Positions 1 through 64,000 of a DNA stretch of 64,000 bases are shown here, piece by piece; positions within the stretch are counted from its first letter, which is position 1; every line of letters begins with the position of its first letter. The stretch lies in contig JAFVHP010000044.1 of the NCBI GenBank assembly GCA_017474455.1, forward strand, positions 62,001 to 126,000, read 5' to 3'. The DNA comes from Lachnospiraceae bacterium. Lineage in GTDB: Bacteria > Bacillota > Clostridia > Lachnospirales > Lachnospiraceae. The notes under the pieces were generated by a model. It saw only the letters and a program-made list of their open reading frames with translations, made no database searches and was not told the origin of the DNA. Made by a program: the position numbers and the translations under genes.

Positions 1-185
1 TGCATGAGGAAAGCCGTAACAGAACACTGTCCCAGCGTCCTGTTCTGCGGCGTCCAGTCGGGACGCATCCTGGGGGCGCAGGTATCGGCCGCCCATATGC
101 CTTTAAGCAGATCATAATAATCCCGCGGCGTCAGTCCGTTTCTATCCCTGATATCCGCTGTTTCCCAGCCGTAAAACGAATACAT
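1..185 (-). CDS. YunG-like protein, N-terminal fragment (runs off the window)
   Basis: The first 61 codons read leftwards off the window edge. They include the segments DTCAPRMRPDW and LGQCSVTAF, which resemble the conserved N-terminal region of the small cytoplasmic YunG family of Firmicutes. No biochemical role is established that I can name. The start at 185 is chosen because GGGAGG lies six bases upstream; a second ATG at 191 sits directly against that site and is unlikely. The gene is divergent from the DUF3267 gene. The assignment rests on a short fragment. Confidence 0.6.
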   Translation of the reverse strand, partial: MYSFYGWETADIRDRNGLTPRDYYDLLKGIWAADTCAPRMRPDWTPQNRTLGQCSVTAFLM

Positions 186-388
186 CGTCATCCTCCCGAA
201 CCGGCCTTCCGTACACCCGGAAGTCCTTTCATTTATTGTAATGCAGGTGCATCCGTACTGCAAAGCGCCGTCCCTGCAGCCAGGACCCGCAGGATTTGGA
301 AAAGCGCTTGATTCCTGCCTCCGGAATGTGTATACCATATTCATGACGATATACAGACCAATACGTTTCTTTCGCACAGGAGGCAGAT

Positions 389-1036
389 ATGGGAAATCGC
401 GGCAGTCAGAAAAAAGAAAGAAAGCTTACCGCGGTGGAACAGGCCAGGCTGGAGCATTTTGAAGAGATTTTCAAAGATATGGAAGCGCAGGGGTATACCC
501 GGACTGACCTGACGATCAGCATCACTTCCGCCAATGTTTTTTCCATAATACTCGCCATCCCCATCGCCGCAGCCGGCCTTATCCTTTTCTTCCTGGTCAA
601 CAGGGAAGGCGCTGTCAGCTTCGGAACACGCTCCGGTTTTACCCTGCTCTTTGTCGTTTTCCTTATCCTTGTCGTTGTCCACGAGCTGATCCACGGCATC
701 AGCTGGTCCTTTTTTTCGGAGCATCATTTTAAGGATATCGAATTCGGCTTTATGAAAGAGTCTCTGACTCCCTATTGTACCTGCAAAGCCCCTCTCTCCA
801 AAAAGCCTTATATTTTCGGTGCCCTGATGCCTTTGGTCATTCGGGGTATCATCCCCATGATCATCGGGATCGTCTCCGGCTCCCTGTTCATGCTGATCCT
901 CGGCATCCTTATGACAGTTTCCGCCGGCGGCGACATCATGCTCGTCCGGAGTATTCTCCGCCATAAAAGCAGCGCGCAGGAAGAGGTCTATATCGACCAT
1001 CCCACCGAGGCCGGAAGCGTGGTCTTCGAAAAATAA
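389..1036 (+). CDS. DUF3267 membrane zincin-like peptidase
   Basis: This 215-residue protein has a charged N-terminal cytoplasmic part, a hydrophobic helix at about residues 50-70, a second at 83-98 running into HELIH at 98-102, and a hydrophobic C-terminal pair ending in GGDIML (Asp182). The HExxH motif inside a membrane helix plus a distal Asp is the pattern of the DUF3267 putative metallopeptidases, so an intramembrane zinc protease is likely; the substrate is unknown. AGGAGG lies a few bases before the ATG. It converges on rsgA with a gap of only 21 bases, so antisense overlap of the two 3' ends is likely. Confidence 0.75.
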   Translation: MGNRGSQKKERKLTAVEQARLEHFEEIFKDMEAQGYTRTDLTISITSANVFSIILAIPIAAAGLILFFLVNREGAVSFGTRSGFTLLFVVFLILVVVHELIHGISWSFFSEHHFKDIEFGFMKESLTPYCTCKAPLSKKPYIFGALMPLVIRGIIPMIIGIVSGSLFMLILGILMTVSAGGDIMLVRSILRHKSSAQEEVYIDHPTEAGSVVFEK

Positions 1037-1057
1037 TCTCGGCATATTTATAAACAC

Positions 1058-2086
1058 TCACCTTTTTTTCGACAGTTTCTTATACTCCTTTGCCAGTACC
1101 GAGATCTTTTTCTTCCCGGCGCGGTTATCCGTGTTCTCCGTGCCGAGGGCACGGTACAGCATCCATCTCTGCATGGACAGTTCCCCGCCTGCAAGGGCTG
1201 CTTTGACCGCGCAGCCGGGCTCCGTGTCATGCCGGCAGTTCCTGAACCTGCAGCGGCTTTCCAGTTCGGCTATATCCGCAAAAGTATCACTGATCCCTTC
1301 TTCGGTCTCTGCCATGCCGATCTCCCGCATCCCTGGCATGTCTATGACTGAAACACCGTTTTTGAGCCTGACCAGCTGCCGGTGGGTCGTCGTATGCCGG
1401 CCCGTGGAATCAGAGGCCCTGACTTCGCCGGTCCGCATGATCTCTTCTCCTGCGACAGCATTGACGAGGGTGGATTTGCCGGATCCGGAAGAACCGATAA
1501 GGCAGATCGTCTTTCCCGGCGCAAAATACTCCTCCAGTTCTCCCATACCTGTTCCGTACAGGGCGGAAACGGCATGCACCCGGAGCCGGTCCGATATGGT
1601 CTTGACCTCGCGCACATACTTCCCGGCATCTTCGCAAAGGTCAGCTTTGGTCAGGACGGCGACCGGCGTCACCCCGCCCTGCAGCGCGATGCTCGCGTAC
1701 CGGGCGATCCTGTTATAACTGTAATCTTCGTTCAGGGCTGTAATGATGAAGCAGTAGTCCGCGTTGGCGGCCATATACTGCATCACCCCGGTCTTTGCCT
1801 GGTCGGGACGTTTAAGAAGGCTCTTCCTTTCATATACAGACCGAATGACCGAATCGCCCGCGGGATTATACAAAAACGAAACATAATCCCCGACTATGGG
1901 CAGGTCCTCCGCCGGCTGCCCGTAGAAACTTCCCTTAAGCCCGGCAGGGATGCTCCGGTCCTCGAAGTCTATGACATATCGGTTCCTCCTGACCTCTGTC
2001 ACCCTCCCGCGCATTTCCTGTTTCTGATCCTGTATATACTGTTTATCCTGTTTATTCTGTTTATTCTGCTTATGCTGTTGATCCAT
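1058..2086 (-). CDS. rsgA: Ribosome small-subunit-dependent GTPase RsgA
   Basis: RsgA is a circularly permuted GTPase that helps late maturation of the 30S subunit. The order seen is an OB-fold-like N-terminus, G4 TKAD at residues 146-149, the P-loop GSSGSGKST at 198-206, G3 DMPG at 249-252, then a zinc cluster (Cys279, Cys284, His286, Cys292). The permuted order G4-G1-G3 is diagnostic. The start at 2086 is preferred over an upstream in-frame ATG because AGGAG lies seven bases before it. It gives 342 residues, with an unusual Gln/Lys/Asn-rich tail over the first 24. Two intrinsic terminators and a 21-codon ORF lie just upstream, so expression may be attenuated. Confidence 0.9.
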   Translation of the reverse strand: MDQQHKQNKQNKQDKQYIQDQKQEMRGRVTEVRRNRYVIDFEDRSIPAGLKGSFYGQPAEDLPIVGDYVSFLYNPAGDSVIRSVYERKSLLKRPDQAKTGVMQYMAANADYCFIITALNEDYSYNRIARYASIALQGGVTPVAVLTKADLCEDAGKYVREVKTISDRLRVHAVSALYGTGMGELEEYFAPGKTICLIGSSGSGKSTLVNAVAGEEIMRTGEVRASDSTGRHTTTHRQLVRLKNGVSVIDMPGMREIGMAETEEGISDTFADIAELESRCRFRNCRHDTEPGCAVKAALAGGELSMQRWMLYRALGTENTDNRAGKKKISVLAKEYKKLSKKR

Positions 2087-2151
2087 TCTGTTATCTCCTG
2101 TTTGCATCTGTGTGCCTGAAGCCCCGGAGAATCTGCTCTGTCCCGCAAAAT

Positions 2152-2180
2152 AAAAAACCGCGGCAGGAAGAAGCCACGGT
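2152..2180 (-). terminator. Intrinsic terminator T2 in front of rsgA
   Basis: On the minus strand an eight-pair stem (one G-U) with an eight-base loop is followed by six T residues and a further T-rich stretch. It lies between the 21-codon ORF and rsgA, so it stops or attenuates transcription entering rsgA. Confidence 0.7.
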
Positions 2181-2194
2181 CTTGTCCATACGAT

Positions 2195-2226
2195 ATAAAA
2201 AGGCCGTGACAAAAATGCCACGGCCT
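2195..2226 (-). terminator. Intrinsic terminator T1 after the 21-codon ORF
   Basis: On the minus strand AGGCCGTG pairs perfectly with CACGGCCT across a ten-base loop and is followed by five T residues. It shares the GCCGTGGC core with the next terminator, so alternative pairing between the two hairpins is possible. Confidence 0.7.
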
Positions 2227-2253
2227 GAAGATCATCTGTCTGTCTTTACGGGA

Positions 2254-2319
2254 TCAAAACATGCAAACCGGGGTCATCACACAATATTCATTTACGCCTG
2301 CTGTTCTCTTAACACTCAT
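2254..2319 (-). CDS. Candidate 21-residue peptide gene
   Basis: A short reading frame begins MSVKRTAGVNEY, contains two cysteines and ends VCMF. It has a strong AGGAGG nine bases before its ATG and a well-spaced promoter just upstream, and is followed within 30 bases by an intrinsic terminator. I recognise no family. It could be a small protein, or a leader peptide controlling read-through into rsgA. Coding is inferred only from the signals around it; nothing in the composition proves it. Confidence 0.4.
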   Translation of the reverse strand: MSVKRTAGVNEYCVMTPVCMF

Positions 2320-2353
2320 CAATGATGACCTCCTTTCTTTGATCCTGCCCGTC

Positions 2354-2382
2354 AATATACCAGATAATACCTGTAAAATCAA
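2354..2382 (-). promoter_or_regulatory. Sigma-70-type promoter for the small ORF (and rsgA)
   Basis: On the minus strand TTGATT and TATATT are separated by 17 bases. The -35 lies just past the yerB stop codon, giving the 21-codon ORF and possibly rsgA their own transcript. Confidence 0.55.
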
Positions 2383-2384
2383 TC

Positions 2385-3737
2385 CTACCGGTAAGCCGCC
2401 CCGTTCACGGTAAAACTGTCCTGCCCGTCCCGGATGACGAAGATCATTGTCCTGCCTGTGTTGACCTTGATCTCGTTGCCGTTCTCGTCAAAGAACCTTG
2501 TCGGCTGGTAGTCCCCGTCTTTTCTCCAGGTAACGCGGATCATCCTTCCCCTGGTGATAAAATACCCCTGCCTGCCGGAATCCTGCATCTGGAACGTCAG
2601 ATAGCCGTGGTCGTCCCGTTTGGCGGAATAAGCCTTCTGGATCAGGATATTGTCAAAAGCCAGCTGGGTGCCGGCGGCACCGTCATTCTGGGGATTGCCG
2701 TAGAGCCGCTTGTAATACTTCTGATCGCTCTCATTATAGGAAAGCGCGGATTTGGTGACCGGGAACGAGCCTGTCATATCCACTTCCGTGGCCGTGACAG
2801 CCCCGCTGTACTGCTCAAGGGTATTCGGTTCTTTTTTGGACGCGAACTGGAAATGCTCTTTTCCGTAATAGTACTGGTTGCGGTGGATCTGCTGGAAGCC
2901 CGCCCTGCTGATAGCCGCTTCCACATGGGACGAGTCCGTATAGGCCGTATGCTCGGATCTCGAACCGGCCGGAATGCGGTAATATGCGCCGTAGTCGCCG
3001 CCCATCTCTCCGCCGACGCCGTTGAGATTGTCCACGTCAGCACGGACCAGGATATCCTTCACATACAGCACGGGCCCGCCGAAATGGATGATGACAGGAT
3101 CATATTCGAGAGCGGCGTAAACGAAATAGTCCCTTATACTGCGGATGTTGCCGATCCGGTCCAGCCCCTTCCAGTCTTCGAGGATACCCATCTGGCGGCT
3201 CATATCGCCTTCTTCCATGATCTCATAGAAAACAGAGATCCTGTTCAGGCCGTACTGCGGCTGTGCCTGCTGGTTGATCGGATACATGACGGCCAGGGGT
3301 CGCTGCCAGGAGACTTCTTCCGGTATCCATTCGTTCGTAAAGGCACTGCGTACCATTCCTTCGGCGGGCGGCAGGTCCGGATCCTCTTCCGCCGCTTCCT
3401 CTTCCGCTGCTTCAGCGGCCTCCTGCTCCGCCAGCGCTGCTGCGGCCGCGGCTTCTTCCGCTGCCTGCTGCCGGGCTGCTTCTTCCGCTTTGGACGCAAA
3501 ATATGCTTCTATCTCTTCTGCAGGGATCTCTTCGACCGCATTCACGTAGCCTTTGCGGCCGGATCCCGTATTACCGCCTTCCGATGCGTTTTCCTCATCG
3601 CATCCGGCCATAAGGCCCACGGCCATGGCCATAAGGATCAGTATCACTGCTGCCCTGCCGGTGAACCCGCGTCCTCTTTGTTCTTTTCTGTTGCCGTACT
3701 TTTCTTTTGTCAAGTCAGGAACCTCTCTGCTGATCAT
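2385..3737 (-). CDS. yerB: YerB-like DUF3048 lipoprotein
   Basis: This is a 450-residue exported lipoprotein. The N-terminal hydrophobic segment ends in a lipobox (LMAGC, Cys46) and is followed by an Ala/Glu-rich linker at about residues 70-115. The DUF3048 domain starts near 130, with RPLAVMYPINQQ, ISVFYEIMEEG and IGNIRSIRDYF matching the family's usual blocks, and a second part with a terminal beta-rich segment runs to the end. The family is found on Gram-positive cell surfaces; its role is unknown. The start at 3737 overlaps the sfsA stop as ATGA, so it is translationally coupled and last in the def-sfsA-yerB operon. Confidence 0.8.
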   Translation of the reverse strand: MISREVPDLTKEKYGNRKEQRGRGFTGRAAVILILMAMAVGLMAGCDEENASEGGNTGSGRKGYVNAVEEIPAEEIEAYFASKAEEAARQQAAEEAAAAAALAEQEAAEAAEEEAAEEDPDLPPAEGMVRSAFTNEWIPEEVSWQRPLAVMYPINQQAQPQYGLNRISVFYEIMEEGDMSRQMGILEDWKGLDRIGNIRSIRDYFVYAALEYDPVIIHFGGPVLYVKDILVRADVDNLNGVGGEMGGDYGAYYRIPAGSRSEHTAYTDSSHVEAAISRAGFQQIHRNQYYYGKEHFQFASKKEPNTLEQYSGAVTATEVDMTGSFPVTKSALSYNESDQKYYKRLYGNPQNDGAAGTQLAFDNILIQKAYSAKRDDHGYLTFQMQDSGRQGYFITRGRMIRVTWRKDGDYQPTRFFDENGNEIKVNTGRTMIFVIRDGQDSFTVNGAAYR

Positions 3738-4477
3738 ATGAAGCATATCCTGTCCGCTTCCACGCGGCAGGGGTAAAAGACGATCTCCACGCCTGCTTTT
3801 TCCGCCATGGAAAGTGCCTGCCCGAACGCGGGCTGCGTCATGTCGTTGGGCAGGACCCTGTGAACGCCGTTCATCTGGATAACAAACGCTGCAAAGCAAT
3901 GATATCCTTTCCCGGCAGCGGCCGCCAGCTCTTTCAAGTGCTTTACGCCTCTTTCGGTCGGCGCGTCGGGAAACAGCCCTGCTCCCTGCCCGAAAAGGGC
4001 AGGATCCGCGGCCAGGGTGCAGCCTTTCACTTCCATCAGGCACCTTTCCTCTCCGCGTTCCATATAGAAATCAAATCGCGAATCCCCGTATGTGAACTCC
4101 GGCCTGACCAGGTCATAATCCAGGCCAAGAAGGTGCTGTTTCACCAGTTTGTTGGGTACAAGGCTGTCAATGTTGACCCAGCCGGACCCGTCCTTATAGA
4201 CGGAGATCAGGTCATAAGCGGTCTTCCGGGCAGGCGCGCCCGCACTGCCGGGTGATGTGTCCGCCTTCTGCAGTGTAACTTTGGCGCCCGGTACAAGGAG
4301 CTCCGCGAGGCGGCCCGTATTCTTCACGTGGACGGTCTGTTCCTGTCCTTCTGTCAGGACCACTGCCGTAAAGCGGTTGATCCTGCGGACAAAACTGCCG
4401 GGGGCCGTATCCCTGTATATAACACAAGCCTTTTCCGGATCCCTGTCCGGACCTTTTCCCGCGTTCATTTCCGTCAT
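3734..4477 (-). CDS. sfsA: SfsA family nuclease-like protein
   Basis: This 247-residue protein has the SfsA layout: an OB-like N-terminal part (FVRRINRFTAVV) followed by a nuclease-like core with DFYMERGEERCLMEVKGC, where the acidic and lysine residues recall a PD-(D/E)xK site, and then FPDAPTERGVKHL. Family members bind DNA and were linked to sugar fermentation in E. coli; the true activity is unsettled. It overlaps both neighbours by four bases (ATGA), fixing its place in a coupled operon with def and yerB. Confidence 0.88.
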   Translation of the reverse strand: MTEMNAGKGPDRDPEKACVIYRDTAPGSFVRRINRFTAVVLTEGQEQTVHVKNTGRLAELLVPGAKVTLQKADTSPGSAGAPARKTAYDLISVYKDGSGWVNIDSLVPNKLVKQHLLGLDYDLVRPEFTYGDSRFDFYMERGEERCLMEVKGCTLAADPALFGQGAGLFPDAPTERGVKHLKELAAAAGKGYHCFAAFVIQMNGVHRVLPNDMTQPAFGQALSMAEKAGVEIVFYPCRVEADRICFI

Positions 4478-4884
4478 ATCAGTATGCCGTCCAGATGATC
4501 CGTCTCATGCTGGATGATCTGGGCGGTCCGGCCGGAATATTTCTGCCGGTGCTTCTGCCATCTGCTGTCCAGATATTCGACTCCGATATTCTGATACCTT
4601 GTCGTTTTCCTTGTACCGTCAAGGGAAAGACAGCCCTCTTCCGCTTCATAGGGCGTATCGCGGCGGATGATGACCGGATTGTACATGACCAGGTTTACGG
4701 GACCGGCGCTGACGATGATGATACGCTTCTTCACACCGATCATATTGGCTGCCATGCCGACGCAGCGGTCACGGTTGGCCTGCAGAGTATCCTGCAGGTC
4801 GGTGCCGGCAGCAAGGTCTTCTTTTGTGGCTTCCGCGGACTTCTGGCCGAGGAAGAAAATATCACGCACTACAGGTCTGATCAT
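4474..4884 (-). CDS. def: Peptide deformylase
   Basis: Peptide deformylase removes the formyl group from nascent proteins. Three family motifs are present in this 136-residue form: CVGMAANMIG, EEGCLSL (Cys metal ligand) and QHETDHLDG (two His ligands and catalytic Glu). The first motif lacks the usual Gln (Met instead), a variant I associate with short Clostridia deformylases. The start is supported by a GAGGCGA-type site. Its stop overlaps the sfsA start, so it heads a three-gene coupled operon. It may be a secondary deformylase; whether another copy exists cannot be seen here. Confidence 0.88.
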   Translation of the reverse strand: MIRPVVRDIFFLGQKSAEATKEDLAAGTDLQDTLQANRDRCVGMAANMIGVKKRIIIVSAGPVNLVMYNPVIIRRDTPYEAEEGCLSLDGTRKTTRYQNIGVEYLDSRWQKHRQKYSGRTAQIIQHETDHLDGILI

Positions 4885-5561
4885 TCATTCGCCTCATTCG
4901 AACACGTGCTGTGAGCGGCTCCTATCATTATATGCCTGCGGGCTGCCAAATACAGTAATTCTTTTCATCATGTCAGGAACTCTTCTCCGTAACCGTCATG
5001 ATCGGATCCTGCTCCGTAAAATTGCAGATATATAGCCAGAATTCCTGTATTTATCTGTATGGCGCGGCTCCCCACATGCCTTCTATAGGGCTTTCAAAGG
5101 CTGAGATTTTGGTTGGATACAGATAAACCCTGCATATCCGGAAGTTTGTATGTATATAAACGGACTTTCATGCTGCCGGGATCCCGGCCAGCCCATTTTT
5201 TATATATATAGTTTTCTCGCAGTCAGCTTCTTATCTATACAAATACTGCAATTCCTGCATGTTTCTCATGCTGAAATGCGGTCCGCATACCGATAAACAT
5301 CACAAACAAGGGTCATTAATATGTATCCACAGTAATAACGGCCAGCGCAGTACAGATAAACAAACAGCTGCCGGATTCTTATATATAAGAATCCGGCAGC
5401 CGCAAGGGAGATATTGATCATCTGGATATATCAGCTATAGCATCTGTCCCGGCACATTGGTAATATCGGCGATCCGGCAGGACCTGCTGCATCAACGATT
5501 CAGCTTTATCAGCGATCCCGGCCGCACCGGTCATGTCAGCAGTTCAGAGATACCGGTCATG
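4885..5561. other. Non-coding region between def and xylB
   Basis: No supportable gene is seen. The stretch is A/T-rich with scattered copies of ACAGATAAA-like words (near 5034, 5115 and 5354), a 34-bp perfect palindrome near its left end relative to xylB, and a 17-bp direct repeat overlapping the last codons of xylB (5526-5542 and 5552-5568). The def promoter must lie here but no clear -35/-10 pair stood out. Confidence 0.5.
5350..5400 (-). terminator. Palindromic terminator downstream of xylB
   Basis: A perfect 34-bp palindrome (5367-5400, arms GCTGCCGGATTCTTATA and its complement) is followed on the minus strand by TGTTTGTTTA. It lies about 160 bases after the xylB stop and fits an intrinsic terminator of the xyl operon. 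Confidence 0.6.
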
Positions 5562-7046
5562 TCAGCAGCCCGGATAGATCGGTTTCAGGACCGGGTATAT
5601 CGACCTGAATACTTTGTACTTTTCTTCGTATTTTGCCATCAGCTGCTCATCCGGCTCGACCTTCCCGCCCATATGGACGTAGGCTGCGGCCGCTTCATCA
5701 AGGCTCCCATAGACGCCCCTGGCATAGGCTGAAAGCATGGCGCCACCGAGGCCCGGGCCCTGTTCCTCGTCCGGGAGGTCCAGGCGGACCTTCAGGACGT
5801 TGGCGATGATGGTCTTCCAGATATCGGATTTCGCGCCGCCGCCGCAGAGCGTACTGTGGTCAACGGTGATGCCCAGAGACCTGGCCGACTCCAGCATATC
5901 CCGGAGGGCAAAGGCCACGCCCTCAAGGACGGCCAGCGTCATATCCGCACGGCCGCTGTCCATGCTCATGCCGACAAAGGCGCCTCTCGCGAAGGGATCG
6001 TTGTGGGGCGCTCTCTCGCCCATAAGATAAGGCAGGAAATACACATGGTTTTCGCCCAGCCTGCTGCAGGCGCCGTCCCCGGCCGCCTCTTCCTGCAGGC
6101 CGTTATAATCATCGGATTTACATACTTCCTCGACCCACCATTTCAGGCAGGAAGCGGCGGACAGCATGCAGCCCATCAGATGATAGTTGCCCGCGGCATG
6201 GTTGAAGGCGTGCACCGCCCCTGTCGGATCGTGCCTGAAGCCCTCGCTCGGCAGGAAGATCGTTCCCGACGTGCCCAGGGAAACATTGCACTGGCCTTCT
6301 TTGAGGCAGCCTGTTCCGACTGCGGCGGCGGCATTGTCGCCTGCACCCGCCACCACCGTTACGTCCGGTGAAAGGCCCAGCTTTTCTGCCACATCCGGAA
6401 GGAGCGTCCCGATGATATCATAGCTTTCATGCAGTTCTGCCATCTGGCTGCGCCTGATGCCGCAGATCTCAAGCATCTCTTCGCTCCAGCACTTGTTCTC
6501 CACATCCAGAAGGAGCATGCCCGCGGCATCGGAGTAATCCGTAACGAACCTTCCCGTCAGTCTGTAATCGATGTAGTCCTTCGGCAGCATGATCTTGTCG
6601 ATCTTTGCAAAGAGCTCCGGCTCATGCTTCTTCATCCACAGGATCTTGGGCGCGGTAAAGCCTGCGAAAGCGATGTTTCCGGTGTGGGAAAGCAGGAATT
6701 CCTTCCCGATCTCATTGTTGAGATAATCCGTTTCCTCGCTCGTCCTGCCGTCATTCCAGAGAATGGCCGGCCTGAGCACATTCCCGTCCGCGTCCAGCGC
6801 CACCAGCCCGTGCATCTGTCCGGCCGTGCCGATCCCGGCCACTTCCCCGGCGTCGATATCCCTTATCAGTTCGGGAATACCGTCACAGACGGCGTCCCAC
6901 CATTTCAGCGGGTCCTGCTGGGACCAGCCGGGATGGGGAAACTCCAGCGGATAGGATCTGCTGACCGTATTGACGGTCTTTCCTTCATCGGATACCAGCA
7001 GCAGCTTTACTGATGAAGTGCCGAGATCTATTCCTATATCGTACAT
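5562..7046 (-). CDS. xylB: Xylulokinase
   Basis: Xylulokinase phosphorylates D-xylulose to xylulose-5-phosphate for the pentose phosphate pathway. The 494-residue length fits FGGY sugar kinases. The N-terminal ATP-site block DIGTSSVKLLLV, the segment GIGTAGQMHGLV, the ILWNDGRT block and the C-terminal GGGAKSDIWKTI block are all present. AGGAGG precedes the start. It is the last gene of xylR-xylA-xylB, separated from xylA by an 84-base gap holding a strong hairpin, which could set its level below that of the isomerase. Confidence 0.93.
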   Translation of the reverse strand: MYDIGIDLGTSSVKLLLVSDEGKTVNTVSRSYPLEFPHPGWSQQDPLKWWDAVCDGIPELIRDIDAGEVAGIGTAGQMHGLVALDADGNVLRPAILWNDGRTSEETDYLNNEIGKEFLLSHTGNIAFAGFTAPKILWMKKHEPELFAKIDKIMLPKDYIDYRLTGRFVTDYSDAAGMLLLDVENKCWSEEMLEICGIRRSQMAELHESYDIIGTLLPDVAEKLGLSPDVTVVAGAGDNAAAAVGTGCLKEGQCNVSLGTSGTIFLPSEGFRHDPTGAVHAFNHAAGNYHLMGCMLSAASCLKWWVEEVCKSDDYNGLQEEAAGDGACSRLGENHVYFLPYLMGERAPHNDPFARGAFVGMSMDSGRADMTLAVLEGVAFALRDMLESARSLGITVDHSTLCGGGAKSDIWKTIIANVLKVRLDLPDEEQGPGLGGAMLSAYARGVYGSLDEAAAAYVHMGGKVEPDEQLMAKYEEKYKVFRSIYPVLKPIYPGC

Positions 7047-7072
7047 CTGAACCTCCTTTTATCTGGAAAGTG

Positions 7073-7101
7073 CAGGCTGACCGGTCAGTCCGGTCAGCCT
7101 G
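7073..7101 (-). promoter_or_regulatory. Intercistronic hairpin between xylA and xylB
   Basis: CAGGCTGACCGG pairs perfectly with its complement across a five-base loop, without a T-run. It looks like a processing or mRNA-stabilising hairpin rather than a full terminator. Confidence 0.5.
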
Positions 7102-7130
7102 TCCGTGCGGATAAGTCTGAAAATATAAGG

Positions 7131-8450
7131 TCAGCAGAACAGCACCTGGTTGACCACGCTCTGCAGGTACTCCTGCCTGCCGGAAGCCGGCATTTCGGGA
7201 GCCTTCAGTGAAGCGGCATAGTCTGCCAGTTCCTCCAGCGTTGTTTCCTTATTCCTGATCTTCGCGCCGATACCGGTCTTGAAGGAAGCATATTTTTCCT
7301 CGACAAAGCTGTCGATCCGGCCGTCCTCGATGAGTTCGGCGGCCTTGATAAGGCCCTGCGCGAAAGTATCCATGCCCAGGATATATGCATAGAACATATC
7401 TTCAAACGTGTTGGAAGGCCTGCGGTTCTTGGAATCGAAGTTGAAGCCGCCGGTAAGTCCGCCGTTCTTCAGCACTTCGTACATGCACATGGTGGATTCG
7501 TAAACATCCCACGGGAATTCGTCGGTATCCCAACCAAGCAGCAGGTCGCCCTGATTGGCGTCGATGGAGCCGAGCATGCCGTTGATCGCCGAAATGCGGA
7601 GCTCGTGTTGGAAAGTGTGGCCCGCCAGTGTAGCGTGGTTCGCTTCGATGTTCATCTTGAAATCTTTATCCAGACCGTACTGCCTGAGGAAGCCGATCGC
7701 GGTGGCCGCGTCGAAATCGTACTGGTGCTTCATGGGCTCCTTCGGCTTGGGCTCGATGTAGAAATCACCCGTAAAGCCGATCGAACGGCCGTAATCCACT
7801 GCCATGTGCATCAGCGCGGCAATGTTCTCCTGCTCGAACTTGACGTCGGTATTCAGGAGTGACTCGTAGCCTTCACGGCCGCCCCAGAACACATAGCCCC
7901 TGCCGCCCAGCTTGACGGTCAGGTCGAGCGCTTTCTTGATCTGCGCCGCCGCAAAGCAGTACACGTCCGCGGAACTCGTTGAACCGGCACCGCTCATGAA
8001 ACGGGGATTGCTGAACATGTTTGCGGTGCCCCAAAGGCATTTGATGTCCGTCCCCTGCATCTTTTCAAGGATATAATCGGTAAGCTCGTCCAGCCTGGCG
8101 TTGGTCACGTTGATATCGTCCGCTTCGGGGACCAGGTCGACATCATGGAAACAGAAGTACTTGACGCCCAGTTTCTTCATGAACTCAAAGCCGGCATCTA
8201 CCTTGGCTTTCGCGTGTTCCATCGTAGCCTTTTCGGATGCGCCGAAGCTCTTGTCGATCGTGTTCGTGCCGAACATATCTGTACCGGCCGCGCCCAGGTT
8301 ATGCCACCACGCCATGGCGAAGGGCAGATGCTCGCTCATCTTTTTGCCCATAATGACCCTGTCGGCATCATAATACTTAAAGGCCAGCGGGTTTTTGCTG
8401 GCAGGTCCTTCATATTTGATCTGCGGAATGTTTGCGAAGATTTCGGGCAT
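7131..8450 (-). CDS. xylA: Xylose isomerase (class II)
   Basis: This enzyme interconverts D-xylose and D-xylulose using two divalent metals in a TIM barrel. The 439-residue length is typical of class II enzymes. Signature segments include YFCFHDVDL with the catalytic His, [10 protein letters not shown], and the metal-ligand blocks IEPKPKEP and [18 protein letters not shown] is well placed before the start. It lies 96 bases downstream of the ROK regulator and upstream of xylB on the same strand, an ordinary Clostridia xylose operon. Confidence 0.96.
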
Positions 8451-8546
8451 TTTGTTTTCCTCCTGTTCTTAAATACTTGTTCCCGGATGCTTGTTTATAT
8501 TTTGTTTTTCTGTTTCCTGTCCCTGATGTTTCCGAATTGTCCTTAT

Positions 8547-9677
8547 TTAAACGCTGTCCACATAATCCCGGACATAATGGAGCGCTGCGCCGATCGGGGT
8601 AATATGCCTGGGCACCGTGCTCATGGTCACGAAATCCGCATTCTCCGCGAAAGGATTGCCCGCCATGACATACTGGCGGATGACCGGCAGATACGGACGC
8701 AGATATTCGGAAAATAATCCGCCCAGGACGACCTCGCAGTCCAGCGTCATGTTGATGGTGTTGACGGCGACCGCCAGATGGCGGAGCATATCGTACATCA
8801 GATTTTCATAAGGTACGTTGTGTTCGCTGACTCCCTTGAAGAATTCTTCCGCGGTGATCCCGAACGTCTCCTCGATCCGGCGGGGGATGCAGTACGCCTC
8901 CAGACAGCCGTTCTTGCCGCAGTTACAGGGCAGACCTCCCGGCTCGACACAGATATGGCCAAACTCACCGCTGTGATAATGATCCCCGGTATACGGGATG
9001 CCGTCCATCATGACTGCGCCGCCCACGCCGAACTCCAGTGAAATATAGGCCAGATGCTTTTTTTCTTCCCGCACATACCCTTCCACATAGCCGCTGGCGG
9101 ACGCGTCGTTATCCACAAATACGGGATACGGTATGTTCCGGGTCATGAAATCCAGCGGGACGTCCCGTATATGCAGCGTCGGGGCAAAAAGGATCTTTGT
9201 CCTGTCGGGCGTGATGAGGCCCGGGATGGTAACACCAACGCCGAGGATCTTGCCGCGGTCCGTTCCGGAATCGTCAAGGAATTCTTCCAGTATCTTCTCG
9301 AGTCCGTATTCCTGGCTGGAAAGCCGCGCCATGAAATCGAACGGGACGACCCTGTATGCCAGTTCGTTCAGTTTTAAGTCCACCGCGATCAGGCGCAGCT
9401 GGTTCTCGCTGACGGCGATCCCGATGGCGATGCGGGCGTCGGGTACGATCTCGAGCCCCTGGGCCCTGCGGCCGCCGGTCGACTGTTCTTCGCCGGAATA
9501 ACGGACCAGCCCTTCCTCTATCAGTTCATTCAGATTCTGATAGAGTGTCGGCATACTGATCTGGCAGGAATTGGCCAGTGTCTGTCTGGAGCAGAATTCA
9601 TTATTATGGTAGAGATACCTGTAAATACTGCTCCGCGCTGTCACGACGCCTGACTTCTTGATCATTGCCTGTGCCAT
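8547..9677 (-). CDS. xylR: ROK-family transcriptional regulator, XylR-like
   Basis: This 376-residue protein has an N-terminal winged helix (about residues 10-75: RQTLANSCQISMPTLYQNL) followed by a ROK sugar-kinase-like domain. The zinc motif is seen as CNCGKNGCLEAYC, and GVGVTIPGL and VDNDASASGY are typical ROK blocks. Such proteins repress xylose genes and release DNA on binding xylose. Its position at the head of xylAB and divergent from the sugar transporter supports that role. It probably acts at the repeated elements near 9776, 9906 and 20216, which is inference. GGAAGGAGA precedes the ATG. Confidence 0.85.
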   Translation of the reverse strand: MAQAMIKKSGVVTARSSIYRYLYHNNEFCSRQTLANSCQISMPTLYQNLNELIEEGLVRYSGEEQSTGGRRAQGLEIVPDARIAIGIAVSENQLRLIAVDLKLNELAYRVVPFDFMARLSSQEYGLEKILEEFLDDSGTDRGKILGVGVTIPGLITPDRTKILFAPTLHIRDVPLDFMTRNIPYPVFVDNDASASGYVEGYVREEKKHLAYISLEFGVGGAVMMDGIPYTGDHYHSGEFGHICVEPGGLPCNCGKNGCLEAYCIPRRIEETFGITAEEFFKGVSEHNVPYENLMYDMLRHLAVAVNTINMTLDCEVVLGGLFSEYLRPYLPVIRQYVMAGNPFAENADFVTMSTVPRHITPIGAALHYVRDYVDSV

Positions 9678-9775
9678 CTTCTTCTCCTTCCGGCCGCCGG
9701 ACAGCCTGCCTTCTTATTATGAATACACTCTCTGCAAGTGCTTTCCGTAATACAAGCTGTCTGGGATAATTCTAT

Positions 9776-9798
9776 TTTATAAAGTAGTTTTAGAAAAG
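9776..9798. promoter_or_regulatory. Candidate XylR operator on the xylR side
   Basis: A 23-bp element starting TTTATAAA and containing TTTAG matches the element at 9906-9928 at 17 positions. On the minus strand it coincides with a weak promoter (TTTACT, 17 bases, TAAAAT) for xylR, which would allow autoregulation. Confidence 0.45.
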
Positions 9799-9887
9799 TA
9801 AATAGTAAAAGTTATTATCTTGTTGTGCAATATGTACTAATTTTGATTCGTATATTCCGCTAATATACACAAATATGCAGAATCATG

Positions 9888-9928
9888 TTGACATGTATAT
9901 TAAGGATTTATAAAATTAGTTTAGCTAA
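9888..9928 (+). promoter_or_regulatory. Promoter and overlapping operator of the sugar ABC operon
   Basis: TTGACA (9888-9893) and TAAAAT (9911-9916) are 17 bases apart. The -10 is embedded in a 23-bp element (9906-9928) whose right half is the small dyad TTAGTTTAGCTAA, so a repressor bound there would block RNA polymerase. The same arrangement recurs before the GH3 transporter operon at 20216-20257. Confidence 0.7.
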
Positions 9929-9991
9929 GCAGAGGTAAGACATGCCCTGCAAAACACAAAGCTATAAACAGTTACTAAAAAGGAGGAAGTT

Positions 9992-11119
9992 ATGAAGAAA
10001 GTATTAGCTTTGATCCTGGCAGCTACAATGGCACTTGGCCTTGCTGCCTGCGCAGTCCCCGCAGCCGCTCCTGCAGCTGCTCCCGCAGCCGAAGCTGAAG
10101 CAGAAGCTCCCGCAGCCGAAGCTCCCGCAGCAGGCGGCGACCTGGTCGGTGTTGCAATGCCTACAAAGGATCTGCAGCGCTGGAATCAGGACGGCGAAAA
10201 CATGAAGGCTCAGCTCGAAGCTGCCGGCTATCAGGTCGACCTTCAGTATGGCGCCAATGATATCGCCACACAGGTTTCACAGATCGAAAACATGATCGCC
10301 AACGGATGCAAGGTCCTTGTTATTGCTTCCATCGACGGTGATTCCCTCGGAACAGTTCTGGCACAGGCGAAAGAAGCCGGCATCCCGGTCATCGCTTATG
10401 ACCGTCTGATCATGAACTCAGACGCTGTTTCCTACTATGCAACATTCGATAACTGGCTGGTCGGCACAAAGCAGGGCGAATTCATCCGTGACGCTCTGGA
10501 TCTCGACAACGCTGGCGACAAGACCTACAATATCGAGTTCATCACCGGCGACCCCGGCGACAACAACATCAACTTCTTCTTCGACGGCGCTATGTCCATC
10601 CTTCAGCCTTATCTGGATGCCGGCACTCTGGTATGCCCTTCCGGACAGGTCGAGAAGGCTGTCGTTGCTACAGCTAACTGGGCAACAGACGCTGCACAGT
10701 CCCGTTTTGAGAACATCCTGGCTGCAAACTATGCTGACGGCACACCGCTCGACGCTGTTCTTGCTTCCAACGACTCCACTGCTCTCGGCGTAGAAAACGC
10801 TCTTGCAGCTTCCTATGAAAATGATGTATATCCTGTCATCACCGGTCAGGACTGCGACATCGCTATCATGAAGAACCTCATCGAAGGCAGACAGGCAATG
10901 TCCGTATTCAAAGACACACGTACTCTGGCCGAGAAGACTGTTGCCATGGTCGATGCTCTGATGAAGGGCTCCGAGCCTCCGGTAAACGACACATCCACCT
11001 ATGACAACGGCACAGGCATCATCCCGAGCTACCTTTGCGAGCCCGTCGCCTGCACAGTCGACAACTATGAAGAGCTGCTGATCGAATCCGGATACTATAC
11101 AATGGACCAGATCCAGTAA
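9992..11119 (+). CDS. ChvE/XylF-like sugar-binding lipoprotein
   Basis: This is the substrate-binding part of a sugar ABC importer, probably for xylose or a related pentose. It has a signal peptide with lipobox LAAC (Cys20), an Ala/Pro/Glu linker to about residue 48, then a type I periplasmic-binding fold with VGVAMPTKDLQRW and IENMIANGCKVLVIASIDG as in ChvE. AGGAGG precedes the start. It is followed by GguA-like and GguB-like genes, the usual ChvE partner set. A strong hairpin separates it from the ATPase gene, fitting the common need for excess binding protein. The exact sugar is inferred from the divergent xylose genes. Confidence 0.85.
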   Translation: MKKVLALILAATMALGLAACAVPAAAPAAAPAAEAEAEAPAAEAPAAGGDLVGVAMPTKDLQRWNQDGENMKAQLEAAGYQVDLQYGANDIATQVSQIENMIANGCKVLVIASIDGDSLGTVLAQAKEAGIPVIAYDRLIMNSDAVSYYATFDNWLVGTKQGEFIRDALDLDNAGDKTYNIEFITGDPGDNNINFFFDGAMSILQPYLDAGTLVCPSGQVEKAVVATANWATDAAQSRFENILAANYADGTPLDAVLASNDSTALGVENALAASYENDVYPVITGQDCDIAIMKNLIEGRQAMSVFKDTRTLAEKTVAMVDALMKGSEPPVNDTSTYDNGTGIIPSYLCEPVACTVDNYEELLIESGYYTMDQIQ

Positions 11120-11147
11120 TCTGCACAGTTCCCGCATTTTAAAGATT

Positions 11148-11175
11148 CGGGTAAGGCAGGAAACTGCCTTACCCG
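11148..11175 (+). promoter_or_regulatory. Intercistronic hairpin after the binding protein gene
   Basis: A perfect 12-bp stem (CGGGTAAGGCAG and its complement) is capped by a GAAA tetraloop and followed by only a short T-poor tail. It likely protects the upstream message or partly terminates, lowering expression of the ATPase and permease. Confidence 0.6.
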
Positions 11176-11210
11176 TTCTCTGATATAAGAGGAATTACGG
11201 AGGAGTAGTT

Positions 11211-12764
11211 GTGGCTGACAATATTCTGGAAATGAGAGGGATCACCAAGCAGTTCCCCGCTACCAGAGCTCTTGACGACGTAAATTTTGTCGTTAAGAGA
11301 GGCAGTATTCACGCGCTGGTAGGTGAGAACGGCGCCGGCAAATCCACACTGATGAAGATACTCAGCGGGATCTGGCCCTACGGCACCTACAGCGGGGATG
11401 TTATTTACGAAGGAGAAGTCTGCAAATTCTCCAAGATCAAAGACAGCGAGGAAAAAGGCATCGTCGTTATCCATCAGGAACTGGCCCTGGTTCCCTATAT
11501 GACGATCGGCGAAAACATGTTCCTCGGCAACGAACGCGGCAAAAAGTTCGCGATCAACTGGGACGAGACCTATGCGGAAGCCGATAAATACCTGAAGATG
11601 GTCGGCCTGACGGAGTCTTCCAAAACACTGATCAAAGACATCGGTGTCGGCAAACAGCAGATGACGGAGATCGCCAAGGCGCTGGCAAAGAACGCGAAGC
11701 TCCTTGTCCTGGACGAGCCCACATCTTCCCTGAATGAGGAAGATTCAAAAGCTCTTCTGGATATGCTCCTGGAGTTCAAGAAACAGGGCATGACTTCCAT
11801 CATCATTTCCCACAAGCTGAACGAAGTCTCTTATGTTGCGGACGATATCACTATCCTGCGTGACGGCAAGACCATTGAAACGCTGGTCAAGGGTGTCGAC
11901 GATATCGGTGAAAACCGCATTATCCGCGGCATGGTCGGCCGTGAGATGTCTGACCGTTTCCCGGAAAGGCACGGGGTGAAGATCGGGGATGTGGCGCTGG
12001 AAGTGGAAAACTGGAATGTCTATCATCCGATCTATACGGAAAAGAAAGTTGTCGACAACGTTTCCTTCCATGTCAGGAAGGGCGAAGTTGTCGGTTTTTC
12101 CGGTCTGATGGGCGCCGGGCGCACGGAACTTGCGATGAGCATTTTCGGGCACAGCTACGGCACGAACATCTCCGGAACCATAAAGATCAACGGGAAAGAA
12201 GTAAAGCTCCATTCCCCCAGGCAGGCCATTGAAGAAGGACTCGCCTATGTTACCGAAGACCGCAAGGGGAGCGGACTGATCCTTTCCAATACCATCGCAG
12301 TGAATACGACGCTCGCGAATCTGAAGGGCGTTACAAGGCACGGCGTCATCAATCCTGAAAAGGAACTGGCGATCGCTGAGGAATACAGGCAGAAACTCCG
12401 CACCAAAACGCCTTCCGTCCAGCTTAACGTCAGCTCTCTTTCGGGCGGCAACCAGCAGAAAGTCCTGCTGTCCAAGTGGATGTATACGGAACCGGACATC
12501 CTGATCCTGGACGAGCCTACCCGCGGTATCGACGTCGGCGCGAAATATGAGATCTACTGTATCATCAACGATCTGGTCGCGGAAGGGAAGTCCGTGATCA
12601 TGATCTCATCGGAACTTCCCGAAGTACTGGGCATGAGCGACAGAATCTACGTTTTGAATGAAGGCCGCATCGTCGGCGAATTTAACCGCGGCGAGGCCGA
12701 TCAGGAGAAGATCATGTCCTGCATCATCTCGGCAGATTCTGCACCAAAGGAGCAAAAGTCATGA
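11211..12764 (+). CDS. gguA: Sugar ABC transporter ATPase, GguA-like
   Basis: This 517-residue cytoplasmic ATPase has two nucleotide-binding halves, as in the RbsA/XylG/GguA family. The first half has Walker [10 protein letters not shown] and Walker [12 protein letters not shown]. The second has [14 protein letters not shown] and [13 protein letters not shown]. The start is GTG at 11211, supported by a GGAGGAG site; there is no nearer ATG. It overlaps the permease gene by four bases (ATGA), so the two are coupled. Together with the upstream lipoprotein it forms a complete CUT2-type importer. Confidence 0.92.
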
Positions 12765-13933
12765 TAACAAAGAATAAAATACTGGAATTTGTCCAGAAGT
12801 ATACGATGGTCATCGCGCTTGTCCTGGTCACCGCCTTCTTCGCCTGGAGGACAGGCGGCAAGCTGCTCATGCCGCAGAACATTACGAACATCATTTCACA
12901 GAACGCCTACGTGTTTATCCTGGCGACCGGTATGCTCTGCTGCATCCTGACCGGCGGCAACATCGATCTGTCTGTCGGCTCGGTCGTCTGTTTCGTCGGT
13001 ACGATCGGCGCGGTCCTGATGCACAAAGAACTGAATATGTGGCTGGCCGTTATCGTAATGCTGGCTGTCGGCCTGGCGATCGGCGCATGGCAGGCTTTCT
13101 GGATCGCTTACGTCAAAGTACCTCCCTTTATCACGACGCTTTCCGGCATGATGGTATTCCGCGGCCTTTCCAACGTGGTCCTGCAGGGCAAGACCATGGC
13201 TGTCACGAACGAAAAGTTCGTCCAGATCTTCGGCGGCGGCTCCAAGTGCTATGTCCCCGATATTTTCGGCGGTGCTGAGATCAACATCCTCTGTCTGGTC
13301 GTCGGCATCATCGCCTGCGCACTGTACCTGTTCTTTACTTTCCGCAACCGGTTCATGAGAAAGAAGGTAGGCCTCCAGGTCGAATCGATGGCCATGGCTT
13401 TGGTACGTGCGGTCGTCATCGTCGCAGTCGTGATGTTCTTCACCCTGCGCCTGAGCCAGTATAAAGGTCTTCCGATGGTTCTGATCTGGGTCATCCTGAT
13501 CATCCTGATCTACACATACATTACTTCCAAGACCACCGTCGGCCGTTACCTGTACGCGATCGGCGGCAACGAGACCGCGACAGAGCTTTCCGGTATCAAC
13601 ACCAAGAAGATCTACTTCTTCGCGTATGCGAACATGGGCCTTCTCGCCGGCCTCGCCGGTATCCTTACCATTGCGCGTCTGACCTCGGCCCAGCCGACTT
13701 ACGGGCAGAGCTACGAAATGGATGCCATCGGCTCCTGCTTCATCGGCGGTGCTTCCGCCTACGGCGGTATCGGTACCGTTCCCGGCGTTATCGTCGGTGC
13801 CCTTCTGATGGGTGTTATCAATATCGGTATGAGTATCATGGGCGTTGACGCCAACTACCAGAAAGTTGTCAAAGGCCTGGTCCTTCTGGCAGCTGTCATC
13901 TTCGACGTTGTATCCAAGAAGAAGAACAGATAA
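12761..13933 (+). CDS. gguB: Sugar ABC transporter permease, GguB-like
   Basis: This 390-residue polytopic permease of the CUT2 class has about ten hydrophobic segments and the family block [10 protein letters not shown] near residue 66. A late segment with [13 protein letters not shown] followed by [14 protein letters not shown] is typical of XylH/GguB proteins. It forms the membrane channel for the importer encoded by the two upstream genes. Its start overlaps the ATPase stop (ATGA). A strong bidirectional-looking terminator follows the stop codon. Confidence 0.92.
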
Positions 13934-13966
13934 TACATAACTGAGATTATCGCAGGATCTTAGCTA

Positions 13967-14020
13967 AGAGGGGCGGCTGTACCGGCAACGGTGCAGCCGC
14001 CTCTCTTTCTGCCTTTTTAC
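13967..14020 (+). terminator. Terminator of the sugar ABC operon
   Basis: A long G/C-rich stem (AGAGGGGCGGCTGTACCG with its near-complement, tip GCAA) is followed by CTTTCTGCCTTTTT. Confidence 0.75.
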
Positions 14021-14100
14021 CGCCCTTTTGTTGCCCTCTTGCTGCCCTCTTACTGCCCTTCCATATCTGTTATCCGGCGCAGGTTTGCAGGTCTGCTGTC

Positions 14101-14302
14101 CCTCCGCGCTCCGGAAGCCGGGGCATACATACTTTTCTCATACAGCCGGAAATATATATGTACCAAACCAGATCCGGGAAGAGAAAAGGAGATTGAAAGG
14201 GTATGAATCAGGGGCTTTGATACAGACAAATGATCTTATTTATGCTGTACTATATGTGTATTGCAGCTTCAACTAAACTTCTGAAGGCGGTATTCACATA
14301 CC
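14101..14302. repeat. Diverged intergenic repeat, copy 1
   Basis: About 200 bp resembling copy 2 338 bases downstream. Shared blocks include GCTCCGGAAGCCGG, CATACATACTTTTCTCA, ATCAAACCAGATCC-like text, GAAAGGG and TATATGTGT. Neither copy carries a supportable gene. Function is unknown. Confidence 0.6.
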
Positions 14303-14438
14303 ACTCACCCTTCTTTCTATATCTCATCCGTACCTGGATCCCATTTTTCGCTGGATAGATCGGCTATATTCGATTCAAACACATATCACCCGCACTGATC
14401 CTGTTGATTAATATGTATGATCCGCAGACAGCCCCCAG

Positions 14439-14641
14439 CCTCCGTGCTCCGGAAGCCGGGTGACATACATACTTTTCTCACATGACTGGCAGTCTATATG
14501 TATCAAACCAGATCCAGGCAGAGAGAATCACATAGAAAGGGCATGTGTTATGAACCATGGTACATATTAATATCTTATTCGGGCGAATTATATGTGTTTT
14601 GCGACGGCAGCTTTGTTTCTGATAAAAGCATTTACATATTG
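14439..14641. repeat. Diverged intergenic repeat, copy 2
   Basis: The second copy of the roughly 200-bp element, with the same blocks in the same order and many substitutions plus small indels. It lies in the 680-bp gene-free stretch between the convergent sugar ABC operon and the GH3 operon; apart from these copies and two terminators I see nothing else there. Confidence 0.6.
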
Positions 14642-14702
14642 TATTCTTCTTTCTGAATACAAAAGATAAGAGAGTGTTATTTGACCGCATATGACCGTCC
14701 GC

Positions 14703-14733
14703 CAAAAAAGGGAGGGGGCAAGGCCCCTCCCTT
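14703..14733 (-). terminator. Terminator of the GH3 transporter operon
   Basis: On the minus strand GGGAGGGG pairs with CCCCTCCC across a short loop and is followed by six T residues, about 70 bases after the GH3 stop. Confidence 0.8.
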
Positions 14734-14801
14734 CATTAATTCCTGTTCCGGATCATTTCCACCGGATAACTACCGGATATAAACTACCGGGCAGCTTGCC
14801 T

Positions 14802-16886
14802 TCAGATCTCTATGCTGAGGCCTCCGGCCGCTTTTCCGGGCTGGCCGAACCCGGCGCAGACCGTCCATCTGCCGCTTCCGGGACGGCGTATGCCGTCTTC
14901 CCCGACCACAGTGAAAGCCCTGGGATCCAGCGGGAGCGTCAGTTCACGGCTCTCCCCGCCGCCAAGGCCGATCCGTTCAAAGCCGGCCAGTACCGGATTC
15001 GTCGGCGCATCCTTATCATCTTCGTCCCTGACGTAGACCTGCACCACTTCTTCCGCGGTGAACGGACTCTTATTCGTAACCGTGACCTTAACAGCCTTTT
15101 CAGGGCTGTCTGAAGGCTCTGCCTTAAGCCCTGACAGCACGAATTCCGCATAACTTAAGCCGTAGCCGAAGGGATACAGCGGTTCGCCTTCGTAATATTT
15201 ATAAGTACGGTTCTTCATGGAGTAATCCGTGAACGCGGGGATCTCTTCCAGCGCCCCATTCCGGTAGAATGTCACAGGGAGCTTGCCCGAAGGGGAGACT
15301 TCCCCGAACAGGAGCTTCGCGACCGCGCGGCCGCCCTGGGCGCCGGGATACCAGGCAAGGAATACCGCATCCGCCCTATCGTCGGCCTCGGAAACATCCA
15401 TGGCGCTGCCGCCCGCAAGGATGACTATGGTCGGCCTGTTCTCGTTAAGGACCGCGGACAGGAGCTTCCTCTGGGGCTCGGGCAGGAGGAGATCCGGCTT
15501 GTCGCCTGTGCCATCCGGATTGCTATCGTCCGGCTCTTCTCCCTCCAGGCGCTCGTCATAGCCCAGGACCAGGATCACCACGTCGCTCGCGCGGGCTGTT
15601 GCCCTGGCTTCCGCCAGACGGTCATCCGCCTGTGCCAGGGGCTCTATCCGGTCTTTGAACAGGTGGCAGCCCTCGGAGTACAGGACGCGCCCGTGGCCTT
15701 CCATTTTTTCCTGTATTCCTTCCAGGATCGTAATATATCTTGAGGAAGTCCCGTAATAGTTGCCGATCAGGGCGCCGCGGCTGTTGGCGTTGGGCCCGAT
15801 CACGCCGATTGTACCGATCTTATCCGCGTCCAGCGGCAGGATCCCGTTGTTCTTTAACAGCACACAGCTTTCGAGAGCGGCTTTTTCAGCCAGCGCCATA
15901 TGCTCCGGACATTCCACAGCCGTATAGGGGATAGCGTCGTATTCGCTCCCCTCTCCCATGATGCCCAGAAGATACCGGGTCGTGAACACGCGGACGGCTG
16001 CCTCTGTGACCATATCTTCGGTCGCGAGGCCCAGTTCCACCGCCCTGACGATGTTCAGGAACGTGCAGCCGCAGTTTAAGTCGCACCCCATGGACAGCGC
16101 CAGCGCCGCGGACTCGTCCGCCGTCGCCGTCACATTGTGTCCGGTGTGGAAATCGCGGATCGCCCAGCAGTCAGAGACCACATGGCCCTTGAAGCCCCAT
16201 TTTTCACGCAGCGTCTCCTTCAGGAGGAAACGGCTGCCGCAGCACGGCTCCCCATTGGTCCGGTTATATGCGCCCATGACCGATTCCACGCCGGCCTTTT
16301 TCACCAGGTCCTCAAAAGCGGGGAGATATGTTTCTTCCAGATCTTTCGGGGTCGCCTCGGCGTCAAAGCTGTGCCGTATGGCCTCAGGGCCGCTGTGCAC
16401 GGCGAAATGCTTCGCGCAGGCAGCGACTTTCATTGTTTCGCCCGACCCCTGCAGACCGCGCACGTAAGCCTGGCCCATGCGGGACGTCAGGTACGGGTCC
16501 TCGCCATAGGTCTCATGTCCCCTGCCCCAGCGCGGGTCGCGGAAAATATTGATGTTGGGCGACCAGAACGTCAGCCCGTGATAAATATCCCTGTCGCCAA
16601 GCGCGGACACAGCGTTGTATTTCGCGCGTCCTTCCGTCGCCGATACGTCACCCAGTTTCTCTACAAGTTTGTCATCAAATGTGGCGGCAAGGCCGATGGC
16701 CTGCGGAAAGCTGGTGGCTGTGCCGCCCCTTGCCACGCCGTGGAGCGCTTCGTTCCACCAGTTATATGCAGGTATCCCCAGCCTTTCATTGGCGGGCGCG
16801 TCGAAACGCAGCTGCTCCGCTTTTTCATCCAGCGTCATCTTCGCGACGAGCGCTTCTGCCTTCCTGCGGGCTTCTTTTCGGTCCAT
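14802..16886 (-). CDS. Glycoside hydrolase family 3 beta-xylosidase/beta-glucosidase
   Basis: This 694-residue enzyme without a signal peptide is probably cytoplasmic. It has the GH3 order: N-terminal barrel with YNWWNEALHGVAR and FPQAIGLAATFD, the nucleophile Asp in HVVSDCWA, then the alpha/beta C-terminal domain (VVILVLGYDERLEGE, WYPGAQGG) and a fibronectin-III-like tail (YPFGYGLSY onward). The WWNEALHG segment is more typical of GH3 beta-xylosidases than of glucosidases. It is last in an operon with an oligosaccharide ABC importer, so it likely hydrolyses imported xylo-oligosaccharides to xylose for xylAB. Substrate is inferred from motif and context. Confidence 0.88.
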   Translation of the reverse strand: MDRKEARRKAEALVAKMTLDEKAEQLRFDAPANERLGIPAYNWWNEALHGVARGGTATSFPQAIGLAATFDDKLVEKLGDVSATEGRAKYNAVSALGDRDIYHGLTFWSPNINIFRDPRWGRGHETYGEDPYLTSRMGQAYVRGLQGSGETMKVAACAKHFAVHSGPEAIRHSFDAEATPKDLEETYLPAFEDLVKKAGVESVMGAYNRTNGEPCCGSRFLLKETLREKWGFKGHVVSDCWAIRDFHTGHNVTATADESAALALSMGCDLNCGCTFLNIVRAVELGLATEDMVTEAAVRVFTTRYLLGIMGEGSEYDAIPYTAVECPEHMALAEKAALESCVLLKNNGILPLDADKIGTIGVIGPNANSRGALIGNYYGTSSRYITILEGIQEKMEGHGRVLYSEGCHLFKDRIEPLAQADDRLAEARATARASDVVILVLGYDERLEGEEPDDSNPDGTGDKPDLLLPEPQRKLLSAVLNENRPTIVILAGGSAMDVSEADDRADAVFLAWYPGAQGGRAVAKLLFGEVSPSGKLPVTFYRNGALEEIPAFTDYSMKNRTYKYYEGEPLYPFGYGLSYAEFVLSGLKAEPSDSPEKAVKVTVTNKSPFTAEEVVQVYVRDEDDKDAPTNPVLAGFERIGLGGGESRELTLPLDPRAFTVVGEDGIRRPGSGRWTVCAGFGQPGKAAGGLSIEI

Positions 16887-16995
16887 ATTCCTCCTTTTTC
16901 CGGAAAACTTAAGCCGGCATACAAGTATATGCCGGCTTACAGCTTTGCCCGGTAATCAGTTTAAACCGTTGACTATGTTGACAGTTTAAGGCCGG

Positions 16996-17826
16996 TCAGC
17001 CCTTGATGGCGCCGGCGATAAAGCTTTCCTGGATCCTCTTGCTCAGGAAAACGTAAACGATAAGTGTCGGGAACGTGCCCAGTACGAGTGCCGCGCCGAT
17101 CGGTCCCCATGCTGTCGTATACTGCCCGGACAGCGCCTGGATACCTACGGGCAGGGTCTTCAGGGACGTCTTGCTGATGAAGATGTTGGCGAACATCAGC
17201 TCGTTCCAGCACTGCAGGAACGTGTAGATACCGACTGTCGCGACAGCAGGCTTCATCAGCGGGACAATGATCCTGAAAAAGATGCCCCAGACATTGCAGC
17301 CGTCCATGCAGGCCGCTTCATCCAGTTCCCTCGGGATCTCGTTCATGAACCCGGTGCAGACCAGGATCGCCATGGAAAGCGAAAACGCCGCGTACGGCAC
17401 GATCAGCGCCGCGTATGTATTGAGCAGGTGAAGCCTGGACAGCGTCACGTAGACCGGCACGATGGAAGCGTGGATCGGTATGGTCAGTCCCAGCATAAAG
17501 AACCTGTTCAGCCTTCTTCTCTGCTTCCAGATCAGGCGCGTCAGAGCGAATGTCGCCATCAGCGCGACCGCCAGCGTGATCATGATCGTGATGACCGCCA
17601 CGATGATACTGTTCAGGAAATACTTGGCCATATGGCCGGTGTTCAGCGCGCTCGTATAGTTGGACCAGAGCCAGTGCCGGGGGAGCCCCGCCACGTTGGC
17701 GCCGAATATCTCCTCATTGTCCTTTAAGGAGAACGTGAACATCCAGTATACCGGGAAAAGGTTGATCAGCGCCCAGAGTACGAGTCCGACATAAATGACT
17801 GTGCGAATGGCTTTTGAATTCTTCAT
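16996..17826 (-). CDS. Carbohydrate ABC transporter permease, MalG-type
   Basis: This 276-residue membrane protein has about six transmembrane segments and an EAA loop (EIPRELDEAACMDGCN) that contacts the ATPase. It is the second permease of a CUT1 importer. Its start lies one base after the stop of the first permease. No ATPase gene is in the operon, so a shared MsmK-type ATPase elsewhere in the genome is expected, as is common in Firmicutes. Confidence 0.92.
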   Translation of the reverse strand: MKNSKAIRTVIYVGLVLWALINLFPVYWMFTFSLKDNEEIFGANVAGLPRHWLWSNYTSALNTGHMAKYFLNSIIVAVITIMITLAVALMATFALTRLIWKQRRRLNRFFMLGLTIPIHASIVPVYVTLSRLHLLNTYAALIVPYAAFSLSMAILVCTGFMNEIPRELDEAACMDGCNVWGIFFRIIVPLMKPAVATVGIYTFLQCWNELMFANIFISKTSLKTLPVGIQALSGQYTTAWGPIGAALVLGTFPTLIVYVFLSKRIQESFIAGAIKG

Positions 17827-17827
17827 G

Positions 17828-18706
17828 TCAATCCTCCTCTCTGAATATCGCGTTGATCAGCAGTGCAAAGGCAAAGCACAGGATGATCAGCATCACGGCG
17901 ATCGTACTGCCCATACCGTAGCGGTTGCGCAAAAACAGCATACTGATCATCAGCGTGCTGGGCACTTCCGTGGAATGGAACGGGCCGCCGTTCGTCAGTA
18001 CGTATATAAGGTCGAAGGATTTCAGCGAGCCGGTGATGGCAAAGATAACGCTGATCCGAATGATCGGTTTGATATAGGGAAGCACGATGTAGCGGTTGAC
18101 CTTCGCGTCGGACGCTCCGTCGAGCATGGCCGCTTCCCTGAGCTCTGTCGGGACGCTCTTTACGCCCGCGTACAAAAGCAGCATATGATAGCCGACATAC
18201 TGCCACAGCGTCGGGACGAATACCGCCCCCAGCGCGGTCTCTCTCTTCCCCAGCCAGATCCTGGTCAGGTCATCCCGTCCGATAGCCCTTAAGAAAACGT
18301 TCAGGATACCGTAATCGGGGTTATAGATCTTCAGCCACAGCTGGCCGATGACTACGGTCGAGATCAGGACCGGCATGAAATAGATCGAAAGGAACGCTCT
18401 CTCGCCCTTTATTCCTTTGCCCAGCGCCAGTGCCAGCGCAAGGGCCAGCGGGAGCTGGAGGAAAACGGACAGCGCAGCCAGCAGCAGGGAATTGCGCAGC
18501 GCTTTCATAAAGCCGATGGCATTGCTCGAAAACAGTTCCTTATAATTGGCAAAACCGATAAAAGTCTTCGCGCCGATGCCGTTCCAGTCAAAGAAGCTGT
18601 AATAAGCCGACATGACGATGGGCGCGATCAGCACTCCGCAGAACAGAAGGAGCGCAGGCAGGAGAAAGACGATGATATGGAATTTGTTGCTGTATAGTTT
18701 GTTCAT
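17828..18706 (-). CDS. Carbohydrate ABC transporter permease, MalF/UgpA-type
   Basis: This 292-residue protein has about six transmembrane segments and the EAA loop VPTELREAAMLDGASD. It forms a heterodimer with the downstream permease to pass sugars captured by the lipoprotein encoded upstream. The gene order lipoprotein, MalF-type, MalG-type, glycosidase is standard for oligosaccharide uptake in Clostridia. Confidence 0.92.
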   Translation of the reverse strand: MNKLYSNKFHIIVFLLPALLLFCGVLIAPIVMSAYYSFFDWNGIGAKTFIGFANYKELFSSNAIGFMKALRNSLLLAALSVFLQLPLALALALALGKGIKGERAFLSIYFMPVLISTVVIGQLWLKIYNPDYGILNVFLRAIGRDDLTRIWLGKRETALGAVFVPTLWQYVGYHMLLLYAGVKSVPTELREAAMLDGASDAKVNRYIVLPYIKPIIRISVIFAITGSLKSFDLIYVLTNGGPFHSTEVPSTLMISMLFLRNRYGMGSTIAVMLIILCFAFALLINAIFREED

Positions 18707-18835
18707 TAAAAGTTCCTTTCTACCAAACGGGCGGCTTCCCCAGGACCGTGACAGTCTGAGAAAGCCGCTCCGCTTCAGCCTAAAGGATCACTGCAAAAAG
18801 GATCACTGCTTAATATACTGCTATCGTACCGTCCA

Positions 18836-20152
18836 TTACTGAAGGTCGTTCGCAAGGCCTTCGATGAAGCCCTGTCCGTCGATCTCGCAGCCATAGACCT
18901 GGGATACATAGTCAAGATATGTGTTCGCGGGATCAGCGCTCATCGCTGTGTCGCCGAACAGAGTCATACCTTCGGAATTAGCAACGATCTCAGCAACGTC
19001 AGCGACCAGTTTCTTGACTTCGCTTGTGTCATAGTCAGGTGTCCATGCCGGCAGGCCGGATCCTGCAAGATAGCCGTAGTGGCAGATGCCGCGGCCGATC
19101 TCGAAAGCAGCGTTTGCAGCAAGTTCAGCATTCTTGGAAGAACCTGCGACTGCCAGTGTGTCGGAAGGTCCGCCGATTACCTGGCCGTATGTAGCCTTGG
19201 AAGAATCCATTACAGGGAACAGAGCGACCTGGAAGTTGCCTTCCGCATCGTTGACTTCGCCGCAGTTCCAGGAACCGTTCTGATAGAACGCATACTTGCC
19301 TGCGATGAAGTTTGCCTTGACTTCGTCATTGCCCAGAGCCATGCCGTTGGGATCGAAGTAACCCTTGTTGATCATATCCTGGAATGTGGATACGGAAGCT
19401 GCAATGCCTTCATCGTTCCATGTTGCGCGTCCTGCGAAGACTTCGTTCAGAGCTTCGTAGCCGATGGTCTTTTCAATGATGGGCTCAAGGTACTCGGTAA
19501 CGCACCATGTCTCTTTGCCTGCGCAGCCGAAAGGTGTGATGCCTTTTTCAACGAGCGCGTCGCAGCATGCCGTCAGGTCTTCATATGTCTCCGGAACATG
19601 ATCCCAGCCGGCTTCTGCCAGAAGGTCCATGTTGGCGAACAGGGTAACGATGTTCATGGTAAGCGGTACGCCATAGTGGGATCCGCCGTAGGAAGCGTTC
19701 TGCATCATAACTTCCGGAAGCTGGTCCGCGAAGGCCTTGTAGGTGTCGTCCAGGCAGTAAACATTGCCGGCGTCGACGAAGTCGCCAAGGAAAGCGCCTG
19801 CCCATGTGAAGAAGATATCGGGAAGGGAATCGGGATCGCTCATAGCGGCTTTGATCTTGGTCTTGTAGGACTGGTTCTCAAAAGCTTCCCATTCGATCTT
19901 GATGCCGGGATGTGTTGCTTCATATTCTGCGATCGCCTGCTCATACGCGGGACGGTTCGCATCACTTTCAGTAGCGATACACCACATCGTAAGTGTGGTC
20001 TCACCTTCTGCTGCGGGGGCAGCGGGGGCTTCTGCAGCTGCTTCTTCTGCAGGTGCTGCAGCGGGAGCGGAAGCGGCAGGTGCCGGTACGGCACAGGCTG
20101 TCATGGAAACTGCCAGCGCAGCTGCCATTAATGTTGCGAGTACTTTTTTCAT
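18836..20152 (-). CDS. Oligosaccharide-binding lipoprotein (family 1)
   Basis: This 438-residue binding protein has lipobox MTAC (Cys20), an Ala/Pro/Glu linker to about residue 50, and a family 1 solute-binding fold (TLTMWCIATES, DPDSLPDIFFTWAGAF). It delivers sugar to the two permeases downstream; with the GH3 enzyme in the operon, xylo-oligosaccharides are the likely cargo. The first 20 residues closely resemble those of the ChvE-like protein, although the mature folds differ. AGGAGG-type ribosome site present. The promoter shares its operator with the xylose transporter operon. Confidence 0.88.
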   Translation of the reverse strand: MKKVLATLMAAALAVSMTACAVPAPAASAPAAAPAEEAAAEAPAAPAAEGETTLTMWCIATESDANRPAYEQAIAEYEATHPGIKIEWEAFENQSYKTKIKAAMSDPDSLPDIFFTWAGAFLGDFVDAGNVYCLDDTYKAFADQLPEVMMQNASYGGSHYGVPLTMNIVTLFANMDLLAEAGWDHVPETYEDLTACCDALVEKGITPFGCAGKETWCVTEYLEPIIEKTIGYEALNEVFAGRATWNDEGIAASVSTFQDMINKGYFDPNGMALGNDEVKANFIAGKYAFYQNGSWNCGEVNDAEGNFQVALFPVMDSSKATYGQVIGGPSDTLAVAGSSKNAELAANAAFEIGRGICHYGYLAGSGLPAWTPDYDTSEVKKLVADVAEIVANSEGMTLFGDTAMSADPANTYLDYVSQVYGCEIDGQGFIEGLANDLQ

Positions 20153-20215
20153 AGTATCCTCCTTTTGTTGATAGAATCTTTAAATTAAGCCTTCCTGGCT
20201 AACTTATACGTTTAA

Positions 20216-20257
20216 CTTTTATAAACCAATTTTATAAATGCAGTTAACATATGTCAA
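20216..20257 (-). promoter_or_regulatory. Promoter and operator of the GH3 transporter operon
   Basis: On the minus strand TTGACA (20252-20257) and TAAAAT (20229-20234) are 17 bases apart. The 23-bp element spanning the -10 (20216-20238) agrees with the element at 9906-9928 at 19 positions, and is placed identically relative to -35 and -10. This strongly suggests one regulator for both operons. Confidence 0.7.
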
Positions 20258-20490
20258 CGCAATATTATAATCTTTGCGTAATTTGTAAGTTATAGCCAAT
20301 GCCAATTGTTCATATTGCACAATGCCGAATTCTTTGTCTTCTATAATTATATAAACGGGCTTTACTTATCGGCTTATCTCTCCAAGATGGTATTGCCGGG
20401 TGTTTTGGCCGCGGCGCGGGCATGTTTTCGACCGGGCCGCGGGCATGGTCTGCCGCCCTTCTTTATGCTGTCATAACGCCTCAATTATCC

Positions 20491-20519
20491 TTGTAAATAC
20501 GATATTGCCTGCTTATAAT
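20491..20519 (+). promoter_or_regulatory. Promoter of the Gfo/Idh/MocA gene
   Basis: TTGTAA and TATAAT are separated by exactly 17 bases, about 60 bases before the start codon. Confidence 0.6.
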
Positions 20520-20580
20520 ATTAAATGGTAATATATCTGATTTTGTAACCGAAACCGCTATTTAGAAAGGATAAAAGACC

Positions 20581-21837
20581 ATGCAAGAAATTCGTGTAGC
20601 CATCATTGGTACCGGTGCTATCTCCAACCAGCACATGAAGGTCTGGGGGCACATTCCCCAGGTCAAAGTCGTAGCCGCTGCCGAAATCGACGCTGCCAAG
20701 CTCAAAGCCTGGGGTGAAAAGTACGGGTTCGAAGAGAAGGATCTGTATCACGATTTCCGCGAAATGTTAAAGCGCGACGATATCGACGCAGTAGATGTAT
20801 GCGTGCATAACAACCTGCATACACCCGTATCCACCTATGCCCTGAAGGCCGGATATCCCTGCTATTCAGAGAAGCCGATGAGTGCGACCTATTTTGACTC
20901 CAAGCTTCTTTATGACACTGCCATCGCGACCGGCCAGAAGCTGGCGATCCAGATCTCTTCCCTGTACTCCATGCAGACCTACATTGCCAAGAAGGTCATC
21001 GACGCAGGAAAGCTCGGCAATATCTATCATGCCCGTTCAGCGACCGCTTCCAGGCGCCGCAGGAATGCCGTCGACCGCCCGGCACTGTTCTCTTCCGTTT
21101 CCTTCCGCGAGAGAGAAATGGCAGGACACGGCCAGATCGTCGACCTTGGCTGCTATCACTTCGGCCAGATGCTCTATCTCCTCGGCCTGCCGGAGCTGAC
21201 CTGTGTTCTCGGCAAGCTTCACAACGGCGTTGAGATGCCCAGCGAAGCTTGGGCGGCATCCCATCCCATGACTGTTGAAGACATGGGCGTCGGTTTCGCC
21301 ACATTCGCGAACGGCCTTTCCCTGGAGATCCAGGAAGCATCCGCTATCAACAAAGACGATTTCAACGACCATTACATCATGGGTTCCAAGGGCGGACTTA
21401 CATGGGGCATGACCGATGACTTCGGCGGCGACTGGTCCATGGGCGGCATGGGCCCGATGGGTCCCACAGGCCTTCCCGGCCCGCTGCAGCCTCAGCTGAA
21501 ATACCGCGGCCTCGATGATTTCGGCTTCAACGTCACCATCGATTTCAACGCTTATGAGAACCAGCAGGATGTCAGGGTCTATGATCCCGATATGCTCCAG
21601 TATCTCGACAACCAGATGCACTGGTACAACTACCTGACCAGCAAGCTCACTGACGAGACACGCTACAATACACCTCTGATCGGCCTCAACGCCAGCCTCC
21701 TTACGGAAGGCCTTGTCCTTTCTTCCGAACTCGGCCGCGCAGTGACCGCCGACGAGATCAAGGCTATGTCCAAGTCCATGGGCATCTGGAAACAGGAAAC
21801 TCCTTGGGGCGTATTCGATTACGAAGCTTCCCTGTAA
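20581..21837 (+). CDS. Gfo/Idh/MocA family oxidoreductase
   Basis: This 418-residue NAD(P)-dependent dehydrogenase has an N-terminal Rossmann fold with VAIIGTGAISNQH, the active-site EKPMS block near residue 98, and a C-terminal alpha/beta domain containing GQIVDLGCYHFGQM with a likely catalytic Asp-x4-His. The family oxidises sugar hydroxyls, often at C3. It has its own promoter and terminator and is not in an operon. Because 3-oxidation is the step before C-glycoside cleavage by CGD enzymes, it is a candidate partner for the three CGD-like pairs in this window; that is inference from function, not from linkage. AAAGGA precedes the ATG. Confidence 0.88.
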   Translation: MQEIRVAIIGTGAISNQHMKVWGHIPQVKVVAAAEIDAAKLKAWGEKYGFEEKDLYHDFREMLKRDDIDAVDVCVHNNLHTPVSTYALKAGYPCYSEKPMSATYFDSKLLYDTAIATGQKLAIQISSLYSMQTYIAKKVIDAGKLGNIYHARSATASRRRRNAVDRPALFSSVSFREREMAGHGQIVDLGCYHFGQMLYLLGLPELTCVLGKLHNGVEMPSEAWAASHPMTVEDMGVGFATFANGLSLEIQEASAINKDDFNDHYIMGSKGGLTWGMTDDFGGDWSMGGMGPMGPTGLPGPLQPQLKYRGLDDFGFNVTIDFNAYENQQDVRVYDPDMLQYLDNQMHWYNYLTSKLTDETRYNTPLIGLNASLLTEGLVLSSELGRAVTADEIKAMSKSMGIWKQETPWGVFDYEASL

Positions 21838-21892
21838 GAAGTCCTGCAAAAACAGAAGCCCCTCGGGGCATCTTCAACATTGTAGTTGTTAC

Positions 21893-21935
21893 AACAGGCC
21901 GGCCCCTTACCAGGGTGCCGGCCTGTTCTTTTGTT
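21893..21935 (+). terminator. Terminator of the Gfo/Idh/MocA gene
   Basis: AACAGGCCGGC pairs with GCCGGCCTGTT across a 13-base loop, followed by CTTTTGTTCTTTT. Confidence 0.8.
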
Positions 21936-21970
21936 CTTTTGACCGCCATAATCTATATTCTTGTTTTGCT

Positions 21971-22556
21971 TGGCTCCCTGCTGACCTGTTTTTGATTCTA
22001 CAGGGAGCCAAGATCCTGTTGTAGCTGGCTCCCTGCTGACCAGCTTTTGACCTTACAGGGAGCCATGATCTAGTTGTGCTGGCTCCCTGCTAACTCGTTT
22101 TTGGCTTTACAGGGAGCCATAAGCTTGCAGTGACTGGCTCCCTGCCAGCCTGTTTTTGGCCTTACAGGGAGCCATAAGCTTGTTGTGGCTGGCTCCCTGC
22201 TAACTCGTTTTTGGCTTTACAGGGAGCCATGATCTAGTTGTGCTGGCCCCCTGCTAACTCGTTTTTGGCTTTACAGGGAGCCATAAGCTTGCTGTGACTG
22301 GCTCCCTGTTAGCCTGTTTTTGGCCTTACAGGGAGCCATGATCTAGGTTATGCTGGCTCCCTGCTAACCTAATTTGAGCCTTACAGGGAGCCATGATCTA
22401 GGTTGTGGCGGCTCCCTGTTAGCTTACTTTTGGCCTTACAGGGAGCCATGATCTAGGTTGTGTTGGCTCCCTGCCAGCCTGCTTTTGGCCTTACAGGGAG
22501 CCGTAATCTGGTTGTGGTGGCTCCCTGTTAGCTTGCTCTTGATCTTACAGGGAGCC
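21971..22556. repeat. Array of 11 hairpin-forming repeats of 54-56 bp
   Basis: Eleven head-to-tail units each contain GGCTCCCTG, a 20-odd-base segment rich in T (around TTTTTGGC), and CAGGGAGCC, so every unit can fold into a 9-bp stem. Between hairpins sits a second semi-conserved spacer such as ATGATCTAGTTGTGC or ATAAGCTTGTTGTGGC. Only one unit has an arm mismatch (GGCCCCCTG). Period varies by one or two bases, so the array is not translated. The spacers are similar to each other, which excludes CRISPR. Function is unknown. Confidence 0.9.
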
Positions 22557-22786
22557 ACAGGGAATCAGGGTAGTCCGCAGCCTAGCTCGTAAGGTAACCC
22601 GCATATGCCTGCACAGCTTCATCTCTGTTTCTCTACCCTCTCACATCGATCTGCGTTTATAATTTGAAGCACAGAAGGCGGCTCATCATGCATATGATGT
22701 CTGCCATAGGCAAAACACCGGCACCTGCCGGAGAGTCCAGGGCGAAGCATACGAAGAAATACAACTCATAGGAGATATAGGTCAGA

Positions 22787-23572
22787 ATGGTAAAATTCGG
22801 CATCATGAAAGCAGACACCAACATCGTTCCCTGTTTGAGCGAAATTCCGGAAGGGGCGGAAAAAATAGTGATCGCCGTGCATGGCTTTACCAGCAGCAAG
22901 GAAAGCGCGACCGTACAGATGCTGCTGCAGAAGCTCCCGGCGGCAGGTCTGGGTGTGATCGGCATCGACCTTCCGGCCCACGGAAAAGAGCAGGCCCTAG
23001 AGGAAGAGCTTCGTATAGACGGCGCGCTCGACAGCATTGCGGCGGCTGAAGGCTTTATAACCGAAAGATGGCCGGATGCCGGAATATGCTATTTCGGGTC
23101 CAGCTTCGGGGCCTATCTGCTGGGGCTGTACATAAGCACCAGGCCGCACAAAGGAAGAAAGGCATTCTTCCGCAGTGCCGCGGTAAATATGCCCTCGCTG
23201 TTTATAAAAAAGGATCCGACAGAACAGGAAAAACTCCTGCTGAAGGAAATGGAAGAAAAGGGGTTTATCATGGCCGACCTCGGCGGGGATTCGTCCGTAA
23301 GGGTCACAAAAGCCCTGTTCGACGGCCTTTTGGTCAATGACCTGTTCGAGAAATTCGATCCCGGCCGCTTCGGGCCGCATAAGATCGCCATGGCCCACGG
23401 CAGCGCGGACAACATCATCGATCCTGCTGCAGCGAAAGCGTTTGCGGAGCGCTTTAACATACCCATCACGATGTTCGAAAGCAAGGGGCATTCTCTCGGG
23501 GACGGTCCTGATGACGACACCCCGCTGAAAGTTGCGGACCTCGCCATCCGCCTGTTCAAAGAACAAGCATGA
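22787..23572 (+). CDS. Alpha/beta hydrolase (serine esterase/lipase type)
   Basis: This 261-residue cytoplasmic hydrolase has an oxyanion block AVHGFTSSKES, nucleophile elbow GSSFG (Ser at about residue 108), an acid in HGSADNIIDP and the catalytic His in SKGHSLGDGPDD. The order fits small serine esterases of the alpha/beta fold. The substrate cannot be told; a deacetylating role on sugars is possible but unsupported. The start codon has a weak ribosome site (AGGAG is 17 bases away), and Met7 is an alternative. It is convergent with the HD-domain gene. Confidence 0.75.
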   Translation: MVKFGIMKADTNIVPCLSEIPEGAEKIVIAVHGFTSSKESATVQMLLQKLPAAGLGVIGIDLPAHGKEQALEEELRIDGALDSIAAAEGFITERWPDAGICYFGSSFGAYLLGLYISTRPHKGRKAFFRSAAVNMPSLFIKKDPTEQEKLLLKEMEEKGFIMADLGGDSSVRVTKALFDGLLVNDLFEKFDPGRFGPHKIAMAHGSADNIIDPAAAKAFAERFNIPITMFESKGHSLGDGPDDDTPLKVADLAIRLFKEQA

Positions 23573-23577
23573 AAAAA

Positions 23578-23597
23578 CCCAGTGCGCAGGCACTGGG
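23578..23597 (-). terminator. Hairpin terminator, left copy
   Basis: CCCAGTGC pairs with GCACTGGG across GCAG. The six-T run lies on the minus strand, so this copy ends transcription of the HD-domain gene. Confidence 0.65.
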
Positions 23598-23663
23598 TTT
23601 CAGATCATTATTCTGATGCTGTAACATAAATCATTTCAACCGGCCGCGATAGCGGACGGGTAA

Positions 23664-23688
23664 ACCAGTGCGCAGGCACTGGTTTTTT
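23664..23688 (+). terminator. Hairpin terminator, right copy
   Basis: The same CCAGTGC-GCAG-GCACTGG hairpin as the left copy, but with six T residues on the plus strand. It ends transcription of the alpha/beta hydrolase gene. Confidence 0.7.
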
Positions 23689-23689
23689 G

Positions 23690-24352
23690 TTATCTTCTCA
23701 TCATTGCCTTGATGTTCTCGAGTGTGCTGCAGATCTGATATTTTAAGAGGAATGCCGCGTCGCTGTACTCCCCTCTCTTGGTCAGATCGGCCAGCGGGAC
23801 CACATATTTTTCCGTTTCCAGGATGTACTCCGTCATTTTTTCATCGGTGAAAGCGGCTGCCATCAGGGAAACATTGTTGCATCTGTCCAGCAGTTTGATG
23901 ATGCAGGCTGTTTCACAGCTGCGGATGCGCCTGTAATACTGTTCCAGGCTAAAGTCGTCCCTCCTGGTCAGAAGGTCGACGGTCTTCTGCACTTTCTCCG
24001 GAAAAGGCAACTCTTCCGGCAGGACCCCGCAGTCCTCGCAGATATCATGCAGCATGACAGCTGCCAGCGTTTCATCGTCCGTGATCCCCATCGCGTGTGC
24101 ATGACAGGTCATGAGCAGCGGGTGCGATATGTATGGGATCCGCTCGTCGGAAAACATACTGATCTTGCGATACTGACGGCTGTGCTTTTCCCTTGCGTAA
24201 TACAAAGCCTGTTTCAGCAGCGGCAGGCCTTCTGCTTCCGCCGTCTTTTTCAGCCTTCTGAACATATGGTCTTCCTGGAAAAGTTTGTCCTTAACGATCC
24301 ATGAAGATCGGCCGTCATCCCCCAGCAGTTCCGAAACTCTGGTATTGATCAT
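23690..24352 (-). CDS. HD-domain phosphohydrolase, SpoT/MESH1-like
   Basis: This 220-residue protein consists mainly of an HD domain of the SpoT hydrolase type: YISHPLLMTCHAHAMG, the metal-binding MLHDICEDCG, and KLLDRCNNVSLM near the C-terminus. No synthetase, TGS or ACT domain follows. This arrangement fits small alarmone hydrolases that remove pyrophosphate from (p)ppGpp, although other nucleotide substrates are possible. It stands alone on the minus strand. Confidence 0.75.
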   Translation of the reverse strand: MINTRVSELLGDDGRSSWIVKDKLFQEDHMFRRLKKTAEAEGLPLLKQALYYAREKHSRQYRKISMFSDERIPYISHPLLMTCHAHAMGITDDETLAAVMLHDICEDCGVLPEELPFPEKVQKTVDLLTRRDDFSLEQYYRRIRSCETACIIKLLDRCNNVSLMAAAFTDEKMTEYILETEKYVVPLADLTKRGEYSDAAFLLKYQICSTLENIKAMMRR

Positions 24353-24506
24353 CCGGGTTCCCTCCCTAAGCCTATTGTATGACAGCCGGCCGGATTTTTG
24401 TATCAGACTTTGCCTGAGAAATTCACTTAACAGCTATTTCTGACGGAGCAGGGCTATTCTGTGGTATCATTAATCACACTGTTGGTGTTCGGTAAAGGAG
24501 AAAGAA

Positions 24507-25238
24507 ATGATCATAAGAAAACTTGACGACCCGAACGAATGGCTTGAAAGTGACAGGATCATCGGTACCGCTTTCCTCAACGAGTGGAATGAACAGGAAG
24601 CGGAAGAAAAGATCAGGAAGCAGGCGGCCGGGGAAGAACCCAGAGATGAGGAAGCCTGGGGCCTGTTCGACGAAGAAGGGAAGATGCGGACCAGCTTCCT
24701 TACTTCCACGCGTGATGTGATGTACGACGGGAATATCGTTCCGATCAGCGAGGTCAATCTGGTCGGATCCCTTCCGGAAGCGCGGGGAAGCGGTAATGTA
24801 CGCGCGCTGATGACCGCAGTCCTCAGAGATTTCAGGGAAAGAGGGGATGCTTTCGCCGTGTTACATCCGTTTTCCTTTGCTTTTTACAGGAAATTCGGTT
24901 TTGACCTGATCGCGAAGGAAATAACGCAGAAGCTCCTGGTCAATGAGCTGAGAGCATACGCCTGCCCGCTTGCGGTCCGCCAGGCCAGGTCAGCCGGGGA
25001 TTCGGCCGCACTTAAGAAACTGTATACGGACTATATCCGCACCCGGAACCTTGCTCCCCTGCGCACGGACCGCGACTTTGCGTACCGCGGGAACGGGGAA
25101 TACGGCCAGCCTGACTGGTTTTCACGCGGCAAGCAATCCTATACCTATATCTTTTCCGATGCGGAAAAAGACCGCGCCTATCTGAAGTTTGTCTTTGAGC
25201 CGGGCCCAAACGGTAGTTTACGGGAGACATGCGCGTAA
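24507..25238 (+). CDS. Eis-like N-acetyltransferase, N-terminal part (frame broken)
   Basis: The 243 residues hold a GNAT domain of the Eis/COG4552 type: SEVNLVGSLPEARGSGNVRALM (acetyl-CoA loop, with GS-GN) and HPFSFAFYRKFGF, followed by the second GNAT-like region. Family members are about 400 residues with a C-terminal sterol-carrier-like domain. Here the frame ends in RETCA just where that domain should begin, and the missing part is encoded immediately downstream in another frame. A one-base deletion near 25225 would explain this. AAAGGAGAAAG precedes the start. Confidence 0.8.
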   Translation: MIIRKLDDPNEWLESDRIIGTAFLNEWNEQEAEEKIRKQAAGEEPRDEEAWGLFDEEGKMRTSFLTSTRDVMYDGNIVPISEVNLVGSLPEARGSGNVRALMTAVLRDFRERGDAFAVLHPFSFAFYRKFGFDLIAKEITQKLLVNELRAYACPLAVRQARSAGDSAALKKLYTDYIRTRNLAPLRTDRDFAYRGNGEYGQPDWFSRGKQSYTYIFSDAEKDRAYLKFVFEPGPNGSLRETCA

Positions 25239-25726
25239 CAGAGCTTATCTATGACAGCCCTGAAGCATTCTGTTCTGTACTCGGGTTTATTTACGGGATG
25301 CGGGCAAAGATCGTGAACGTCACCATGGAACTGCCCGATCATATCGACCTTTCCGTCATGATCCCGGAATGCAGCCGTGCGGAGCAGACGCTGGGCGGCC
25401 ACCTGATGGGAAGAGTCCTGGATGTCGAAAAAGTTCTTCGCCTCATGCGGCAGCCGCAGGGAAGCGGCAGCTACAGTGTCTGTGTCCTGGACGAGCTGCT
25501 GCCGAAAAATAACGGCACATTTACTGTTGAGTATCAGGACGGTAAGGCCGCCGCGGTCACAAGGACAGACGGGGATGCCGACATCGTTACCAGGATCGAG
25601 ACATTCTCACAGATGGCTGTCGGCCTGTACGGGCTGGAGACTGCCTGCTACCGTCCGGATACGGTCATAAACGGAAATGAAGATATCCTGAAACAGGCCT
25701 TTTGCAAAAAGCTGGTCCGCGGATAA
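25229..25726 (+). CDS. Eis-like acetyltransferase, C-terminal part (frame broken)
   Basis: The frame begins MRVTELIYDSPEAF and encodes 165 residues matching the SCP2-like C-terminal domain of Eis proteins (VRELVY-type entry, then the segment FTVEYQDGKAAAVTRT). It overlaps the upstream frame by ten bases and has a ribosome site only two bases from its ATG, so independent translation is doubtful. The pair is best read as one gene of about 400 codons with a frameshift, real or from the assembly. Confidence 0.75.
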   Translation: MRVTELIYDSPEAFCSVLGFIYGMRAKIVNVTMELPDHIDLSVMIPECSRAEQTLGGHLMGRVLDVEKVLRLMRQPQGSGSYSVCVLDELLPKNNGTFTVEYQDGKAAAVTRTDGDADIVTRIETFSQMAVGLYGLETACYRPDTVINGNEDILKQAFCKKLVRG

Positions 25727-25798
25727 CTTTTCCCCGGCCATCCGGCCTGGACAGGCCCGGAAGCAGAGGATCCGGTGAAGCTTACGCCACATCAAAAA

Positions 25799-25838
25799 AC
25801 AGGTGCCCGGCACTCAATGAACAGTGTCGGGCACCTGT
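25799..25838. terminator. Bidirectional terminator between eis-like and flavodoxin genes
   Basis: ACAGGTGCCCGGCACT pairs with AGTGTCGGGCACCTGT around an eight-base loop; a six-T run follows on the minus strand, serving the flavodoxin gene. Confidence 0.8.
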
Positions 25839-25875
25839 GTATTTGTACGATAAAATCAGTACGACGGGTCTATCG

Positions 25876-26295
25876 TTATTCCACGATCTTACTGGCAAAC
25901 TCGGCTGCCGCCTTCAGATCCTCTGCATTGGGCCTGCCTTTATGGAGCCCTTTGAACTCGCCTTTGCAGTGAAATTCCCGCTCGTCCATCATAACGCCTG
26001 CTTTGTCCGCTTCGGCCTTGACCTTTTTGTATGTGGAGTTCAGCATGGCGGCCGAACCGAAATTGACGATCCTGCCGACTTTTGTCTTGTCCAGGCTCCG
26101 CACGAAATCCCTTACTTCCGGATCTATGCTGAAAGCATAATAAGAATTCCCCAGGAAAAGAATATCGACCGGCTCCTCGATCGGGGTGCTGATCGGAAGG
26201 GCTTCTGCCCCGACAGCTTCAGCGATCGCTTCCGCGAGGCGCTTTGTGTTGCCTGTTTTCGTGTAATATCTGACTGCGGTTTTCATGGTGCCCAT
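25876..26295 (-). CDS. Flavodoxin family protein
   Basis: A 139-residue single-domain flavodoxin fold. The FMN phosphate loop is YYTKTGNTKRLA at residues 10-21, and the isoalloxazine loop is GNSYYAFSID near residue 50. Such proteins carry electrons or act as small quinone or nitro reductases. It stands alone with its own terminator. GGAGAAA precedes the start; Met4 is an alternative. Confidence 0.8.
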   Translation of the reverse strand: MGTMKTAVRYYTKTGNTKRLAEAIAEAVGAEALPISTPIEEPVDILFLGNSYYAFSIDPEVRDFVRSLDKTKVGRIVNFGSAAMLNSTYKKVKAEADKAGVMMDEREFHCKGEFKGLHKGRPNAEDLKAAAEFASKIVE

Positions 26296-26413
26296 GTTTC
26301 ATTTCTCCTTTCGGCCGGCCCGCCGGCTGTATAGATGCCGGTATGCTGTCAATAATATCCGGTGTATAAAGTATGTAATGTCTGGCAACATTATAGTACT
26401 ATTCCGCACCGCT

Positions 26414-27208
26414 TCAATATGCCTTGTGAAGCTCCGCCACGATATCCGATACGGCGACCAGCACGGCTTTTCCGCTGATGCTGATCCTCCCGTTCCCGGA
26501 CAGTTCACAATACAGGAAACCCCCGCGTTTGGATGCCTGATACGCATTGATCTTTGTTTTGCCAAGCACTCCTGACCAGTAATCCGCTATCTGGCAGTGG
26601 GCGGAGCCGCAGACCGGGTCTTCCGCTATAAACAGCTTCGGGCAGAAGCTCCGGGATACGCAGTCTGTATCCCTGCCGCGGGCGGTGGCATTCTGGATCC
26701 GGCCTTCGAGCTTCTTAAGGAAATCCTGGTCCGGCTGCATTGACCGTACCTGTTCCTCCGAATCAAACACACAGATAAGATCCAGCCCCAGGACCGCCTT
26801 TGACGGACGGACGCCGAAGGCCTGCTCCATCATGTCCGTGACCGGGATCTCCCTCAGCTCATATGTCGGAAAATCCATCTCATAAAGATCGCCGTTTTGT
26901 CTGACAGTCAGCTCGCCGCTTAACGTATTGAACCGGATCTCGCTCTGTTCAGGCGCATAGTAATTCAGGATCACAAAAGCCGAGGCCAGAGTGGCGTGAC
27001 CGCACAGTTCCACTTCTGTACCCGGTGTAAACCAGCGGAGACGGTATCCGCTGTCTTCCCTGACGATAAAAGCCGTTTCCGAAAGGTTGTTCTCCATGGC
27101 CAGCTTCATCATGGATGCTGCCGGCGGCCAGCTTTCCATCACGCAGACCGCAGCCGGATTTCCGGTGAACGGTTTGTCGGTAAATGCGTCGACCACGTAC
27201 TGTCTCAT
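26414..27208 (-). CDS. PhzF-family isomerase
   Basis: About 264 residues with the two-lobed diaminopimelate-epimerase-like fold of PhzF. The N-lobe opens QYVVDAFTDKPFTGNPAAV, with Glu in NNLSETAF, the block GTEVELCGHATLA, and in the second lobe EDPVCGSAHC. Members isomerise small acids; most are of unknown substrate, and no phenazine genes are nearby. The start at 27208 is preferred because GAGGG lies eight bases before it; an ATG at 27223 is in frame but lacks a site. Confidence 0.85.
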   Translation of the reverse strand: MRQYVVDAFTDKPFTGNPAAVCVMESWPPAASMMKLAMENNLSETAFIVREDSGYRLRWFTPGTEVELCGHATLASAFVILNYYAPEQSEIRFNTLSGELTVRQNGDLYEMDFPTYELREIPVTDMMEQAFGVRPSKAVLGLDLICVFDSEEQVRSMQPDQDFLKKLEGRIQNATARGRDTDCVSRSFCPKLFIAEDPVCGSAHCQIADYWSGVLGKTKINAYQASKRGGFLYCELSGNGRISISGKAVLVAVSDIVAELHKAY

Positions 27209-27393
27209 TGCCATGACCCTCATTTCTTATTCTCTGTCTCTGTCAGTCTTATTCTACTATAAGGCATAAAAGAACGCCGCTCTTAAGGGGAAGCATTGCC
27301 GCCGCGGCGTGCCATATATGATAAGATTAAAACAGTGAAAGACATCCATCAATCATTTCACAGTACACATCCATGTACAGACAGGGGGTAAAC

Positions 27394-27861
27394 ATGTCGA
27401 AAATGCCGCAGTTTCCACAGAAGGAGATAAAGCCGGTCCCGCCTTTCAGGGAGTATCCGGGAGGCTTTCTGAACCAGAAATACATGATGCCGGTGGACCG
27501 TATAAAACAGGTCTACAATGACGGGAATGTCGTCGGGATATCGTGCGATCTGCTGGTACCGGCGTACCACGGATATCCGCTCAGCATGATCCATCACATC
27601 CGTGCGAAATATGATTTCCTGGAATTCACGAACGACCCGATGACGCTGACCGTGGAAGGACATACCTATACCTTCGCGGAGATGACAACGATGAGCACGC
27701 TGTACTGGGAGTTCGGGGAATTTGCCACGCTCTTTATCCCGGTCCCCGGAGGCGCCGGCCTCGGCCAGCACAGGCTGGAAGTATACGTCGCCTTCAACGG
27801 CAACGGTCCAAGGGTATCGGAGACGGGCGTCGTCGCCGAATTCAACATGCTGGAAGTCTGA
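27394..27861 (+). CDS. C-glycoside deglycosidase beta-subunit-like (DUF6379), pair 1
   Basis: This 155-residue beta-rich protein resembles the small subunit of bacterial C-glycoside deglycosidases (DgpB/CarC type). Shared features with the other two copies here are an entry strand around GISCDLLVPAYHGYPLS, YTFAEMTTMS, and EFATLFIPVPGG followed by HRLEVYVAF. The subunit packs against a TIM-barrel partner encoded 17 bases downstream. GGGGG five bases before ATG 27394 supports that start over 27373. Function is inferred from the family; whether this pair cleaves C-glycosides is untested. Confidence 0.65.
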   Translation: MSKMPQFPQKEIKPVPPFREYPGGFLNQKYMMPVDRIKQVYNDGNVVGISCDLLVPAYHGYPLSMIHHIRAKYDFLEFTNDPMTLTVEGHTYTFAEMTTMSTLYWEFGEFATLFIPVPGGAGLGQHRLEVYVAFNGNGPRVSETGVVAEFNMLEV

Positions 27862-27878
27862 GAAGGGAGGAAAATACG

Positions 27879-28871
27879 ATGGCAATCAAACTCGGTGTTT
27901 CATTATACAGTTATCAGTCACTTTTCCTTCGCAAGCTCATCGATATCGAAGGAGGCATGCGCGAAATACATAAGCTCGGTGCCACGGGCCTGCAGATGCT
28001 GGGCGAGGAAACGCCCCTCCGGCCGCAGTATCCCAAGCTCCTGCAGAAGGATATCGACTGGTGGAAAGACCTGTGCGCGAAGTATGAGATCGTTCCGACA
28101 TGTCTTGATGCGGAGACCTATCCCACGCTCTACAACAACAGGTATCTCACCGCCAGGGAGCAGGCGGACCAGCTGGAAGCCGACCTGAAATACGCCCATG
28201 ATCTGGGCTTTACGGTCATCCGCGTACTGTGCGGCGTGGATCCGGAAGTCGTCAGACTGGCTATTCCCGCAGCGGAATATTACGGCGTCAAAATGGGTCT
28301 GGAGGTGCATCCCCCGCTGGCCCTCGACTGCTTCGCGGTCAGGCGCTTCCTGGAGATGGCGGACGAGTCCGGCACTAACATGCTGGGACTTATTCCGGAC
28401 TTCGGTATTTTCCGCCAGGGTGCCGAAGGGCACACGATGTATTACGCAAAAGTCATGGGCGCTGATCCCGATGTCGTCGAATGGATCAACGACTGCATGA
28501 TCGCCGGCATTCCCGTGGCCGAGATCCGGGAAGAGCTCTGCGCGCATGGCTGCGACCATCCGCTGTACATGCGGCTGGCCAACGACTTTATGAAACGGTA
28601 TCAGGAGCCGGAAAAGCTCCGTCCCCTGAAGGATAAGATCCTTCATTTCCACGGGAAATTCTGGAGAATGAGGGAGGACTGCACCGAAGTTTCCGTCAAT
28701 TATCCCGAAGTCTTCAAAGTCCTGAAGGAAATGGACTGGGACGGCTACATCTGTTCCGAATTCGAAGGACAGCGGGCTTACATGGGCCAGGCCTGCCCTT
28801 ATGAGGAAGATGAGATCGAGCAGGTCCGCAGGCATCATGTCATGATGAACCGGCTGATCGCCGAAGCATGA
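27879..28871 (+). CDS. C-glycoside deglycosidase alpha-subunit-like TIM-barrel protein, pair 1
   Basis: This 330-residue xylose-isomerase-like TIM-barrel protein keeps the four expected metal ligands: Glu in GLEVHPP, Asp in LIPDFGIF, His in LHFHGKF and Glu in CSEFEG. Sugar-phosphate isomerase/epimerase is the generic label. The adjacent DUF6379 gene points to the CGD alpha subunit, which opens the C1 bond of 3-oxo C-glycosides by metal-assisted elimination. The C-terminus RRHHVMMNRLI recurs in pair 3. AGGGAGG precedes the ATG. Confidence 0.72.
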   Translation: MAIKLGVSLYSYQSLFLRKLIDIEGGMREIHKLGATGLQMLGEETPLRPQYPKLLQKDIDWWKDLCAKYEIVPTCLDAETYPTLYNNRYLTAREQADQLEADLKYAHDLGFTVIRVLCGVDPEVVRLAIPAAEYYGVKMGLEVHPPLALDCFAVRRFLEMADESGTNMLGLIPDFGIFRQGAEGHTMYYAKVMGADPDVVEWINDCMIAGIPVAEIREELCAHGCDHPLYMRLANDFMKRYQEPEKLRPLKDKILHFHGKFWRMREDCTEVSVNYPEVFKVLKEMDWDGYICSEFEGQRAYMGQACPYEEDEIEQVRRHHVMMNRLIAEA

Positions 28872-28915
28872 CCTTCTAAGCTGTACGAAGCATGAGCTTC
28901 TAAGCTAAAAATAAT

Positions 28916-28961
28916 AAGCGGCATCCCGTACGCTGCAAAGCATACCGGGTGCCGCTCTTTT
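28916..28961. terminator. Terminator between CGD pair 1 and the CE1 gene
   Basis: AGCGGCATCCCGTA pairs imperfectly with TACCGGGTGCCGCT and is followed by CTTTT on the plus strand. It sits between convergent genes and can serve both. Confidence 0.7.
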
Positions 28962-29001
28962 CATGTCCGTTAACAGGACCGGGCATATGCCCGGATAAAG
29001 A

Positions 29002-30300
29002 TCAGAAGAACAGTTTCAGCGCGTTGTAAAGGTATTCGACGAGCGCCGCGAAATCATGTTCTCCGCCCTCTTTCATATAGTAGACGACATGTTCCTTTGG
29101 GAAGAATCCGGATTTCTCCAGCATCGGCTCCATCAGGAAATCGACCTGCGGTTTGAACAGGTCATTCTCTCCTATGCAGCTGTAAATGAAATAGCCTCTT
29201 TCATCCAGTTTGTTCTTGCGGATCAGGTCCGCCATGAACCAGAGCGTATCATTGACCGTTTCATTGTACTCTTCGCTGTAAGCGCCGCTGACATACCAGC
29301 AGGGGCCGCAGATCGGCAGGAAATAACTGATATAATCCGAGTTCGTACAGAACTGGTTCCAGGTCGTAACGCTTCCGAGGGAGAACCCGCCGAAGCCTCT
29401 GTGATCACGGGAAGCGATAAGATCTTCTTTTGACGTCGACTTCGCGTATGTCTTTAACTCCGATTCGACGGCCGGCATAATGTCGTTCACAAATTCCTGG
29501 TCGAACTTCATAAGCTGGAGCACGGCCGAGTCGAAATCCGTTTTGGAATTATCCCTGTCTATGGTCAGGGAAACAATGATCATCGGCTTCATATCGCCGT
29601 TCATGATCATGTTGTCGAACATGTTCTTGGCGGCTCCGCCGTTTTCCAGAAACAGGTCTTCGGCTACGTTCTCTATACCGCAAAGATAATAGAAGATGTC
29701 ATACCGGGTATCCGGGTCGTTTTTATCATAACCGTAGGGCAGATAGACATAAGCCGGTTTGATAAAGACAGCCTTTTCGTTGTTGTTGACATAATCATGG
29801 GTCCTGTACTCGATCTCCATCAGGCTTCCCTGCTCGGCCGCGGGCAGGGCATATCCGTCGGCGACAGGGTCTGTCAGGCCCCTCTGCGGGATATTGATCG
29901 TCCGCCTGACTTCCGGTTCGGGGGCAGCAGCTTCTTCCGCGGGCGCTTCGGCTTTCTCTTCTGCTTCTTTCGCGGGCTCAGCCGCTTCCGCTTCCTTCTG
30001 TTCAGGTTCTTCTGCAGGTTCCGCCTTCTCAGGCTCTGCATTTTCCGGCTCCGCTTTCTCCGGCTCCGCCGTCTCCTCGTCAGCCACTTCTGCTTCCGCT
30101 TCCTCCGCTTCCGGCTCTGCTTCCTCCACCGGCGCTTCGACAGCCTCAGCTTCAGCCGGCGCGGGCTGGTCCTTTTCCTCCGGAGCTTCTGCTGTTACGG
30201 CAGCGTCAGCCGCCGCGGCTTCTTTATCCTCTTTTTTCCCGCAGGCAGACATTGCCAGGGACAATGTCAGCAGACAGATCAGCAATAATGACTTTTTCAT
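29002..30300 (-). CDS. Lipid-anchored CE1-type esterase (feruloyl/acetyl-xylan esterase-like)
   Basis: This 432-residue lipoprotein has lipobox MSAC (Cys20), then roughly 110 residues of almost pure Glu/Ala/Pro, and a catalytic domain from about 130. That domain has VYLPYGYDK, MKPMIIVSLTIDRDN, nucleophile elbow GFSLG, and a C-terminal GEHDF with the likely His. The layout matches CE1/esterase-D feruloyl and acetyl-xylan esterases. A surface location would let it strip side groups from xylan before uptake. GGGAGGG supports the start at 30300. Ferulate versus acetate cannot be told. Confidence 0.8.
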   Translation of the reverse strand: MKKSLLLICLLTLSLAMSACGKKEDKEAAAADAAVTAEAPEEKDQPAPAEAEAVEAPVEEAEPEAEEAEAEVADEETAEPEKAEPENAEPEKAEPAEEPEQKEAEAAEPAKEAEEKAEAPAEEAAAPEPEVRRTINIPQRGLTDPVADGYALPAAEQGSLMEIEYRTHDYVNNNEKAVFIKPAYVYLPYGYDKNDPDTRYDIFYYLCGIENVAEDLFLENGGAAKNMFDNMIMNGDMKPMIIVSLTIDRDNSKTDFDSAVLQLMKFDQEFVNDIMPAVESELKTYAKSTSKEDLIASRDHRGFGGFSLGSVTTWNQFCTNSDYISYFLPICGPCWYVSGAYSEEYNETVNDTLWFMADLIRKNKLDERGYFIYSCIGENDLFKPQVDFLMEPMLEKSGFFPKEHVVYYMKEGGEHDFAALVEYLYNALKLFF

Positions 30301-30421
30301 AATTTTCCCTCCCGACTTTCCTGTGTCATACACATATGTCTACAGGTTCGATCTACAGAATATTATAGTATAAATTTCCCGGAGCGGCGCATGGCGGGAA
30401 CGGGAAAGAAGGACCGTTTCC

Positions 30422-30450
30422 TTTATATCTTCCCGGTTTTCCTCTATAAT
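30422..30450 (+). promoter_or_regulatory. Promoter of the pseudokinase-PP2C operon
   Basis: TTTATA and TATAAT are 17 bases apart. The -10 ends only nine bases before the start codon, so the transcript may be nearly leaderless. Confidence 0.45.
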
Positions 30451-30459
30451 TAGGGTATT

Positions 30460-32766
30460 ATGAGTATTAATTACATTCAGCTGACACCTTCTGTCAAAAT
30501 CCCAAAGGGGAATTTTGCCCCGCTGTACGACTTTACGGAAAACCGTGATCTTTTCGACAGCTGCCTGCATGCTGAGATCCTCTCGGCGGACGATCCGGAG
30601 CACAGTTTCGCGGAGCTCAGGAAAGCCATGGAGCTTATGGCTGTCGATCTGGAAGTTTCGTACTGTATGGGTGCTCACGAGACCGGCGCCGGTCCCGCTG
30701 TGAAAGCTCTGCTCGCCTCATCCGGACCGGATCCCCTCTCCCGGCAGGCCCTGGCTGCCGCGGTCAGAAGCGATATGCAGAATTTCGAGCTCAAGCCGCG
30801 CATTACGGCAAAATCCCTTATCGGAAATGCACTGACCCGGCACTATCATCAGGAGAATTCCGCTTTCCGCCGTAAAGAGAATGAGCTGAAGCACGCGTAT
30901 TTTCAATTCCTGCAGCAGCGGGACGACCCTATGTATGCGGAAAAGTACGCACAGTATACGCAGGACCAGCCAAACGGGGACCCGCCTAAGCATTTCACTA
31001 CCCGCAGCTTTGTTTACGACCTGTATGACATATTCAGTTCTGTCGGTTCACACGCAAAGCTCCAGGCCGGAGATGAAAGCATGGAAAACGCCGCGGCCGG
31101 CGAAGAATGCCAGCGGATCCTTTCCCTTTTCTATGACCTGCTGCGCATTCTGTACAGCCTGCCCGGGCATTATTCCATGGCCCGCTGCCCGATCGGCGAA
31201 TTCATCCCGGTGGAAAGGAACCAGTACAATGACCTTCACCTGACCTTCCACCGTACAAATGACATATATGTAAAAGAGACCGGTTCCGGCATTGAATATT
31301 TCCTGCTGAAGGAAGTGCCGGCCGCGTCGAGCGACCTGCGCGCAAAGCGTGAACTGACCGCGCTGGCCAGACTCTGGCAGGATTCCATCGACTCGCCCAA
31401 CAACGTCCTGTACATGCAGGGCACGGTCGGTCACGGGACGCTCATGCGGCGCGTCTTCGGTTTTCCCGACAGGCCCTTCGCGCTGGACGACTGGTTCATC
31501 GGTACGCTCACGGCTCCCCAGAAGGATGAGCTGGCCGCCGGCCTGATCAAAGCCGTGGATTCGCTCCATGCAATGGAGCCGCCGCTCCCCCACCGCGGCC
31601 TTTCCCCTTCCGCTTTTTATATCTGCACCGTGCACGGGAGAGTAAAACCCCTGCTGGCCAGTTTCGATACCGTAAAGGATCTGCGCGCGGACGTTTCCTT
31701 CTCCGTCGGAGCGTTCCTCAAGGATTATACAGATGATCCCCGCACCAGGGATTTCATCGCGCCGGACCTTCTGGGAGAGGATCCCGACCTGCTGGGCGCT
31801 GACATTTATTCCCTCGGCAGATTGCTCTCCTATCTTTACACCGGCCGCGCCATCTTAGGCGGCGATGCCGATGAGGGTCCAAATACTGCTTCCGGCCAGG
31901 GCATGTCCGGGGACAAACGGGAACTGGTCTGCCGGATGACGGATACCGATCCGGAAAAGAGGCCGGATATCAAAGAAGTCCTGCGCGATTTTACCGTACT
32001 TGCGGAAAAGGAGAATCTGACGCCGGCATACGCCGTCTTCTCGTCCCGCGGCAGGCGCGTCAACAATGAAGACGCTTTTTACTGCAGTGATCTGGACACA
32101 CTCGCAGGCGAATCGGTACAGCAGTCCGGCAGGGCAAAGCTGCCGGCGCTCTTTGGCGTTTTTGACGGACTCGGCGGTGCCGAAGCCGGGGATGAGATGT
32201 CCCATCTGGCCGCCCGGAGTATAAGGCGCTCCGCCCGCTCGCTCCTGATCCGGCAGTACCGTGACTACACTGCCCCGATGACGGAACTCGCTGAAAAGGC
32301 CGACATGGCAGTCCGGACCTATAAGGAAGAGAACGGCCTGGAGGACTCCGGCACAACGATGGCCGCCTGCCTCATTGCGGACAATACCCTCGCTGCCGTC
32401 AATGTCGGCGACAGCCGGATCTACCTGCTGCACGGCGGCGAACTTAAGCAGCTTTCCAAGGATCACTGCTATGCGCCCATCGGCGGCCGGAAGGGATCGC
32501 TCTACCAGATCCTGGGCATGCAGGACGACGCGTATACACTGGAACCGTTCACCGCCATTGCCGGGTATGTCCCCGGCGATACGGTGCTTCTGTGCACCGA
32601 CGGGATCAGCGATGTGCTTTCAGACGCTGAGATCGCGCAGATCCTGTCCGCCGGAACCTCTCTTGGGAAAAAGGCCGCCTCCCTGGCGGAGGCCGCGGAA
32701 GCAAAAGGATCGGGTGACAATATGACTGTAATACTGTTTTCGGAGGTGCCGTCTGATGAGATTTAG
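30460..32766 (+). CDS. Pseudokinase-PP2C phosphatase fusion
   Basis: This 768-residue cytoplasmic protein has three parts. Residues 1-260 match nothing I recognise. Residues about 270-515 look like a degenerate protein kinase: Lys in FLLKEV, HRG instead of HRD (378-380), SFDT in place of DFG, and an intact GADIYSLG block. Residues 520-765 are a PP2C Ser/Thr phosphatase with NNEDAF, GVFDGLGG, NVGDSRIYLL, CTDGISDVLS and SGDNMTVIL, so metal ligands are kept. It overlaps the kinase gene by 11 bases, and the two are presumably an antagonistic pair. The pseudokinase may sense or dock the partner kinase. Confidence 0.85.
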   Translation: MSINYIQLTPSVKIPKGNFAPLYDFTENRDLFDSCLHAEILSADDPEHSFAELRKAMELMAVDLEVSYCMGAHETGAGPAVKALLASSGPDPLSRQALAAAVRSDMQNFELKPRITAKSLIGNALTRHYHQENSAFRRKENELKHAYFQFLQQRDDPMYAEKYAQYTQDQPNGDPPKHFTTRSFVYDLYDIFSSVGSHAKLQAGDESMENAAAGEECQRILSLFYDLLRILYSLPGHYSMARCPIGEFIPVERNQYNDLHLTFHRTNDIYVKETGSGIEYFLLKEVPAASSDLRAKRELTALARLWQDSIDSPNNVLYMQGTVGHGTLMRRVFGFPDRPFALDDWFIGTLTAPQKDELAAGLIKAVDSLHAMEPPLPHRGLSPSAFYICTVHGRVKPLLASFDTVKDLRADVSFSVGAFLKDYTDDPRTRDFIAPDLLGEDPDLLGADIYSLGRLLSYLYTGRAILGGDADEGPNTASGQGMSGDKRELVCRMTDTDPEKRPDIKEVLRDFTVLAEKENLTPAYAVFSSRGRRVNNEDAFYCSDLDTLAGESVQQSGRAKLPALFGVFDGLGGAEAGDEMSHLAARSIRRSARSLLIRQYRDYTAPMTELAEKADMAVRTYKEENGLEDSGTTMAACLIADNTLAAVNVGDSRIYLLHGGELKQLSKDHCYAPIGGRKGSLYQILGMQDDAYTLEPFTAIAGYVPGDTVLLCTDGISDVLSDAEIAQILSAGTSLGKKAASLAEAAEAKGSGDNMTVILFSEVPSDEI

Positions 32767-34168
32767 CCCGAAGCAAATGCAGCTCATCGATATCATTGAA
32801 TCCGTATGGCCGGAATACGAGGTCACCGGCCGTCTCGGTGCCGGCCAGTACGGCGTTGTTTTCCTCGCGGTCCGGGATGACCCCGGCAGCGGTATCCGTA
32901 CGGAAGAAGCCATCAAGATCATCGACCTGCGTTCGGAAAACGACGTCGATGCCGCCGAACAGATGGGAATTTCCCTGGAAGAATACTACGAGCTGAAAAA
33001 GCACAGCGAACTCGAAGAGATCCGGACGCTGGAACGCCTTAAGGGGGCTTCCCACATCATCCACATCAGCGATTATAAAGTCGTGGAATCCGAAGATCTT
33101 TCCAGCTGCTATATACTCATCCGGATGGACGCCATGACGAGCCTGAAAAAGATCATGGCCGAACACGAAGAAGACAGCCTGGAGGAGGCGGAGCGCTTCG
33201 CGAAGAAGGTCGGCCTCGATATGTGCCGTGCCCTTTCCCATCTGCAGTCCGCCGGCGGGACGAGCACTGCCCACCGCGATATCAAACCCGACAACATCTT
33301 AAGATCCGCGACCGGGGATTACTGCCTCGCCGACTTTGGCTTTGCCCGCGTCCTGCAGTCCCCCGGCAACCTCAGTTACAAAGGTACGCAGGAATACATC
33401 GCGCCGGAAGTCGCCACCGGTTCCTATGACCACCGGGTGGATATCTACTCGCTGGGCCTCGTCCTGTACAGGATCCTCAATCACGGCCGTCTGCCTTTTG
33501 CGCCGGCCTGGCCGCAGAAGCTCACCGCGGAGGACAATGCCCGGTCTGATATCCGGCTGCGTACGCCTGACCGCGTCCTGCCCGCCCCGGACAACTGCTC
33601 GCCGGCCTTTGCCCGCATTATCACCGCCATGTGCGCCTATGATCCTGCCAAAAGGCCCGCTGATTCCGCGGCAGTCGAACAGGCTATCCTGGACCTGGAC
33701 AAACCGGCCGGCCGGAAGCCTTCTGCTGCGGCTCCAGGTGCGCCTTCACCGGAACGACCGACTTCTCCGGTACATGAGCCTTCAGCCGGATATACGGTGC
33801 CAGCCGGGCATGCTCCTTCATCCGTGAAAAGACCTGCTTCGGTAAATAATGATCCTGCCCCTGCAGTAAGCTCCCGTCCCGCGTCCGTCAAAAAGGCCAA
33901 AAAGTCCGGACTGCCCCGGCCTGTCATTGCCGCTGCGGGGTGCCTTCTGGTGCTGGCCGTGATCGCGGCCGCATTCTTTGCCGGACGCGGAAAAAAAGAG
34001 CAGGCAGATACTCCAGTTTCCACAGAGGATACAGCAGCAGTACCGGTAGAGACCTCCGTGCAGGCCGTTCAGGAAGAAACTGATACTTCCGCGCAGACAG
34101 CCGCGCAGGCAGCCGCAGCAGGAGACATCAGAGCTTCCCGTCAGCCTTTCGGAGCTGAATATCGTTGA
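32756..34168 (+). CDS. Membrane Ser/Thr protein kinase, C-terminus lost by frameshift
   Basis: The kinase domain spans about residues 20-315: glycine loop GRLGAGQYGVVF, Lys54 in EAIKII, catalytic HRDIKPDN (173-180), DFG at 193-195 and GTQEYIAPE. A Pro/Ser-rich juxtamembrane stretch (320-385) leads to one transmembrane helix at about 389-409 and a Gln/Ala/Glu linker. The frame then runs into 12 out-of-register codons and stops, while the adjacent frame continues into tandem NPCBM-like domains. Intact, this would be a transmembrane receptor kinase with an extracellular carbohydrate-binding sensor. GGAGG eight bases before the ATG. Confidence 0.88.
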   Translation: MRFSPKQMQLIDIIESVWPEYEVTGRLGAGQYGVVFLAVRDDPGSGIRTEEAIKIIDLRSENDVDAAEQMGISLEEYYELKKHSELEEIRTLERLKGASHIIHISDYKVVESEDLSSCYILIRMDAMTSLKKIMAEHEEDSLEEAERFAKKVGLDMCRALSHLQSAGGTSTAHRDIKPDNILRSATGDYCLADFGFARVLQSPGNLSYKGTQEYIAPEVATGSYDHRVDIYSLGLVLYRILNHGRLPFAPAWPQKLTAEDNARSDIRLRTPDRVLPAPDNCSPAFARIITAMCAYDPAKRPADSAAVEQAILDLDKPAGRKPSAAAPGAPSPERPTSPVHEPSAGYTVPAGHAPSSVKRPASVNNDPAPAVSSRPASVKKAKKSGLPRPVIAAAGCLLVLAVIAAAFFAGRGKKEQADTPVSTEDTAAVPVETSVQAVQEETDTSAQTAAQAAAAGDIRASRQPFGAEYR

Positions 34169-34199
34169 AAAAGAAGAGGCCAAGTTCCAGGATTCCCTC

Positions 34200-35006
34200 A
34201 TGAACTCTCTGGGAAAAACGCACAAAGACAGCCTGATGATCGGAAGTTTCGGTTATACAGACTGTTTCGCAAGGTTCTACGTCGAAGATTTCTCGCGGAT
34301 CACAGGGTATGTCAGCTGTCCCGATGCAGCCAGCGACGATACCGATGCCGTTCTCACGATCTATGCTGATGATAACGAGAAAGCCCCGCTGTTTTCGATG
34401 GATGTTACTAAATCCATCCTGGAGACCCCCTTCGACCTGGATATCCGGGACGCACACTTTGTCACCTTCCGGCTGGAATCAGAAGGCGGCTCCCGCTACA
34501 ACGCCGTTATGGTCTCGGACTGCATGCTTCACACCGGCGATGCACAGCCGGTACAGGAAGCTGTTCCCGCACAGACAGCAGCACAGCAGCAGGAGGCATC
34601 ACAGGCTCCCGTCAGTCTTTCGGAACTGAATATCGTTGAAAAAGAAGAAGCCAAGTTCCGGGATTCCCTCATGAATTCCCTGGGAAAAACGCATAAAGAC
34701 AGTCTGATAATCGGAAGTTTCGCTTATGCAGACTGTTTCGCAAGGTTCTACGTCGAAGATTTCTCACGGATCACAGGCTATATCAGCTGTCCCGATGAAG
34801 CCGGCGACGATACCGATGCCGTTCTCACGATCTATGCCGATGACAATGAAAAAGCCCCTCTGTTCACGATGGATGTCACCAAGTCCATCCTGGAGACCCC
34901 TTTTGACCTGGATATCCGGGACGCGCACTTTGTCACCTTCCGGCTGGAATCAGAAGGCGGCGCCCGCTACAACGCCGTTATGGTCTCGGACTGCATATTG
35001 GAATGA
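34200..35006 (+). CDS. Tandem NPCBM-like extracellular domains (detached part of the kinase gene)
   Basis: Two nearly identical modules of about 110 residues, repeating every 471 bases, contain CFARFYVEDFSRITGY, TDAVLTIYADDNEKAPLF and FVTFRLESEGG. This pattern resembles the NPCBM beta-sandwich found on glycosidases and receptor kinases. The open frame extends upstream of the first ATG into the kinase linker (SLSELNIVEKEEAKF precedes the ATG, as it does in module 2), and the ATG has no ribosome site. So this is the C-terminal half of the kinase gene cut off by a one-base shift, not an independent gene. Confidence 0.75.
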   Translation: MNSLGKTHKDSLMIGSFGYTDCFARFYVEDFSRITGYVSCPDAASDDTDAVLTIYADDNEKAPLFSMDVTKSILETPFDLDIRDAHFVTFRLESEGGSRYNAVMVSDCMLHTGDAQPVQEAVPAQTAAQQQEASQAPVSLSELNIVEKEEAKFRDSLMNSLGKTHKDSLIIGSFAYADCFARFYVEDFSRITGYISCPDEAGDDTDAVLTIYADDNEKAPLFTMDVTKSILETPFDLDIRDAHFVTFRLESEGGARYNAVMVSDCILE

Positions 35007-35020
35007 AAGGATGTGACAGC

Positions 35021-36253
35021 ATGATAAATACAGGAAAAGAACGGCTTCCTGACATCAATGCCTATTACAGGGATCTTGAAGCAAAGCTTGCAATGGGCGA
35101 GCCCTGCGCCGTCCTGCAGATCGACGTCTCGTTCTTAAGAGGCATCAACCGGACTTTCGGGCGCGCGGCGGGCGACCTCCTGCTGAAGACGACCAGGGAA
35201 AGGCTCCTTTCCTGCTTTCCGGATATCCCCGTCTATCTGACAAAGGAGATCCGTTTCCTGGTCATCACCGATCCTACTGATTACGCAAAGGCGGCAGCGC
35301 TGCAGAAGATCCTCAGCCTGCCCGTCGAATACAATGATATGCAGCTCATCCCCGGCATCCGTGTCGTCTTCGTCAATTCCAGGGAAGGCGACGATTATTC
35401 ACTGCTCTCCGCGCTGCTGATGCACGCTTCCGGCAAGCAGGAGCTCCTTAAGAACCGCGTTGTCGAGGCAGATGAGACTCTCCGGAATGAAACCGTGGAA
35501 TCCGGCTACCTGATGGAAGAGCTGCGCTTTGCCATTCAGAACCAGACGTTTGAGATCTGGTATCAGCCTGTTTACGATCTGCATACGGAAGCGTTCGTAT
35601 CCGCAGAAGCGCTGGCCAGGCTCAGGGACAGGCAGGGCAATTTTATCAGTCCCGGACGCTTCATCCCTTTCGCCGAGCGGCGCTACCTGATCGACCCGAT
35701 CACGGAGATCGTCGTCGGTAAGGTATGCGAATTCCTGGGACAGAACCCGGACCTGCCCATAACTTCCGTTTCCGTCAATCTTACGCCAGACCAGATCCAT
35801 GATCCGAACCTGCCCTCCCGCCTTGCCGAAGTGACGAAAAACTTCGGTACTTCCATGGAAAAACTCCGCCTGGAAATGACCGAGCGCTCGGTGCAGGACG
35901 ACCTTGCCGGCGCCATGGCTGTCATGGAGGAAGTGAACAGTCTCGGGTCCGGTTTCTACCTGGACGACTTCGGATCCGGCTACAGCAACCTCTCTTCAGT
36001 CATGCAGCTGCCCTTTGAAGCCATCAAGTTCGACAAGACCATTGCCGACAGGCTGGACGACGCGGTGCATGCCCGCATGATCTCCCTTCTGGCCCAGATG
36101 ATGCACATCGGGAACAGGAAGATCATTTTTGAAGGTATCGAATCCGATGCCCAGGATGCTTACTGCCGTGAAAACGGCTTTGACCGTATCCAGGGTTACC
36201 GGTACGCAAAGCCGCTGCCCGCCGATGAATTCAAGTCTTTGATCTTAAGTTGA
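35021..36253 (+). CDS. c-di-GMP phosphodiesterase, EAL domain with degenerate GGDEF-like N-terminus
   Basis: About 410 residues. The first 150 form a GGDEF-like fold without the GGDEF signature. From about 165 the EAL domain keeps its catalytic residues: AEALAR, SVNLTPDQI, LEMTE, LDDFGSGYS, IKFDK, EGIES and QGYRYAKP. It should therefore hydrolyse c-di-GMP. It follows the kinase/NPCBM gene directly; ATG 35003 overlaps that stop as ATGA, but ATG 35021 has an AAAGGA site and is preferred. A terminator follows, closing a four-part signalling operon. Confidence 0.85.
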   Translation: MINTGKERLPDINAYYRDLEAKLAMGEPCAVLQIDVSFLRGINRTFGRAAGDLLLKTTRERLLSCFPDIPVYLTKEIRFLVITDPTDYAKAAALQKILSLPVEYNDMQLIPGIRVVFVNSREGDDYSLLSALLMHASGKQELLKNRVVEADETLRNETVESGYLMEELRFAIQNQTFEIWYQPVYDLHTEAFVSAEALARLRDRQGNFISPGRFIPFAERRYLIDPITEIVVGKVCEFLGQNPDLPITSVSVNLTPDQIHDPNLPSRLAEVTKNFGTSMEKLRLEMTERSVQDDLAGAMAVMEEVNSLGSGFYLDDFGSGYSNLSSVMQLPFEAIKFDKTIADRLDDAVHARMISLLAQMMHIGNRKIIFEGIESDAQDAYCRENGFDRIQGYRYAKPLPADEFKSLILS

Positions 36254-36268
36254 TGCCAGACTGAAAAA

Positions 36269-36315
36269 ACACCCCGGCAGTGTTCCTGTTTCAGGATCTG
36301 CCGGGGTGTTTTTTA
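36269..36315 (+). terminator. Terminator of the signalling operon
   Basis: ACACCCCGGCAG pairs with CTGCCGGGGTGT around a 17-base loop and is followed by six T residues; an A-run upstream makes it work in both directions. Confidence 0.85.
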
Positions 36316-36359
36316 TCAATTCATGCAGTCAGCACAGGATCCTGCGCTGTATTGTCTTA

Positions 36360-36440
36360 TCAGTTGCTGTTCGCTGCCTTCCAGTCTGAAAGCTGCTGCT
36401 GATAGAAGGCCACATAATCGTCAGCACCTGCTGTTTTTAT
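36360..36440 (-). pseudogene. Remnant C-terminus of a sugar-binding lipoprotein
   Basis: On the minus strand a short frame ending in a stop reads AGADDYVAFYQQQLSDWKAA then NSN. It matches the C-terminus of the intact binding protein at 55245-56903, which ends AAGVDDYLAAYQTQLDAWKA and a few more residues. No start, signal peptide or fold remains, so this looks like the last 25-odd codons of a deleted binding-protein gene next to CGD pair 2. In the third CGD locus the intact homologue sits nearby. Confidence 0.65.
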
Positions 36441-36474
36441 TATACTTCAGAAATACTTCCGGTTGTACATAATA

Positions 36475-36510
36475 AATGCCCGCCGGATGATGAATTTACC
36501 GGCAGGCATT
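36475..36510 (-). terminator. Terminator after CGD pair 2
   Basis: AATGCC-GCCGG pairs with CCGGC-GGCATT with one mismatch around a 12-base loop; TTTATTATG follows on the minus strand. Confidence 0.55.
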
Positions 36511-36544
36511 CATTAGTGAAAAGAGAGAAATAATTGACTGTGTT

Positions 36545-37516
36545 TTATTCAGCGAGGTACTTCTTAAACATATCCCTGAACCTGTTGAGCTGGGGTTCGA
36601 AATCCATCGGGATCGAAGGGTCATGGCCTTCGAATTCACTGGAGACCCATCCTTTGTAGTTGTAACGGTCAAGGATCTTAATGATCTCGTCGTAAGGAAT
36701 GCAGGTCTCTTCCAGATCCTCGTTGATGTGATAGAACTTGCCGTGGATGTACAGGGTGTAAGGCATGATCATATCGATCTCTTCCAGGGTCGCGCTGTTG
36801 GATACGCGGTAGTAGCCCTGTGCAGCCAGGTTCTTTTCAGCAGGATTCAGGTCGCCCAGTTCACTCTCCGGGACACCGTTCGAAATGGCATTGATGATCT
36901 CTTCGACCTTTTCTTCCCTTGCGCCGGCTTTGACCGCGCGGACGATCGTCTGGTAAGTGGGCTTTTTCTGCATAACGCCCATGTCCAGGTTGACGCCGAG
37001 GTAATCCTTGCATTCGGGGCGGGCCATGACTTCAAAGTATTCCTGCCACTTGGGTGTGCGGGGATTGTGGGGATTGTGCAGCTCGATGACCAGCTTCATA
37101 TCCAGCTTTTCGCAGAACGGAAGCATCCTGTAATAGGTCTCGGCCCCGAATTCATGCAGTGTACGGACGTATTTGAAACCAAGACTCTTGGCTACCATCA
37201 TGTCGTTCATGGTATCGCGGATGATCTCTTCCGGTGTGGGATACCTGTCGGAACGGCGGCCCGGGTCTACATAGGTGCCGTAGCAGATAGGTGTAAGGTT
37301 ATAGTCAGACATCATCCGGCGGAAGTTGTCACACCATGCCTCCGGCGGATAAGGATATCCGGGAACTGACTGCGGAGCCACGATCTCGATGCCTTCATAT
37401 CCCATATCGGCGGCTTTCTTAACACACTCGTCAAAGGTAAGGAGCCTTGAAGTATAGGCAGCTGTCATGCTGTATATGGAAACACCGATATTGATATCTT
37501 TGATCTTATTGTTCAT
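36545..37516 (-). CDS. C-glycoside deglycosidase alpha-subunit-like TIM-barrel protein, pair 2
   Basis: A 323-residue TIM-barrel protein with the four metal-ligand positions kept: Glu in VIELHNP, Asp in GVNLDMGV, His in LYIHGKF and Glu in SSEFEG. It belongs to the sugar-phosphate isomerase/epimerase superfamily. With the DUF6379 gene 19 bases upstream it forms a CGD-like heterodimer. It is closer in style to pair 3 than to pair 1. GGGAGG precedes the ATG. The actual substrate is unknown. Confidence 0.72.
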   Translation of the reverse strand: MNNKIKDINIGVSIYSMTAAYTSRLLTFDECVKKAADMGYEGIEIVAPQSVPGYPYPPEAWCDNFRRMMSDYNLTPICYGTYVDPGRRSDRYPTPEEIIRDTMNDMMVAKSLGFKYVRTLHEFGAETYYRMLPFCEKLDMKLVIELHNPHNPRTPKWQEYFEVMARPECKDYLGVNLDMGVMQKKPTYQTIVRAVKAGAREEKVEEIINAISNGVPESELGDLNPAEKNLAAQGYYRVSNSATLEEIDMIMPYTLYIHGKFYHINEDLEETCIPYDEIIKILDRYNYKGWVSSEFEGHDPSIPMDFEPQLNRFRDMFKKYLAE

Positions 37517-37535
37517 TATGTCATTCCTCCCATTC

Positions 37536-37979
37536 TTACGCTTCTACAGAGCGGATACCTTCGTCATTGGCCTCGAGAACACTGAATTCGGGCGTAAGGT
37601 ACGCGCTGTATGGATTTCGTGACTCCAGCATCACATGGACCTTGTGCTCGCCGGGCGCGATACCGCCGTCCTTAAGCACGATGATGTCAGCCTTATCAAG
37701 GCGTCCCCAAAACTCCTTATACATTTCCGGCAGCTGGTCAATATAAAACTTCTTGCCGTTGATGCAGAACAGAATGTCGGCAGCGGGGACTTCCTCATCA
37801 TCTACCCAGACTTTAAAGTCATGGATGCAGCTCAGCCATGTCCCGCGGTATGAGCCGTATTCGACTTTGAACGTGTAGCCGAGTGTCACACCGCCCACTT
37901 CATAGATGCGGATAGGGTCATTGCAAAGGAAGATTCCGCCGCCCCAGCCTGTCGTTTTCCTGTAGGGAATAGTGATCAT
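37536..37979 (-). CDS. C-glycoside deglycosidase beta-subunit-like (DUF6379), pair 2
   Basis: A 147-residue beta-rich protein with GYTFKVEYGSYRGTWLS, a central VDDEEVPAADI strand pair, the FYIDQLPEM block and GGIAPGEHKVHVML. It parallels the other two DUF6379 proteins here, notably the canonical pair 3 copy. It is first in the two-gene operon and has a strong AAGGAG site. The first 25 residues are Gly-rich and unlike the other copies. Confidence 0.65.
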   Translation of the reverse strand: MITIPYRKTTGWGGGIFLCNDPIRIYEVGGVTLGYTFKVEYGSYRGTWLSCIHDFKVWVDDEEVPAADILFCINGKKFYIDQLPEMYKEFWGRLDKADIIVLKDGGIAPGEHKVHVMLESRNPYSAYLTPEFSVLEANDEGIRSVEA

Positions 37980-38303
37980 AATTGATTCGCTCCTTTCTTA
38001 AACAGTTGCTTAATAAATACCGGTATCAATGACCTATGCACTCAATGTAAGTATAGAAGAATACACATATTCCTGCTTTTCCTCAGGCGTCTGCGGCTTT
38101 GTTCAAAACAGGAAAAAATGGATAAAGCCCTGCGGATTTGGACAATCGTCCTTCCGCAGGACTATAGGAGAAAAGAGCTCTCCCGCTTTAGAACCGGTTC
38201 ATTCCCGCGGCCAGCTCCCGTGGGCATAGACCCGGCAGACTCGGAGAGCTGTCTCGAGACCGGTATTAAGAATGTGACAATCACAGGGGACAGGTCCGGT
38301 AAC
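37980..38303. other. Non-coding stretch between CGD pair 2 and btuD
   Basis: No gene is seen. A large-loop inverted pair (AGCTCTCC near 38179 with GGAGAGCT near 38242) and interleaved ACCGGT words could fold on the minus strand and end in GAGAGCTCTTTTCT, possibly the btu operon terminator. The pair 2 promoter must also lie here but is not clear. Confidence 0.35.
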
Positions 38304-39119
38304 TCACTCAAAATATTCCATCATCTCTTTCTGCCACCCGATGACATCGGTATGGTAGACTTTTGCCAGCGTTTTACGGCTGAGGACTTCCCGGACGCTG
38401 CCATACGCGGCAGTATGACCTTTTGACAGCAAAAGGGCTTCGTCGCCGTAGGCCCGTGCCATGGTAAGATCGTGCATGACGGAAACGACAGCGCGGGATC
38501 TTCCGATCTGCCCTTCTTTCCGGTCCTGTTCTTTCCCTTCCTCCAGCCAGTCCCTGATCAGCGAGATCAGCTGCATCTGGTACTCGGGGTCCAGATGGTT
38601 CATGGGCTCGTCCAGGATCAGGATCCGCGGATCCTGCACCAGAAGCTGCGCGAAGAACATCCGCTGCATCTCCCCGCCGGACAGCGTCAGGACAGAACAG
38701 GAGGCCAGCTCCTTCAGACCGGTCCTCTCGAGAGCACGCTGCACAGCCGCATCGCCGCCGGGGTCCCGTCTCCCCCAAAGCCCGTTCCCTGATGATCTTT
38801 CATGCGCATATCTGCCCATGCGGACGACTTCCTCAACACGGAAACCGTAATCGATGTGATGTGTCTGGGACAGTATGCCGATCTCCAGGGCCCTTTGTCC
38901 GGGCGGCAGTTTCCTGACGTTTTGTCCGTCCAGAAGGACATCCCCGGTATAGGGAACAGCCTGGGCGATCGACTTCACCAGCGTTGTCTTTCCTGCCCCA
39001 TTCGGGCCGATGATCATCAGCCAGTGCCCTTCCTCCAGAGAGAACGAAACATTCTCCACGATCTTCTTTTGTCCATAGGATACGGATACGTCCCGCAGTT
39101 CAAGCATGCTCATTCTCAT
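38304..39119 (-). CDS. btuD: Cobalamin ABC transporter ATPase
   Basis: A 271-residue FecE/BtuD-type ATPase: Walker A GPNGAGKTT, Q-loop ILSQTHHIDYG, signature LSGGEMQRMFFAQ and Walker B ILILDEPMNHLD, with the switch His in SVMHDLT. It powers the importer encoded by the two upstream genes. The start at 39119 overlaps the permease stop (ATGA). The operon is preceded by a cobalamin riboswitch, so vitamin B12 or a corrinoid is the likely cargo rather than iron-siderophore. Confidence 0.9.
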   Translation of the reverse strand: MRMSMLELRDVSVSYGQKKIVENVSFSLEEGHWLMIIGPNGAGKTTLVKSIAQAVPYTGDVLLDGQNVRKLPPGQRALEIGILSQTHHIDYGFRVEEVVRMGRYAHERSSGNGLWGRRDPGGDAAVQRALERTGLKELASCSVLTLSGGEMQRMFFAQLLVQDPRILILDEPMNHLDPEYQMQLISLIRDWLEEGKEQDRKEGQIGRSRAVVSVMHDLTMARAYGDEALLLSKGHTAAYGSVREVLSRKTLAKVYHTDVIGWQKEMMEYFE

Positions 39120-40207
39120 TCCCTGCCGCTCCTTGTCCGGTAAAAAATATATGTAAAGACCGGCGCGCCTACAAACGACGTGATCACGCCGACCGGCAGC
39201 TCCAGGGGATTGCATATCACGCGCGAAAGAAGATCCGTCAGCATAAGGAAGACCGCTCCTCCGAACAGCGAAGCAGGAAGGAGTCTTTTATGGTTCGGCC
39301 CTATAAGCATGCGCATGATATGCGGCGTCACCAGGCCGACGAAACCGATCGTCCCGCTGATCGAGACACAGACGCCTATCAGCGATGAGACCGCGATCAG
39401 TATGACTAGCCGTACGCGCCGGATATTGACGCCGATATTGGCAGCGTTTTCTTCTCCGATGGAGTAAGCGTTCAGCTCCGCGGCATACCGCATCAGGACC
39501 GCCCCGCAGATGACCAGCGCGATAAGCAGTGTCAGCACGTTCCTGTAATTCGTCCCGGCAAGGGATCCGAGGGTCCAGAAGGTATATGTCCGGATCTTTT
39601 CGGATGCAAAGATGATCAGCAGGGAAATGACGCTGGATATGAACATGCTGAAAATGATCCCGAGCAGGATGATCGTATTGGTGGACAGCGACCTGTCCAG
39701 CCGGTAAGCCAGCGACAGGATAAATATCATGGACAGAAAAGCCGTCAGCATGGCCATCAGCGTCGCACCGGACCAGAGTGTCCCGTGGATCGTTATGCCC
39801 AGGGTGATCGCAAGCGCGGCGCCCAGCGACGCACCGGAGGATACGCCCAGGGTGGAACCGTCGGCCAGCGGATTCTTCAAAAGTCCCTGCATCACAGCCC
39901 CGCAGAGCGAAAGGGATGCGCCGCTTAAGGCTGCGCAGAGCACGCGGGGAACGCGGACAGAAAGAATAATGGCGGACGCCGTGTCCGGCACCGCCCCCAG
40001 CAGCCCCTGCCCGCTGCCGGTCAGCGTCCGCACCAGTGCGCTCCACAGGATCCGTATCGTATGCGCCGGGGAGATCGCGACGCTCCCCGCACCTACACAG
40101 AGGCAGAAGACCAGGAACGTAAAAAGGACCGCGGCGGGATAAAATCCCGCCGGGAATCTTTCATAAACAGTTCTGTTTGATCTGCCCTGTTTTTTCATCA
40201 GAATCAT
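39116..40207 (-). CDS. btuC: Cobalamin ABC transporter permease
   Basis: A 363-residue FecCD/BtuC-type permease with about ten membrane segments. Family blocks seen are RVPRVLCAALSGASLSLCGA, NPLADGSTLGVSSGA and GFVGLVTPHIMRMLIGPNH. It forms the membrane homodimer of the corrinoid importer. The gene lies 19 bases after btuF and overlaps btuD by four bases. Met4 is a possible alternative start. Confidence 0.92.
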   Translation of the reverse strand: MILMKKQGRSNRTVYERFPAGFYPAAVLFTFLVFCLCVGAGSVAISPAHTIRILWSALVRTLTGSGQGLLGAVPDTASAIILSVRVPRVLCAALSGASLSLCGAVMQGLLKNPLADGSTLGVSSGASLGAALAITLGITIHGTLWSGATLMAMLTAFLSMIFILSLAYRLDRSLSTNTIILLGIIFSMFISSVISLLIIFASEKIRTYTFWTLGSLAGTNYRNVLTLLIALVICGAVLMRYAAELNAYSIGEENAANIGVNIRRVRLVILIAVSSLIGVCVSISGTIGFVGLVTPHIMRMLIGPNHKRLLPASLFGGAVFLMLTDLLSRVICNPLELPVGVITSFVGAPVFTYIFYRTRSGRE

Positions 40208-40226
40208 CCGTCCCTTGTCCGGATAT

Positions 40227-41306
40227 TCAGGCTGCGGGCTCCAGTTCTTCTTCCGCTTCCTGGCCGGTCAGGAAATCATAGAGCATCTGCGCGCCTTCCG
40301 CCAGCCTGGGTGCCGGCCTGGACAGCTCGTTGTTCTGCAGGTTCAGTATGCTCTTATTCTGAACGGCTTTGACATTCTCCCAGCCCGGACGGGACATGAT
40401 CTCCTCTTCCGGAGTCGGGCCTTCGCCAAAGTACATGGAGATCGTTACGATATGGTCGGGATCTCTTTCAAGGACCTGTTCTTCCGAGATCTCTCCCCAG
40501 CCGGCAACATCATGGAAAACATTGGTAAGGCCGAGTATGGAAGCGATCTCATCCATGAAGGTGCCTTCGCCCGCTGTCCAAAGTCCCCATTCCAGCGGGG
40601 AGACTTCGAAGTATATCGTCTGTCCGCTGATGGTCGGATCTTCTTTCAGTTCCGCGAAAGTATCCTGCATGGACTTTACGACATCTTCCGCTTCCGCGTC
40701 ATGCCCTGTCAGCATACCGATCATCCTGATCGAAGTATATACGCCCTCGATATCCTGCGCGTCGGAAACGACTACAGCCACGCCCGCGTTTTCAAGAGCC
40801 TGTACCTGCTCCTCTGTCTGCGCCATAGAACTCATGATCAGGACATCCGGCTCAAGAGCCAGGATCTGCTCGATATTGGTCTCCGCGCCGGAATCCACAG
40901 ACGGCTTGTCCAGAACTTCCGCGGGATAATCACAGTATTCTCCTCTTCCCACCAGCAGGTCGCCCGCGCCGATCGCGTACAGGATCTCGCAGTCGGCCGC
41001 CGACAGCGCTACGACCTTTTCCGCCGGTTTTTCCAGCCTGACCTCATGGTCCATCATATCCGTAAAGACCAGATAATCCCCTTCCGCGGCGTCAGGAGCG
41101 GCTTCTTCCGAAACAGCTTCCTCCGGAGCAGGTTCTTCAGCGACAGCTGCTTCCGCAACCGGGGCAGTCTCCGCATCCGCCACAGTTTCCGCGGCAGCGG
41201 GTTCAGCGCCGCCGGCAGTGTTGGTACCCAGCTGGATGGGCTGACAGCCTGCCAGGACAGCCGCCATAAACGCGCTAAGGGTCAGTAAAGCCAGAATTTT
41301 TTTCAT
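40227..41306 (-). CDS. btuF: Cobalamin-binding lipoprotein
   Basis: A 359-residue binding protein with signal peptide and lipobox LAGC (Cys20), an Ala/Glu/Pro linker to about residue 95, then a BtuF/FhuD-type fold with VVALSAADCEILYAIGAGD and EILALEP-like (IEQILALEPDVLIMSS) blocks. It captures corrinoids for BtuCD. The start at 41306 is chosen for its GAAGAGGA site and signal peptide; the longer open frame upstream covers the riboswitch terminator and is not coding. Confidence 0.88.
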   Translation of the reverse strand: MKKILALLTLSAFMAAVLAGCQPIQLGTNTAGGAEPAAAETVADAETAPVAEAAVAEEPAPEEAVSEEAAPDAAEGDYLVFTDMMDHEVRLEKPAEKVVALSAADCEILYAIGAGDLLVGRGEYCDYPAEVLDKPSVDSGAETNIEQILALEPDVLIMSSMAQTEEQVQALENAGVAVVVSDAQDIEGVYTSIRMIGMLTGHDAEAEDVVKSMQDTFAELKEDPTISGQTIYFEVSPLEWGLWTAGEGTFMDEIASILGLTNVFHDVAGWGEISEEQVLERDPDHIVTISMYFGEGPTPEEEIMSRPGWENVKAVQNKSILNLQNNELSRPAPRLAEGAQMLYDFLTGQEAEEELEPAA

Positions 41307-41343
41307 AGTTCCTCTTCTCCTTTCGGTTTGCACTTTGCTGCAA

Positions 41344-41372
41344 TAAAAAACCCATCCCGACCGGTCAGGATG
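41344..41372 (-). terminator. Riboswitch-controlled terminator before btuF
   Basis: On the minus strand CATCCTGACC pairs with GGTCGGGATG and is followed by GGTTTTTTATT. Its place between the cobalamin aptamer and btuF makes it the expression platform. Confidence 0.75.
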
Positions 41373-41466
41373 AGTAAATGACATACAAAAACACAGGGTC
41401 ACAGACCCCGTTATCTGCAGTACGATCAATTACTCGTGATCCGGAAAATCAATTCCTGTACCAGTT

Positions 41467-41670
41467 GTATGGCAGGTTTCCTGGCTCATGCATCATCACA
41501 CTGCCGACTGCCTTCCCAGGATCATTCCGGCCGTTCCCGCAGATATCCCAGTGACATTTTCTTTCATACGCAGCAGTGCTCCGCATTTACAGTGACGAGT
41601 TCGCACAGGTCTTGCACCTGTTTCCCTTTTACCCCCTGCAGCTTTTTTAATCAGCTCAGCGGCACCATAC
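41467..41670 (-). ncRNA. Cobalamin riboswitch
   Basis: Read on the minus strand, the region has the B12 box GAGCCAGGAAACCTGCC (about 41471-41487), the upstream blocks CACTGGGATATCTGCGGGAA and CCTGGGAAGGCAG, and a distal P1 strand GTATGG (41665-41670) pairing with CCATAC (41467-41472). This is the AdoCbl/cobalamin aptamer. It lies upstream of a terminator and btuFCD, so corrinoid binding should stop transcription of the importer. Confidence 0.92.
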
Positions 41671-41845
41671 AGCTATCGATATTCAACTGTTATTAATATA
41701 CCATCAATTACTCCCGGCCGCTTCTCTTGTTGAAAACAGTACACAGCAGCTGTAGGTCAGTATTAATTTCCTTGACAATGTATTCATTTTGATTATTCTG
41801 GATTTGATACTTTGACTGAAAATGAGATAGCAAGGCAGGCCGGAT

Positions 41846-42505
41846 ATGAAAAACAGCAGAGAAAACCTTACTAAACGAATCGCCATGTCGATCTTCGGCG
41901 TAGTCATCTGCGCCATCAGCGTAGGGATCTTCAAGATCGCGGCGCTGGGCGTGGACCCGTTCCAGTCATTTATGGCAGGACTTGATGCCCTGATCCCCAT
42001 CAGCTTCGGTACGCTGTATGTGATCACGAACGCCGTTCTGCTCCTGTTCGCCCTTATCTTTGATAGGCACTACATCGGAATAGCGACCTTCATCAACCTG
42101 TTCCTGCTCGGATATATCACCCAGTTCACTTATGAATTTCTGCAGAAAATCATCGTAGACCCTTCCATGATCGTGAGGGTGATCTGGTTTGTGGTCGGCG
42201 TCGTCATCATCTGCTTCGGCTCGGCCTTTTACATGACGGCGGACCTCGGCGTCTCCACCTATGACGCCATCGCGCTGATCATCTGCAATACCTGGAAGAA
42301 AGGCAAGTTCCAGTACATCAGGATCATCACCGATCTGGTCTGCGTCATACTCGGCGTGACCCTGTTTCTGATATCCGGCGGCAAAGTCTCCGCCATCCCT
42401 ACGATCGCGGGTATCGGGACGATCATCACCGCCTTCTTCATGGGCCCGCTCATCGAGTTCTTTAACGTGCATGTCGCACGCCCAGTGCTGAATAAAGGGA
42501 AGTGA
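41846..42505 (+). CDS. yczE: YczE/YitT-type integral membrane protein
   Basis: A 219-residue protein with five or six hydrophobic segments. GVDPFQSFMAGL near residue 35 and ADLGVSTYDAIALII near 133 are two related half-motifs, typical of the YczE family of unknown function. It is monocistronic on the plus strand. After its stop, the last codons plus stop region are duplicated once (42478-42503 and 42521-42545). Confidence 0.8.
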   Translation: MKNSRENLTKRIAMSIFGVVICAISVGIFKIAALGVDPFQSFMAGLDALIPISFGTLYVITNAVLLLFALIFDRHYIGIATFINLFLLGYITQFTYEFLQKIIVDPSMIVRVIWFVVGVVIICFGSAFYMTADLGVSTYDAIALIICNTWKKGKFQYIRIITDLVCVILGVTLFLISGGKVSAIPTIAGIGTIITAFFMGPLIEFFNVHVARPVLNKGK

Positions 42506-42628
42506 CTAAACGTACGCCCCGCCCGGTGCTGAATAAAGGGAAGTAAGCAGGCTTTGCTGCTCACAGCCGGGCTCTTCGATAAAGAGAAGTCTATGCGCCG
42601 CGGAGCGGCCGGCTGCGGCCGGAGGGCT

Positions 42629-42970
42629 GTTCCGCGGCGACACTTTTCCTACTATTTAGGCATTTGTGGCGCCAGATCAGTTGTTCCGCGGCGACACTTT
42701 TCCCACTATTCAAGCATTAGTGGCGCCGGATCAGTTGTTCCGCGGCGACACCATTTCAACTAATCAAGCGTTTGTGGCGCCCGGGAGGTTGCTCCGTGGC
42801 GACACTTTTCCCACTATTCGAGCATTCGCGGCGTCAGGAGGGCTGTTCCGCGGCGACACTTTTCCTACTATTCAAGCATTAGTGGCGCCGGAGGGTTACT
42901 CCGTGACGCCACCATTCAAACAAATCAAGCATTCGCGGCGCCCGGAAGACACTTCCGCGGCGCCGGATTA
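42629..42970. repeat. Array of six and a partial 54-bp repeats
   Basis: Units start GTTCCGCGGCGACAC, continue with a T-rich stretch around CCCACTATTCAAGCATT and end GTGGCGCC. GGCGACAC and GTGGCGCC nearly complement each other, so each unit can fold into an 8-bp stem with one mismatch. Starts fall at 42629, 42683, 42737, 42791, 42845, 42898 and 42952. The array fills the space between the convergent yczE and protease genes. Confidence 0.88.
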
Positions 42971-42978
42971 ATCTCAGA

Positions 42979-45900
42979 TCACTCCTTCACAAATTCCACG
43001 TATATCTCGTGATCCGCCGTAATATCTTCCAGTGCGATCCCGTCTTTTGCCGCAGCCAGGACTTCCTCCTCGGACAATTCCTGCCCGTCGATCCGGACCG
43101 CCGCAACTCTGTACCCCTCTTCAGGGATAAGCATAAAGGCTTCGTTCGCCCCGACATAGCTTTCATAGCTTTCCGTGATGCTCTCCACACTGCGCTCCGC
43201 GGTTTCTTCCAATCCGATTGAGGTGCCTTCCCGGCTGACCGTCCCGCCGCCGGACGAAGAGACACTGATCCTCACCGCGTCGCCGTATTGCGGCTTCGTC
43301 TGAACGTCCGTACCGGCGAAGACATAGCCGCCTTCCTCCGAAACAGTGACGCCAAGGACATAATACCTGCCCATGTACGCCGTACTGCAGAGGCTGTAGA
43401 CAGGCGTCAGGCTGACCATCCCTCCGGCTGGTGAGAAATGTATATCGCCGTATGAACCGGTAAACGTATCGGCGGTGACATTACCTTCTGCATCCGCTGA
43501 CACCCTGCCGCTGAACATGATCCCGTCCGCGAGTGATACCGCTCCGGTCGCGGATGCCTGGCATTCAGGTGCGTCATCGATGATCGGCTGCCCGTCGTAC
43601 AGAAGGGTCTTCAGCTCATAGCTGTTACCATCGTCTGACAGGATGATCTGATAGACGTCGTTCAGGTCATTTTCGCTGTCATTTCCGCCGAACACATACA
43701 GTGTATCCGGCCCGTCATAAACGAGGCATCTGTCCTGCCCCATCAGAAAGCCCTGATCATCCCCCGTCCGCTCAAGTTCGACCAGCGTCATGCTGTCTTC
43801 ATCGAGTTTCCTGACGGACATGATATCGGTGAAGCGGTCGATCGGTCCGAGGTGATAATAGTTTCCGCCGACGACATACACACCGGTCCCGTTGTTGACC
43901 ATGGACTTGCCGTTCTCGCAGGATTCGTCGTTCAGCAGGTAATACTCCGCAGTGCAGTCCGCGGGATCAAAGACGCCGAGGTATGCCTTCGCATCATATT
44001 CATCGTTCGCGAAGAAAAGGATCTTTCCTTTCCAGGTGCAGACGCCGGAATCCGCGGAATATCCGCCGTTGTAAACTTCGCTCCACTCTCCGGTACCGAT
44101 ATCGTACCGGAAAACAGATGTCTGCAGGGCGCGGTTATTGCAGAATGCATACAGCGCACCGTCGAAGCCGATGAGCGAGCGCATCTCGATCCCGTAGAAA
44201 GTATTGTCAAATTCGTCTGATGTTACTCTATATGTGCCGGGCGTACCGGGAGTTTTCACCAGCTCCCTCCCCGGGAGCGGAAGTCTTTCAAAAAGAGTCT
44301 CCGGCGTACCGATACGGTCATACCGTCGCCCAGCGCCACCTCCCGCTGCAGTCACTTCGATCAGATGCTCTCCGGCCGCAAGGCCTTCCGGAACTTCCAG
44401 CATGACTGCTGTATCATTCCAATCTTTCACTATGCAGGACATACCGTCTATGCTGACGCCGCCTGCCTCATCACCGAAGAAATAGCCGCTGACAGCAAGC
44501 TCCTTACAGCCTTCATCACCCAGGCTTTCGCGGGCTTTAACTGCGTTCACCACCGGAGCGGGCGTATCCTGCAGGGCTTTCCTTACGCTTGCGATCCCTC
44601 CCGTCATGGAAATATCGGCAAGGCCGTCGGCCGGTTTAGCGCTGCCGATGATCCTGGCCGCAATCCGGTCCGCTCCCTCTTCCGGATAAGCGGCCGAAAG
44701 GATCGCCGCTTCGCCGGAGACCGCGGGCGTTGCCATGGATGTCCCGGTATCGTATCCGTATGCGTCCACGTCCGCTGTCAGGGACATGCTCTTCAGGTAA
44801 ACATGATCAGCCTGCTCGTAGTCTTCTTTGCTTACATATATTGTCAGTCTGAACGACCGCTTGGATGCGCCGCGCCCGTCATAGAAATTGAAAGGTATCC
44901 TGCAGGGGCCCGCAGGACAGTCGTTCAAAACGCTCGCCGCTCCCTGCTCCGTTTCTATATCCGTGGCAAAGACTTCCACGATCACGCTTGGCGCCGGCTC
45001 CTCCAGGTACAGCTCCAGGACGCCGCCGACGCATTCTTCCGTACCTTCGAAGGTGTCGGAATCAATGGAAATGGAACCGTATTCCTCATCCTGTTCAAGG
45101 CGCAGCACCCTGCCCGCTTCCGGATGCTCTTCCAGAGTGAGAGTGGTACTGTTGTCCCCTGCCGAACCCGAAAACCCAAGGACACTGTTCACGTGGTTGT
45201 TGTCGATCGTCACGTCGTCCAGGGAATAGTCGGAGAAGAAGACCCTGCCGTCTTTTTCATACGGCTGCGCGTTATCCGGAATGTCCCCCTTCAGCCTCGG
45301 GATCGTTGAATAGATCTTGTTGCCGGGTGCGAAAACGTCGACGATCCGGCGGCTGGTATTCGTAAATTCCGTAGGCTTTCCTTCCTCGTCTGACGCGCCA
45401 ACGATCACGACGTAAGGGTTGTTATAGAAAGAAGCCTGCAGGATATCCTTGTTGTCGATCTCCAGGGCGCGGTTTCCCGCGGCAAAGACAGAGATGATCC
45501 CCAGCTCCCCGGCTTCCCTGACCAGCTTGTCCATGGTCTGCCCGAAAACGGCGTCGTGCCACGAATTGTTGATGACCTTTACGTTCACGCCGGCTTTTTT
45601 CGCCGCAATGATGTACTCGTACGCGCGGATGGATTCGACGATCGAATTGGTGCCATTGTTGTTCATGCACTTGACCGCCATGATCTTCGCGCCGCCGGTG
45701 ATCCCGCTGATGCCGGCCCCGTTCCACTCGGCGGCTATGATCCCGGCCACGTGGGTGCCGTGGTGATAATCATCCATAGGATCCGTCGTATCATACGGAA
45801 TACCATGTGTATCGCAGGGGCTGACGTTGATGCCGTACTTCCCGCCTCCCATGGCGACAAGCTCCGGATAATCCAGCCCTTCATCCCACATCACGTTCTT

Positions 45901-46284
45901 AAGGTCGGGGTGCGTGTAATCCACGCCGCTGTCCACGACAGCGACCACGATGTCCGAAGTATCGACGACAGGCACCGGCTTTCCTTCCGCGTCATACGTA
46001 TTCCAGCCGTCCACGTCGATCCCGAAAGGACCGTCCGCGTTGTACTGGAGATATGTATAATCACCGGAATCGGCCGCAGCCTGTGCTTCCGGCTGTTCTG
46101 CAACAGATCCTGCTGCCTGCGCCTCCGGCTCTTCTGCCTGTATTTCCTGCACTTCAGTCTGCGCTGCCGGTCCTGCGCCTGAGCCGGTTAAGCCTTCCGC
46201 CTGTGAAACAGGCACGTACATACAGCCGGCGCAGAGGAAAAGCCCGATGGCGGCCGCCAACAATGATAAAACTCTTTTGTGCAT
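42979..46284 (-). CDS. Subtilisin-family (S8) surface lipoprotein with TIG-like, Kelch-like and repeat domains
   Basis: A 1101-residue exported serine protease. Lipobox CAGC (Cys21), Ala/Glu/Gln linker to about 70, then the S8 domain with Asp118 (VVDSGVDYTHP), His175 (HHGTHVAG), oxyanion Asn in NNSWHD, and Ser516 in GTSMATPAVSG. Between the Asn and Ser lies an insert of about 170 residues (330-505) that looks beta-rich. After the protease come a TIG-like segment (about 570-650), Kelch-like repeats (YVVGGNYY, LYVFGGND) and a C-terminal InlB-like module. It probably processes proteins at the cell surface. Start 46284 is next to GGGAG; 46299 is possible. Confidence 0.85.
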   Translation of the reverse strand: MHKRVLSLLAAAIGLFLCAGCMYVPVSQAEGLTGSGAGPAAQTEVQEIQAEEPEAQAAGSVAEQPEAQAAADSGDYTYLQYNADGPFGIDVDGWNTYDAEGKPVPVVDTSDIVVAVVDSGVDYTHPDLKNVMWDEGLDYPELVAMGGGKYGINVSPCDTHGIPYDTTDPMDDYHHGTHVAGIIAAEWNGAGISGITGGAKIMAVKCMNNNGTNSIVESIRAYEYIIAAKKAGVNVKVINNSWHDAVFGQTMDKLVREAGELGIISVFAAGNRALEIDNKDILQASFYNNPYVVIVGASDEEGKPTEFTNTSRRIVDVFAPGNKIYSTIPRLKGDIPDNAQPYEKDGRVFFSDYSLDDVTIDNNHVNSVLGFSGSAGDNSTTLTLEEHPEAGRVLRLEQDEEYGSISIDSDTFEGTEECVGGVLELYLEEPAPSVIVEVFATDIETEQGAASVLNDCPAGPCRIPFNFYDGRGASKRSFRLTIYVSKEDYEQADHVYLKSMSLTADVDAYGYDTGTSMATPAVSGEAAILSAAYPEEGADRIAARIIGSAKPADGLADISMTGGIASVRKALQDTPAPVVNAVKARESLGDEGCKELAVSGYFFGDEAGGVSIDGMSCIVKDWNDTAVMLEVPEGLAAGEHLIEVTAAGGGAGRRYDRIGTPETLFERLPLPGRELVKTPGTPGTYRVTSDEFDNTFYGIEMRSLIGFDGALYAFCNNRALQTSVFRYDIGTGEWSEVYNGGYSADSGVCTWKGKILFFANDEYDAKAYLGVFDPADCTAEYYLLNDESCENGKSMVNNGTGVYVVGGNYYHLGPIDRFTDIMSVRKLDEDSMTLVELERTGDDQGFLMGQDRCLVYDGPDTLYVFGGNDSENDLNDVYQIILSDDGNSYELKTLLYDGQPIIDDAPECQASATGAVSLADGIMFSGRVSADAEGNVTADTFTGSYGDIHFSPAGGMVSLTPVYSLCSTAYMGRYYVLGVTVSEEGGYVFAGTDVQTKPQYGDAVRISVSSSGGGTVSREGTSIGLEETAERSVESITESYESYVGANEAFMLIPEEGYRVAAVRIDGQELSEEEVLAAAKDGIALEDITADHEIYVEFVKE

Positions 46285-46327
46285 ATGCTCCCTGTCCATG
46301 AAACTAAACTTGTTTAATGACCTTTGC

Positions 46328-46819
46328 TCAATTATTCCTGAAGATCCATTTGCCGCTGCGTGAAAGCACCTCCGCCAGCAGTTCACCCAGTACATAACAG
46401 CCGATCACCTCCCCGATCGCGATATAGCCCATCAGGACGGGAATAGGAAGGTTGATACTGTAACCGTACCGCAGGACGAACGGGATGATGACAGTGTTGG
46501 ATACGATGGCGGGGATAGGGACGAGCCATCTGGAAAAGCGCAGCTTATAGCCGATAACAGCTCCGATCAGCGTGGCGATACTGCCGAAGATGACGTCCCA
46601 TATCACTGCTCCGCCAAGTATGTTCGCGAGGATGCAGCCCACGAACAGCCCGGGTATGGCCGCAGGCGTGAACAGCGGCAGGATCGTGAGAGCTTCAGCG
46701 ATCCTGACCTGTACGGCGCCGAAGGAGATCGGCGCAAAGATGAGCGTCAGCACGACATAGACGGCCGCAATGGCCGCGCCTCGTGTAAGGAAATTCAGAT
46801 CAAATTTCGTATTTTTCAT
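46328..46819 (-). CDS. queT: QueT family transporter
   Basis: A 163-residue membrane protein with five or six hydrophobic segments. The N-terminal AAIAAVYVVLTLIFAPISFG, then VQVRIAEALTILPLFTP and LANILGGA, match QueT, the substrate-specific component for queuosine precursors in ECF-type uptake. No preQ1 riboswitch was recognised upstream. It follows an amidohydrolase gene by 45 bases and may be cotranscribed with it. Confidence 0.88.
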   Translation of the reverse strand: MKNTKFDLNFLTRGAAIAAVYVVLTLIFAPISFGAVQVRIAEALTILPLFTPAAIPGLFVGCILANILGGAVIWDVIFGSIATLIGAVIGYKLRFSRWLVPIPAIVSNTVIIPFVLRYGYSINLPIPVLMGYIAIGEVIGCYVLGELLAEVLSRSGKWIFRNN

Positions 46820-46864
46820 AAAAGACCTGCCTGGTATTATTCTGCTGTGTAAATCCGCCGCTGC

Positions 46865-48031
46865 TTATTCCGCCGTGTTCTTCACGCGGATCTTCCCGTC
46901 CACGATCACATACCGGACGGCTGTATCGCTGACCAGCGGGTCGCCGTCCGTCAGCACGATATCCGCGTCCTTGCCGGCTTCCAGGCTGCCGACACGGTCT
47001 TCGATGCCGATGTGCCTGGCGGGATTGATCGTGATCGCCTGCAGCGCCTTGAAAGGATCCATGCCGGCTTTCACCGCGAGACCGGCGCAGAGAGGCAGGT
47101 ACTGCTGCGGGATGACCGGCGCGTCTGTGATGATCGAGACCTGGAGGCCTGCTGCCGAAAGGATCCCCGGCGTCGACCAGGATTTGTTCAGCAGTTCCAG
47201 CTTGGAAGCGTTGGTCAGGGTCGGGCCGACGGCGACCGGAACGCCTGCCGCTTTCAGTTCATCCACGATCAGGTGTCCTTCCGTGCAGTGCTCGATGGTG
47301 ATCTTTACGTCGAATTCCTTCGCGATGCGGATGGCGGTCATGATGTCGTCGCTGCGGTGGGCATGCGCTTTCAGCGGGATCTCCCTCTTCAGGACGGGGA
47401 TCAGCGCCTCCATCTTCATATCGAACTTCGGCTGCTTGGTGATATCATCCCCGGCTGCTTCCTTACGGAGCATGTAATCGCGCGCCGTAAAGAGCATCTC
47501 CCTCAGCTTTGCAGCCGTCGTCATGCGGGCGGAGTCTACCTTGTCCTTATAGCAGCGCTTCGGGTTCTCGCCGAAGGCACACTTCATGGCGACTTCCGGC
47601 CTGATCATGGCCTCTTCGACCGTATTGCCGTACAGCTTTACCGCCAGGAAAGTACCACCCAGGACGTTCGCGGAACCGGGGCCCGCCGCCACGCTCGTCA
47701 CGCCGCCGGTCAGGGCCATCGGGATCGCCGCATCCTGCGCATAATAGCTGTCCATCCCGCGCAGCTGGGGACAGCAGATGTCATTCATCTCGTTATAATC
47801 GTAAGTCGTGCCGGTCGGCCCGCCGTATCCGTCCAGGCCGATATGGCTGTGGGCATCCACGAATCCGGGATAAGCGTGGAGACCTGACGCGTCCAGGATC
47901 TCCTCTTCCTGACCCGCTTCCGGATCTGCCTTTCCCCCAATCGAGACCAGCTTTCCGTCCCTGACCAGGATATCCCCTTTATAGGCTTTCTTATGCACCG
48001 CGTCGTGTATGACGGCATTTCTGATGATCAT
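46865..48031 (-). CDS. Amidohydrolase, imidazolonepropionase-like
   Basis: A 388-residue metal-dependent hydrolase of the amidohydrolase superfamily. Metal ligands are seen in VDAHSHIG (HxH), Lys in MKCAFGENPKR, His in KAHAHRSDD, IEHCTEGH and the catalytic Asp in SIITDAPV. The substrate is unknown; related proteins act on cyclic amides and N-acyl compounds. It lies 23 bases downstream of the SIS-domain gene, suggesting a shared transcript. Confidence 0.85.
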   Translation of the reverse strand: MIIRNAVIHDAVHKKAYKGDILVRDGKLVSIGGKADPEAGQEEEILDASGLHAYPGFVDAHSHIGLDGYGGPTGTTYDYNEMNDICCPQLRGMDSYYAQDAAIPMALTGGVTSVAAGPGSANVLGGTFLAVKLYGNTVEEAMIRPEVAMKCAFGENPKRCYKDKVDSARMTTAAKLREMLFTARDYMLRKEAAGDDITKQPKFDMKMEALIPVLKREIPLKAHAHRSDDIMTAIRIAKEFDVKITIEHCTEGHLIVDELKAAGVPVAVGPTLTNASKLELLNKSWSTPGILSAAGLQVSIITDAPVIPQQYLPLCAGLAVKAGMDPFKALQAITINPARHIGIEDRVGSLEAGKDADIVLTDGDPLVSDTAVRYVIVDGKIRVKNTAE

Positions 48032-48054
48032 TTATGTCTCCTTTCCGCATCTGT

Positions 48055-48615
48055 TTATTCTACGTTCCTGTGCCTCTTTTCCATCTCTTCATCCGTGATG
48101 CCGTACGCATCCTTATACATCATGGAGACGATATCGAAGAACAGGAACAAGGCCTGTTCGAAGAGGTTGCCCATCAGCTGGCGGGTCGGCACCATTTCCC
48201 CTTCCGCACGGTAGGCTTCCGCAGGAACACGGACGATAAGGTCCGCCATATCCTGGATCGTTCCCTTTTCCGCGGCGGTGATAAGCGCGATATCCGCGCC
48301 CTGTTCCTTCGCCCGCTGACAGATATAGATCTCGTGTCCGATCTCTCCGGAGCCGGATGTGCAGATCAGCAAATCGCCCGGCCAGATCCCCGGTGTAGTG
48401 TCATCCCAGATCCAGTAAGCCTGTTTCCCCAGATGCATCAGACGCATCGTAAATGCCCTGGTAGAGAGGCCTTCCCGTCCGACCCCCAGCAGGAAGATCC
48501 GTTCCGCGTCATGTATCTTTTGCAGAAGCATAGTTATTTCTTCCTCGCGAATGCAGTCTGAGACCTGCCTGAGTTCCTCCAGGACCAGTAAAGAATATTC
48601 TTCGTATGTTTTCAT
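48055..48615 (-). CDS. SIS-domain sugar isomerase, HxlB-like
   Basis: A 186-residue SIS-fold protein. IFLLGVGREGLSTRAFTMRL and ICTSGSGEIGHEI are the two phosphosugar-binding loops, and the C-terminal FEQALFLFFDIV helix is typical of 6-phospho-3-hexuloisomerase relatives. No hexulose-phosphate synthase partner is nearby, so another phosphosugar may be the substrate. The start at 48615 has a GGAAGGAG site. Confidence 0.8.
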   Translation of the reverse strand: MKTYEEYSLLVLEELRQVSDCIREEEITMLLQKIHDAERIFLLGVGREGLSTRAFTMRLMHLGKQAYWIWDDTTPGIWPGDLLICTSGSGEIGHEIYICQRAKEQGADIALITAAEKGTIQDMADLIVRVPAEAYRAEGEMVPTRQLMGNLFEQALFLFFDIVSMMYKDAYGITDEEMEKRHRNVE

Positions 48616-48972
48616 GATCGCTCCTTCCGTCCGGGAACATATCAAAGATCCGGGGTACACGCCGAAGACGCATTATCCGCAGATCTTTCCGCTGTTTGCC
48701 ATGGCGGTCCCCCACAGATATATTGAACACTGTAATCGTTTCAAAATCAATGTGGTACGGGACGATCCGGCCGGCTTTCTGCACTTGAAAACAGGCAGAA
48801 CGCCCCCGACAGATACGTGTACTTATCAGCCGGTGCTGTGATTGTAATAAACTCCCGGTGCCGTTATCATGATACTGTTCGGCGGTCATCCGGCGAAGAC
48901 TTTCCGGCATTTTTTGTGCATTTCCCGGGCAGCGGACCGGAGCTGTTAATTCCGTATGAGGGACGGATAATT
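48616..48972. other. Divergent intergenic region
   Basis: Between the SIS gene (minus) and the acyltransferase gene (plus) I see no gene, clear hairpin or well-spaced promoter. The upstream in-frame extension of the acyltransferase has no ribosome site and is not counted as coding. Confidence 0.4.
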
Positions 48973-50238
48973 ATGAAGATCAAAAACAGAGAGCTTTCAT
49001 ATGCGGAAGTCATGGCGCTTCCCCAGGAAAAGCACATGCAGCCGAAAAGGCCGGATCTGTTTTTCCGAACGTTGCTTACGGTACTGGGCGCTCCGGACCT
49101 TAAGGCAACGGATTTTTCGCTGGAAACGGAAGGTATGGAGAAGCTTGGCCGCGGTGAACCGGCGCTTTTCCTGATGAACCATTCCAGCTTCATTGACCTC
49201 AAGATCGCCGGATCGGTCCTCTACCCGCGTCCGTTCAACATCATCTGCACCTCCGACGGCTTTGTGGGAAAGAAGGGGCTGATGCGGAATCTGGGCTGCA
49301 TCCCGACCAGGAAATTCATTACGGACACCACGCTGGTCCGTGACATGATCTATGCCGTACGAACGCTGCACGATTCGATCCTCATGTATCCGGAGGCCAG
49401 CTACACTTTTGACGGCACGGCTACGCCCCTGCCGGACTCTTTGGGAAAGCTGCTGAAGCTCCTGAACGTCCCCGTCGTCATGATCAGGACAGACGGCGCT
49501 TTTCTGCGGGATCCGCTCTATAACATGCTGCAGCTCCGAAAGGTGAAGGTCAGCGCGGCCATGCGCTATATTCTTTCTCCGGAGGAGATCCGGGAGAAAA
49601 GCCCGGCGGAGCTGAACGACATTCCGAAAGAGCTTTTCACCTTCGACAACTTCCGCAGTCAGCAGGAAAAAGGCATCCGCGTTACAGAGCTTTTCCGGGC
49701 GGACGGCCTGAACCGCGTGCTTTATAAATGTCCGCAGTGCGGCACCGAAGGGCAGATGCTCGGCAAGGGGACAAGGCTGTCCTGCGCTTGCTGCGGCAAG
49801 AGCTGGGAACTGACGGAGACCGGATTCCTGAAAGCGGATGACGGCGTGGATATCTTTGACCACATTCCCGACTGGTATGCCTGGGAACGGGACTGCGTCC
49901 GGAAGGAGCTGCTGGACGGCACCTACCGGCTGGACGTCCCGGTACTGGTCCGTATGCTGGTCGACAGCAAATGTCTCTATACTGTCGGCGAAGGCCGACT
50001 CACGCACGGCCTTGAAGGCTTTCATCTGACAGGATGCGGCGGACAGCTGGATTACGTGCATACGCCTTCCATGTCCTACAGCCTGTATTCCGACTATTAC
50101 TGGTATGAGCTGGGCGATATGATCTGCATCGGCGACAGCCGCGCGCTCTATTACTGCTTTCCCCTTGAAGGCGGCGATATCGTCGCAAAGACCCGCCTTG
50201 CAGCGGAAGAACTCTATAAGATCAAAAAACCCCGGTGA
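48973..50238 (+). CDS. PlsC-like acyltransferase with C-terminal zinc ribbon
   Basis: A 421-residue protein. The acyltransferase domain has NHSSFID at residues 69-75 (the NHx4D catalytic motif) and a PEASYTFDG block in place of the usual EGTR. Around 255-285 a CPQC...CACC zinc ribbon appears, followed by a 130-residue C-terminal domain I do not recognise. It probably transfers acyl chains to a phospholipid or glycolipid precursor, but the zinc ribbon is not usual for plain PlsC. Start 48973 has an AGGG site. Confidence 0.8.
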   Translation: MKIKNRELSYAEVMALPQEKHMQPKRPDLFFRTLLTVLGAPDLKATDFSLETEGMEKLGRGEPALFLMNHSSFIDLKIAGSVLYPRPFNIICTSDGFVGKKGLMRNLGCIPTRKFITDTTLVRDMIYAVRTLHDSILMYPEASYTFDGTATPLPDSLGKLLKLLNVPVVMIRTDGAFLRDPLYNMLQLRKVKVSAAMRYILSPEEIREKSPAELNDIPKELFTFDNFRSQQEKGIRVTELFRADGLNRVLYKCPQCGTEGQMLGKGTRLSCACCGKSWELTETGFLKADDGVDIFDHIPDWYAWERDCVRKELLDGTYRLDVPVLVRMLVDSKCLYTVGEGRLTHGLEGFHLTGCGGQLDYVHTPSMSYSLYSDYYWYELGDMICIGDSRALYYCFPLEGGDIVAKTRLAAEELYKIKKPR

Positions 50239-50253
50239 TCGGATCACCGGGGT
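50224..50253. terminator. Bidirectional terminator
   Basis: ACCCCGGTGATC and its complement form a perfect palindrome (50229-50253). Six T residues follow on the minus strand, and T-rich sequence follows on the plus strand; it serves both the acyltransferase and GH43 genes. Confidence 0.8.
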
Positions 50254-50284
50254 CTTTGCTTATTTTTTAATTTATTTTTCCGTC

Positions 50285-51931
50285 TTATTTTTCCTGATAG
50301 CTGAACCAGTCGAAAATGGCTTCGTTATCGCTTTCCTTTTCACCGCCTGTGGCAAACATGCCGATGCAGGTGCCGACCATGCTGCCGTCGACTTCGACGT
50401 TGATGTGCCTGCCGTCCATGCCCAGGTAAAGCGGCTTCAGATGGTCTTCGTCCGGGCCGTACCAGAAGTCGTGCGTCTGGTCTTTGACTTTCATGACGAT
50501 GACGATGTCTCCGCCGTCCCACGGTACTCTGGCGTATTCGGTCCTGGTCGTGACCGGCTTGAAATCAGGATGGAACATGGGCAGGTCCGAATGTGTGGAT
50601 ACTTCCACCGCCCTTAAGTAGACCTGTCCGTCCTCCTGCATCAGTTCCGCGCGGAACGAGTTGTTGTTCCTCTGCAGGACGAGCATGTCTGCCGCTTCAC
50701 TGCCGGAAGGATCGAACGACATCTTCATGGCCGTTTCGAAATGGTATGACTGCTGGCGGCGCAGCACAGCACTCATGCAGTCGTCCCTGACAGGGTCCTT
50801 GCGCGGCGCGCGCCAGTCGAAGGGCTTGATATCCCTGTCGGGAGTGCGGCGCAGGCATTTCAGATGCATCGCGCCGTCTTTGATCTTCCAGAAGTCCTGA
50901 TAGGGCGTGCCCCAGAAGATCCACCGATGATCCAGGGTATCCGAATCGAAGTCGTCCCTGCCCTGTCTGCAGATGTCTGTCCCGTAAGGCGTCCACGGCA
51001 GCGATGCCGGCGCGGGATAAGTCCAGTCGATCTTGCCGCTTTCCGGCGAGAACACAGGCCAGCCCCTTTCCCAGACCACGGGGCAGATAAAGGTCTCCCT
51101 GCCGATATTCTTGTACTGTCCCGAGTTGGTGCGGCTGGCCAGCATCACTGCCCACCAGCTGCCGTCCGGCAGGTCTACGAGGTCCGCGTGCCCGACGTTG
51201 GCGATGGCGGCTGTGTAGCCGAACTGCCTGTGGGTCATCACGGGATTGGCCGGATTGCCTTCATACCAGTCGAAAATATTCCTGGCCCTGGCGATGGTGA
51301 CCGCGTGCCAGTGCTCAGTGCCGCCTTCGCCGATCATCAGATAATACCAGCCGTCTTTTTTGTAAATATGCGGTGCCTCCGGTGAAGGCGCGTTGTGCAG
51401 GGCACAGTTCCAGATATCGTGCTTTTCGCCGATAACATGGAAATTCTCGATATCGAATTCGGCTGCCCAGATGCCGCGTTCTTCCTTCCCGTCGGGATTG
51501 ACGATATTCCCGGTCGACATAACATAGCACTTCCCGTCGTCGTCGAAGAACAGCGAAGCATCGATGCCCGGGACGTCCGGAAGCACATGAGGCTCGGACC
51601 ACGGCCCCGCCGGGTCTTTCGCCGTGATGATATAGTTGCCGCCCTGGCTGAAATTCATGTTGATGATATAAAACGTCCCGTTATGGTACCGGATGGTCGG
51701 CGCCATACAGCCGCCGCCAAAGCTGCCGCATTCCAGCTCAAAGCCGTTCTCAGGCGTCATCGCATAGCTGATCTGCTCCCAGTTCGCCAAGTCCCGGCTG
51801 TGGAACACCGGGATGCCGGGGCACATCTCGAAGGAGGAAGTGATCAGGTAAAAGTCGTCCCCGACGCGGCAGATGGACGGATCCGGATAATATCCCGGAA
51901 GTATCGGATTATGTATCAGTCTTTCTTCCAT
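50285..51931 (-). CDS. Glycoside hydrolase family 43 beta-xylosidase/arabinofuranosidase
   Basis: A 548-residue enzyme with no signal peptide. The five-bladed propeller carries the catalytic triad: base Asp17 (YPDPS), pKa-tuning Asp124 (GIDASLF) and acid Glu185 (SPEAPHIY). A C-terminal beta-sandwich follows from about residue 340, as in GH43 subfamilies active on xylo-oligosaccharides. It is the second gene after a carboxylesterase, so the pair may deesterify and hydrolyse imported arabinoxylan pieces. Start 51931 has an AAAGGTG site. Confidence 0.9.
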   Translation of the reverse strand: MEERLIHNPILPGYYPDPSICRVGDDFYLITSSFEMCPGIPVFHSRDLANWEQISYAMTPENGFELECGSFGGGCMAPTIRYHNGTFYIINMNFSQGGNYIITAKDPAGPWSEPHVLPDVPGIDASLFFDDDGKCYVMSTGNIVNPDGKEERGIWAAEFDIENFHVIGEKHDIWNCALHNAPSPEAPHIYKKDGWYYLMIGEGGTEHWHAVTIARARNIFDWYEGNPANPVMTHRQFGYTAAIANVGHADLVDLPDGSWWAVMLASRTNSGQYKNIGRETFICPVVWERGWPVFSPESGKIDWTYPAPASLPWTPYGTDICRQGRDDFDSDTLDHRWIFWGTPYQDFWKIKDGAMHLKCLRRTPDRDIKPFDWRAPRKDPVRDDCMSAVLRRQQSYHFETAMKMSFDPSGSEAADMLVLQRNNNSFRAELMQEDGQVYLRAVEVSTHSDLPMFHPDFKPVTTRTEYARVPWDGGDIVIVMKVKDQTHDFWYGPDEDHLKPLYLGMDGRHINVEVDGSMVGTCIGMFATGGEKESDNEAIFDWFSYQEK

Positions 51932-51987
51932 GAGATCACCTTTCCCGGCAGCTATTTGCTGCCGATCTGTCATCATTCGGTTGTGTA

Positions 51988-53577
51988 TCAGTATACCCAG
52001 GCCTGGCCTTCGTCATCGTCGTCATCATCCTTCATCATGGCTGCGAAGTCGAAGCTGAAGGGGGGCTTGATGCTGTCGAGATAAGGGACGAGCTCTTCAT
52101 CGTGGTTCGTGCGCACCTCGGTCTTCTCGTCGAAGATCATAGTGTGCAGTTCTTCGGCAGTGCAGGGATCCCATTTAGGAAGGCCTTCGCCGTTGGGATC
52201 GCCGGTCCTGGCGAAATTAACGAAAGCGGAGAACATCTCCTGCTCCAGCCTGTCTGTCACGCCCGGGATCTGGGTCGCGGGCACGAGGTCCGCGTTATGG
52301 AAGAAATAACCGATGTCCGAGCAGTGCCCGCAGGGCGTTCCGCCGCCGTACGGGAAGATGGCGCCGAACATGTAGGAGTAGACCGGCGCCGAAGACTCCG
52401 CGGCTTTTTTATGGAGATAAGCTATCGTCGCAGGCCTGAACATCGTGTCCACATCCTTGGCGTACACAATGTTCTTGCCGGGATAGGCTTTCTTATACAT
52501 TTCAATGAGCTTATCCGCCTTTTCCTCGCCGAACTGGTCCACAATGACCTGCCTGCGCTCTTCTTCGGAAAGGGCTTCCTTGTCCGGCGTCATCGGCGCC
52601 ATGTTGAATTCCCCGATGACCGTCCCTACCATGGTCGGGATCGTACGGTAATAATCCGAGAAATCGACGTGCAGCGGATCGCCCTTGTGCCATTCGTTGG
52701 CGGAAGGACGCCAGCTGACATTCCTTCCTTCAGCACGGAACTTCGCGACAGCCGCGTTGACGGCTTCGATCAGGTGTGTTGTGGGTGCTTTGATCATGAC
52801 CTGGATATCATCCGTATCGGGATCGAGTTCCTTCAGGATCGCCCTGGCCAGCTCCTCGCCGTCCACGTCGTTCTGCATGATGCCGCCAGAGAGGACGCCG
52901 CTCATGACGATCGCCCTGTGGAAAAGGCCCGCCGCTGCCGGCATCTGGCCCATGTCCGTCACCTTTCCGCCTCCGCCGGACTGACCGAAGATCGTCACAT
53001 TGTCAGGATCCCCGCCGAAGCCGGCGATATTATCGTGCACCCACTGCAGCGCGGCGACAAGGTCGGCCACGCCCGCATTCGCGGAATTCTTATACTGTTC
53101 GCCGAAAGCCGACATATCCAGGAATCCGAAAACGTTCAGCCTGTGGTTGACCGTGACCACGACGACATCGCCGTACCTGGCCAGGTTGGCACCGTCGTAG
53201 GCCGACTGCTCGATCGAAGAACCATCCGAGTATCCGCCGCCGTGGAACCATACCATGACCGGCTTTTTCTCATTTTCACCAAGTGCCGGCGACCACACGT
53301 TCAGGTACTGGCAGTTCTCATTGGTCGGCCAGAAGCGGTGGGGCGTCATGACCTCGCCCACCGGCCTGGGGCTTCCCAGTGTCGGGCAGATATAGCCGTA
53401 GCTCAACGCGTCCTTCACGCCCTCCCAGGGCTTGACGGGGCGCGGTGCCTCGAAACGCCTGGCCTTCGCGTAGCGTATGCCATGGAAAGTATAAATGCCG
53501 TCATACTGGAACCCGCGCAGCTTCCCCGCCTTTGTCTGTACGATAGGCTCCGTCAAAGTGCATAAAAACTGTTTCAT
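51988..53577 (-). CDS. Type B carboxylesterase
   Basis: A 529-residue cytoplasmic alpha/beta hydrolase of the carboxylesterase/CE10 type: oxyanion loop VWFHGGGYSDGS, nucleophile Ser200 in FGQSGGGG (Gln for the usual Glu), the acid region VIGEFNMAP, and His in CGHCSDIGYFFHN. It sits 56 bases upstream of GH43, so it likely removes ester groups from imported oligosaccharides or aryl glycosides. It ends in an Asp-rich tail (MMKDDDDDDEGQ). Confidence 0.88.
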   Translation of the reverse strand: MKQFLCTLTEPIVQTKAGKLRGFQYDGIYTFHGIRYAKARRFEAPRPVKPWEGVKDALSYGYICPTLGSPRPVGEVMTPHRFWPTNENCQYLNVWSPALGENEKKPVMVWFHGGGYSDGSSIEQSAYDGANLARYGDVVVVTVNHRLNVFGFLDMSAFGEQYKNSANAGVADLVAALQWVHDNIAGFGGDPDNVTIFGQSGGGGKVTDMGQMPAAAGLFHRAIVMSGVLSGGIMQNDVDGEELARAILKELDPDTDDIQVMIKAPTTHLIEAVNAAVAKFRAEGRNVSWRPSANEWHKGDPLHVDFSDYYRTIPTMVGTVIGEFNMAPMTPDKEALSEEERRQVIVDQFGEEKADKLIEMYKKAYPGKNIVYAKDVDTMFRPATIAYLHKKAAESSAPVYSYMFGAIFPYGGGTPCGHCSDIGYFFHNADLVPATQIPGVTDRLEQEMFSAFVNFARTGDPNGEGLPKWDPCTAEELHTMIFDEKTEVRTNHDEELVPYLDSIKPPFSFDFAAMMKDDDDDDEGQAWVY

Positions 53578-53713
53578 TGTAGACCCCCTTATTTCTCTTC
53601 CTTCTTCCGGGCTGCCAACAGGCCAAAAGCCCGTACGTCTTTGCTTATTCTACTGCTTTTATTATACACGCGCAGCTGCGTGCACAGAACTGAAAATCTG
53701 CAGTCGCAGCCGG

Positions 53714-54340
53714 TCACTTTCCGTCCGGGAAGCTGGTGAAGCATCCGCTCTCGACTTCCGGATAACCGTATCTTTCCCTTGCATCCGCGATCGCCCTGAT
53801 CAGAAAGCTCATGTTCCTTGCCAGGTTTCTCATGGTCTGCAGGCCTTCCCGGTCTTTTCTGACATCGTCCGCGATAAAACCGTGCACCTGATTCCAGTAT
53901 GTTGAAGAAGCCACCGGCATGCCGCTGATCGTGAAGTATTTGTTCAGCACGTCAAAGCTTGCGGTATTGCCCCCTCTTCTGCAGCTGACGACGGCAGCGC
54001 CCACTTTCATGTGCTTTGAAAAATGTGTGCTGTAGAACAGCCTGTCCATGAAGGAGATAATATTCCCGTTCGGAGACCCGTAATATACAGGGCTCCCAAC
54101 GACCAGGCCATCCGCCTCTTCAAACTCTGGCGCCACCTCATTCACAAGATCATCGAACACGCATTTTCCGGCTTCACCGCACTTATTGCATGAAATGCAT
54201 CCGCGGATATCCTTTGTCCCCACCTGGATCAGTTCTGTCGCAACGCCTTCTTCCTCAAACACCCTGCGCATTTCTTCGAGCGCGGTCGCCGTACAGCCGT
54301 GCGGGTGTGCGCTCCCGTTCAGCAATAGTACTTTACTCAA
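53714..54340 (-). CDS. Flavodoxin-like NAD(P)H oxidoreductase A
   Basis: A 208-residue FMN-dependent reductase: LLLNGSAHPHGCT phosphate loop, GCISCNKCGEAGKC with four cysteines, and GSPVYYGSPNG isoalloxazine loop. The cysteine pattern recalls iron-sulfur flavoproteins and related reductases. It lies 39 bases downstream of a paralogue and is cotranscribed with it. Electron acceptor is unknown. Confidence 0.8.
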   Translation of the reverse strand: MSKVLLLNGSAHPHGCTATALEEMRRVFEEEGVATELIQVGTKDIRGCISCNKCGEAGKCVFDDLVNEVAPEFEEADGLVVGSPVYYGSPNGNIISFMDRLFYSTHFSKHMKVGAAVVSCRRGGNTASFDVLNKYFTISGMPVASSTYWNQVHGFIADDVRKDREGLQTMRNLARNMSFLIRAIADARERYGYPEVESGCFTSFPDGK

Positions 54341-54379
54341 TCATCGATCCTCCATTTTCCATCTTTCCCAATTCGATTT

Positions 54380-55018
54380 TTACTCTGACGCGAGCTCCGC
54401 TCCCATCCCGAACACTTTCCTGCACTCCTCCGGGAAAACAGTGTCATGTCTCTCCTGTTTGGCTTTCGGATCAAACATCGTCCACGGCCAGTCTGTCTTG
54501 TCATAGTCCGCAAGCTGCAGTGTATCCCCGCTGACAAAAATCTCCGCCGGTCCCACGAAGCGGCCAAGCGTCTGCTGATAGTTCCGCAGCTTATCCAGGT
54601 ACATGGTATCCGGCGCGTTACTCGTCATGATGAGCAGGACCGGGACCGGATGCTCGTTGCAGCACGGCGTTTCCATGTTGTAGGTCAGATTCTGAAAGAT
54701 CAGCCGTTCATACAATGCCCGGAAAGAAGCCGTCAGCTCACCGAGATAGTTCGGCGAACCGATGATCAGACCGTCCGCCTCTCTGATCGCGTCCAGCACC
54801 GGCGTCAGTCCGTCTTTACAGATACAGTGACCCTTAAACCTCTCCTTCTTGCAGCCAAAACAGGAAATACATCCTGTGTACTTTTCCAGCCTGAAAAGGT
54901 CAAACCTCTGTACAACCGCTCCTTTGGATTCAGCACCTTTGACCGCTTCCGAGATCAGTGTGTCCGTGTTCCAACCTGTCCGCGGGCCCGCATTGACCGC
55001 AACAATTCTTTTGCCCAT
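54380..55018 (-). CDS. Flavodoxin-like NAD(P)H oxidoreductase B
   Basis: A 212-residue paralogue of the next gene: IVAVNAGPRTGWNTDT phosphate loop, GCISCFGCKKERFKGHC cysteine cluster, GSPNYLGELTASF loop. The two may form a heterodimer or act on similar substrates. Start 55018 is set by AGGAGG eight bases upstream, correcting a longer open frame. Confidence 0.8.
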   Translation of the reverse strand: MGKRIVAVNAGPRTGWNTDTLISEAVKGAESKGAVVQRFDLFRLEKYTGCISCFGCKKERFKGHCICKDGLTPVLDAIREADGLIIGSPNYLGELTASFRALYERLIFQNLTYNMETPCCNEHPVPVLLIMTSNAPDTMYLDKLRNYQQTLGRFVGPAEIFVSGDTLQLADYDKTDWPWTMFDPKAKQERHDTVFPEECRKVFGMGAELASE

Positions 55019-55088
55019 TCGCTGTTCCTCCTGTCCGCCGCGCCGATGCTGCCGCACTTTATACATTTCATGTTAATTATAAAATATG

Positions 55089-55114
55089 TGCTAAGATTAG
55101 GAAAATGATCACAA
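55089..55114 (+). repeat. 26-bp identical element, copy 1
   Basis: Identical to 60397-60422; begins TGCTAAGATTAGGAAAATGA. TGCTAAGAT fits an extended -10. No gene follows on the plus strand before the hairpin at 55137. Confidence 0.6.
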
Positions 55115-55136
55115 AGATCATGATCGGTGGCAGTAA

Positions 55137-55168
55137 GAAGGGCGGGTCATAGACCCGCCCTTCTCTTT
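55137..55168. terminator. Hairpin downstream of the orphan lipoprotein gene
   Basis: GAAGGGCGGGTC pairs perfectly with GACCCGCCCTTC around ATA. T-runs are weak on both sides. It can end the minus-strand lipoprotein message and any short plus-strand RNA starting near 55100. Confidence 0.6.
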
Positions 55169-55244
55169 GCCGCTTACCATATGGTTAATGAGGCAATTCA
55201 CATATTTCACATATTAACAGACACTCGCGAAGTACCGGCTGTAA

Positions 55245-56903
55245 TTATTCATTCTCAGCCATCGCTGCCTTCCAGGCATCGAGCTGTGTCTGGTAAGCGG
55301 CCAGGTAGTCATCAACACCGGCAGCTTTCTGCTCGGACTTGTATGCTTCAAATTCTTCATCATTGAAGCCGCCGCAGCCGATCCTCTTGCTCCATTTCTC
55401 ATAAACGGCGCTGAGCTGTGTCATCAGGTTCGGGATCTCGGACTGGTCAGCCTGGAAGCCAAGGAAAGGAGAGATCTCGGCAGCCATCAGATAGTCATAT
55501 GCTTCCTGACGGAAATTGCCGCCGTTGCCTTCCCAGGGATGAGCCAGGAAATAGTTGCCGTTGAAGAAATCAGTCTCATGGTATTCAACATTCTGTGATG
55601 TTACGCCTTCAGGGAATGCCGCTTCGCCGCTTTCAAGGAGAACATAGTCGCGGCCTTCGATACCCCAGTCGAGGAGGTTGGTCAGGCGCGCGTCCGTATA
55701 AAGTGCGTTGAGCCAGCGGACAGCCGCTTCAGGTTCTTCCGCTGTGATCGGAACTGCAAGACCGAACTTGCCGACGAACTGTGAGCTGATCTTGTTGTTG
55801 GAAGTCTCGACCGCGATGACTTCATAGCCGGTCGCTTCTTTCTTGGATGTTTCAACACCCATTTCGGAGATCGTGATGAAGCTGAATGTGCCGCCGGCTT
55901 TCATGATCTCGGTGGAAGTATCGTCGGTGATGATCATATCCTGATACATCCACTTATTGTCATACCATTTGCGCCACAGATTTTCGGTCGTGACATAGTC
56001 TTCATTTTCGGGCAGCCAGCTGACATTGCCTTCTGTATCGGTATATACTGCTCCGAAACCGTCGCCAAGGCTGTCGAACGCTTCATAATCGGAGAACTCT
56101 TCGCCTGTATAAAGAACAGTCGCTCCGGATACACCTGCAGTAGGAGCCAGTTCAGGATGCGCTTCCGCCATCTTGACGTAAACATCTTCGAGTTCAGACC
56201 ATGTATGGATAGCTCTGGCCTGCTCTTCCGTATAGCCGATATCTTCCAGGAGATCTTTTCTCATGATCAGGTAGTTGGCGCTTGCATAGTTCCTGTAAGG
56301 CGGAAGTGCATACTGCCTGCCGTTTACCGTATAGGCGTTCAGATAATCGCCCATCATTTCAACAGTCTCAGGCGCGTATTCATCCATCAGGTCGGTGATA
56401 TCCATGACCTGGCCATTGGCTACGAGTGATGTGAAACCGGTCGGTCCGAATGCCAGTGAGCAGATATCAAGTCCTTCACCCGCGCTCAGCATCAGTGAGA
56501 GCTGTGTGTTGTAATCGCCGAAGCTGGCGACCTGGATATCAGCCTTAACGCCGATGGTCTTTTCCGTGATCTCGTTCATCGCGTCCGCGATGCTGCCGAT
56601 CGACTGGGAATTTCCTCTTTCGTCGATGAGAAGGATCTTGATCTCGTCAATATCGCCTTCCCATACTTCTTCTGCAGCCGCTTCCGCGGTTTCTTCTGCT
56701 GCTTCCTCAACCGCTTCAGCAGTCTCTTCGGCAGCTTCTTCAACAGCTTCTGCTGTCTCCTCAACCGCTTCGGCAGTCTCTTCGACCGCTTCGGCAGGAG
56801 CAGTTGCGGTTGAAGCAACTCCTGCGGCATCGCAGGCTGCCAGCAGCATTGTCCCTGCAAGGACAGCTGCCAGGATACCGTATAATTTACCCCTTTTCAT
56901 CAT
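55245..56903 (-). CDS. Orphan sugar-binding lipoprotein (LplA-like, family 1)
   Basis: A 552-residue binding protein: lipobox LAAC (Cys24), a linker of repeated AEAVEE-type units to about residue 80, then a large family 1 fold with ICSLAFGPTGFTSLVANG and YALPPYRNYASANYLIMRKDLL. No permeases adjoin it, so it must work with permeases elsewhere. Its promoter shares an AraC-type element with CGD pair 3, which suggests it imports the CGD substrate. A remnant of a homologue lies beside CGD pair 2. Start may be the first or second Met. Confidence 0.85.
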   Translation of the reverse strand: MMKRGKLYGILAAVLAGTMLLAACDAAGVASTATAPAEAVEETAEAVEETAEAVEEAAEETAEAVEEAAEETAEAAAEEVWEGDIDEIKILLIDERGNSQSIGSIADAMNEITEKTIGVKADIQVASFGDYNTQLSLMLSAGEGLDICSLAFGPTGFTSLVANGQVMDITDLMDEYAPETVEMMGDYLNAYTVNGRQYALPPYRNYASANYLIMRKDLLEDIGYTEEQARAIHTWSELEDVYVKMAEAHPELAPTAGVSGATVLYTGEEFSDYEAFDSLGDGFGAVYTDTEGNVSWLPENEDYVTTENLWRKWYDNKWMYQDMIITDDTSTEIMKAGGTFSFITISEMGVETSKKEATGYEVIAVETSNNKISSQFVGKFGLAVPITAEEPEAAVRWLNALYTDARLTNLLDWGIEGRDYVLLESGEAAFPEGVTSQNVEYHETDFFNGNYFLAHPWEGNGGNFRQEAYDYLMAAEISPFLGFQADQSEIPNLMTQLSAVYEKWSKRIGCGGFNDEEFEAYKSEQKAAGVDDYLAAYQTQLDAWKAAMAENE

Positions 56904-56975
56904 GTCGTTTTCTCCTCCGTATGAAGAATACAGGTCTTCTATTACGCTTGCATTATATTCATTCGAAATGATATA

Positions 56976-57015
56976 TTTCTATAAAATATTCGACGCGTTT
57001 TTTGCTGTTTTCGAC
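56976..57015 (-). promoter_or_regulatory. AraC-type operator/promoter of the orphan lipoprotein gene
   Basis: On the minus strand two GTCGAA half-sites are 21 bases apart, start to start, and a TATAGA -10 lies just downstream. The 40-bp element matches 60229-60268 at 32 positions. No TTGACA-like -35 is present, which fits an activator-dependent promoter. The divergent AraC gene starts 14 bases beyond. Confidence 0.7.
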
Positions 57016-57028
57016 TTATACTGACTAT

Positions 57029-57745
57029 ATGAATCTGATTATCCTAGGTACGTCTGCAGTACTGCAGAATATAGAAAATATGGCTGTCGACTGGCAGGGC
57101 TGCGGCATAGACAAAGTGTTCTTTGCCGCTTCCGCCGGGGATGCCAAAGATATCCTGGCTGAATATCCGGTGCATATCGCGGCCGCCGCGGACCTGACAG
57201 GTCAGGGTCTGGAAGGGTACGCTTTCCTTAAGGCGCTGTCTGAAAAGAACCGGCAGTATCTTTCCCGGGAAAGCGGGGATGAAGCGCAGTTTCTCCGCGC
57301 CTTTATCATGTTCTCAAAAGAGCGCAGCTTTGAAGACGCTGTCCTGGCCGTCCGTCTTAACTGCGCCGATATCCTGCCTGTTTCCGCCGTTACGGATAAA
57401 GCGGACAAAAACGCCTTTACCCAGGCGCTGCGGCGGGCTGTTGAACAGCTGCAGCTGGCAGAGTATGCATCCGGCGTTCCGGAGCACCGTTTTATCGTAG
57501 AAAGGCTCTGGCTGTCCCTCCTGTCCGGCTCCCTTTCCCCGGAAGATCTTTTTGTACAGACATTGGCCGGGAAGTATGACATCCCGCTGTATCCGGATAC
57601 TCTTTACGTGCCGGTCCTTGCAAAGATCAGGCGTTATAACAGGGAAAGCGCCGAACCTCCCAGGGATACGGAACGACTGCTTGTAAGGATTCTGCGAAAG
57701 AACGATCGTGGGCGACCGGTTCAGGGGATGCATCATCCAGTCTGA
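57029..57745 (+). CDS. AraC-family regulator, receiver-like N-terminal part (frame broken)
   Basis: About 238 residues. The first 120 resemble a degenerate response-regulator receiver: MNLIILGTSAVL, ADLTGQGLEGY at the phospho-Asp position, and FEDAVLAVRLNCADILPV like the alpha4-beta5 region. The frame ends in PVQGMHHPV, while the regulator continues in another frame from about 57708 (GDRFRGCIIQSE). One extra base near 57700 explains this. A TATACT lies seven bases before the ATG and no ribosome site is seen, so the start is uncertain. Confidence 0.7.
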   Translation: MNLIILGTSAVLQNIENMAVDWQGCGIDKVFFAASAGDAKDILAEYPVHIAAAADLTGQGLEGYAFLKALSEKNRQYLSRESGDEAQFLRAFIMFSKERSFEDAVLAVRLNCADILPVSAVTDKADKNAFTQALRRAVEQLQLAEYASGVPEHRFIVERLWLSLLSGSLSPEDLFVQTLAGKYDIPLYPDTLYVPVLAKIRRYNRESAEPPRDTERLLVRILRKNDRGRPVQGMHHPV

Positions 57746-58652
57746 AAAAAACCAGATACTGATCCTCCTGTACTACCGCGGCGCGCAGGATTTTGACGCT
57801 GACAGCTGTAAGGACAATTGTGAAGAGGTGATCCGGTACGCCTCGCAGACACTGGGCTGTGATACCTGCATCTTTGTCGGGCATATCTCCCCCTTCCGGG
57901 AACTGCGGGCCAGCATTGACCATATTAACGGCATGGCTTTTAATATCGTGGCGTATTACAACCAGGTCTTTTTCGCGGACAGCCACGTTATTCCGCCCCT
58001 GGCTTCCGTTATGCCGGATACGGATAAATGGTCGCGCATGCTGCTGACGATGCATCCGGAGATACTCAAGAAAGAGATCCGGCTATATTTCCAGCAGATG
58101 ACCATTGCCGGGGCTATGGACGGGCGCCTCCTCTCCATGTTCAGGGAAGATACGATTCAAATGATATACTCCCTTCTCAGGGAAAGGGATATCAACGCCC
58201 ACGAATTCACCTATGACGCAAAGCTCCAGGCACTCTCGCCCGAAGCCTCGGAATCCGCGGACAACATGCTGGCCTTCACCTTCCGGGCCATTGACCTGGT
58301 GGCGGAGCTCCTGAAAGAAAAAACAGTCTCTGTCACCGAACAGGCACGGGAATATATTGATATGCACTGTACGGAAGACATTACAAGAGAAGAGATCGCG
58401 GCGCGCTTCTTCCTGCATCCGGACTATCTGGACCGGATCTGCAAAAAAGACTTTGGCTGTACCGTCAGACAGATGATCATGAACGCCAGAATAGAAAATG
58501 CCTGCCGCCTGCTCCTTGAGACAAAAGTTCCTGTCAGCTCCATTGCTTCCCGCTCAGGCTTCAAATCCCCGGCTCACTTTTCCATGATATTTAAAAAAGA
58601 GACAGGGCAGACGCCGAAAGAATACCGGCAGAATGAAGGCCGGAAAGGCTAA
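57708..58652 (+). CDS. AraC-family regulator, C-terminal DNA-binding part (frame broken)
   Basis: This frame holds a middle region of about 200 residues and a C-terminal AraC helix-turn-helix pair from about residue 215: TREEIAARFFLHPDYLDRI and VPVSSIASRSGFKSPAHFS, ending GQTPKEYRQ. It lacks a ribosome site, so it is the downstream half of one frameshifted gene. If a full-length product is made, it probably controls the lipoprotein and CGD pair 3 promoters that flank it. Confidence 0.8.
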   Translation: MGDRFRGCIIQSEKNQILILLYYRGAQDFDADSCKDNCEEVIRYASQTLGCDTCIFVGHISPFRELRASIDHINGMAFNIVAYYNQVFFADSHVIPPLASVMPDTDKWSRMLLTMHPEILKKEIRLYFQQMTIAGAMDGRLLSMFREDTIQMIYSLLRERDINAHEFTYDAKLQALSPEASESADNMLAFTFRAIDLVAELLKEKTVSVTEQAREYIDMHCTEDITREEIAARFFLHPDYLDRICKKDFGCTVRQMIMNARIENACRLLLETKVPVSSIASRSGFKSPAHFSMIFKKETGQTPKEYRQNEGRKG

Positions 58653-58697
58653 AGCAAGGCACAGCGGCGCCCGGGAGATACCGGTATAACATAACAA

Positions 58698-58727
58698 AAG
58701 GCCCCTTTCGCGAGCAAAAAGGGGCCT
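58698..58727. terminator. Terminator between the AraC gene and CGD pair 3
   Basis: AAGGCCCCTTT pairs with AAAGGGGCCTT around a loop containing CGCGAGC; it serves the convergent genes on both sides. Confidence 0.7.
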
Positions 58728-58752
58728 TCGTTTACCGGTCCTGACAAGCCTG

Positions 58753-59208
58753 TCAGACAAGAAGCAGTCTTCTCTTATGACGGCCGTTTCCTGCCATCAG
58801 ACCGGGAATATCCGTTTCCGGAAGTTCTTCGTCGGGATCCATATGCGTCTGCAGCTGGGGCGGCAGATACGAAGAGGAAAACTTGAATCTCACTTCCACA
58901 TCATGGTAGCCCTGTGAAAGTCCGCCGGGAACGTATACTTTCAGGGTCGCGGTGTCATTGGTGCAGCACCAGTGCACGTTGGTCTCGGTCTCCATCTGGT
59001 CTGTCGTATATTCCTTCCCGTTGACTTCCCAGATCACGTCCTTTTTGGGATATACTTTCCCGTCTACGACCATCGCGCCGGGAAAGATCTCGGAGAGATA
59101 GATCCCGCGGTAATAAGTCGAACGTACTTTGACCTGAAAACCAATTATTTCACCGTCTTTAACTATATTTCTGAATCCGCGCTGCTGCACGATCGGTTTT
59201 TCCAGCAT
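58753..59208 (-). CDS. C-glycoside deglycosidase beta subunit (DUF6379), pair 3
   Basis: The most canonical DUF6379 protein of the three, 151 residues: GFQVKVRSTYYRGIYLSEI, VDGKVYPKKDV, YTTDQMETET and LKVYVPGGLSQGYHDVEV. A polar C-terminal tail includes PDEELPETDIPG and a basic RHKRR end. It is second in the operon, 61 bases after the alpha subunit gene. AAAGGAAT precedes the ATG. In known systems this subunit completes the active site of the TIM-barrel partner. Confidence 0.78.
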   Translation of the reverse strand: MLEKPIVQQRGFRNIVKDGEIIGFQVKVRSTYYRGIYLSEIFPGAMVVDGKVYPKKDVIWEVNGKEYTTDQMETETNVHWCCTNDTATLKVYVPGGLSQGYHDVEVRFKFSSSYLPPQLQTHMDPDEELPETDIPGLMAGNGRHKRRLLLV

Positions 59209-59269
59209 GATCTTATTCCTTTCTTTTATTTACAAACATATTCAGACAGGAGCATAGGGCAGTCCGTCA

Positions 59270-60169
59270 TCAGAAGCCGAGGATCCTCTTCATCATAATG
59301 TGATGCCTGCGCAGCTGGTCCGTGACAAAACCGGGTTCATCCTTATGCGCGCCTTCGTATTCCGAGAGCATATATCCGTTGTACCCGTTGTCCTTAAGGA
59401 CCCTGATGATCTCCGGATAGGGGATCGTCGTCTCTTCAAAGTTCTCATCCATATAATTGAATTTCGCGTGGCAGCAGTATACATAAGGCAGGATCGGAAT
59501 GATATCCTCAGGCAGGCTGCAGGGCGACCCGTCTTCCGGCATGCCGGGAAGCCTGAAGGATCCCTCGAACACGTTCTGGAAAGTCCCGAAGTCCACATTG
59601 AAACCGAAATACTTCGTCCCTGTCTGCAGGATGAATTCCATGTAATCATCCACATATCTGCTCTTTAAGCGCGTGGGCATGTGCAGCTCGGGGCACATCC
59701 TGACATTACATTCTTCCGCCAGCGGCAGCGCCCTTTTAATGATCTCCCTCCAGTTCTTCACCGGCGTGTTGGTGGGGTCGATGACGCCCATCTTGGTACG
59801 CATGACAGTGAAGCCGAGCTTATGGGCCAGCCTGATATCCCTGGAAAGCTGCTCATAAGATTCTTCCACGTCCAGCTCCCTGCCGTTCTTTACATATTCA
59901 TGGGAATAGAGGCGGCTGTCGATCCAGTGACCGTATTCCACCGGAATGATCTCATACTTGTCCAGCAGCCTAAACCAGTTTTCCAGCCATTCTTCCGTAG
60001 GGTTCGGGTAGTTGTCGATATGGCCGTTCGCGAGGATCTCCAGACCATGCGCGCCCATATCATACATATCAGCCAGACAGTCTTCCAGATTCATGGACCA
60101 GCCGTATTCGCCGGAATAACTGTAAACAGAAACGCCCCTCTTGGGTCCCTGATGATTTTCCTGATACAT
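59270..60169 (-). CDS. C-glycoside deglycosidase alpha-subunit-like TIM-barrel protein, pair 3
   Basis: A 299-residue TIM-barrel protein with metal ligands Glu in CPELHMP, Asp in FNVDFGTF, His in CCHAKFNY and Glu in LSEYEG. It ends [14 protein letters not shown], much like pair 1. It heads the operon with a strong AAGGAGG site, under an AraC-type element shared with the orphan lipoprotein gene. The order alpha-beta here is opposite to pairs 1 and 2. Confidence 0.75.
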
Positions 60170-60228
60170 CTGTATTACCTCCTTGAATTCTTATCCGATG
60201 AGATAAGTATGATTCTTCAGCGCCGAAG

Positions 60229-60268
60229 ATTCTATAAATTATTCGACCTTGTGTTTTCTGTTTTCGAC
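60229..60268 (-). promoter_or_regulatory. AraC-type operator/promoter of CGD pair 3
   Basis: Two GTCGAA half-sites 21 bases apart with a TATAGA -10 directly downstream on the minus strand, matching the element at 56976-57015. This places the lipoprotein and CGD pair 3 in one regulon. Confidence 0.7.
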
Positions 60269-60343
60269 ATGGTAGTGCATTATGGTGATCACTATACATG
60301 GTCATCACCGGCTTCACAGATCCGTATCCATAGTCCGCCGCGC

Positions 60344-60422
60344 TTTTGCGGATATGCCAGGATTCCGGCTACATAATCCTCTACGTTTTGCGGATATGCT
60401 AAGATTAGGAAAATGATCACAA
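60344..60422 (+). promoter_or_regulatory. Repeated upstream element of the DUF1653 gene
   Basis: Two near-identical 21-bp copies of TTTTGCGGATATGC (60344-60364 and 60386-60406) are 42 bases apart; the second contains TGCTAAGAT, an extended -10. The second copy runs into the 26-bp word shared with 55089-55114 (60397-60422). Confidence 0.5.
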
Positions 60423-60447
60423 TCACGGGCAATCGGAGGATACAGAT

Positions 60448-61191
60448 ATGACTCTGTTCAGCATGTACGAAGGCAAACTCATCCGGCTGACGGACGACAG
60501 CGGCAATATCATCACGGGCATCGCGGATACCTTCCCGGCTGAATACGGGCTGCATGAATTCGGCCGGGAAGAAGAAGGGATCCAGCTCGGTGAATACACT
60601 ATCTACAGGAGCCAGATCGCAAAAGTCGAGATACTGCCGACCTATGAGGAAGCCGCTGCCGCCATCCCGCCCGGACGCTACCGTCACTTCAAGGGCGGTG
60701 AATATGAAGTGATCGGGATTGCCCGCCACTCCGAGACCGAAGAGACCATGGTCGTATACCGCGCCCTCTATGGAGACGGCGCTATCTGGGTCCGGCCTGC
60801 CGATATGTGGAATGAAAAGATCGAACGCGGCGGAAAGACGTTCAGGCGCTTTTACAGCTTGGACAGGATCGAGCGCGTGGAGAAATACGAGGAGCTGTTT
60901 GAGGATGTGAGGGCAGAAGCATCCAGCGCCTTGGCAGCAGAAGCCGCGGCCAGGGCGGAGGATGCGGCCGGCATGGAGGCGGATTTAGCAGCGGATGCCG
61001 GGGCGACTCAGGCAAACTATCGTCCGGATCCGGAGAAGCTCCGTCTCCTGGAAGCCTATCTCACCTCCGGAAAATGGCAGGAAGACTATGAAGCGGACGA
61101 AAGGGGAGAACTTCCGCCGGACTTAAAGCGCGGCGTGCTGGCGCAGGACGCGCTTTATGACCTGCTGGAGGAGCTGACGAGCGGACAATAG
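60448..61191 (+). CDS. DUF1653-DUF4298 fusion protein
   Basis: A 247-residue cytoplasmic protein in three parts: a small beta-barrel-like N-terminus (YEGKLIRLTDDSGNIITG), a DUF1653 domain at about 74-140 (GRYRHFKGGEYEVIGIARHS, MVVYRALYG, WVRPADMW), an Ala/Glu-rich helix at 155-190, and a C-terminal DUF4298 block with DYEADERGELPPDLKRGVL. Neither domain has an assigned function. AATCGGAGGAT precedes the start. No operon partners are evident. Confidence 0.75.
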   Translation: MTLFSMYEGKLIRLTDDSGNIITGIADTFPAEYGLHEFGREEEGIQLGEYTIYRSQIAKVEILPTYEEAAAAIPPGRYRHFKGGEYEVIGIARHSETEETMVVYRALYGDGAIWVRPADMWNEKIERGGKTFRRFYSLDRIERVEKYEELFEDVRAEASSALAAEAAARAEDAAGMEADLAADAGATQANYRPDPEKLRLLEAYLTSGKWQEDYEADERGELPPDLKRGVLAQDALYDLLEELTSGQ

Positions 61192-61417
61192 CGGGAGGCG
61201 GCGGACCGGAAGGCCCGCTGATCTCGGGAGTGTTGTCCGAATTCAGATCAGGCCTGCATCAAGCCGGACGGAAGATCGGTGTGAAATTCAGATATTACAT
61301 GGTCTTACCAGTAATTTTATCTGATCCTTTTCAGCAGAAATGGCTTCTTATGAGTCTCTGCTGCTGCACTGATCAGATACATCGTAATATCTGATCGCGT
61401 TGTATCTGAAAATAAAT

Positions 61418-61449
61418 CAAAAAAGCAGCTGCAGTCTGCTGCAGTTGCT
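61418..61449 (-). terminator. Second minus-strand terminator
   Basis: AGCAACTGCAG pairs with CTGCAGCTGCT (one G-U) and is followed by six T residues on the minus strand. Confidence 0.6.
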
Positions 61450-61630
61450 TCCTGTATACCTATTCGGACAGATAATTCTCAGATGAATTATGCTAATAAG
61501 CACCTTTGTATCTGAAAACAGTTGAGGTAATCAACTCTCACAACTCGAAAATGCGGTCCTTGATCAGATAAATTCATGAAATATTGCTCTATGTATCTGA
61601 ACCCGGCTGGTCCCTGCCTGTTTCAGTAAC

Positions 61631-61657
61631 AAAAAAGGCGGCCTCGGCCGCCTTTTT
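61631..61657. terminator. Bidirectional terminator after the DUF4825-like lipoprotein
   Basis: AAAAAGGCGGCC pairs with GGCCGCCTTTTT across TC; T-runs follow on both strands. It lies 20 bases past the lipoprotein stop. Confidence 0.85.
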
Positions 61658-61677
61658 CTTTCTACCTATCCTGCCAC

Positions 61678-62607
61678 TCATTCATCTTTAACAGCTCTCA
61701 AACTTACCAGTACGGCATCCTTCTGCGCGAAGGGTGTCGGATACTGGCTGGAAAAGAGGCTTTCCGCGACTTCTTCGAATGTGATGTCTTCTTCGTTCGA
61801 CAGGACGATGTACTCGCTGTCCATTGCCGCGTTCGGCAGGTGACCGGTCAGGACGAGGCAGTATTTGTATGTCTTGCCCCGCGACTCCCAGAGACCGTCT
61901 TCTGTCTGCGAATACGGAGCGATCTGTCCGGGGGTGTTCCACCAGTATTCCGATGAAAGGCCTTCCGGAACATCCATGACTGACACTTCGCGCATCAGCA
62001 TGCCGCTGTCCATCAGGCCGGACTCATAAAGAGAGATCAGCCATTCTTCCGGAGCGAGTCCTTTACAGGCATAGACAGCGTCTTTCTCATCTTCCCCGAC
62101 ATAGCCCAGCTTTTCCCCGAGACTTCCGGCGTCGGCCGCGCAGAAGGGGACGCAAGTCCTTCCCTGCCACCGGATCGAAGTATAGTCCTGTTCATCTACA
62201 GTGACGAACTGGTCATAATATCTGTCAAACAGCAGGGACTCATATGCCATGTCTTCAAAGATAAATTCGATCCTGTCCATGTTGCCGACGAGGCTGAATG
62301 CGGTATCCGTCAGTTTACCGAACTTCTCCTGTGCAGCATCGTCGAGACTGCCGGTGCCTTTCAGATAAACAGTCAGCGCATAGGGCTCGGCGTCCGACCA
62401 TATCTCGATATGGTCATAGGAGAACCCTTCCGGATAATCCAGCTGCATCGCGATCCGGGATACTTTTGGCGCATCACCGATGTAGATCGTATCTTCTCCC
62501 GCAGGCCTTTCATCCGCCGGCACGGGATATGCCGGATATACACACGCAGAAAGACAAAGCGCCAACATTAAAACACTTAAAACCGAAATAACGTTCCGAA
62601 ATCTCAT
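61678..62607 (-). CDS. DUF4825-like lipoprotein
   Basis: A 309-residue exported protein with lipobox LSAC (Cys22). DTIYIGDAPKVSRI and EPYALTVYLKG resemble the DUF4825 domain (about residues 37-95). The rest of the protein is unlike anything I recognise. The start at 62607 has GGGGAG seven bases before it. It follows the leucine-rich-repeat gene on the same strand by 112 bases and is probably cotranscribed. Confidence 0.65.
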   Translation of the reverse strand: MRFRNVISVLSVLMLALCLSACVYPAYPVPADERPAGEDTIYIGDAPKVSRIAMQLDYPEGFSYDHIEIWSDAEPYALTVYLKGTGSLDDAAQEKFGKLTDTAFSLVGNMDRIEFIFEDMAYESLLFDRYYDQFVTVDEQDYTSIRWQGRTCVPFCAADAGSLGEKLGYVGEDEKDAVYACKGLAPEEWLISLYESGLMDSGMLMREVSVMDVPEGLSSEYWWNTPGQIAPYSQTEDGLWESRGKTYKYCLVLTGHLPNAAMDSEYIVLSNEEDITFEEVAESLFSSQYPTPFAQKDAVLVSLRAVKDE

Positions 62608-62719
62608 TCCATATCTCCCCGTGATCGGATCCTGCAAGATTACTTTCTTTTCCCCGCAATCGAGACCCGCAGCACTTTTCCCGCAGGATCATTTCCCCAC
62701 GGGCTTTTTCCCCACCTGA

Positions 62720-64000
62720 TCACTTTTTTCTCTTCTTCACCATAACGGCTGCAGCGACCGCTATCGCCGCGGCCAGTCCCGCGATCAGGAGAATGACCGG
62801 CAGCGGGTCGCTCTTCCACGTGATCCGGGCGGTGCAGCCCTCGTTCCAGGCTTTGTCCCAATTCTGCTTCGCGTACCGGCGGGTGACATGGAAGGAGAGT
62901 TCCTCCAGGCTGTCACAGCCGCGGAACGCGCCCGGGCCGACGAAATTGGTGTTCCCGGTGAAGGAAAGGCTCTTCAGCGCGCTGCAGTCAGTAAATGCAT
63001 AATCGTTGATCCGGTTGACCGGGCCGGCAAAGTCGACGCGTTCCAAAGATGTGCAGCCATAGAAGCAGGTCCTGGGGATCTCCCTTATGTTCCGGGGGAT
63101 CGTGATCTGCGTGAGTTTTGCGCACGATCCGAAGCAGTCGTCGCCGAGTTCCTTAAGTCCTGCCGGAAGCTCGATCTCAGAAAGGTTTTCACAGCCGGAG
63201 AAGCAGTTGTACCGTATCTCTGTCAGGCTTTCGGGCAGCGATACCCTTTCGAGTCCTTTACAGGAATTGAACGCATGATACGAAAGGAGTGTGACGCCTT
63301 CGGGGAGGCTGAGCTCCTTCAGCGCGCTGCATTCTTCAAACGCGCGCTCACCGACGGATGTCAGGCTGTCAGGGAAACGGACGCCCGTGATATCCTCCCG
63401 TCCGCCAAACGCCAGCTTTCCGATCCCTGTGATGCCTTCGGGGATCACAAGCTCACCGCCCGCGCACCGCGTGTCCCCCAGCATGCCGGTCGCTTCCCCC
63501 TCCTCCGCAAAGACAGCATAGCCGTTGACCGCGGTCCCGGTGAAAACATCGAGCCACATGTCCTTAAGATGCTTCGGAGTGGACTCAAACCAGTATACAT
63601 ATTTCTCGTTCATATCCGTCCGGTAATCACCCTTCGATACCATCATCGAGGAGGCTTCCCGCCACGGCCCTTTTATCCGCGCGGCGGCTTCGCCGGTCTT
63701 ACTGTCAATCAGAAGCACGGCATATGTCTGGTAATATACAGTTCCCAGGCTGATATAGGACGCGCTGTCGCTGTAGCCGGGGCAGTACAGAACGGGAAAG
63801 AGGGCCCGGGCGCCTTCCGGGACTTCACTGACCTGTACCAGCGTTTCGTCCGCACGGATCACGGCGCCGGAGGGGAGATCTCCCGGCTCATAATGCAGGG
63901 CCATCTGATCAGGTATAAACAGATCGTCAGGGCCGTCTTCCGCCGGCGCGACATAAAGATAAGGCCCGGTAAGATACATATCTTCGGGCATCGGCGCATC
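62720..64000 (-). CDS. BspA-type leucine-rich-repeat membrane protein (N-terminus off the window)
   Basis: At least 426 residues, open through the window edge with DAP before MPED. After an N-terminal region of about 180 residues without a recognised fold come eight or so LRR_5 repeats of the BspA kind (IPEGITGIGKLAFGG, LPEGVTLLSYHAFNSCKGL, IPRNIREIPRTCFYGC), then one transmembrane helix (VILLIAGLAAAIAVAAAVM) and a KKRKK tail. The protein is surface-exposed with a C-terminal anchor and may mediate adhesion or binding. Confidence 0.85.
   Translation of the reverse strand, partial: DAPMPEDMYLTGPYLYVAPAEDGPDDLFIPDQMALHYEPGDLPSGAVIRADETLVQVSEVPEGARALFPVLYCPGYSDSASYISLGTVYYQTYAVLLIDSKTGEAAARIKGPWREASSMMVSKGDYRTDMNEKYVYWFESTPKHLKDMWLDVFTGTAVNGYAVFAEEGEATGMLGDTRCAGGELVIPEGITGIGKLAFGGREDITGVRFPDSLTSVGERAFEECSALKELSLPEGVTLLSYHAFNSCKGLERVSLPESLTEIRYNCFSGCENLSEIELPAGLKELGDDCFGSCAKLTQITIPRNIREIPRTCFYGCTSLERVDFAGPVNRINDYAFTDCSALKSLSFTGNTNFVGPGAFRGCDSLEELSFHVTRRYAKQNWDKAWNEGCTARITWKSDPLPVILLIAGLAAAIAVAAAVMVKKRKK

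Follow-up and report, generated by a model that had tools for sequence, protein, structure and literature searches.

The window, a 64,000-nucleotide stretch of a Lachnospiraceae bacterium genome, carries within 33 kb three gene pairs, each combining a DUF6379 protein with a TIM-barrel protein. Are these C-glycoside deglycosidases (CGDs) that break glycosides by elimination after oxidation, and does their number in one short span mean anything? CGDs have been studied for a few dietary and plant C-glycosides, and low per-genome numbers have been reported. The answer favored here, with good confidence, is that the window pairs are metal-dependent CGD-family eliminases acting after 3-oxidation, that they sit within a set of about 33 members in the genome, and that they probably share dehydrogenases.

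Identity of the Three Pairs

The six genes are listed below by window coordinates and strand.

27394..27861, + strand: pair 1 CGD beta (DUF6379/CGDB), 155 aa; PF19906, 75.3 bits
27879..28871, + strand: pair 1 CGD alpha (TIM barrel), 330 aa; PF01261; best PDB match 8qvc_A, E 9e-52
36545..37516, - strand: pair 2 CGD alpha, 323 aa; PF01261; best PDB matches 7xrf/7bvr
37536..37979, - strand: pair 2 CGD beta, 147 aa; PF19906, 103 bits
58753..59208, - strand: pair 3 CGD beta, 151 aa; PF19906, 119 bits
59270..60169, - strand: pair 3 CGD alpha, EuCGD type, 299 aa; PF01261; best PDB match DfgA 7bvs_A, E 8e-119

The Pfam family PF19906 (DUF6379; cut-off 27.6 bits) currently goes under the name CGDB, "C-glycoside deglycosidase beta subunit". 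The pairs noticed in the sequence-only reading stand: the genes are real, the betas belong to PF19906, the alphas are nearest to CGD alphas, and the pairs are diverged from one another, as had been claimed. The top PDB match of each window alpha (three of three) is a CGD alpha chain; for pair 2, 7xrf (E 1.4e-47) and 7bvr (DgpC, E 1.5e-47) lead. For the three betas, every PDB match listed is a CGD beta chain, apart from the fused CGD 8qrz. The best match of the pair 1 beta is weak (9m3b_B, E 1e-9); the pair 2 beta matches 9m3a_B (E 1e-22) and DgpB (E 1.4e-19), and the pair 3 beta matches DfgB (7bvs_B, E 8e-40).

Structural models give the same picture. With the AlphaFold2 model of the pair 1 beta (pLDDT 84.4), all 17 Foldseek matches at E <= 0.001 are CGD betas or fused CGDs; 28 residues precede its CGDB match, and model confidence there is low. 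For the pair 2 alpha (pLDDT 92.3), CGD alphas or fused CGDs occupy Foldseek ranks 1-16. Alpha and beta are spaced by 17, 19, and 61 bp in pairs 1, 2, and 3 (ORF coordinates), and a fourth CGD pair starts 369 bp past the window end. The alphas of pairs 1 and 3 have relatives in the MAG SIG488 at 76% and 87.5% identity, respectively. Judged by sequence, the three are CGD alpha/beta pairs, and their family is already known.

Active-Site Residues

The reference set is that of AgCGD2, which supplies the numbering of the metal ligands (E147, D179, H269, K271, and E305) and the roles of the catalytic His149 and Glu307 (PMC8563793). The combined set (EHDHKEE) is conserved in 3/3 window alphas and in 34/34 alphas genome-wide. 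Four retained metal-ligand positions had been proposed from the letters; the published set has five, and all are present, together with the catalytic His and Glu.

On the beta side, a Tyr aligned to PuCGE Tyr39-beta, its position counted from the DgpB alignment, is present in 33 of 33 betas genome-wide, window pairs included. In PuCGE, changing Tyr39 to Phe removes >99% of C-glycoside cleavage, while the O-glycoside loss is far smaller (PMC10628242, excerpted text). PuCGE Tyr303, the partner of Tyr39 in the oxyanion pocket, is not conserved in this genome's alphas, at a position deduced from motif lines.

The Genome-Wide Set and Its Distribution

The window pairs belong to an unusually large set: a single small genome has about 33 of these enzymes. 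The 2.6-Mb draft (51 contigs) encodes 33 CGDB domains and 34 CGD alphas, distributed over 28 loci; this includes four fusions, one beta-alpha (C19_133439) and three alpha-beta. Such natural fusions lend indirect support to an alpha/beta complex whose active site lies where the two subunits meet. PF19906 is found at 33 places, and none of the matches contains an internal stop. One beta (C19:99251) is a partial match only and is divided between two ORFs; the pair on C10 is strongly diverged. Three pairs in 33 kb are unsurprising, because the genome has 28 CGD loci: when these are placed at random, some 33-kb stretch with at least three occurs in 69% of 5000 simulations.

Among 62 genomes of the genus (this one included), 55 lack CGDB and the second-highest count is 9; no other genome in the order and phylum samples has more than 2. 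Large sets are not unique to this genome, since SIG488 (G416) has 25 CGDBs, and 11 of the 34 alphas have their reciprocal best hits there. The isolate Catenibacillus scindens has 14 PF19906 matches. The scan for relatives used a 12-row subset of the alpha alignment and covers the best 80 of 205 confirmed relatives. In human gut MAGs, putative C-deglycosylating enzymes are reported to be rarer than O-deglycosylating ones (PMC8398226, excerpted text). The CGD family is known, and the scale of its copy number here is, to our knowledge, apparently new: among the open-licence PMC papers listed, no title or abstract opening gives a comparable CGD copy number, and a search of that literature yielded nothing on DUF6379 or SIG488.

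Gene Order

Pairs 1 and 2 are ordered beta-alpha and pair 3 alpha-beta. The difference in gene order was thus seen correctly; its proposed meaning, that the pairs handle different glycosides, does not follow from it. EuCGD-like short alphas show alpha-beta order in 7 of 8 cases (one of the seven assigned by hand, its beta ORF call being overlong), and the remaining one lies within a tandem alpha-beta-alpha-beta array. The other non-fused alphas show beta-alpha order in 20/22, including C19_134951, whose nearest unfused beta is 1.6 kb off. Order is mostly a clade marker and no evidence for different substrates.

Candidate Dehydrogenases

An oxidation step calls for a 3-dehydrogenase, and the window offers one candidate.

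20581..21837, + strand: Gfo/Idh/MocA oxidoreductase, possible 3-dehydrogenase; PF01408; distant DgpA relative

The evidence on whether this gene feeds the window pairs is mixed. Against it, the protein is only a distant relative of DgpA (best PDB match DgpA 7xr9, 80 bits, best stretch residues 1-262), and a full-length DgpA-like protein is encoded on another contig (C30:82001-83080; E 1.6e-85 to 7xr9, residues 6-355/360). Two CGD pairs lie near the latter gene, at distances of 3.0 kb and 6.2 kb; the product of this gene is 68% identical to a C. scindens protein, and its remaining own-genome matches are at most 33% identical. The window gene nevertheless stays a candidate because it is related (48-49% identity) to the paralogue C21_34826, a 79%-identical relative of which heads a run of dehydrogenase, alpha, beta, and binding protein in the congener G469. 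Also in G469, a DgpA-like gene (36% identity) adjoins two further CGD pairs.

Across all Gfo/Idh/MocA genes of the genome, linkage to CGDs is not significant (5/15 within 8 kb, P 0.1; 3/15 within 5 kb, P 0.27). A full-length DgpA match above 32% identity is absent in 4 of the 9 CGD-carrying genomes queried (SIG488/G416, G455, G437, and G443), some of which are incomplete. D3dgpA is described as broad, with specificity assigned to D3dgpBC (PMC11239390, excerpted text). It is likely that shared 3-dehydrogenases feed many eliminases of differing specificity. The pathway as a whole is partly supported: oxidation followed by elimination is still the best reading and the sites are intact; its dehydrogenase link in the window is weak.

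Binding Proteins and Other Neighbors

Two genes beside pair 3 may serve in uptake and regulation.

55245..56903, - strand: solute-binding protein, candidate uptake partner of pair 3; SBP_bac_8 + DUF3502
57708..58652, + strand: AraC-family regulator, located between the binding-protein gene and pair 3; HTH_18, 80 bits; role suggested by position

The binding protein, at first taken for an orphan sharing the window with the pairs, is of the DUF3502 type, and this family is linked to CGDs genome-wide. DUF3502 proteins lie within 5 kb of CGD loci in 13 of 21 cases (binomial P 9e-8, which presumes that genes are independent and uniformly placed; of the 13, three share one locus and two a second, and one, in an 87-aa frame, matches weakly and in part at 25.6 bits) and within 2 kb in 7 of 21 (P 2e-4). 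GH39-domain genes, mostly AraC-domain fusions, are within 5 kb in 5/6 cases (P 1.3e-4). MATE efflux genes, present beside CGDs in G455 and G469, were considered and set aside: in this genome 6 of 35 (69 matches merged) lie within 5 kb, which is not significant (P 0.24).

Proposed Mechanism

C3 of the sugar would be oxidized by a dehydrogenase, DgpA-like and possibly also the window Gfo/Idh/MocA protein. The resulting 3-oxo sugar would be held on the metal of the alpha TIM barrel (Mn2+ in solved enzymes), where the conserved alpha His would abstract the C2 proton. The beta subunit would complete the pocket for the aglycone, and beta-elimination would break the C-C or C-O bond. The approximately 33 eliminases would probably be served by a few shared 3-dehydrogenases, with glycoside uptake via DUF3502 binding proteins. 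Of this scheme, the family, fold, site residues, copy number, and linkage are observed; the activity, the substrates, the shared dehydrogenase, and the uptake are inferred.

A more far-reaching reading, offered tentatively and judged somewhat doubtful, makes the bacterium an elimination specialist: in place of one hydrolase per glycoside, it would have about 33 diverged metal-dependent eliminases, each for a different aglycone or linkage, one or a few broad 3-dehydrogenases, and dedicated DUF3502 proteins. If so, its natural targets would include numerous O- and C-glycosides of plants and extend far past the flavonoid C-glucosides that define the family.

Alternative Explanations

A serious alternative, given a chance just short of even, is that most of the set cleaves ordinary O-glycosides or oligosaccharides, that C-C cleavage is marginal, and that elimination offers a second route, besides hydrolysis, to common plant glycosides. 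3-Keto O-glucosides are also substrates of PuCGE, and to Bitter et al. the small share of C-glycosides among plant glycosides suggests a generalist role (both PMC10628242). The linkage of CGDs to DUF3502 binding proteins and GH39-domain genes likewise suggests carbohydrate uptake and sensing, and 33 enzymes seem excessive for C-glycosides alone. However, the Tyr required for C- but not O-glycoside cleavage is invariant in the betas, and 3-oxo O-glycosides are reported to break without an enzyme as well (PMC11239390, excerpted text).

Contamination, wrong binning, or a recent expansion of mobile copies, leaving no real repertoire, is very improbable. The draft state of the assembly and the 55 of 62 genus genomes without CGDs would fit it; the copies, however, are spread over 14 contigs of up to 327 kb and have a GC content (0.519) like that of their surroundings (0.527). 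The closest two alphas are 77% identical, and in a wider tree the 34 alphas form 29 own-only clades (separate lineages) of at most two members each. The independent sets of SIG488 and the C. scindens isolate also argue against it. That the alphas are generic isomerases, epimerases, or hydratases of the xylose-isomerase-like superfamily beside an unrelated beta-sandwich protein is equally improbable and was rejected: Pfam gives them only the broad family PF01261, but the listed CGD alphas outrank every isomerase, betas are adjacent, natural fusions occur in both orders, and the CGD site residues are invariant.

The favored reading, CGD-family eliminases acting after 3-oxidation, would have wider consequences. 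About 33 CGDs in 2.6 Mb, in a genus where most genomes have none, suggest that oxidation plus elimination is a possible main glycoside-breaking strategy. These natural variants also form a panel for mapping the residues behind C- versus O-glycoside and aglycone specificity.

Comparison with Known CGD Systems

Each window pair resembles a different characterized system. Pair 3 is closest to EuCGD (DfgA-DfgB of Eubacterium cellulosolvens; 7bvs/7dre) in both alpha (E 8e-119) and beta (E 8e-40), and its alpha is short (299 aa), like the EuCGD alpha, which lacks the lid domain (PMC8563793). The best matches of the pair 2 alpha and beta are PuCGD (DgpB-DgpC, Dorea sp. PUE) and DgpB2/C2 of W974-1 (9m3a). 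The pair 2 alpha model places four helices (residues 188-253) where the lid domain would be expected; identity to these systems is 28-30% in Foldseek alignments, and dgpA does not adjoin pair 2. The pair 1 alpha resembles the Deinococcus aerius CGD (8qvc/8umc; E 9e-52), whereas the pair 1 beta departs from that system in the 28 residues ahead of its CGDB match and in its weak PDB matches. The fused CGD of Microbacterium testaceum (8qrz/8un2) is a single-chain beta-alpha protein, as is C19_133439; the three other fusions of the present genome differ in running alpha-beta.

A close parallel for the set is Catenibacillus, where C. scindens and C. decagia have several dgpBC clusters with dgpA separate, taken to explain their broad C-glycoside range; at a 33% identity threshold, C. 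scindens has 4 dgpBC and C. decagia 6 plus DfgAB (PMC11170127, excerpted text). That C. scindens has 14 PF19906 matches against these 4 suggests that identity thresholds may undercount the family. By the same PF19906 count, the present genome has 33.

The CGD set and the three window pairs

The sequence-only reading identified three pairs like those of C-glycoside deglycosidases (CGDs), each a TIM-barrel protein with a DUF6379 protein; they are confirmed as CGD alpha (PF01261)/beta (PF19906) pairs. All six genes stand at the positions it gave:

27394-28871, forward strand: pair 1
36545-37979, reverse strand: pair 2
58753-60169, reverse strand: pair 3

The betas match PF19906 at 75, 103 and 119 bits (cut-off 27.6; Pfam scan). 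Pfam now names this family "CGDB, C-glycoside deglycosidase beta subunit"; the label "DUF6379 domain-containing protein" persists in the PDB. CGD alpha chains are the top PDB relatives of all three alphas; for the betas, every PDB match listed is either a CGD beta chain or the fused CGD 8qrz. Structure searches with AlphaFold2 models returned only CGDs at ranks 1-16 for the pair 2 alpha (pLDDT 92.3) and ranks 1-17 for the pair 1 beta (pLDDT 84.4).

The window corresponds to C26:62001-126000 of the source genome (2.62 Mb, 51 contigs, 96.6% complete, 1.3% contamination). This genome carries 33 PF19906 matches, all free of internal stop codons, and 34 CGD alphas; these genes form 28 loci over 14 contigs. 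The set includes three alpha-beta fusions, one beta-alpha fusion, tandem pairs and one alpha-beta-alpha triplet. A fourth pair starts 369 bp beyond the window end, and the pair on contig C10 is very diverged. In the triplet (locus L041, C41:49458-52206), a lone beta lies between two alphas that are 69% identical, and may be common to both. At L028 (C19:99137-99663), the beta at C19:99251 matches PF19906 only partially and is divided between two overlapping reading frames, while the alpha next to it is intact; this is either a pseudogene or a sequencing error.

Active site

PMC8563793 gives the metal ligands of the characterised AgCGD2 as E147, D179, H269, K271 and E305, and its catalytic residues as H149 and E307. 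The metal-ligand positions, of which the sequence-only reading counted four, are retained in all three window pairs, with 7/7 site residues (five ligands, two catalytic) identical; the same seven are identical in 34/34 alphas of the genome. In PuCGE, beta Tyr39→Phe is reported to abolish >99% of C-glycoside activity and much less of O-glycoside activity (PMC10628242, in part). A Tyr aligned with Tyr39 is present in 33/33 betas, an invariance that favours retention of C-C cleavage capability. Tyr303 of PuCGE alpha, the pocket partner of Tyr39, is absent from these alphas at its inferred position. Greater abundance in nature favours O-glycosides as the main targets. In the metagenome-assembled genome (MAG) SIG488, a simple pattern search found one alpha (L153, G416:C44:7569-8477) without the H-G/A-K pattern seen in the other full-length alphas.

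Putative uptake and regulatory neighbours

DUF3502 binding proteins are linked to CGDs across the genome (13/21 within 5 kb, P 9e-8, a value that presumes independence, which genes at common loci violate). So are GH39-domain genes (5/6 within 5 kb, P 1.3e-4; the six are 8 matches merged by hand). The following GH39-like domain genes lie beside CGD loci:

L024:10481-12931
L029:12926-15385
L034:11045-13609
L041:6598-8301
L036, C30:13762-15990

GH39-like domains near CGD loci are mostly fused to an AraC-type DNA-binding domain; of the four genes scanned (the C30 and C15 genes left out), three carry an unambiguous AraC domain and the fourth a weak one. At window 57002-58652, two ORFs overlap in different frames; the second encodes an AraC HTH, and the two may be one regulator interrupted by a frame change.

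The xylan/xylose genes of the window (GH43, GH3, FGGY kinase and a xylose-isomerase-like protein, the last under the Pfam cut-off) look ordinary. The window also encodes a subtilase-family protein of 1138 aa with weak Kelch-repeat matches (42979-46395).

Candidate dehydrogenase partners and proposed pathway

Two genes are candidates for the dehydrogenase:

C30:82001-83080: full-length DgpA-like protein (E 1.6e-85 to the 3-dehydrogenase DgpA, 7xr9)
20581-21837, window, forward strand: Gfo/Idh/MocA protein, a distant DgpA relative with two paralogues in the genome at 45-49%

Two CGD pairs lie near the C30 gene, at distances of 3.0 kb and 6.2 kb; upstream of it are genes for a PF01261 protein, a LysR regulator and an RpiR-like regulator that scores just over cut-off. 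PDB comparison covered three Gfo/Idh/MocA proteins of the genome; in a search with the C30 protein as query, the others reach ≤33% identity. In the congener G469, a dehydrogenase gene lies immediately ahead of an alpha, a beta and a binding protein on one strand; the dehydrogenase is a 79% relative of a paralogue of the window protein, and the binding protein a 63% relative of the DUF3502 binding proteins described here. A DgpA-like gene (36%) adjoins two further CGD pairs of G469. Within the source genome, dehydrogenase-CGD linkage is not significant (5/15 within 8 kb, P 0.1). No full-length DgpA-like match >32% was found in G416, G455, G437 and G443, four of the nine CGD-carrying genomes queried, and this absence counts against a fixed DgpA partner.

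The CGD-linked parts suggest a pathway in which glycosides would be taken up, a small number of broad dehydrogenases, perhaps just one, would oxidise the sugar C3, and many specific CGDs would carry out elimination. In Dorea, D3dgpA is described as broad and specificity is assigned to D3dgpBC (PMC11239390, in part). Such a division of roles is supported for Dorea and may apply here by analogy.

Copy number and history of the set

CGDB occurs in 7/62 genomes of the genus (33, 9, 5, 2, 2, 1 and 1 copies), 16/392 of an order sample and 4/398 of a phylum sample (genomes ≥90% complete), the source genome included each time. Other genomes in the last two samples hold ≤2 each; there the source genome was scored on 11/37 of its candidates only. 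Among 31 genomes picked as family carriers (28 via named loci plus G005, G332 and G395), all 31 have the family. SIG488 leads with 25 PF19906 matches (1.6 Mb), followed by 14 each in G421, G425 (Catenibacillus scindens), G437 (0.9 Mb) and G443 (Bryobacterales), and 8 in G436; large CGD sets therefore exist outside the source genome. The count of 33 is the largest among the genomes examined, not a proven record. Among matches listed from open-licence PMC papers, no comparable per-genome CGD number was found in print.

In G437 (Oscillospiraceae RGIG5648, L121), 9 of 13 listed PF19906 matches lie on contig C22. In the congener G455, 8/9 CGDBs fall within about 46 kb of a single contig (L157-L159, G455:C8:59436-106421), interspersed with AraC-GH39 relatives, MATE transporters, Gfo/Idh/MocA matches and one binding protein.

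Among named genomes, SIG488 ("Oscillospiraceae bacterium isolate SIG488") holds the closest relatives of pairs 1 and 3. Comparison covered 21/25 of its PF19906 places, yielding 21 alpha ORFs, two truncated by contig ends, and 11/34 alphas of the source genome found reciprocal best hits there. The pair 1 alpha is 76% and the pair 3 alpha 87.5% identical to its counterpart; the pair 2 alpha has no reciprocal best hit among the 21 ORFs (best 30%). Within the source genome, alphas share a mean pairwise identity of 31% (maximum 77%), and GC is alike in CGD genes (0.519) and surrounding loci (0.527). A FastTree phylogeny was built from 160 alphas (34 from the source genome, 19 SIG488, 13 congener and 94 named-locus, some duplicating SIG488). 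In it, the 34 fall into 29 clades made up solely of source-genome alphas, five with two members and 24 with one. This spread, together with the SIG488 reciprocal hits, indicates that the set is for the most part a diverse repertoire of long standing, whether kept or acquired, and not the product of a recent burst.

Relation to characterised enzymes

Passages of PMC11170127 give published dgpBC counts, at a 33% identity threshold, of 4 in C. scindens and 6 plus DfgAB in C. decagia. The C. scindens genome (L073) holds 14 PF19906 matches against those 4; the family may thus have been undercounted in earlier surveys. Each window pair is a new member of an already known family: judged by its alpha, pair 1 has its nearest relative in the Deinococcus aerius CGD; pair 2 is nearest to DgpB/C-type enzymes, and EuCGD (DfgA-DfgB) is a very close relative of pair 3 (alpha E 8e-119).
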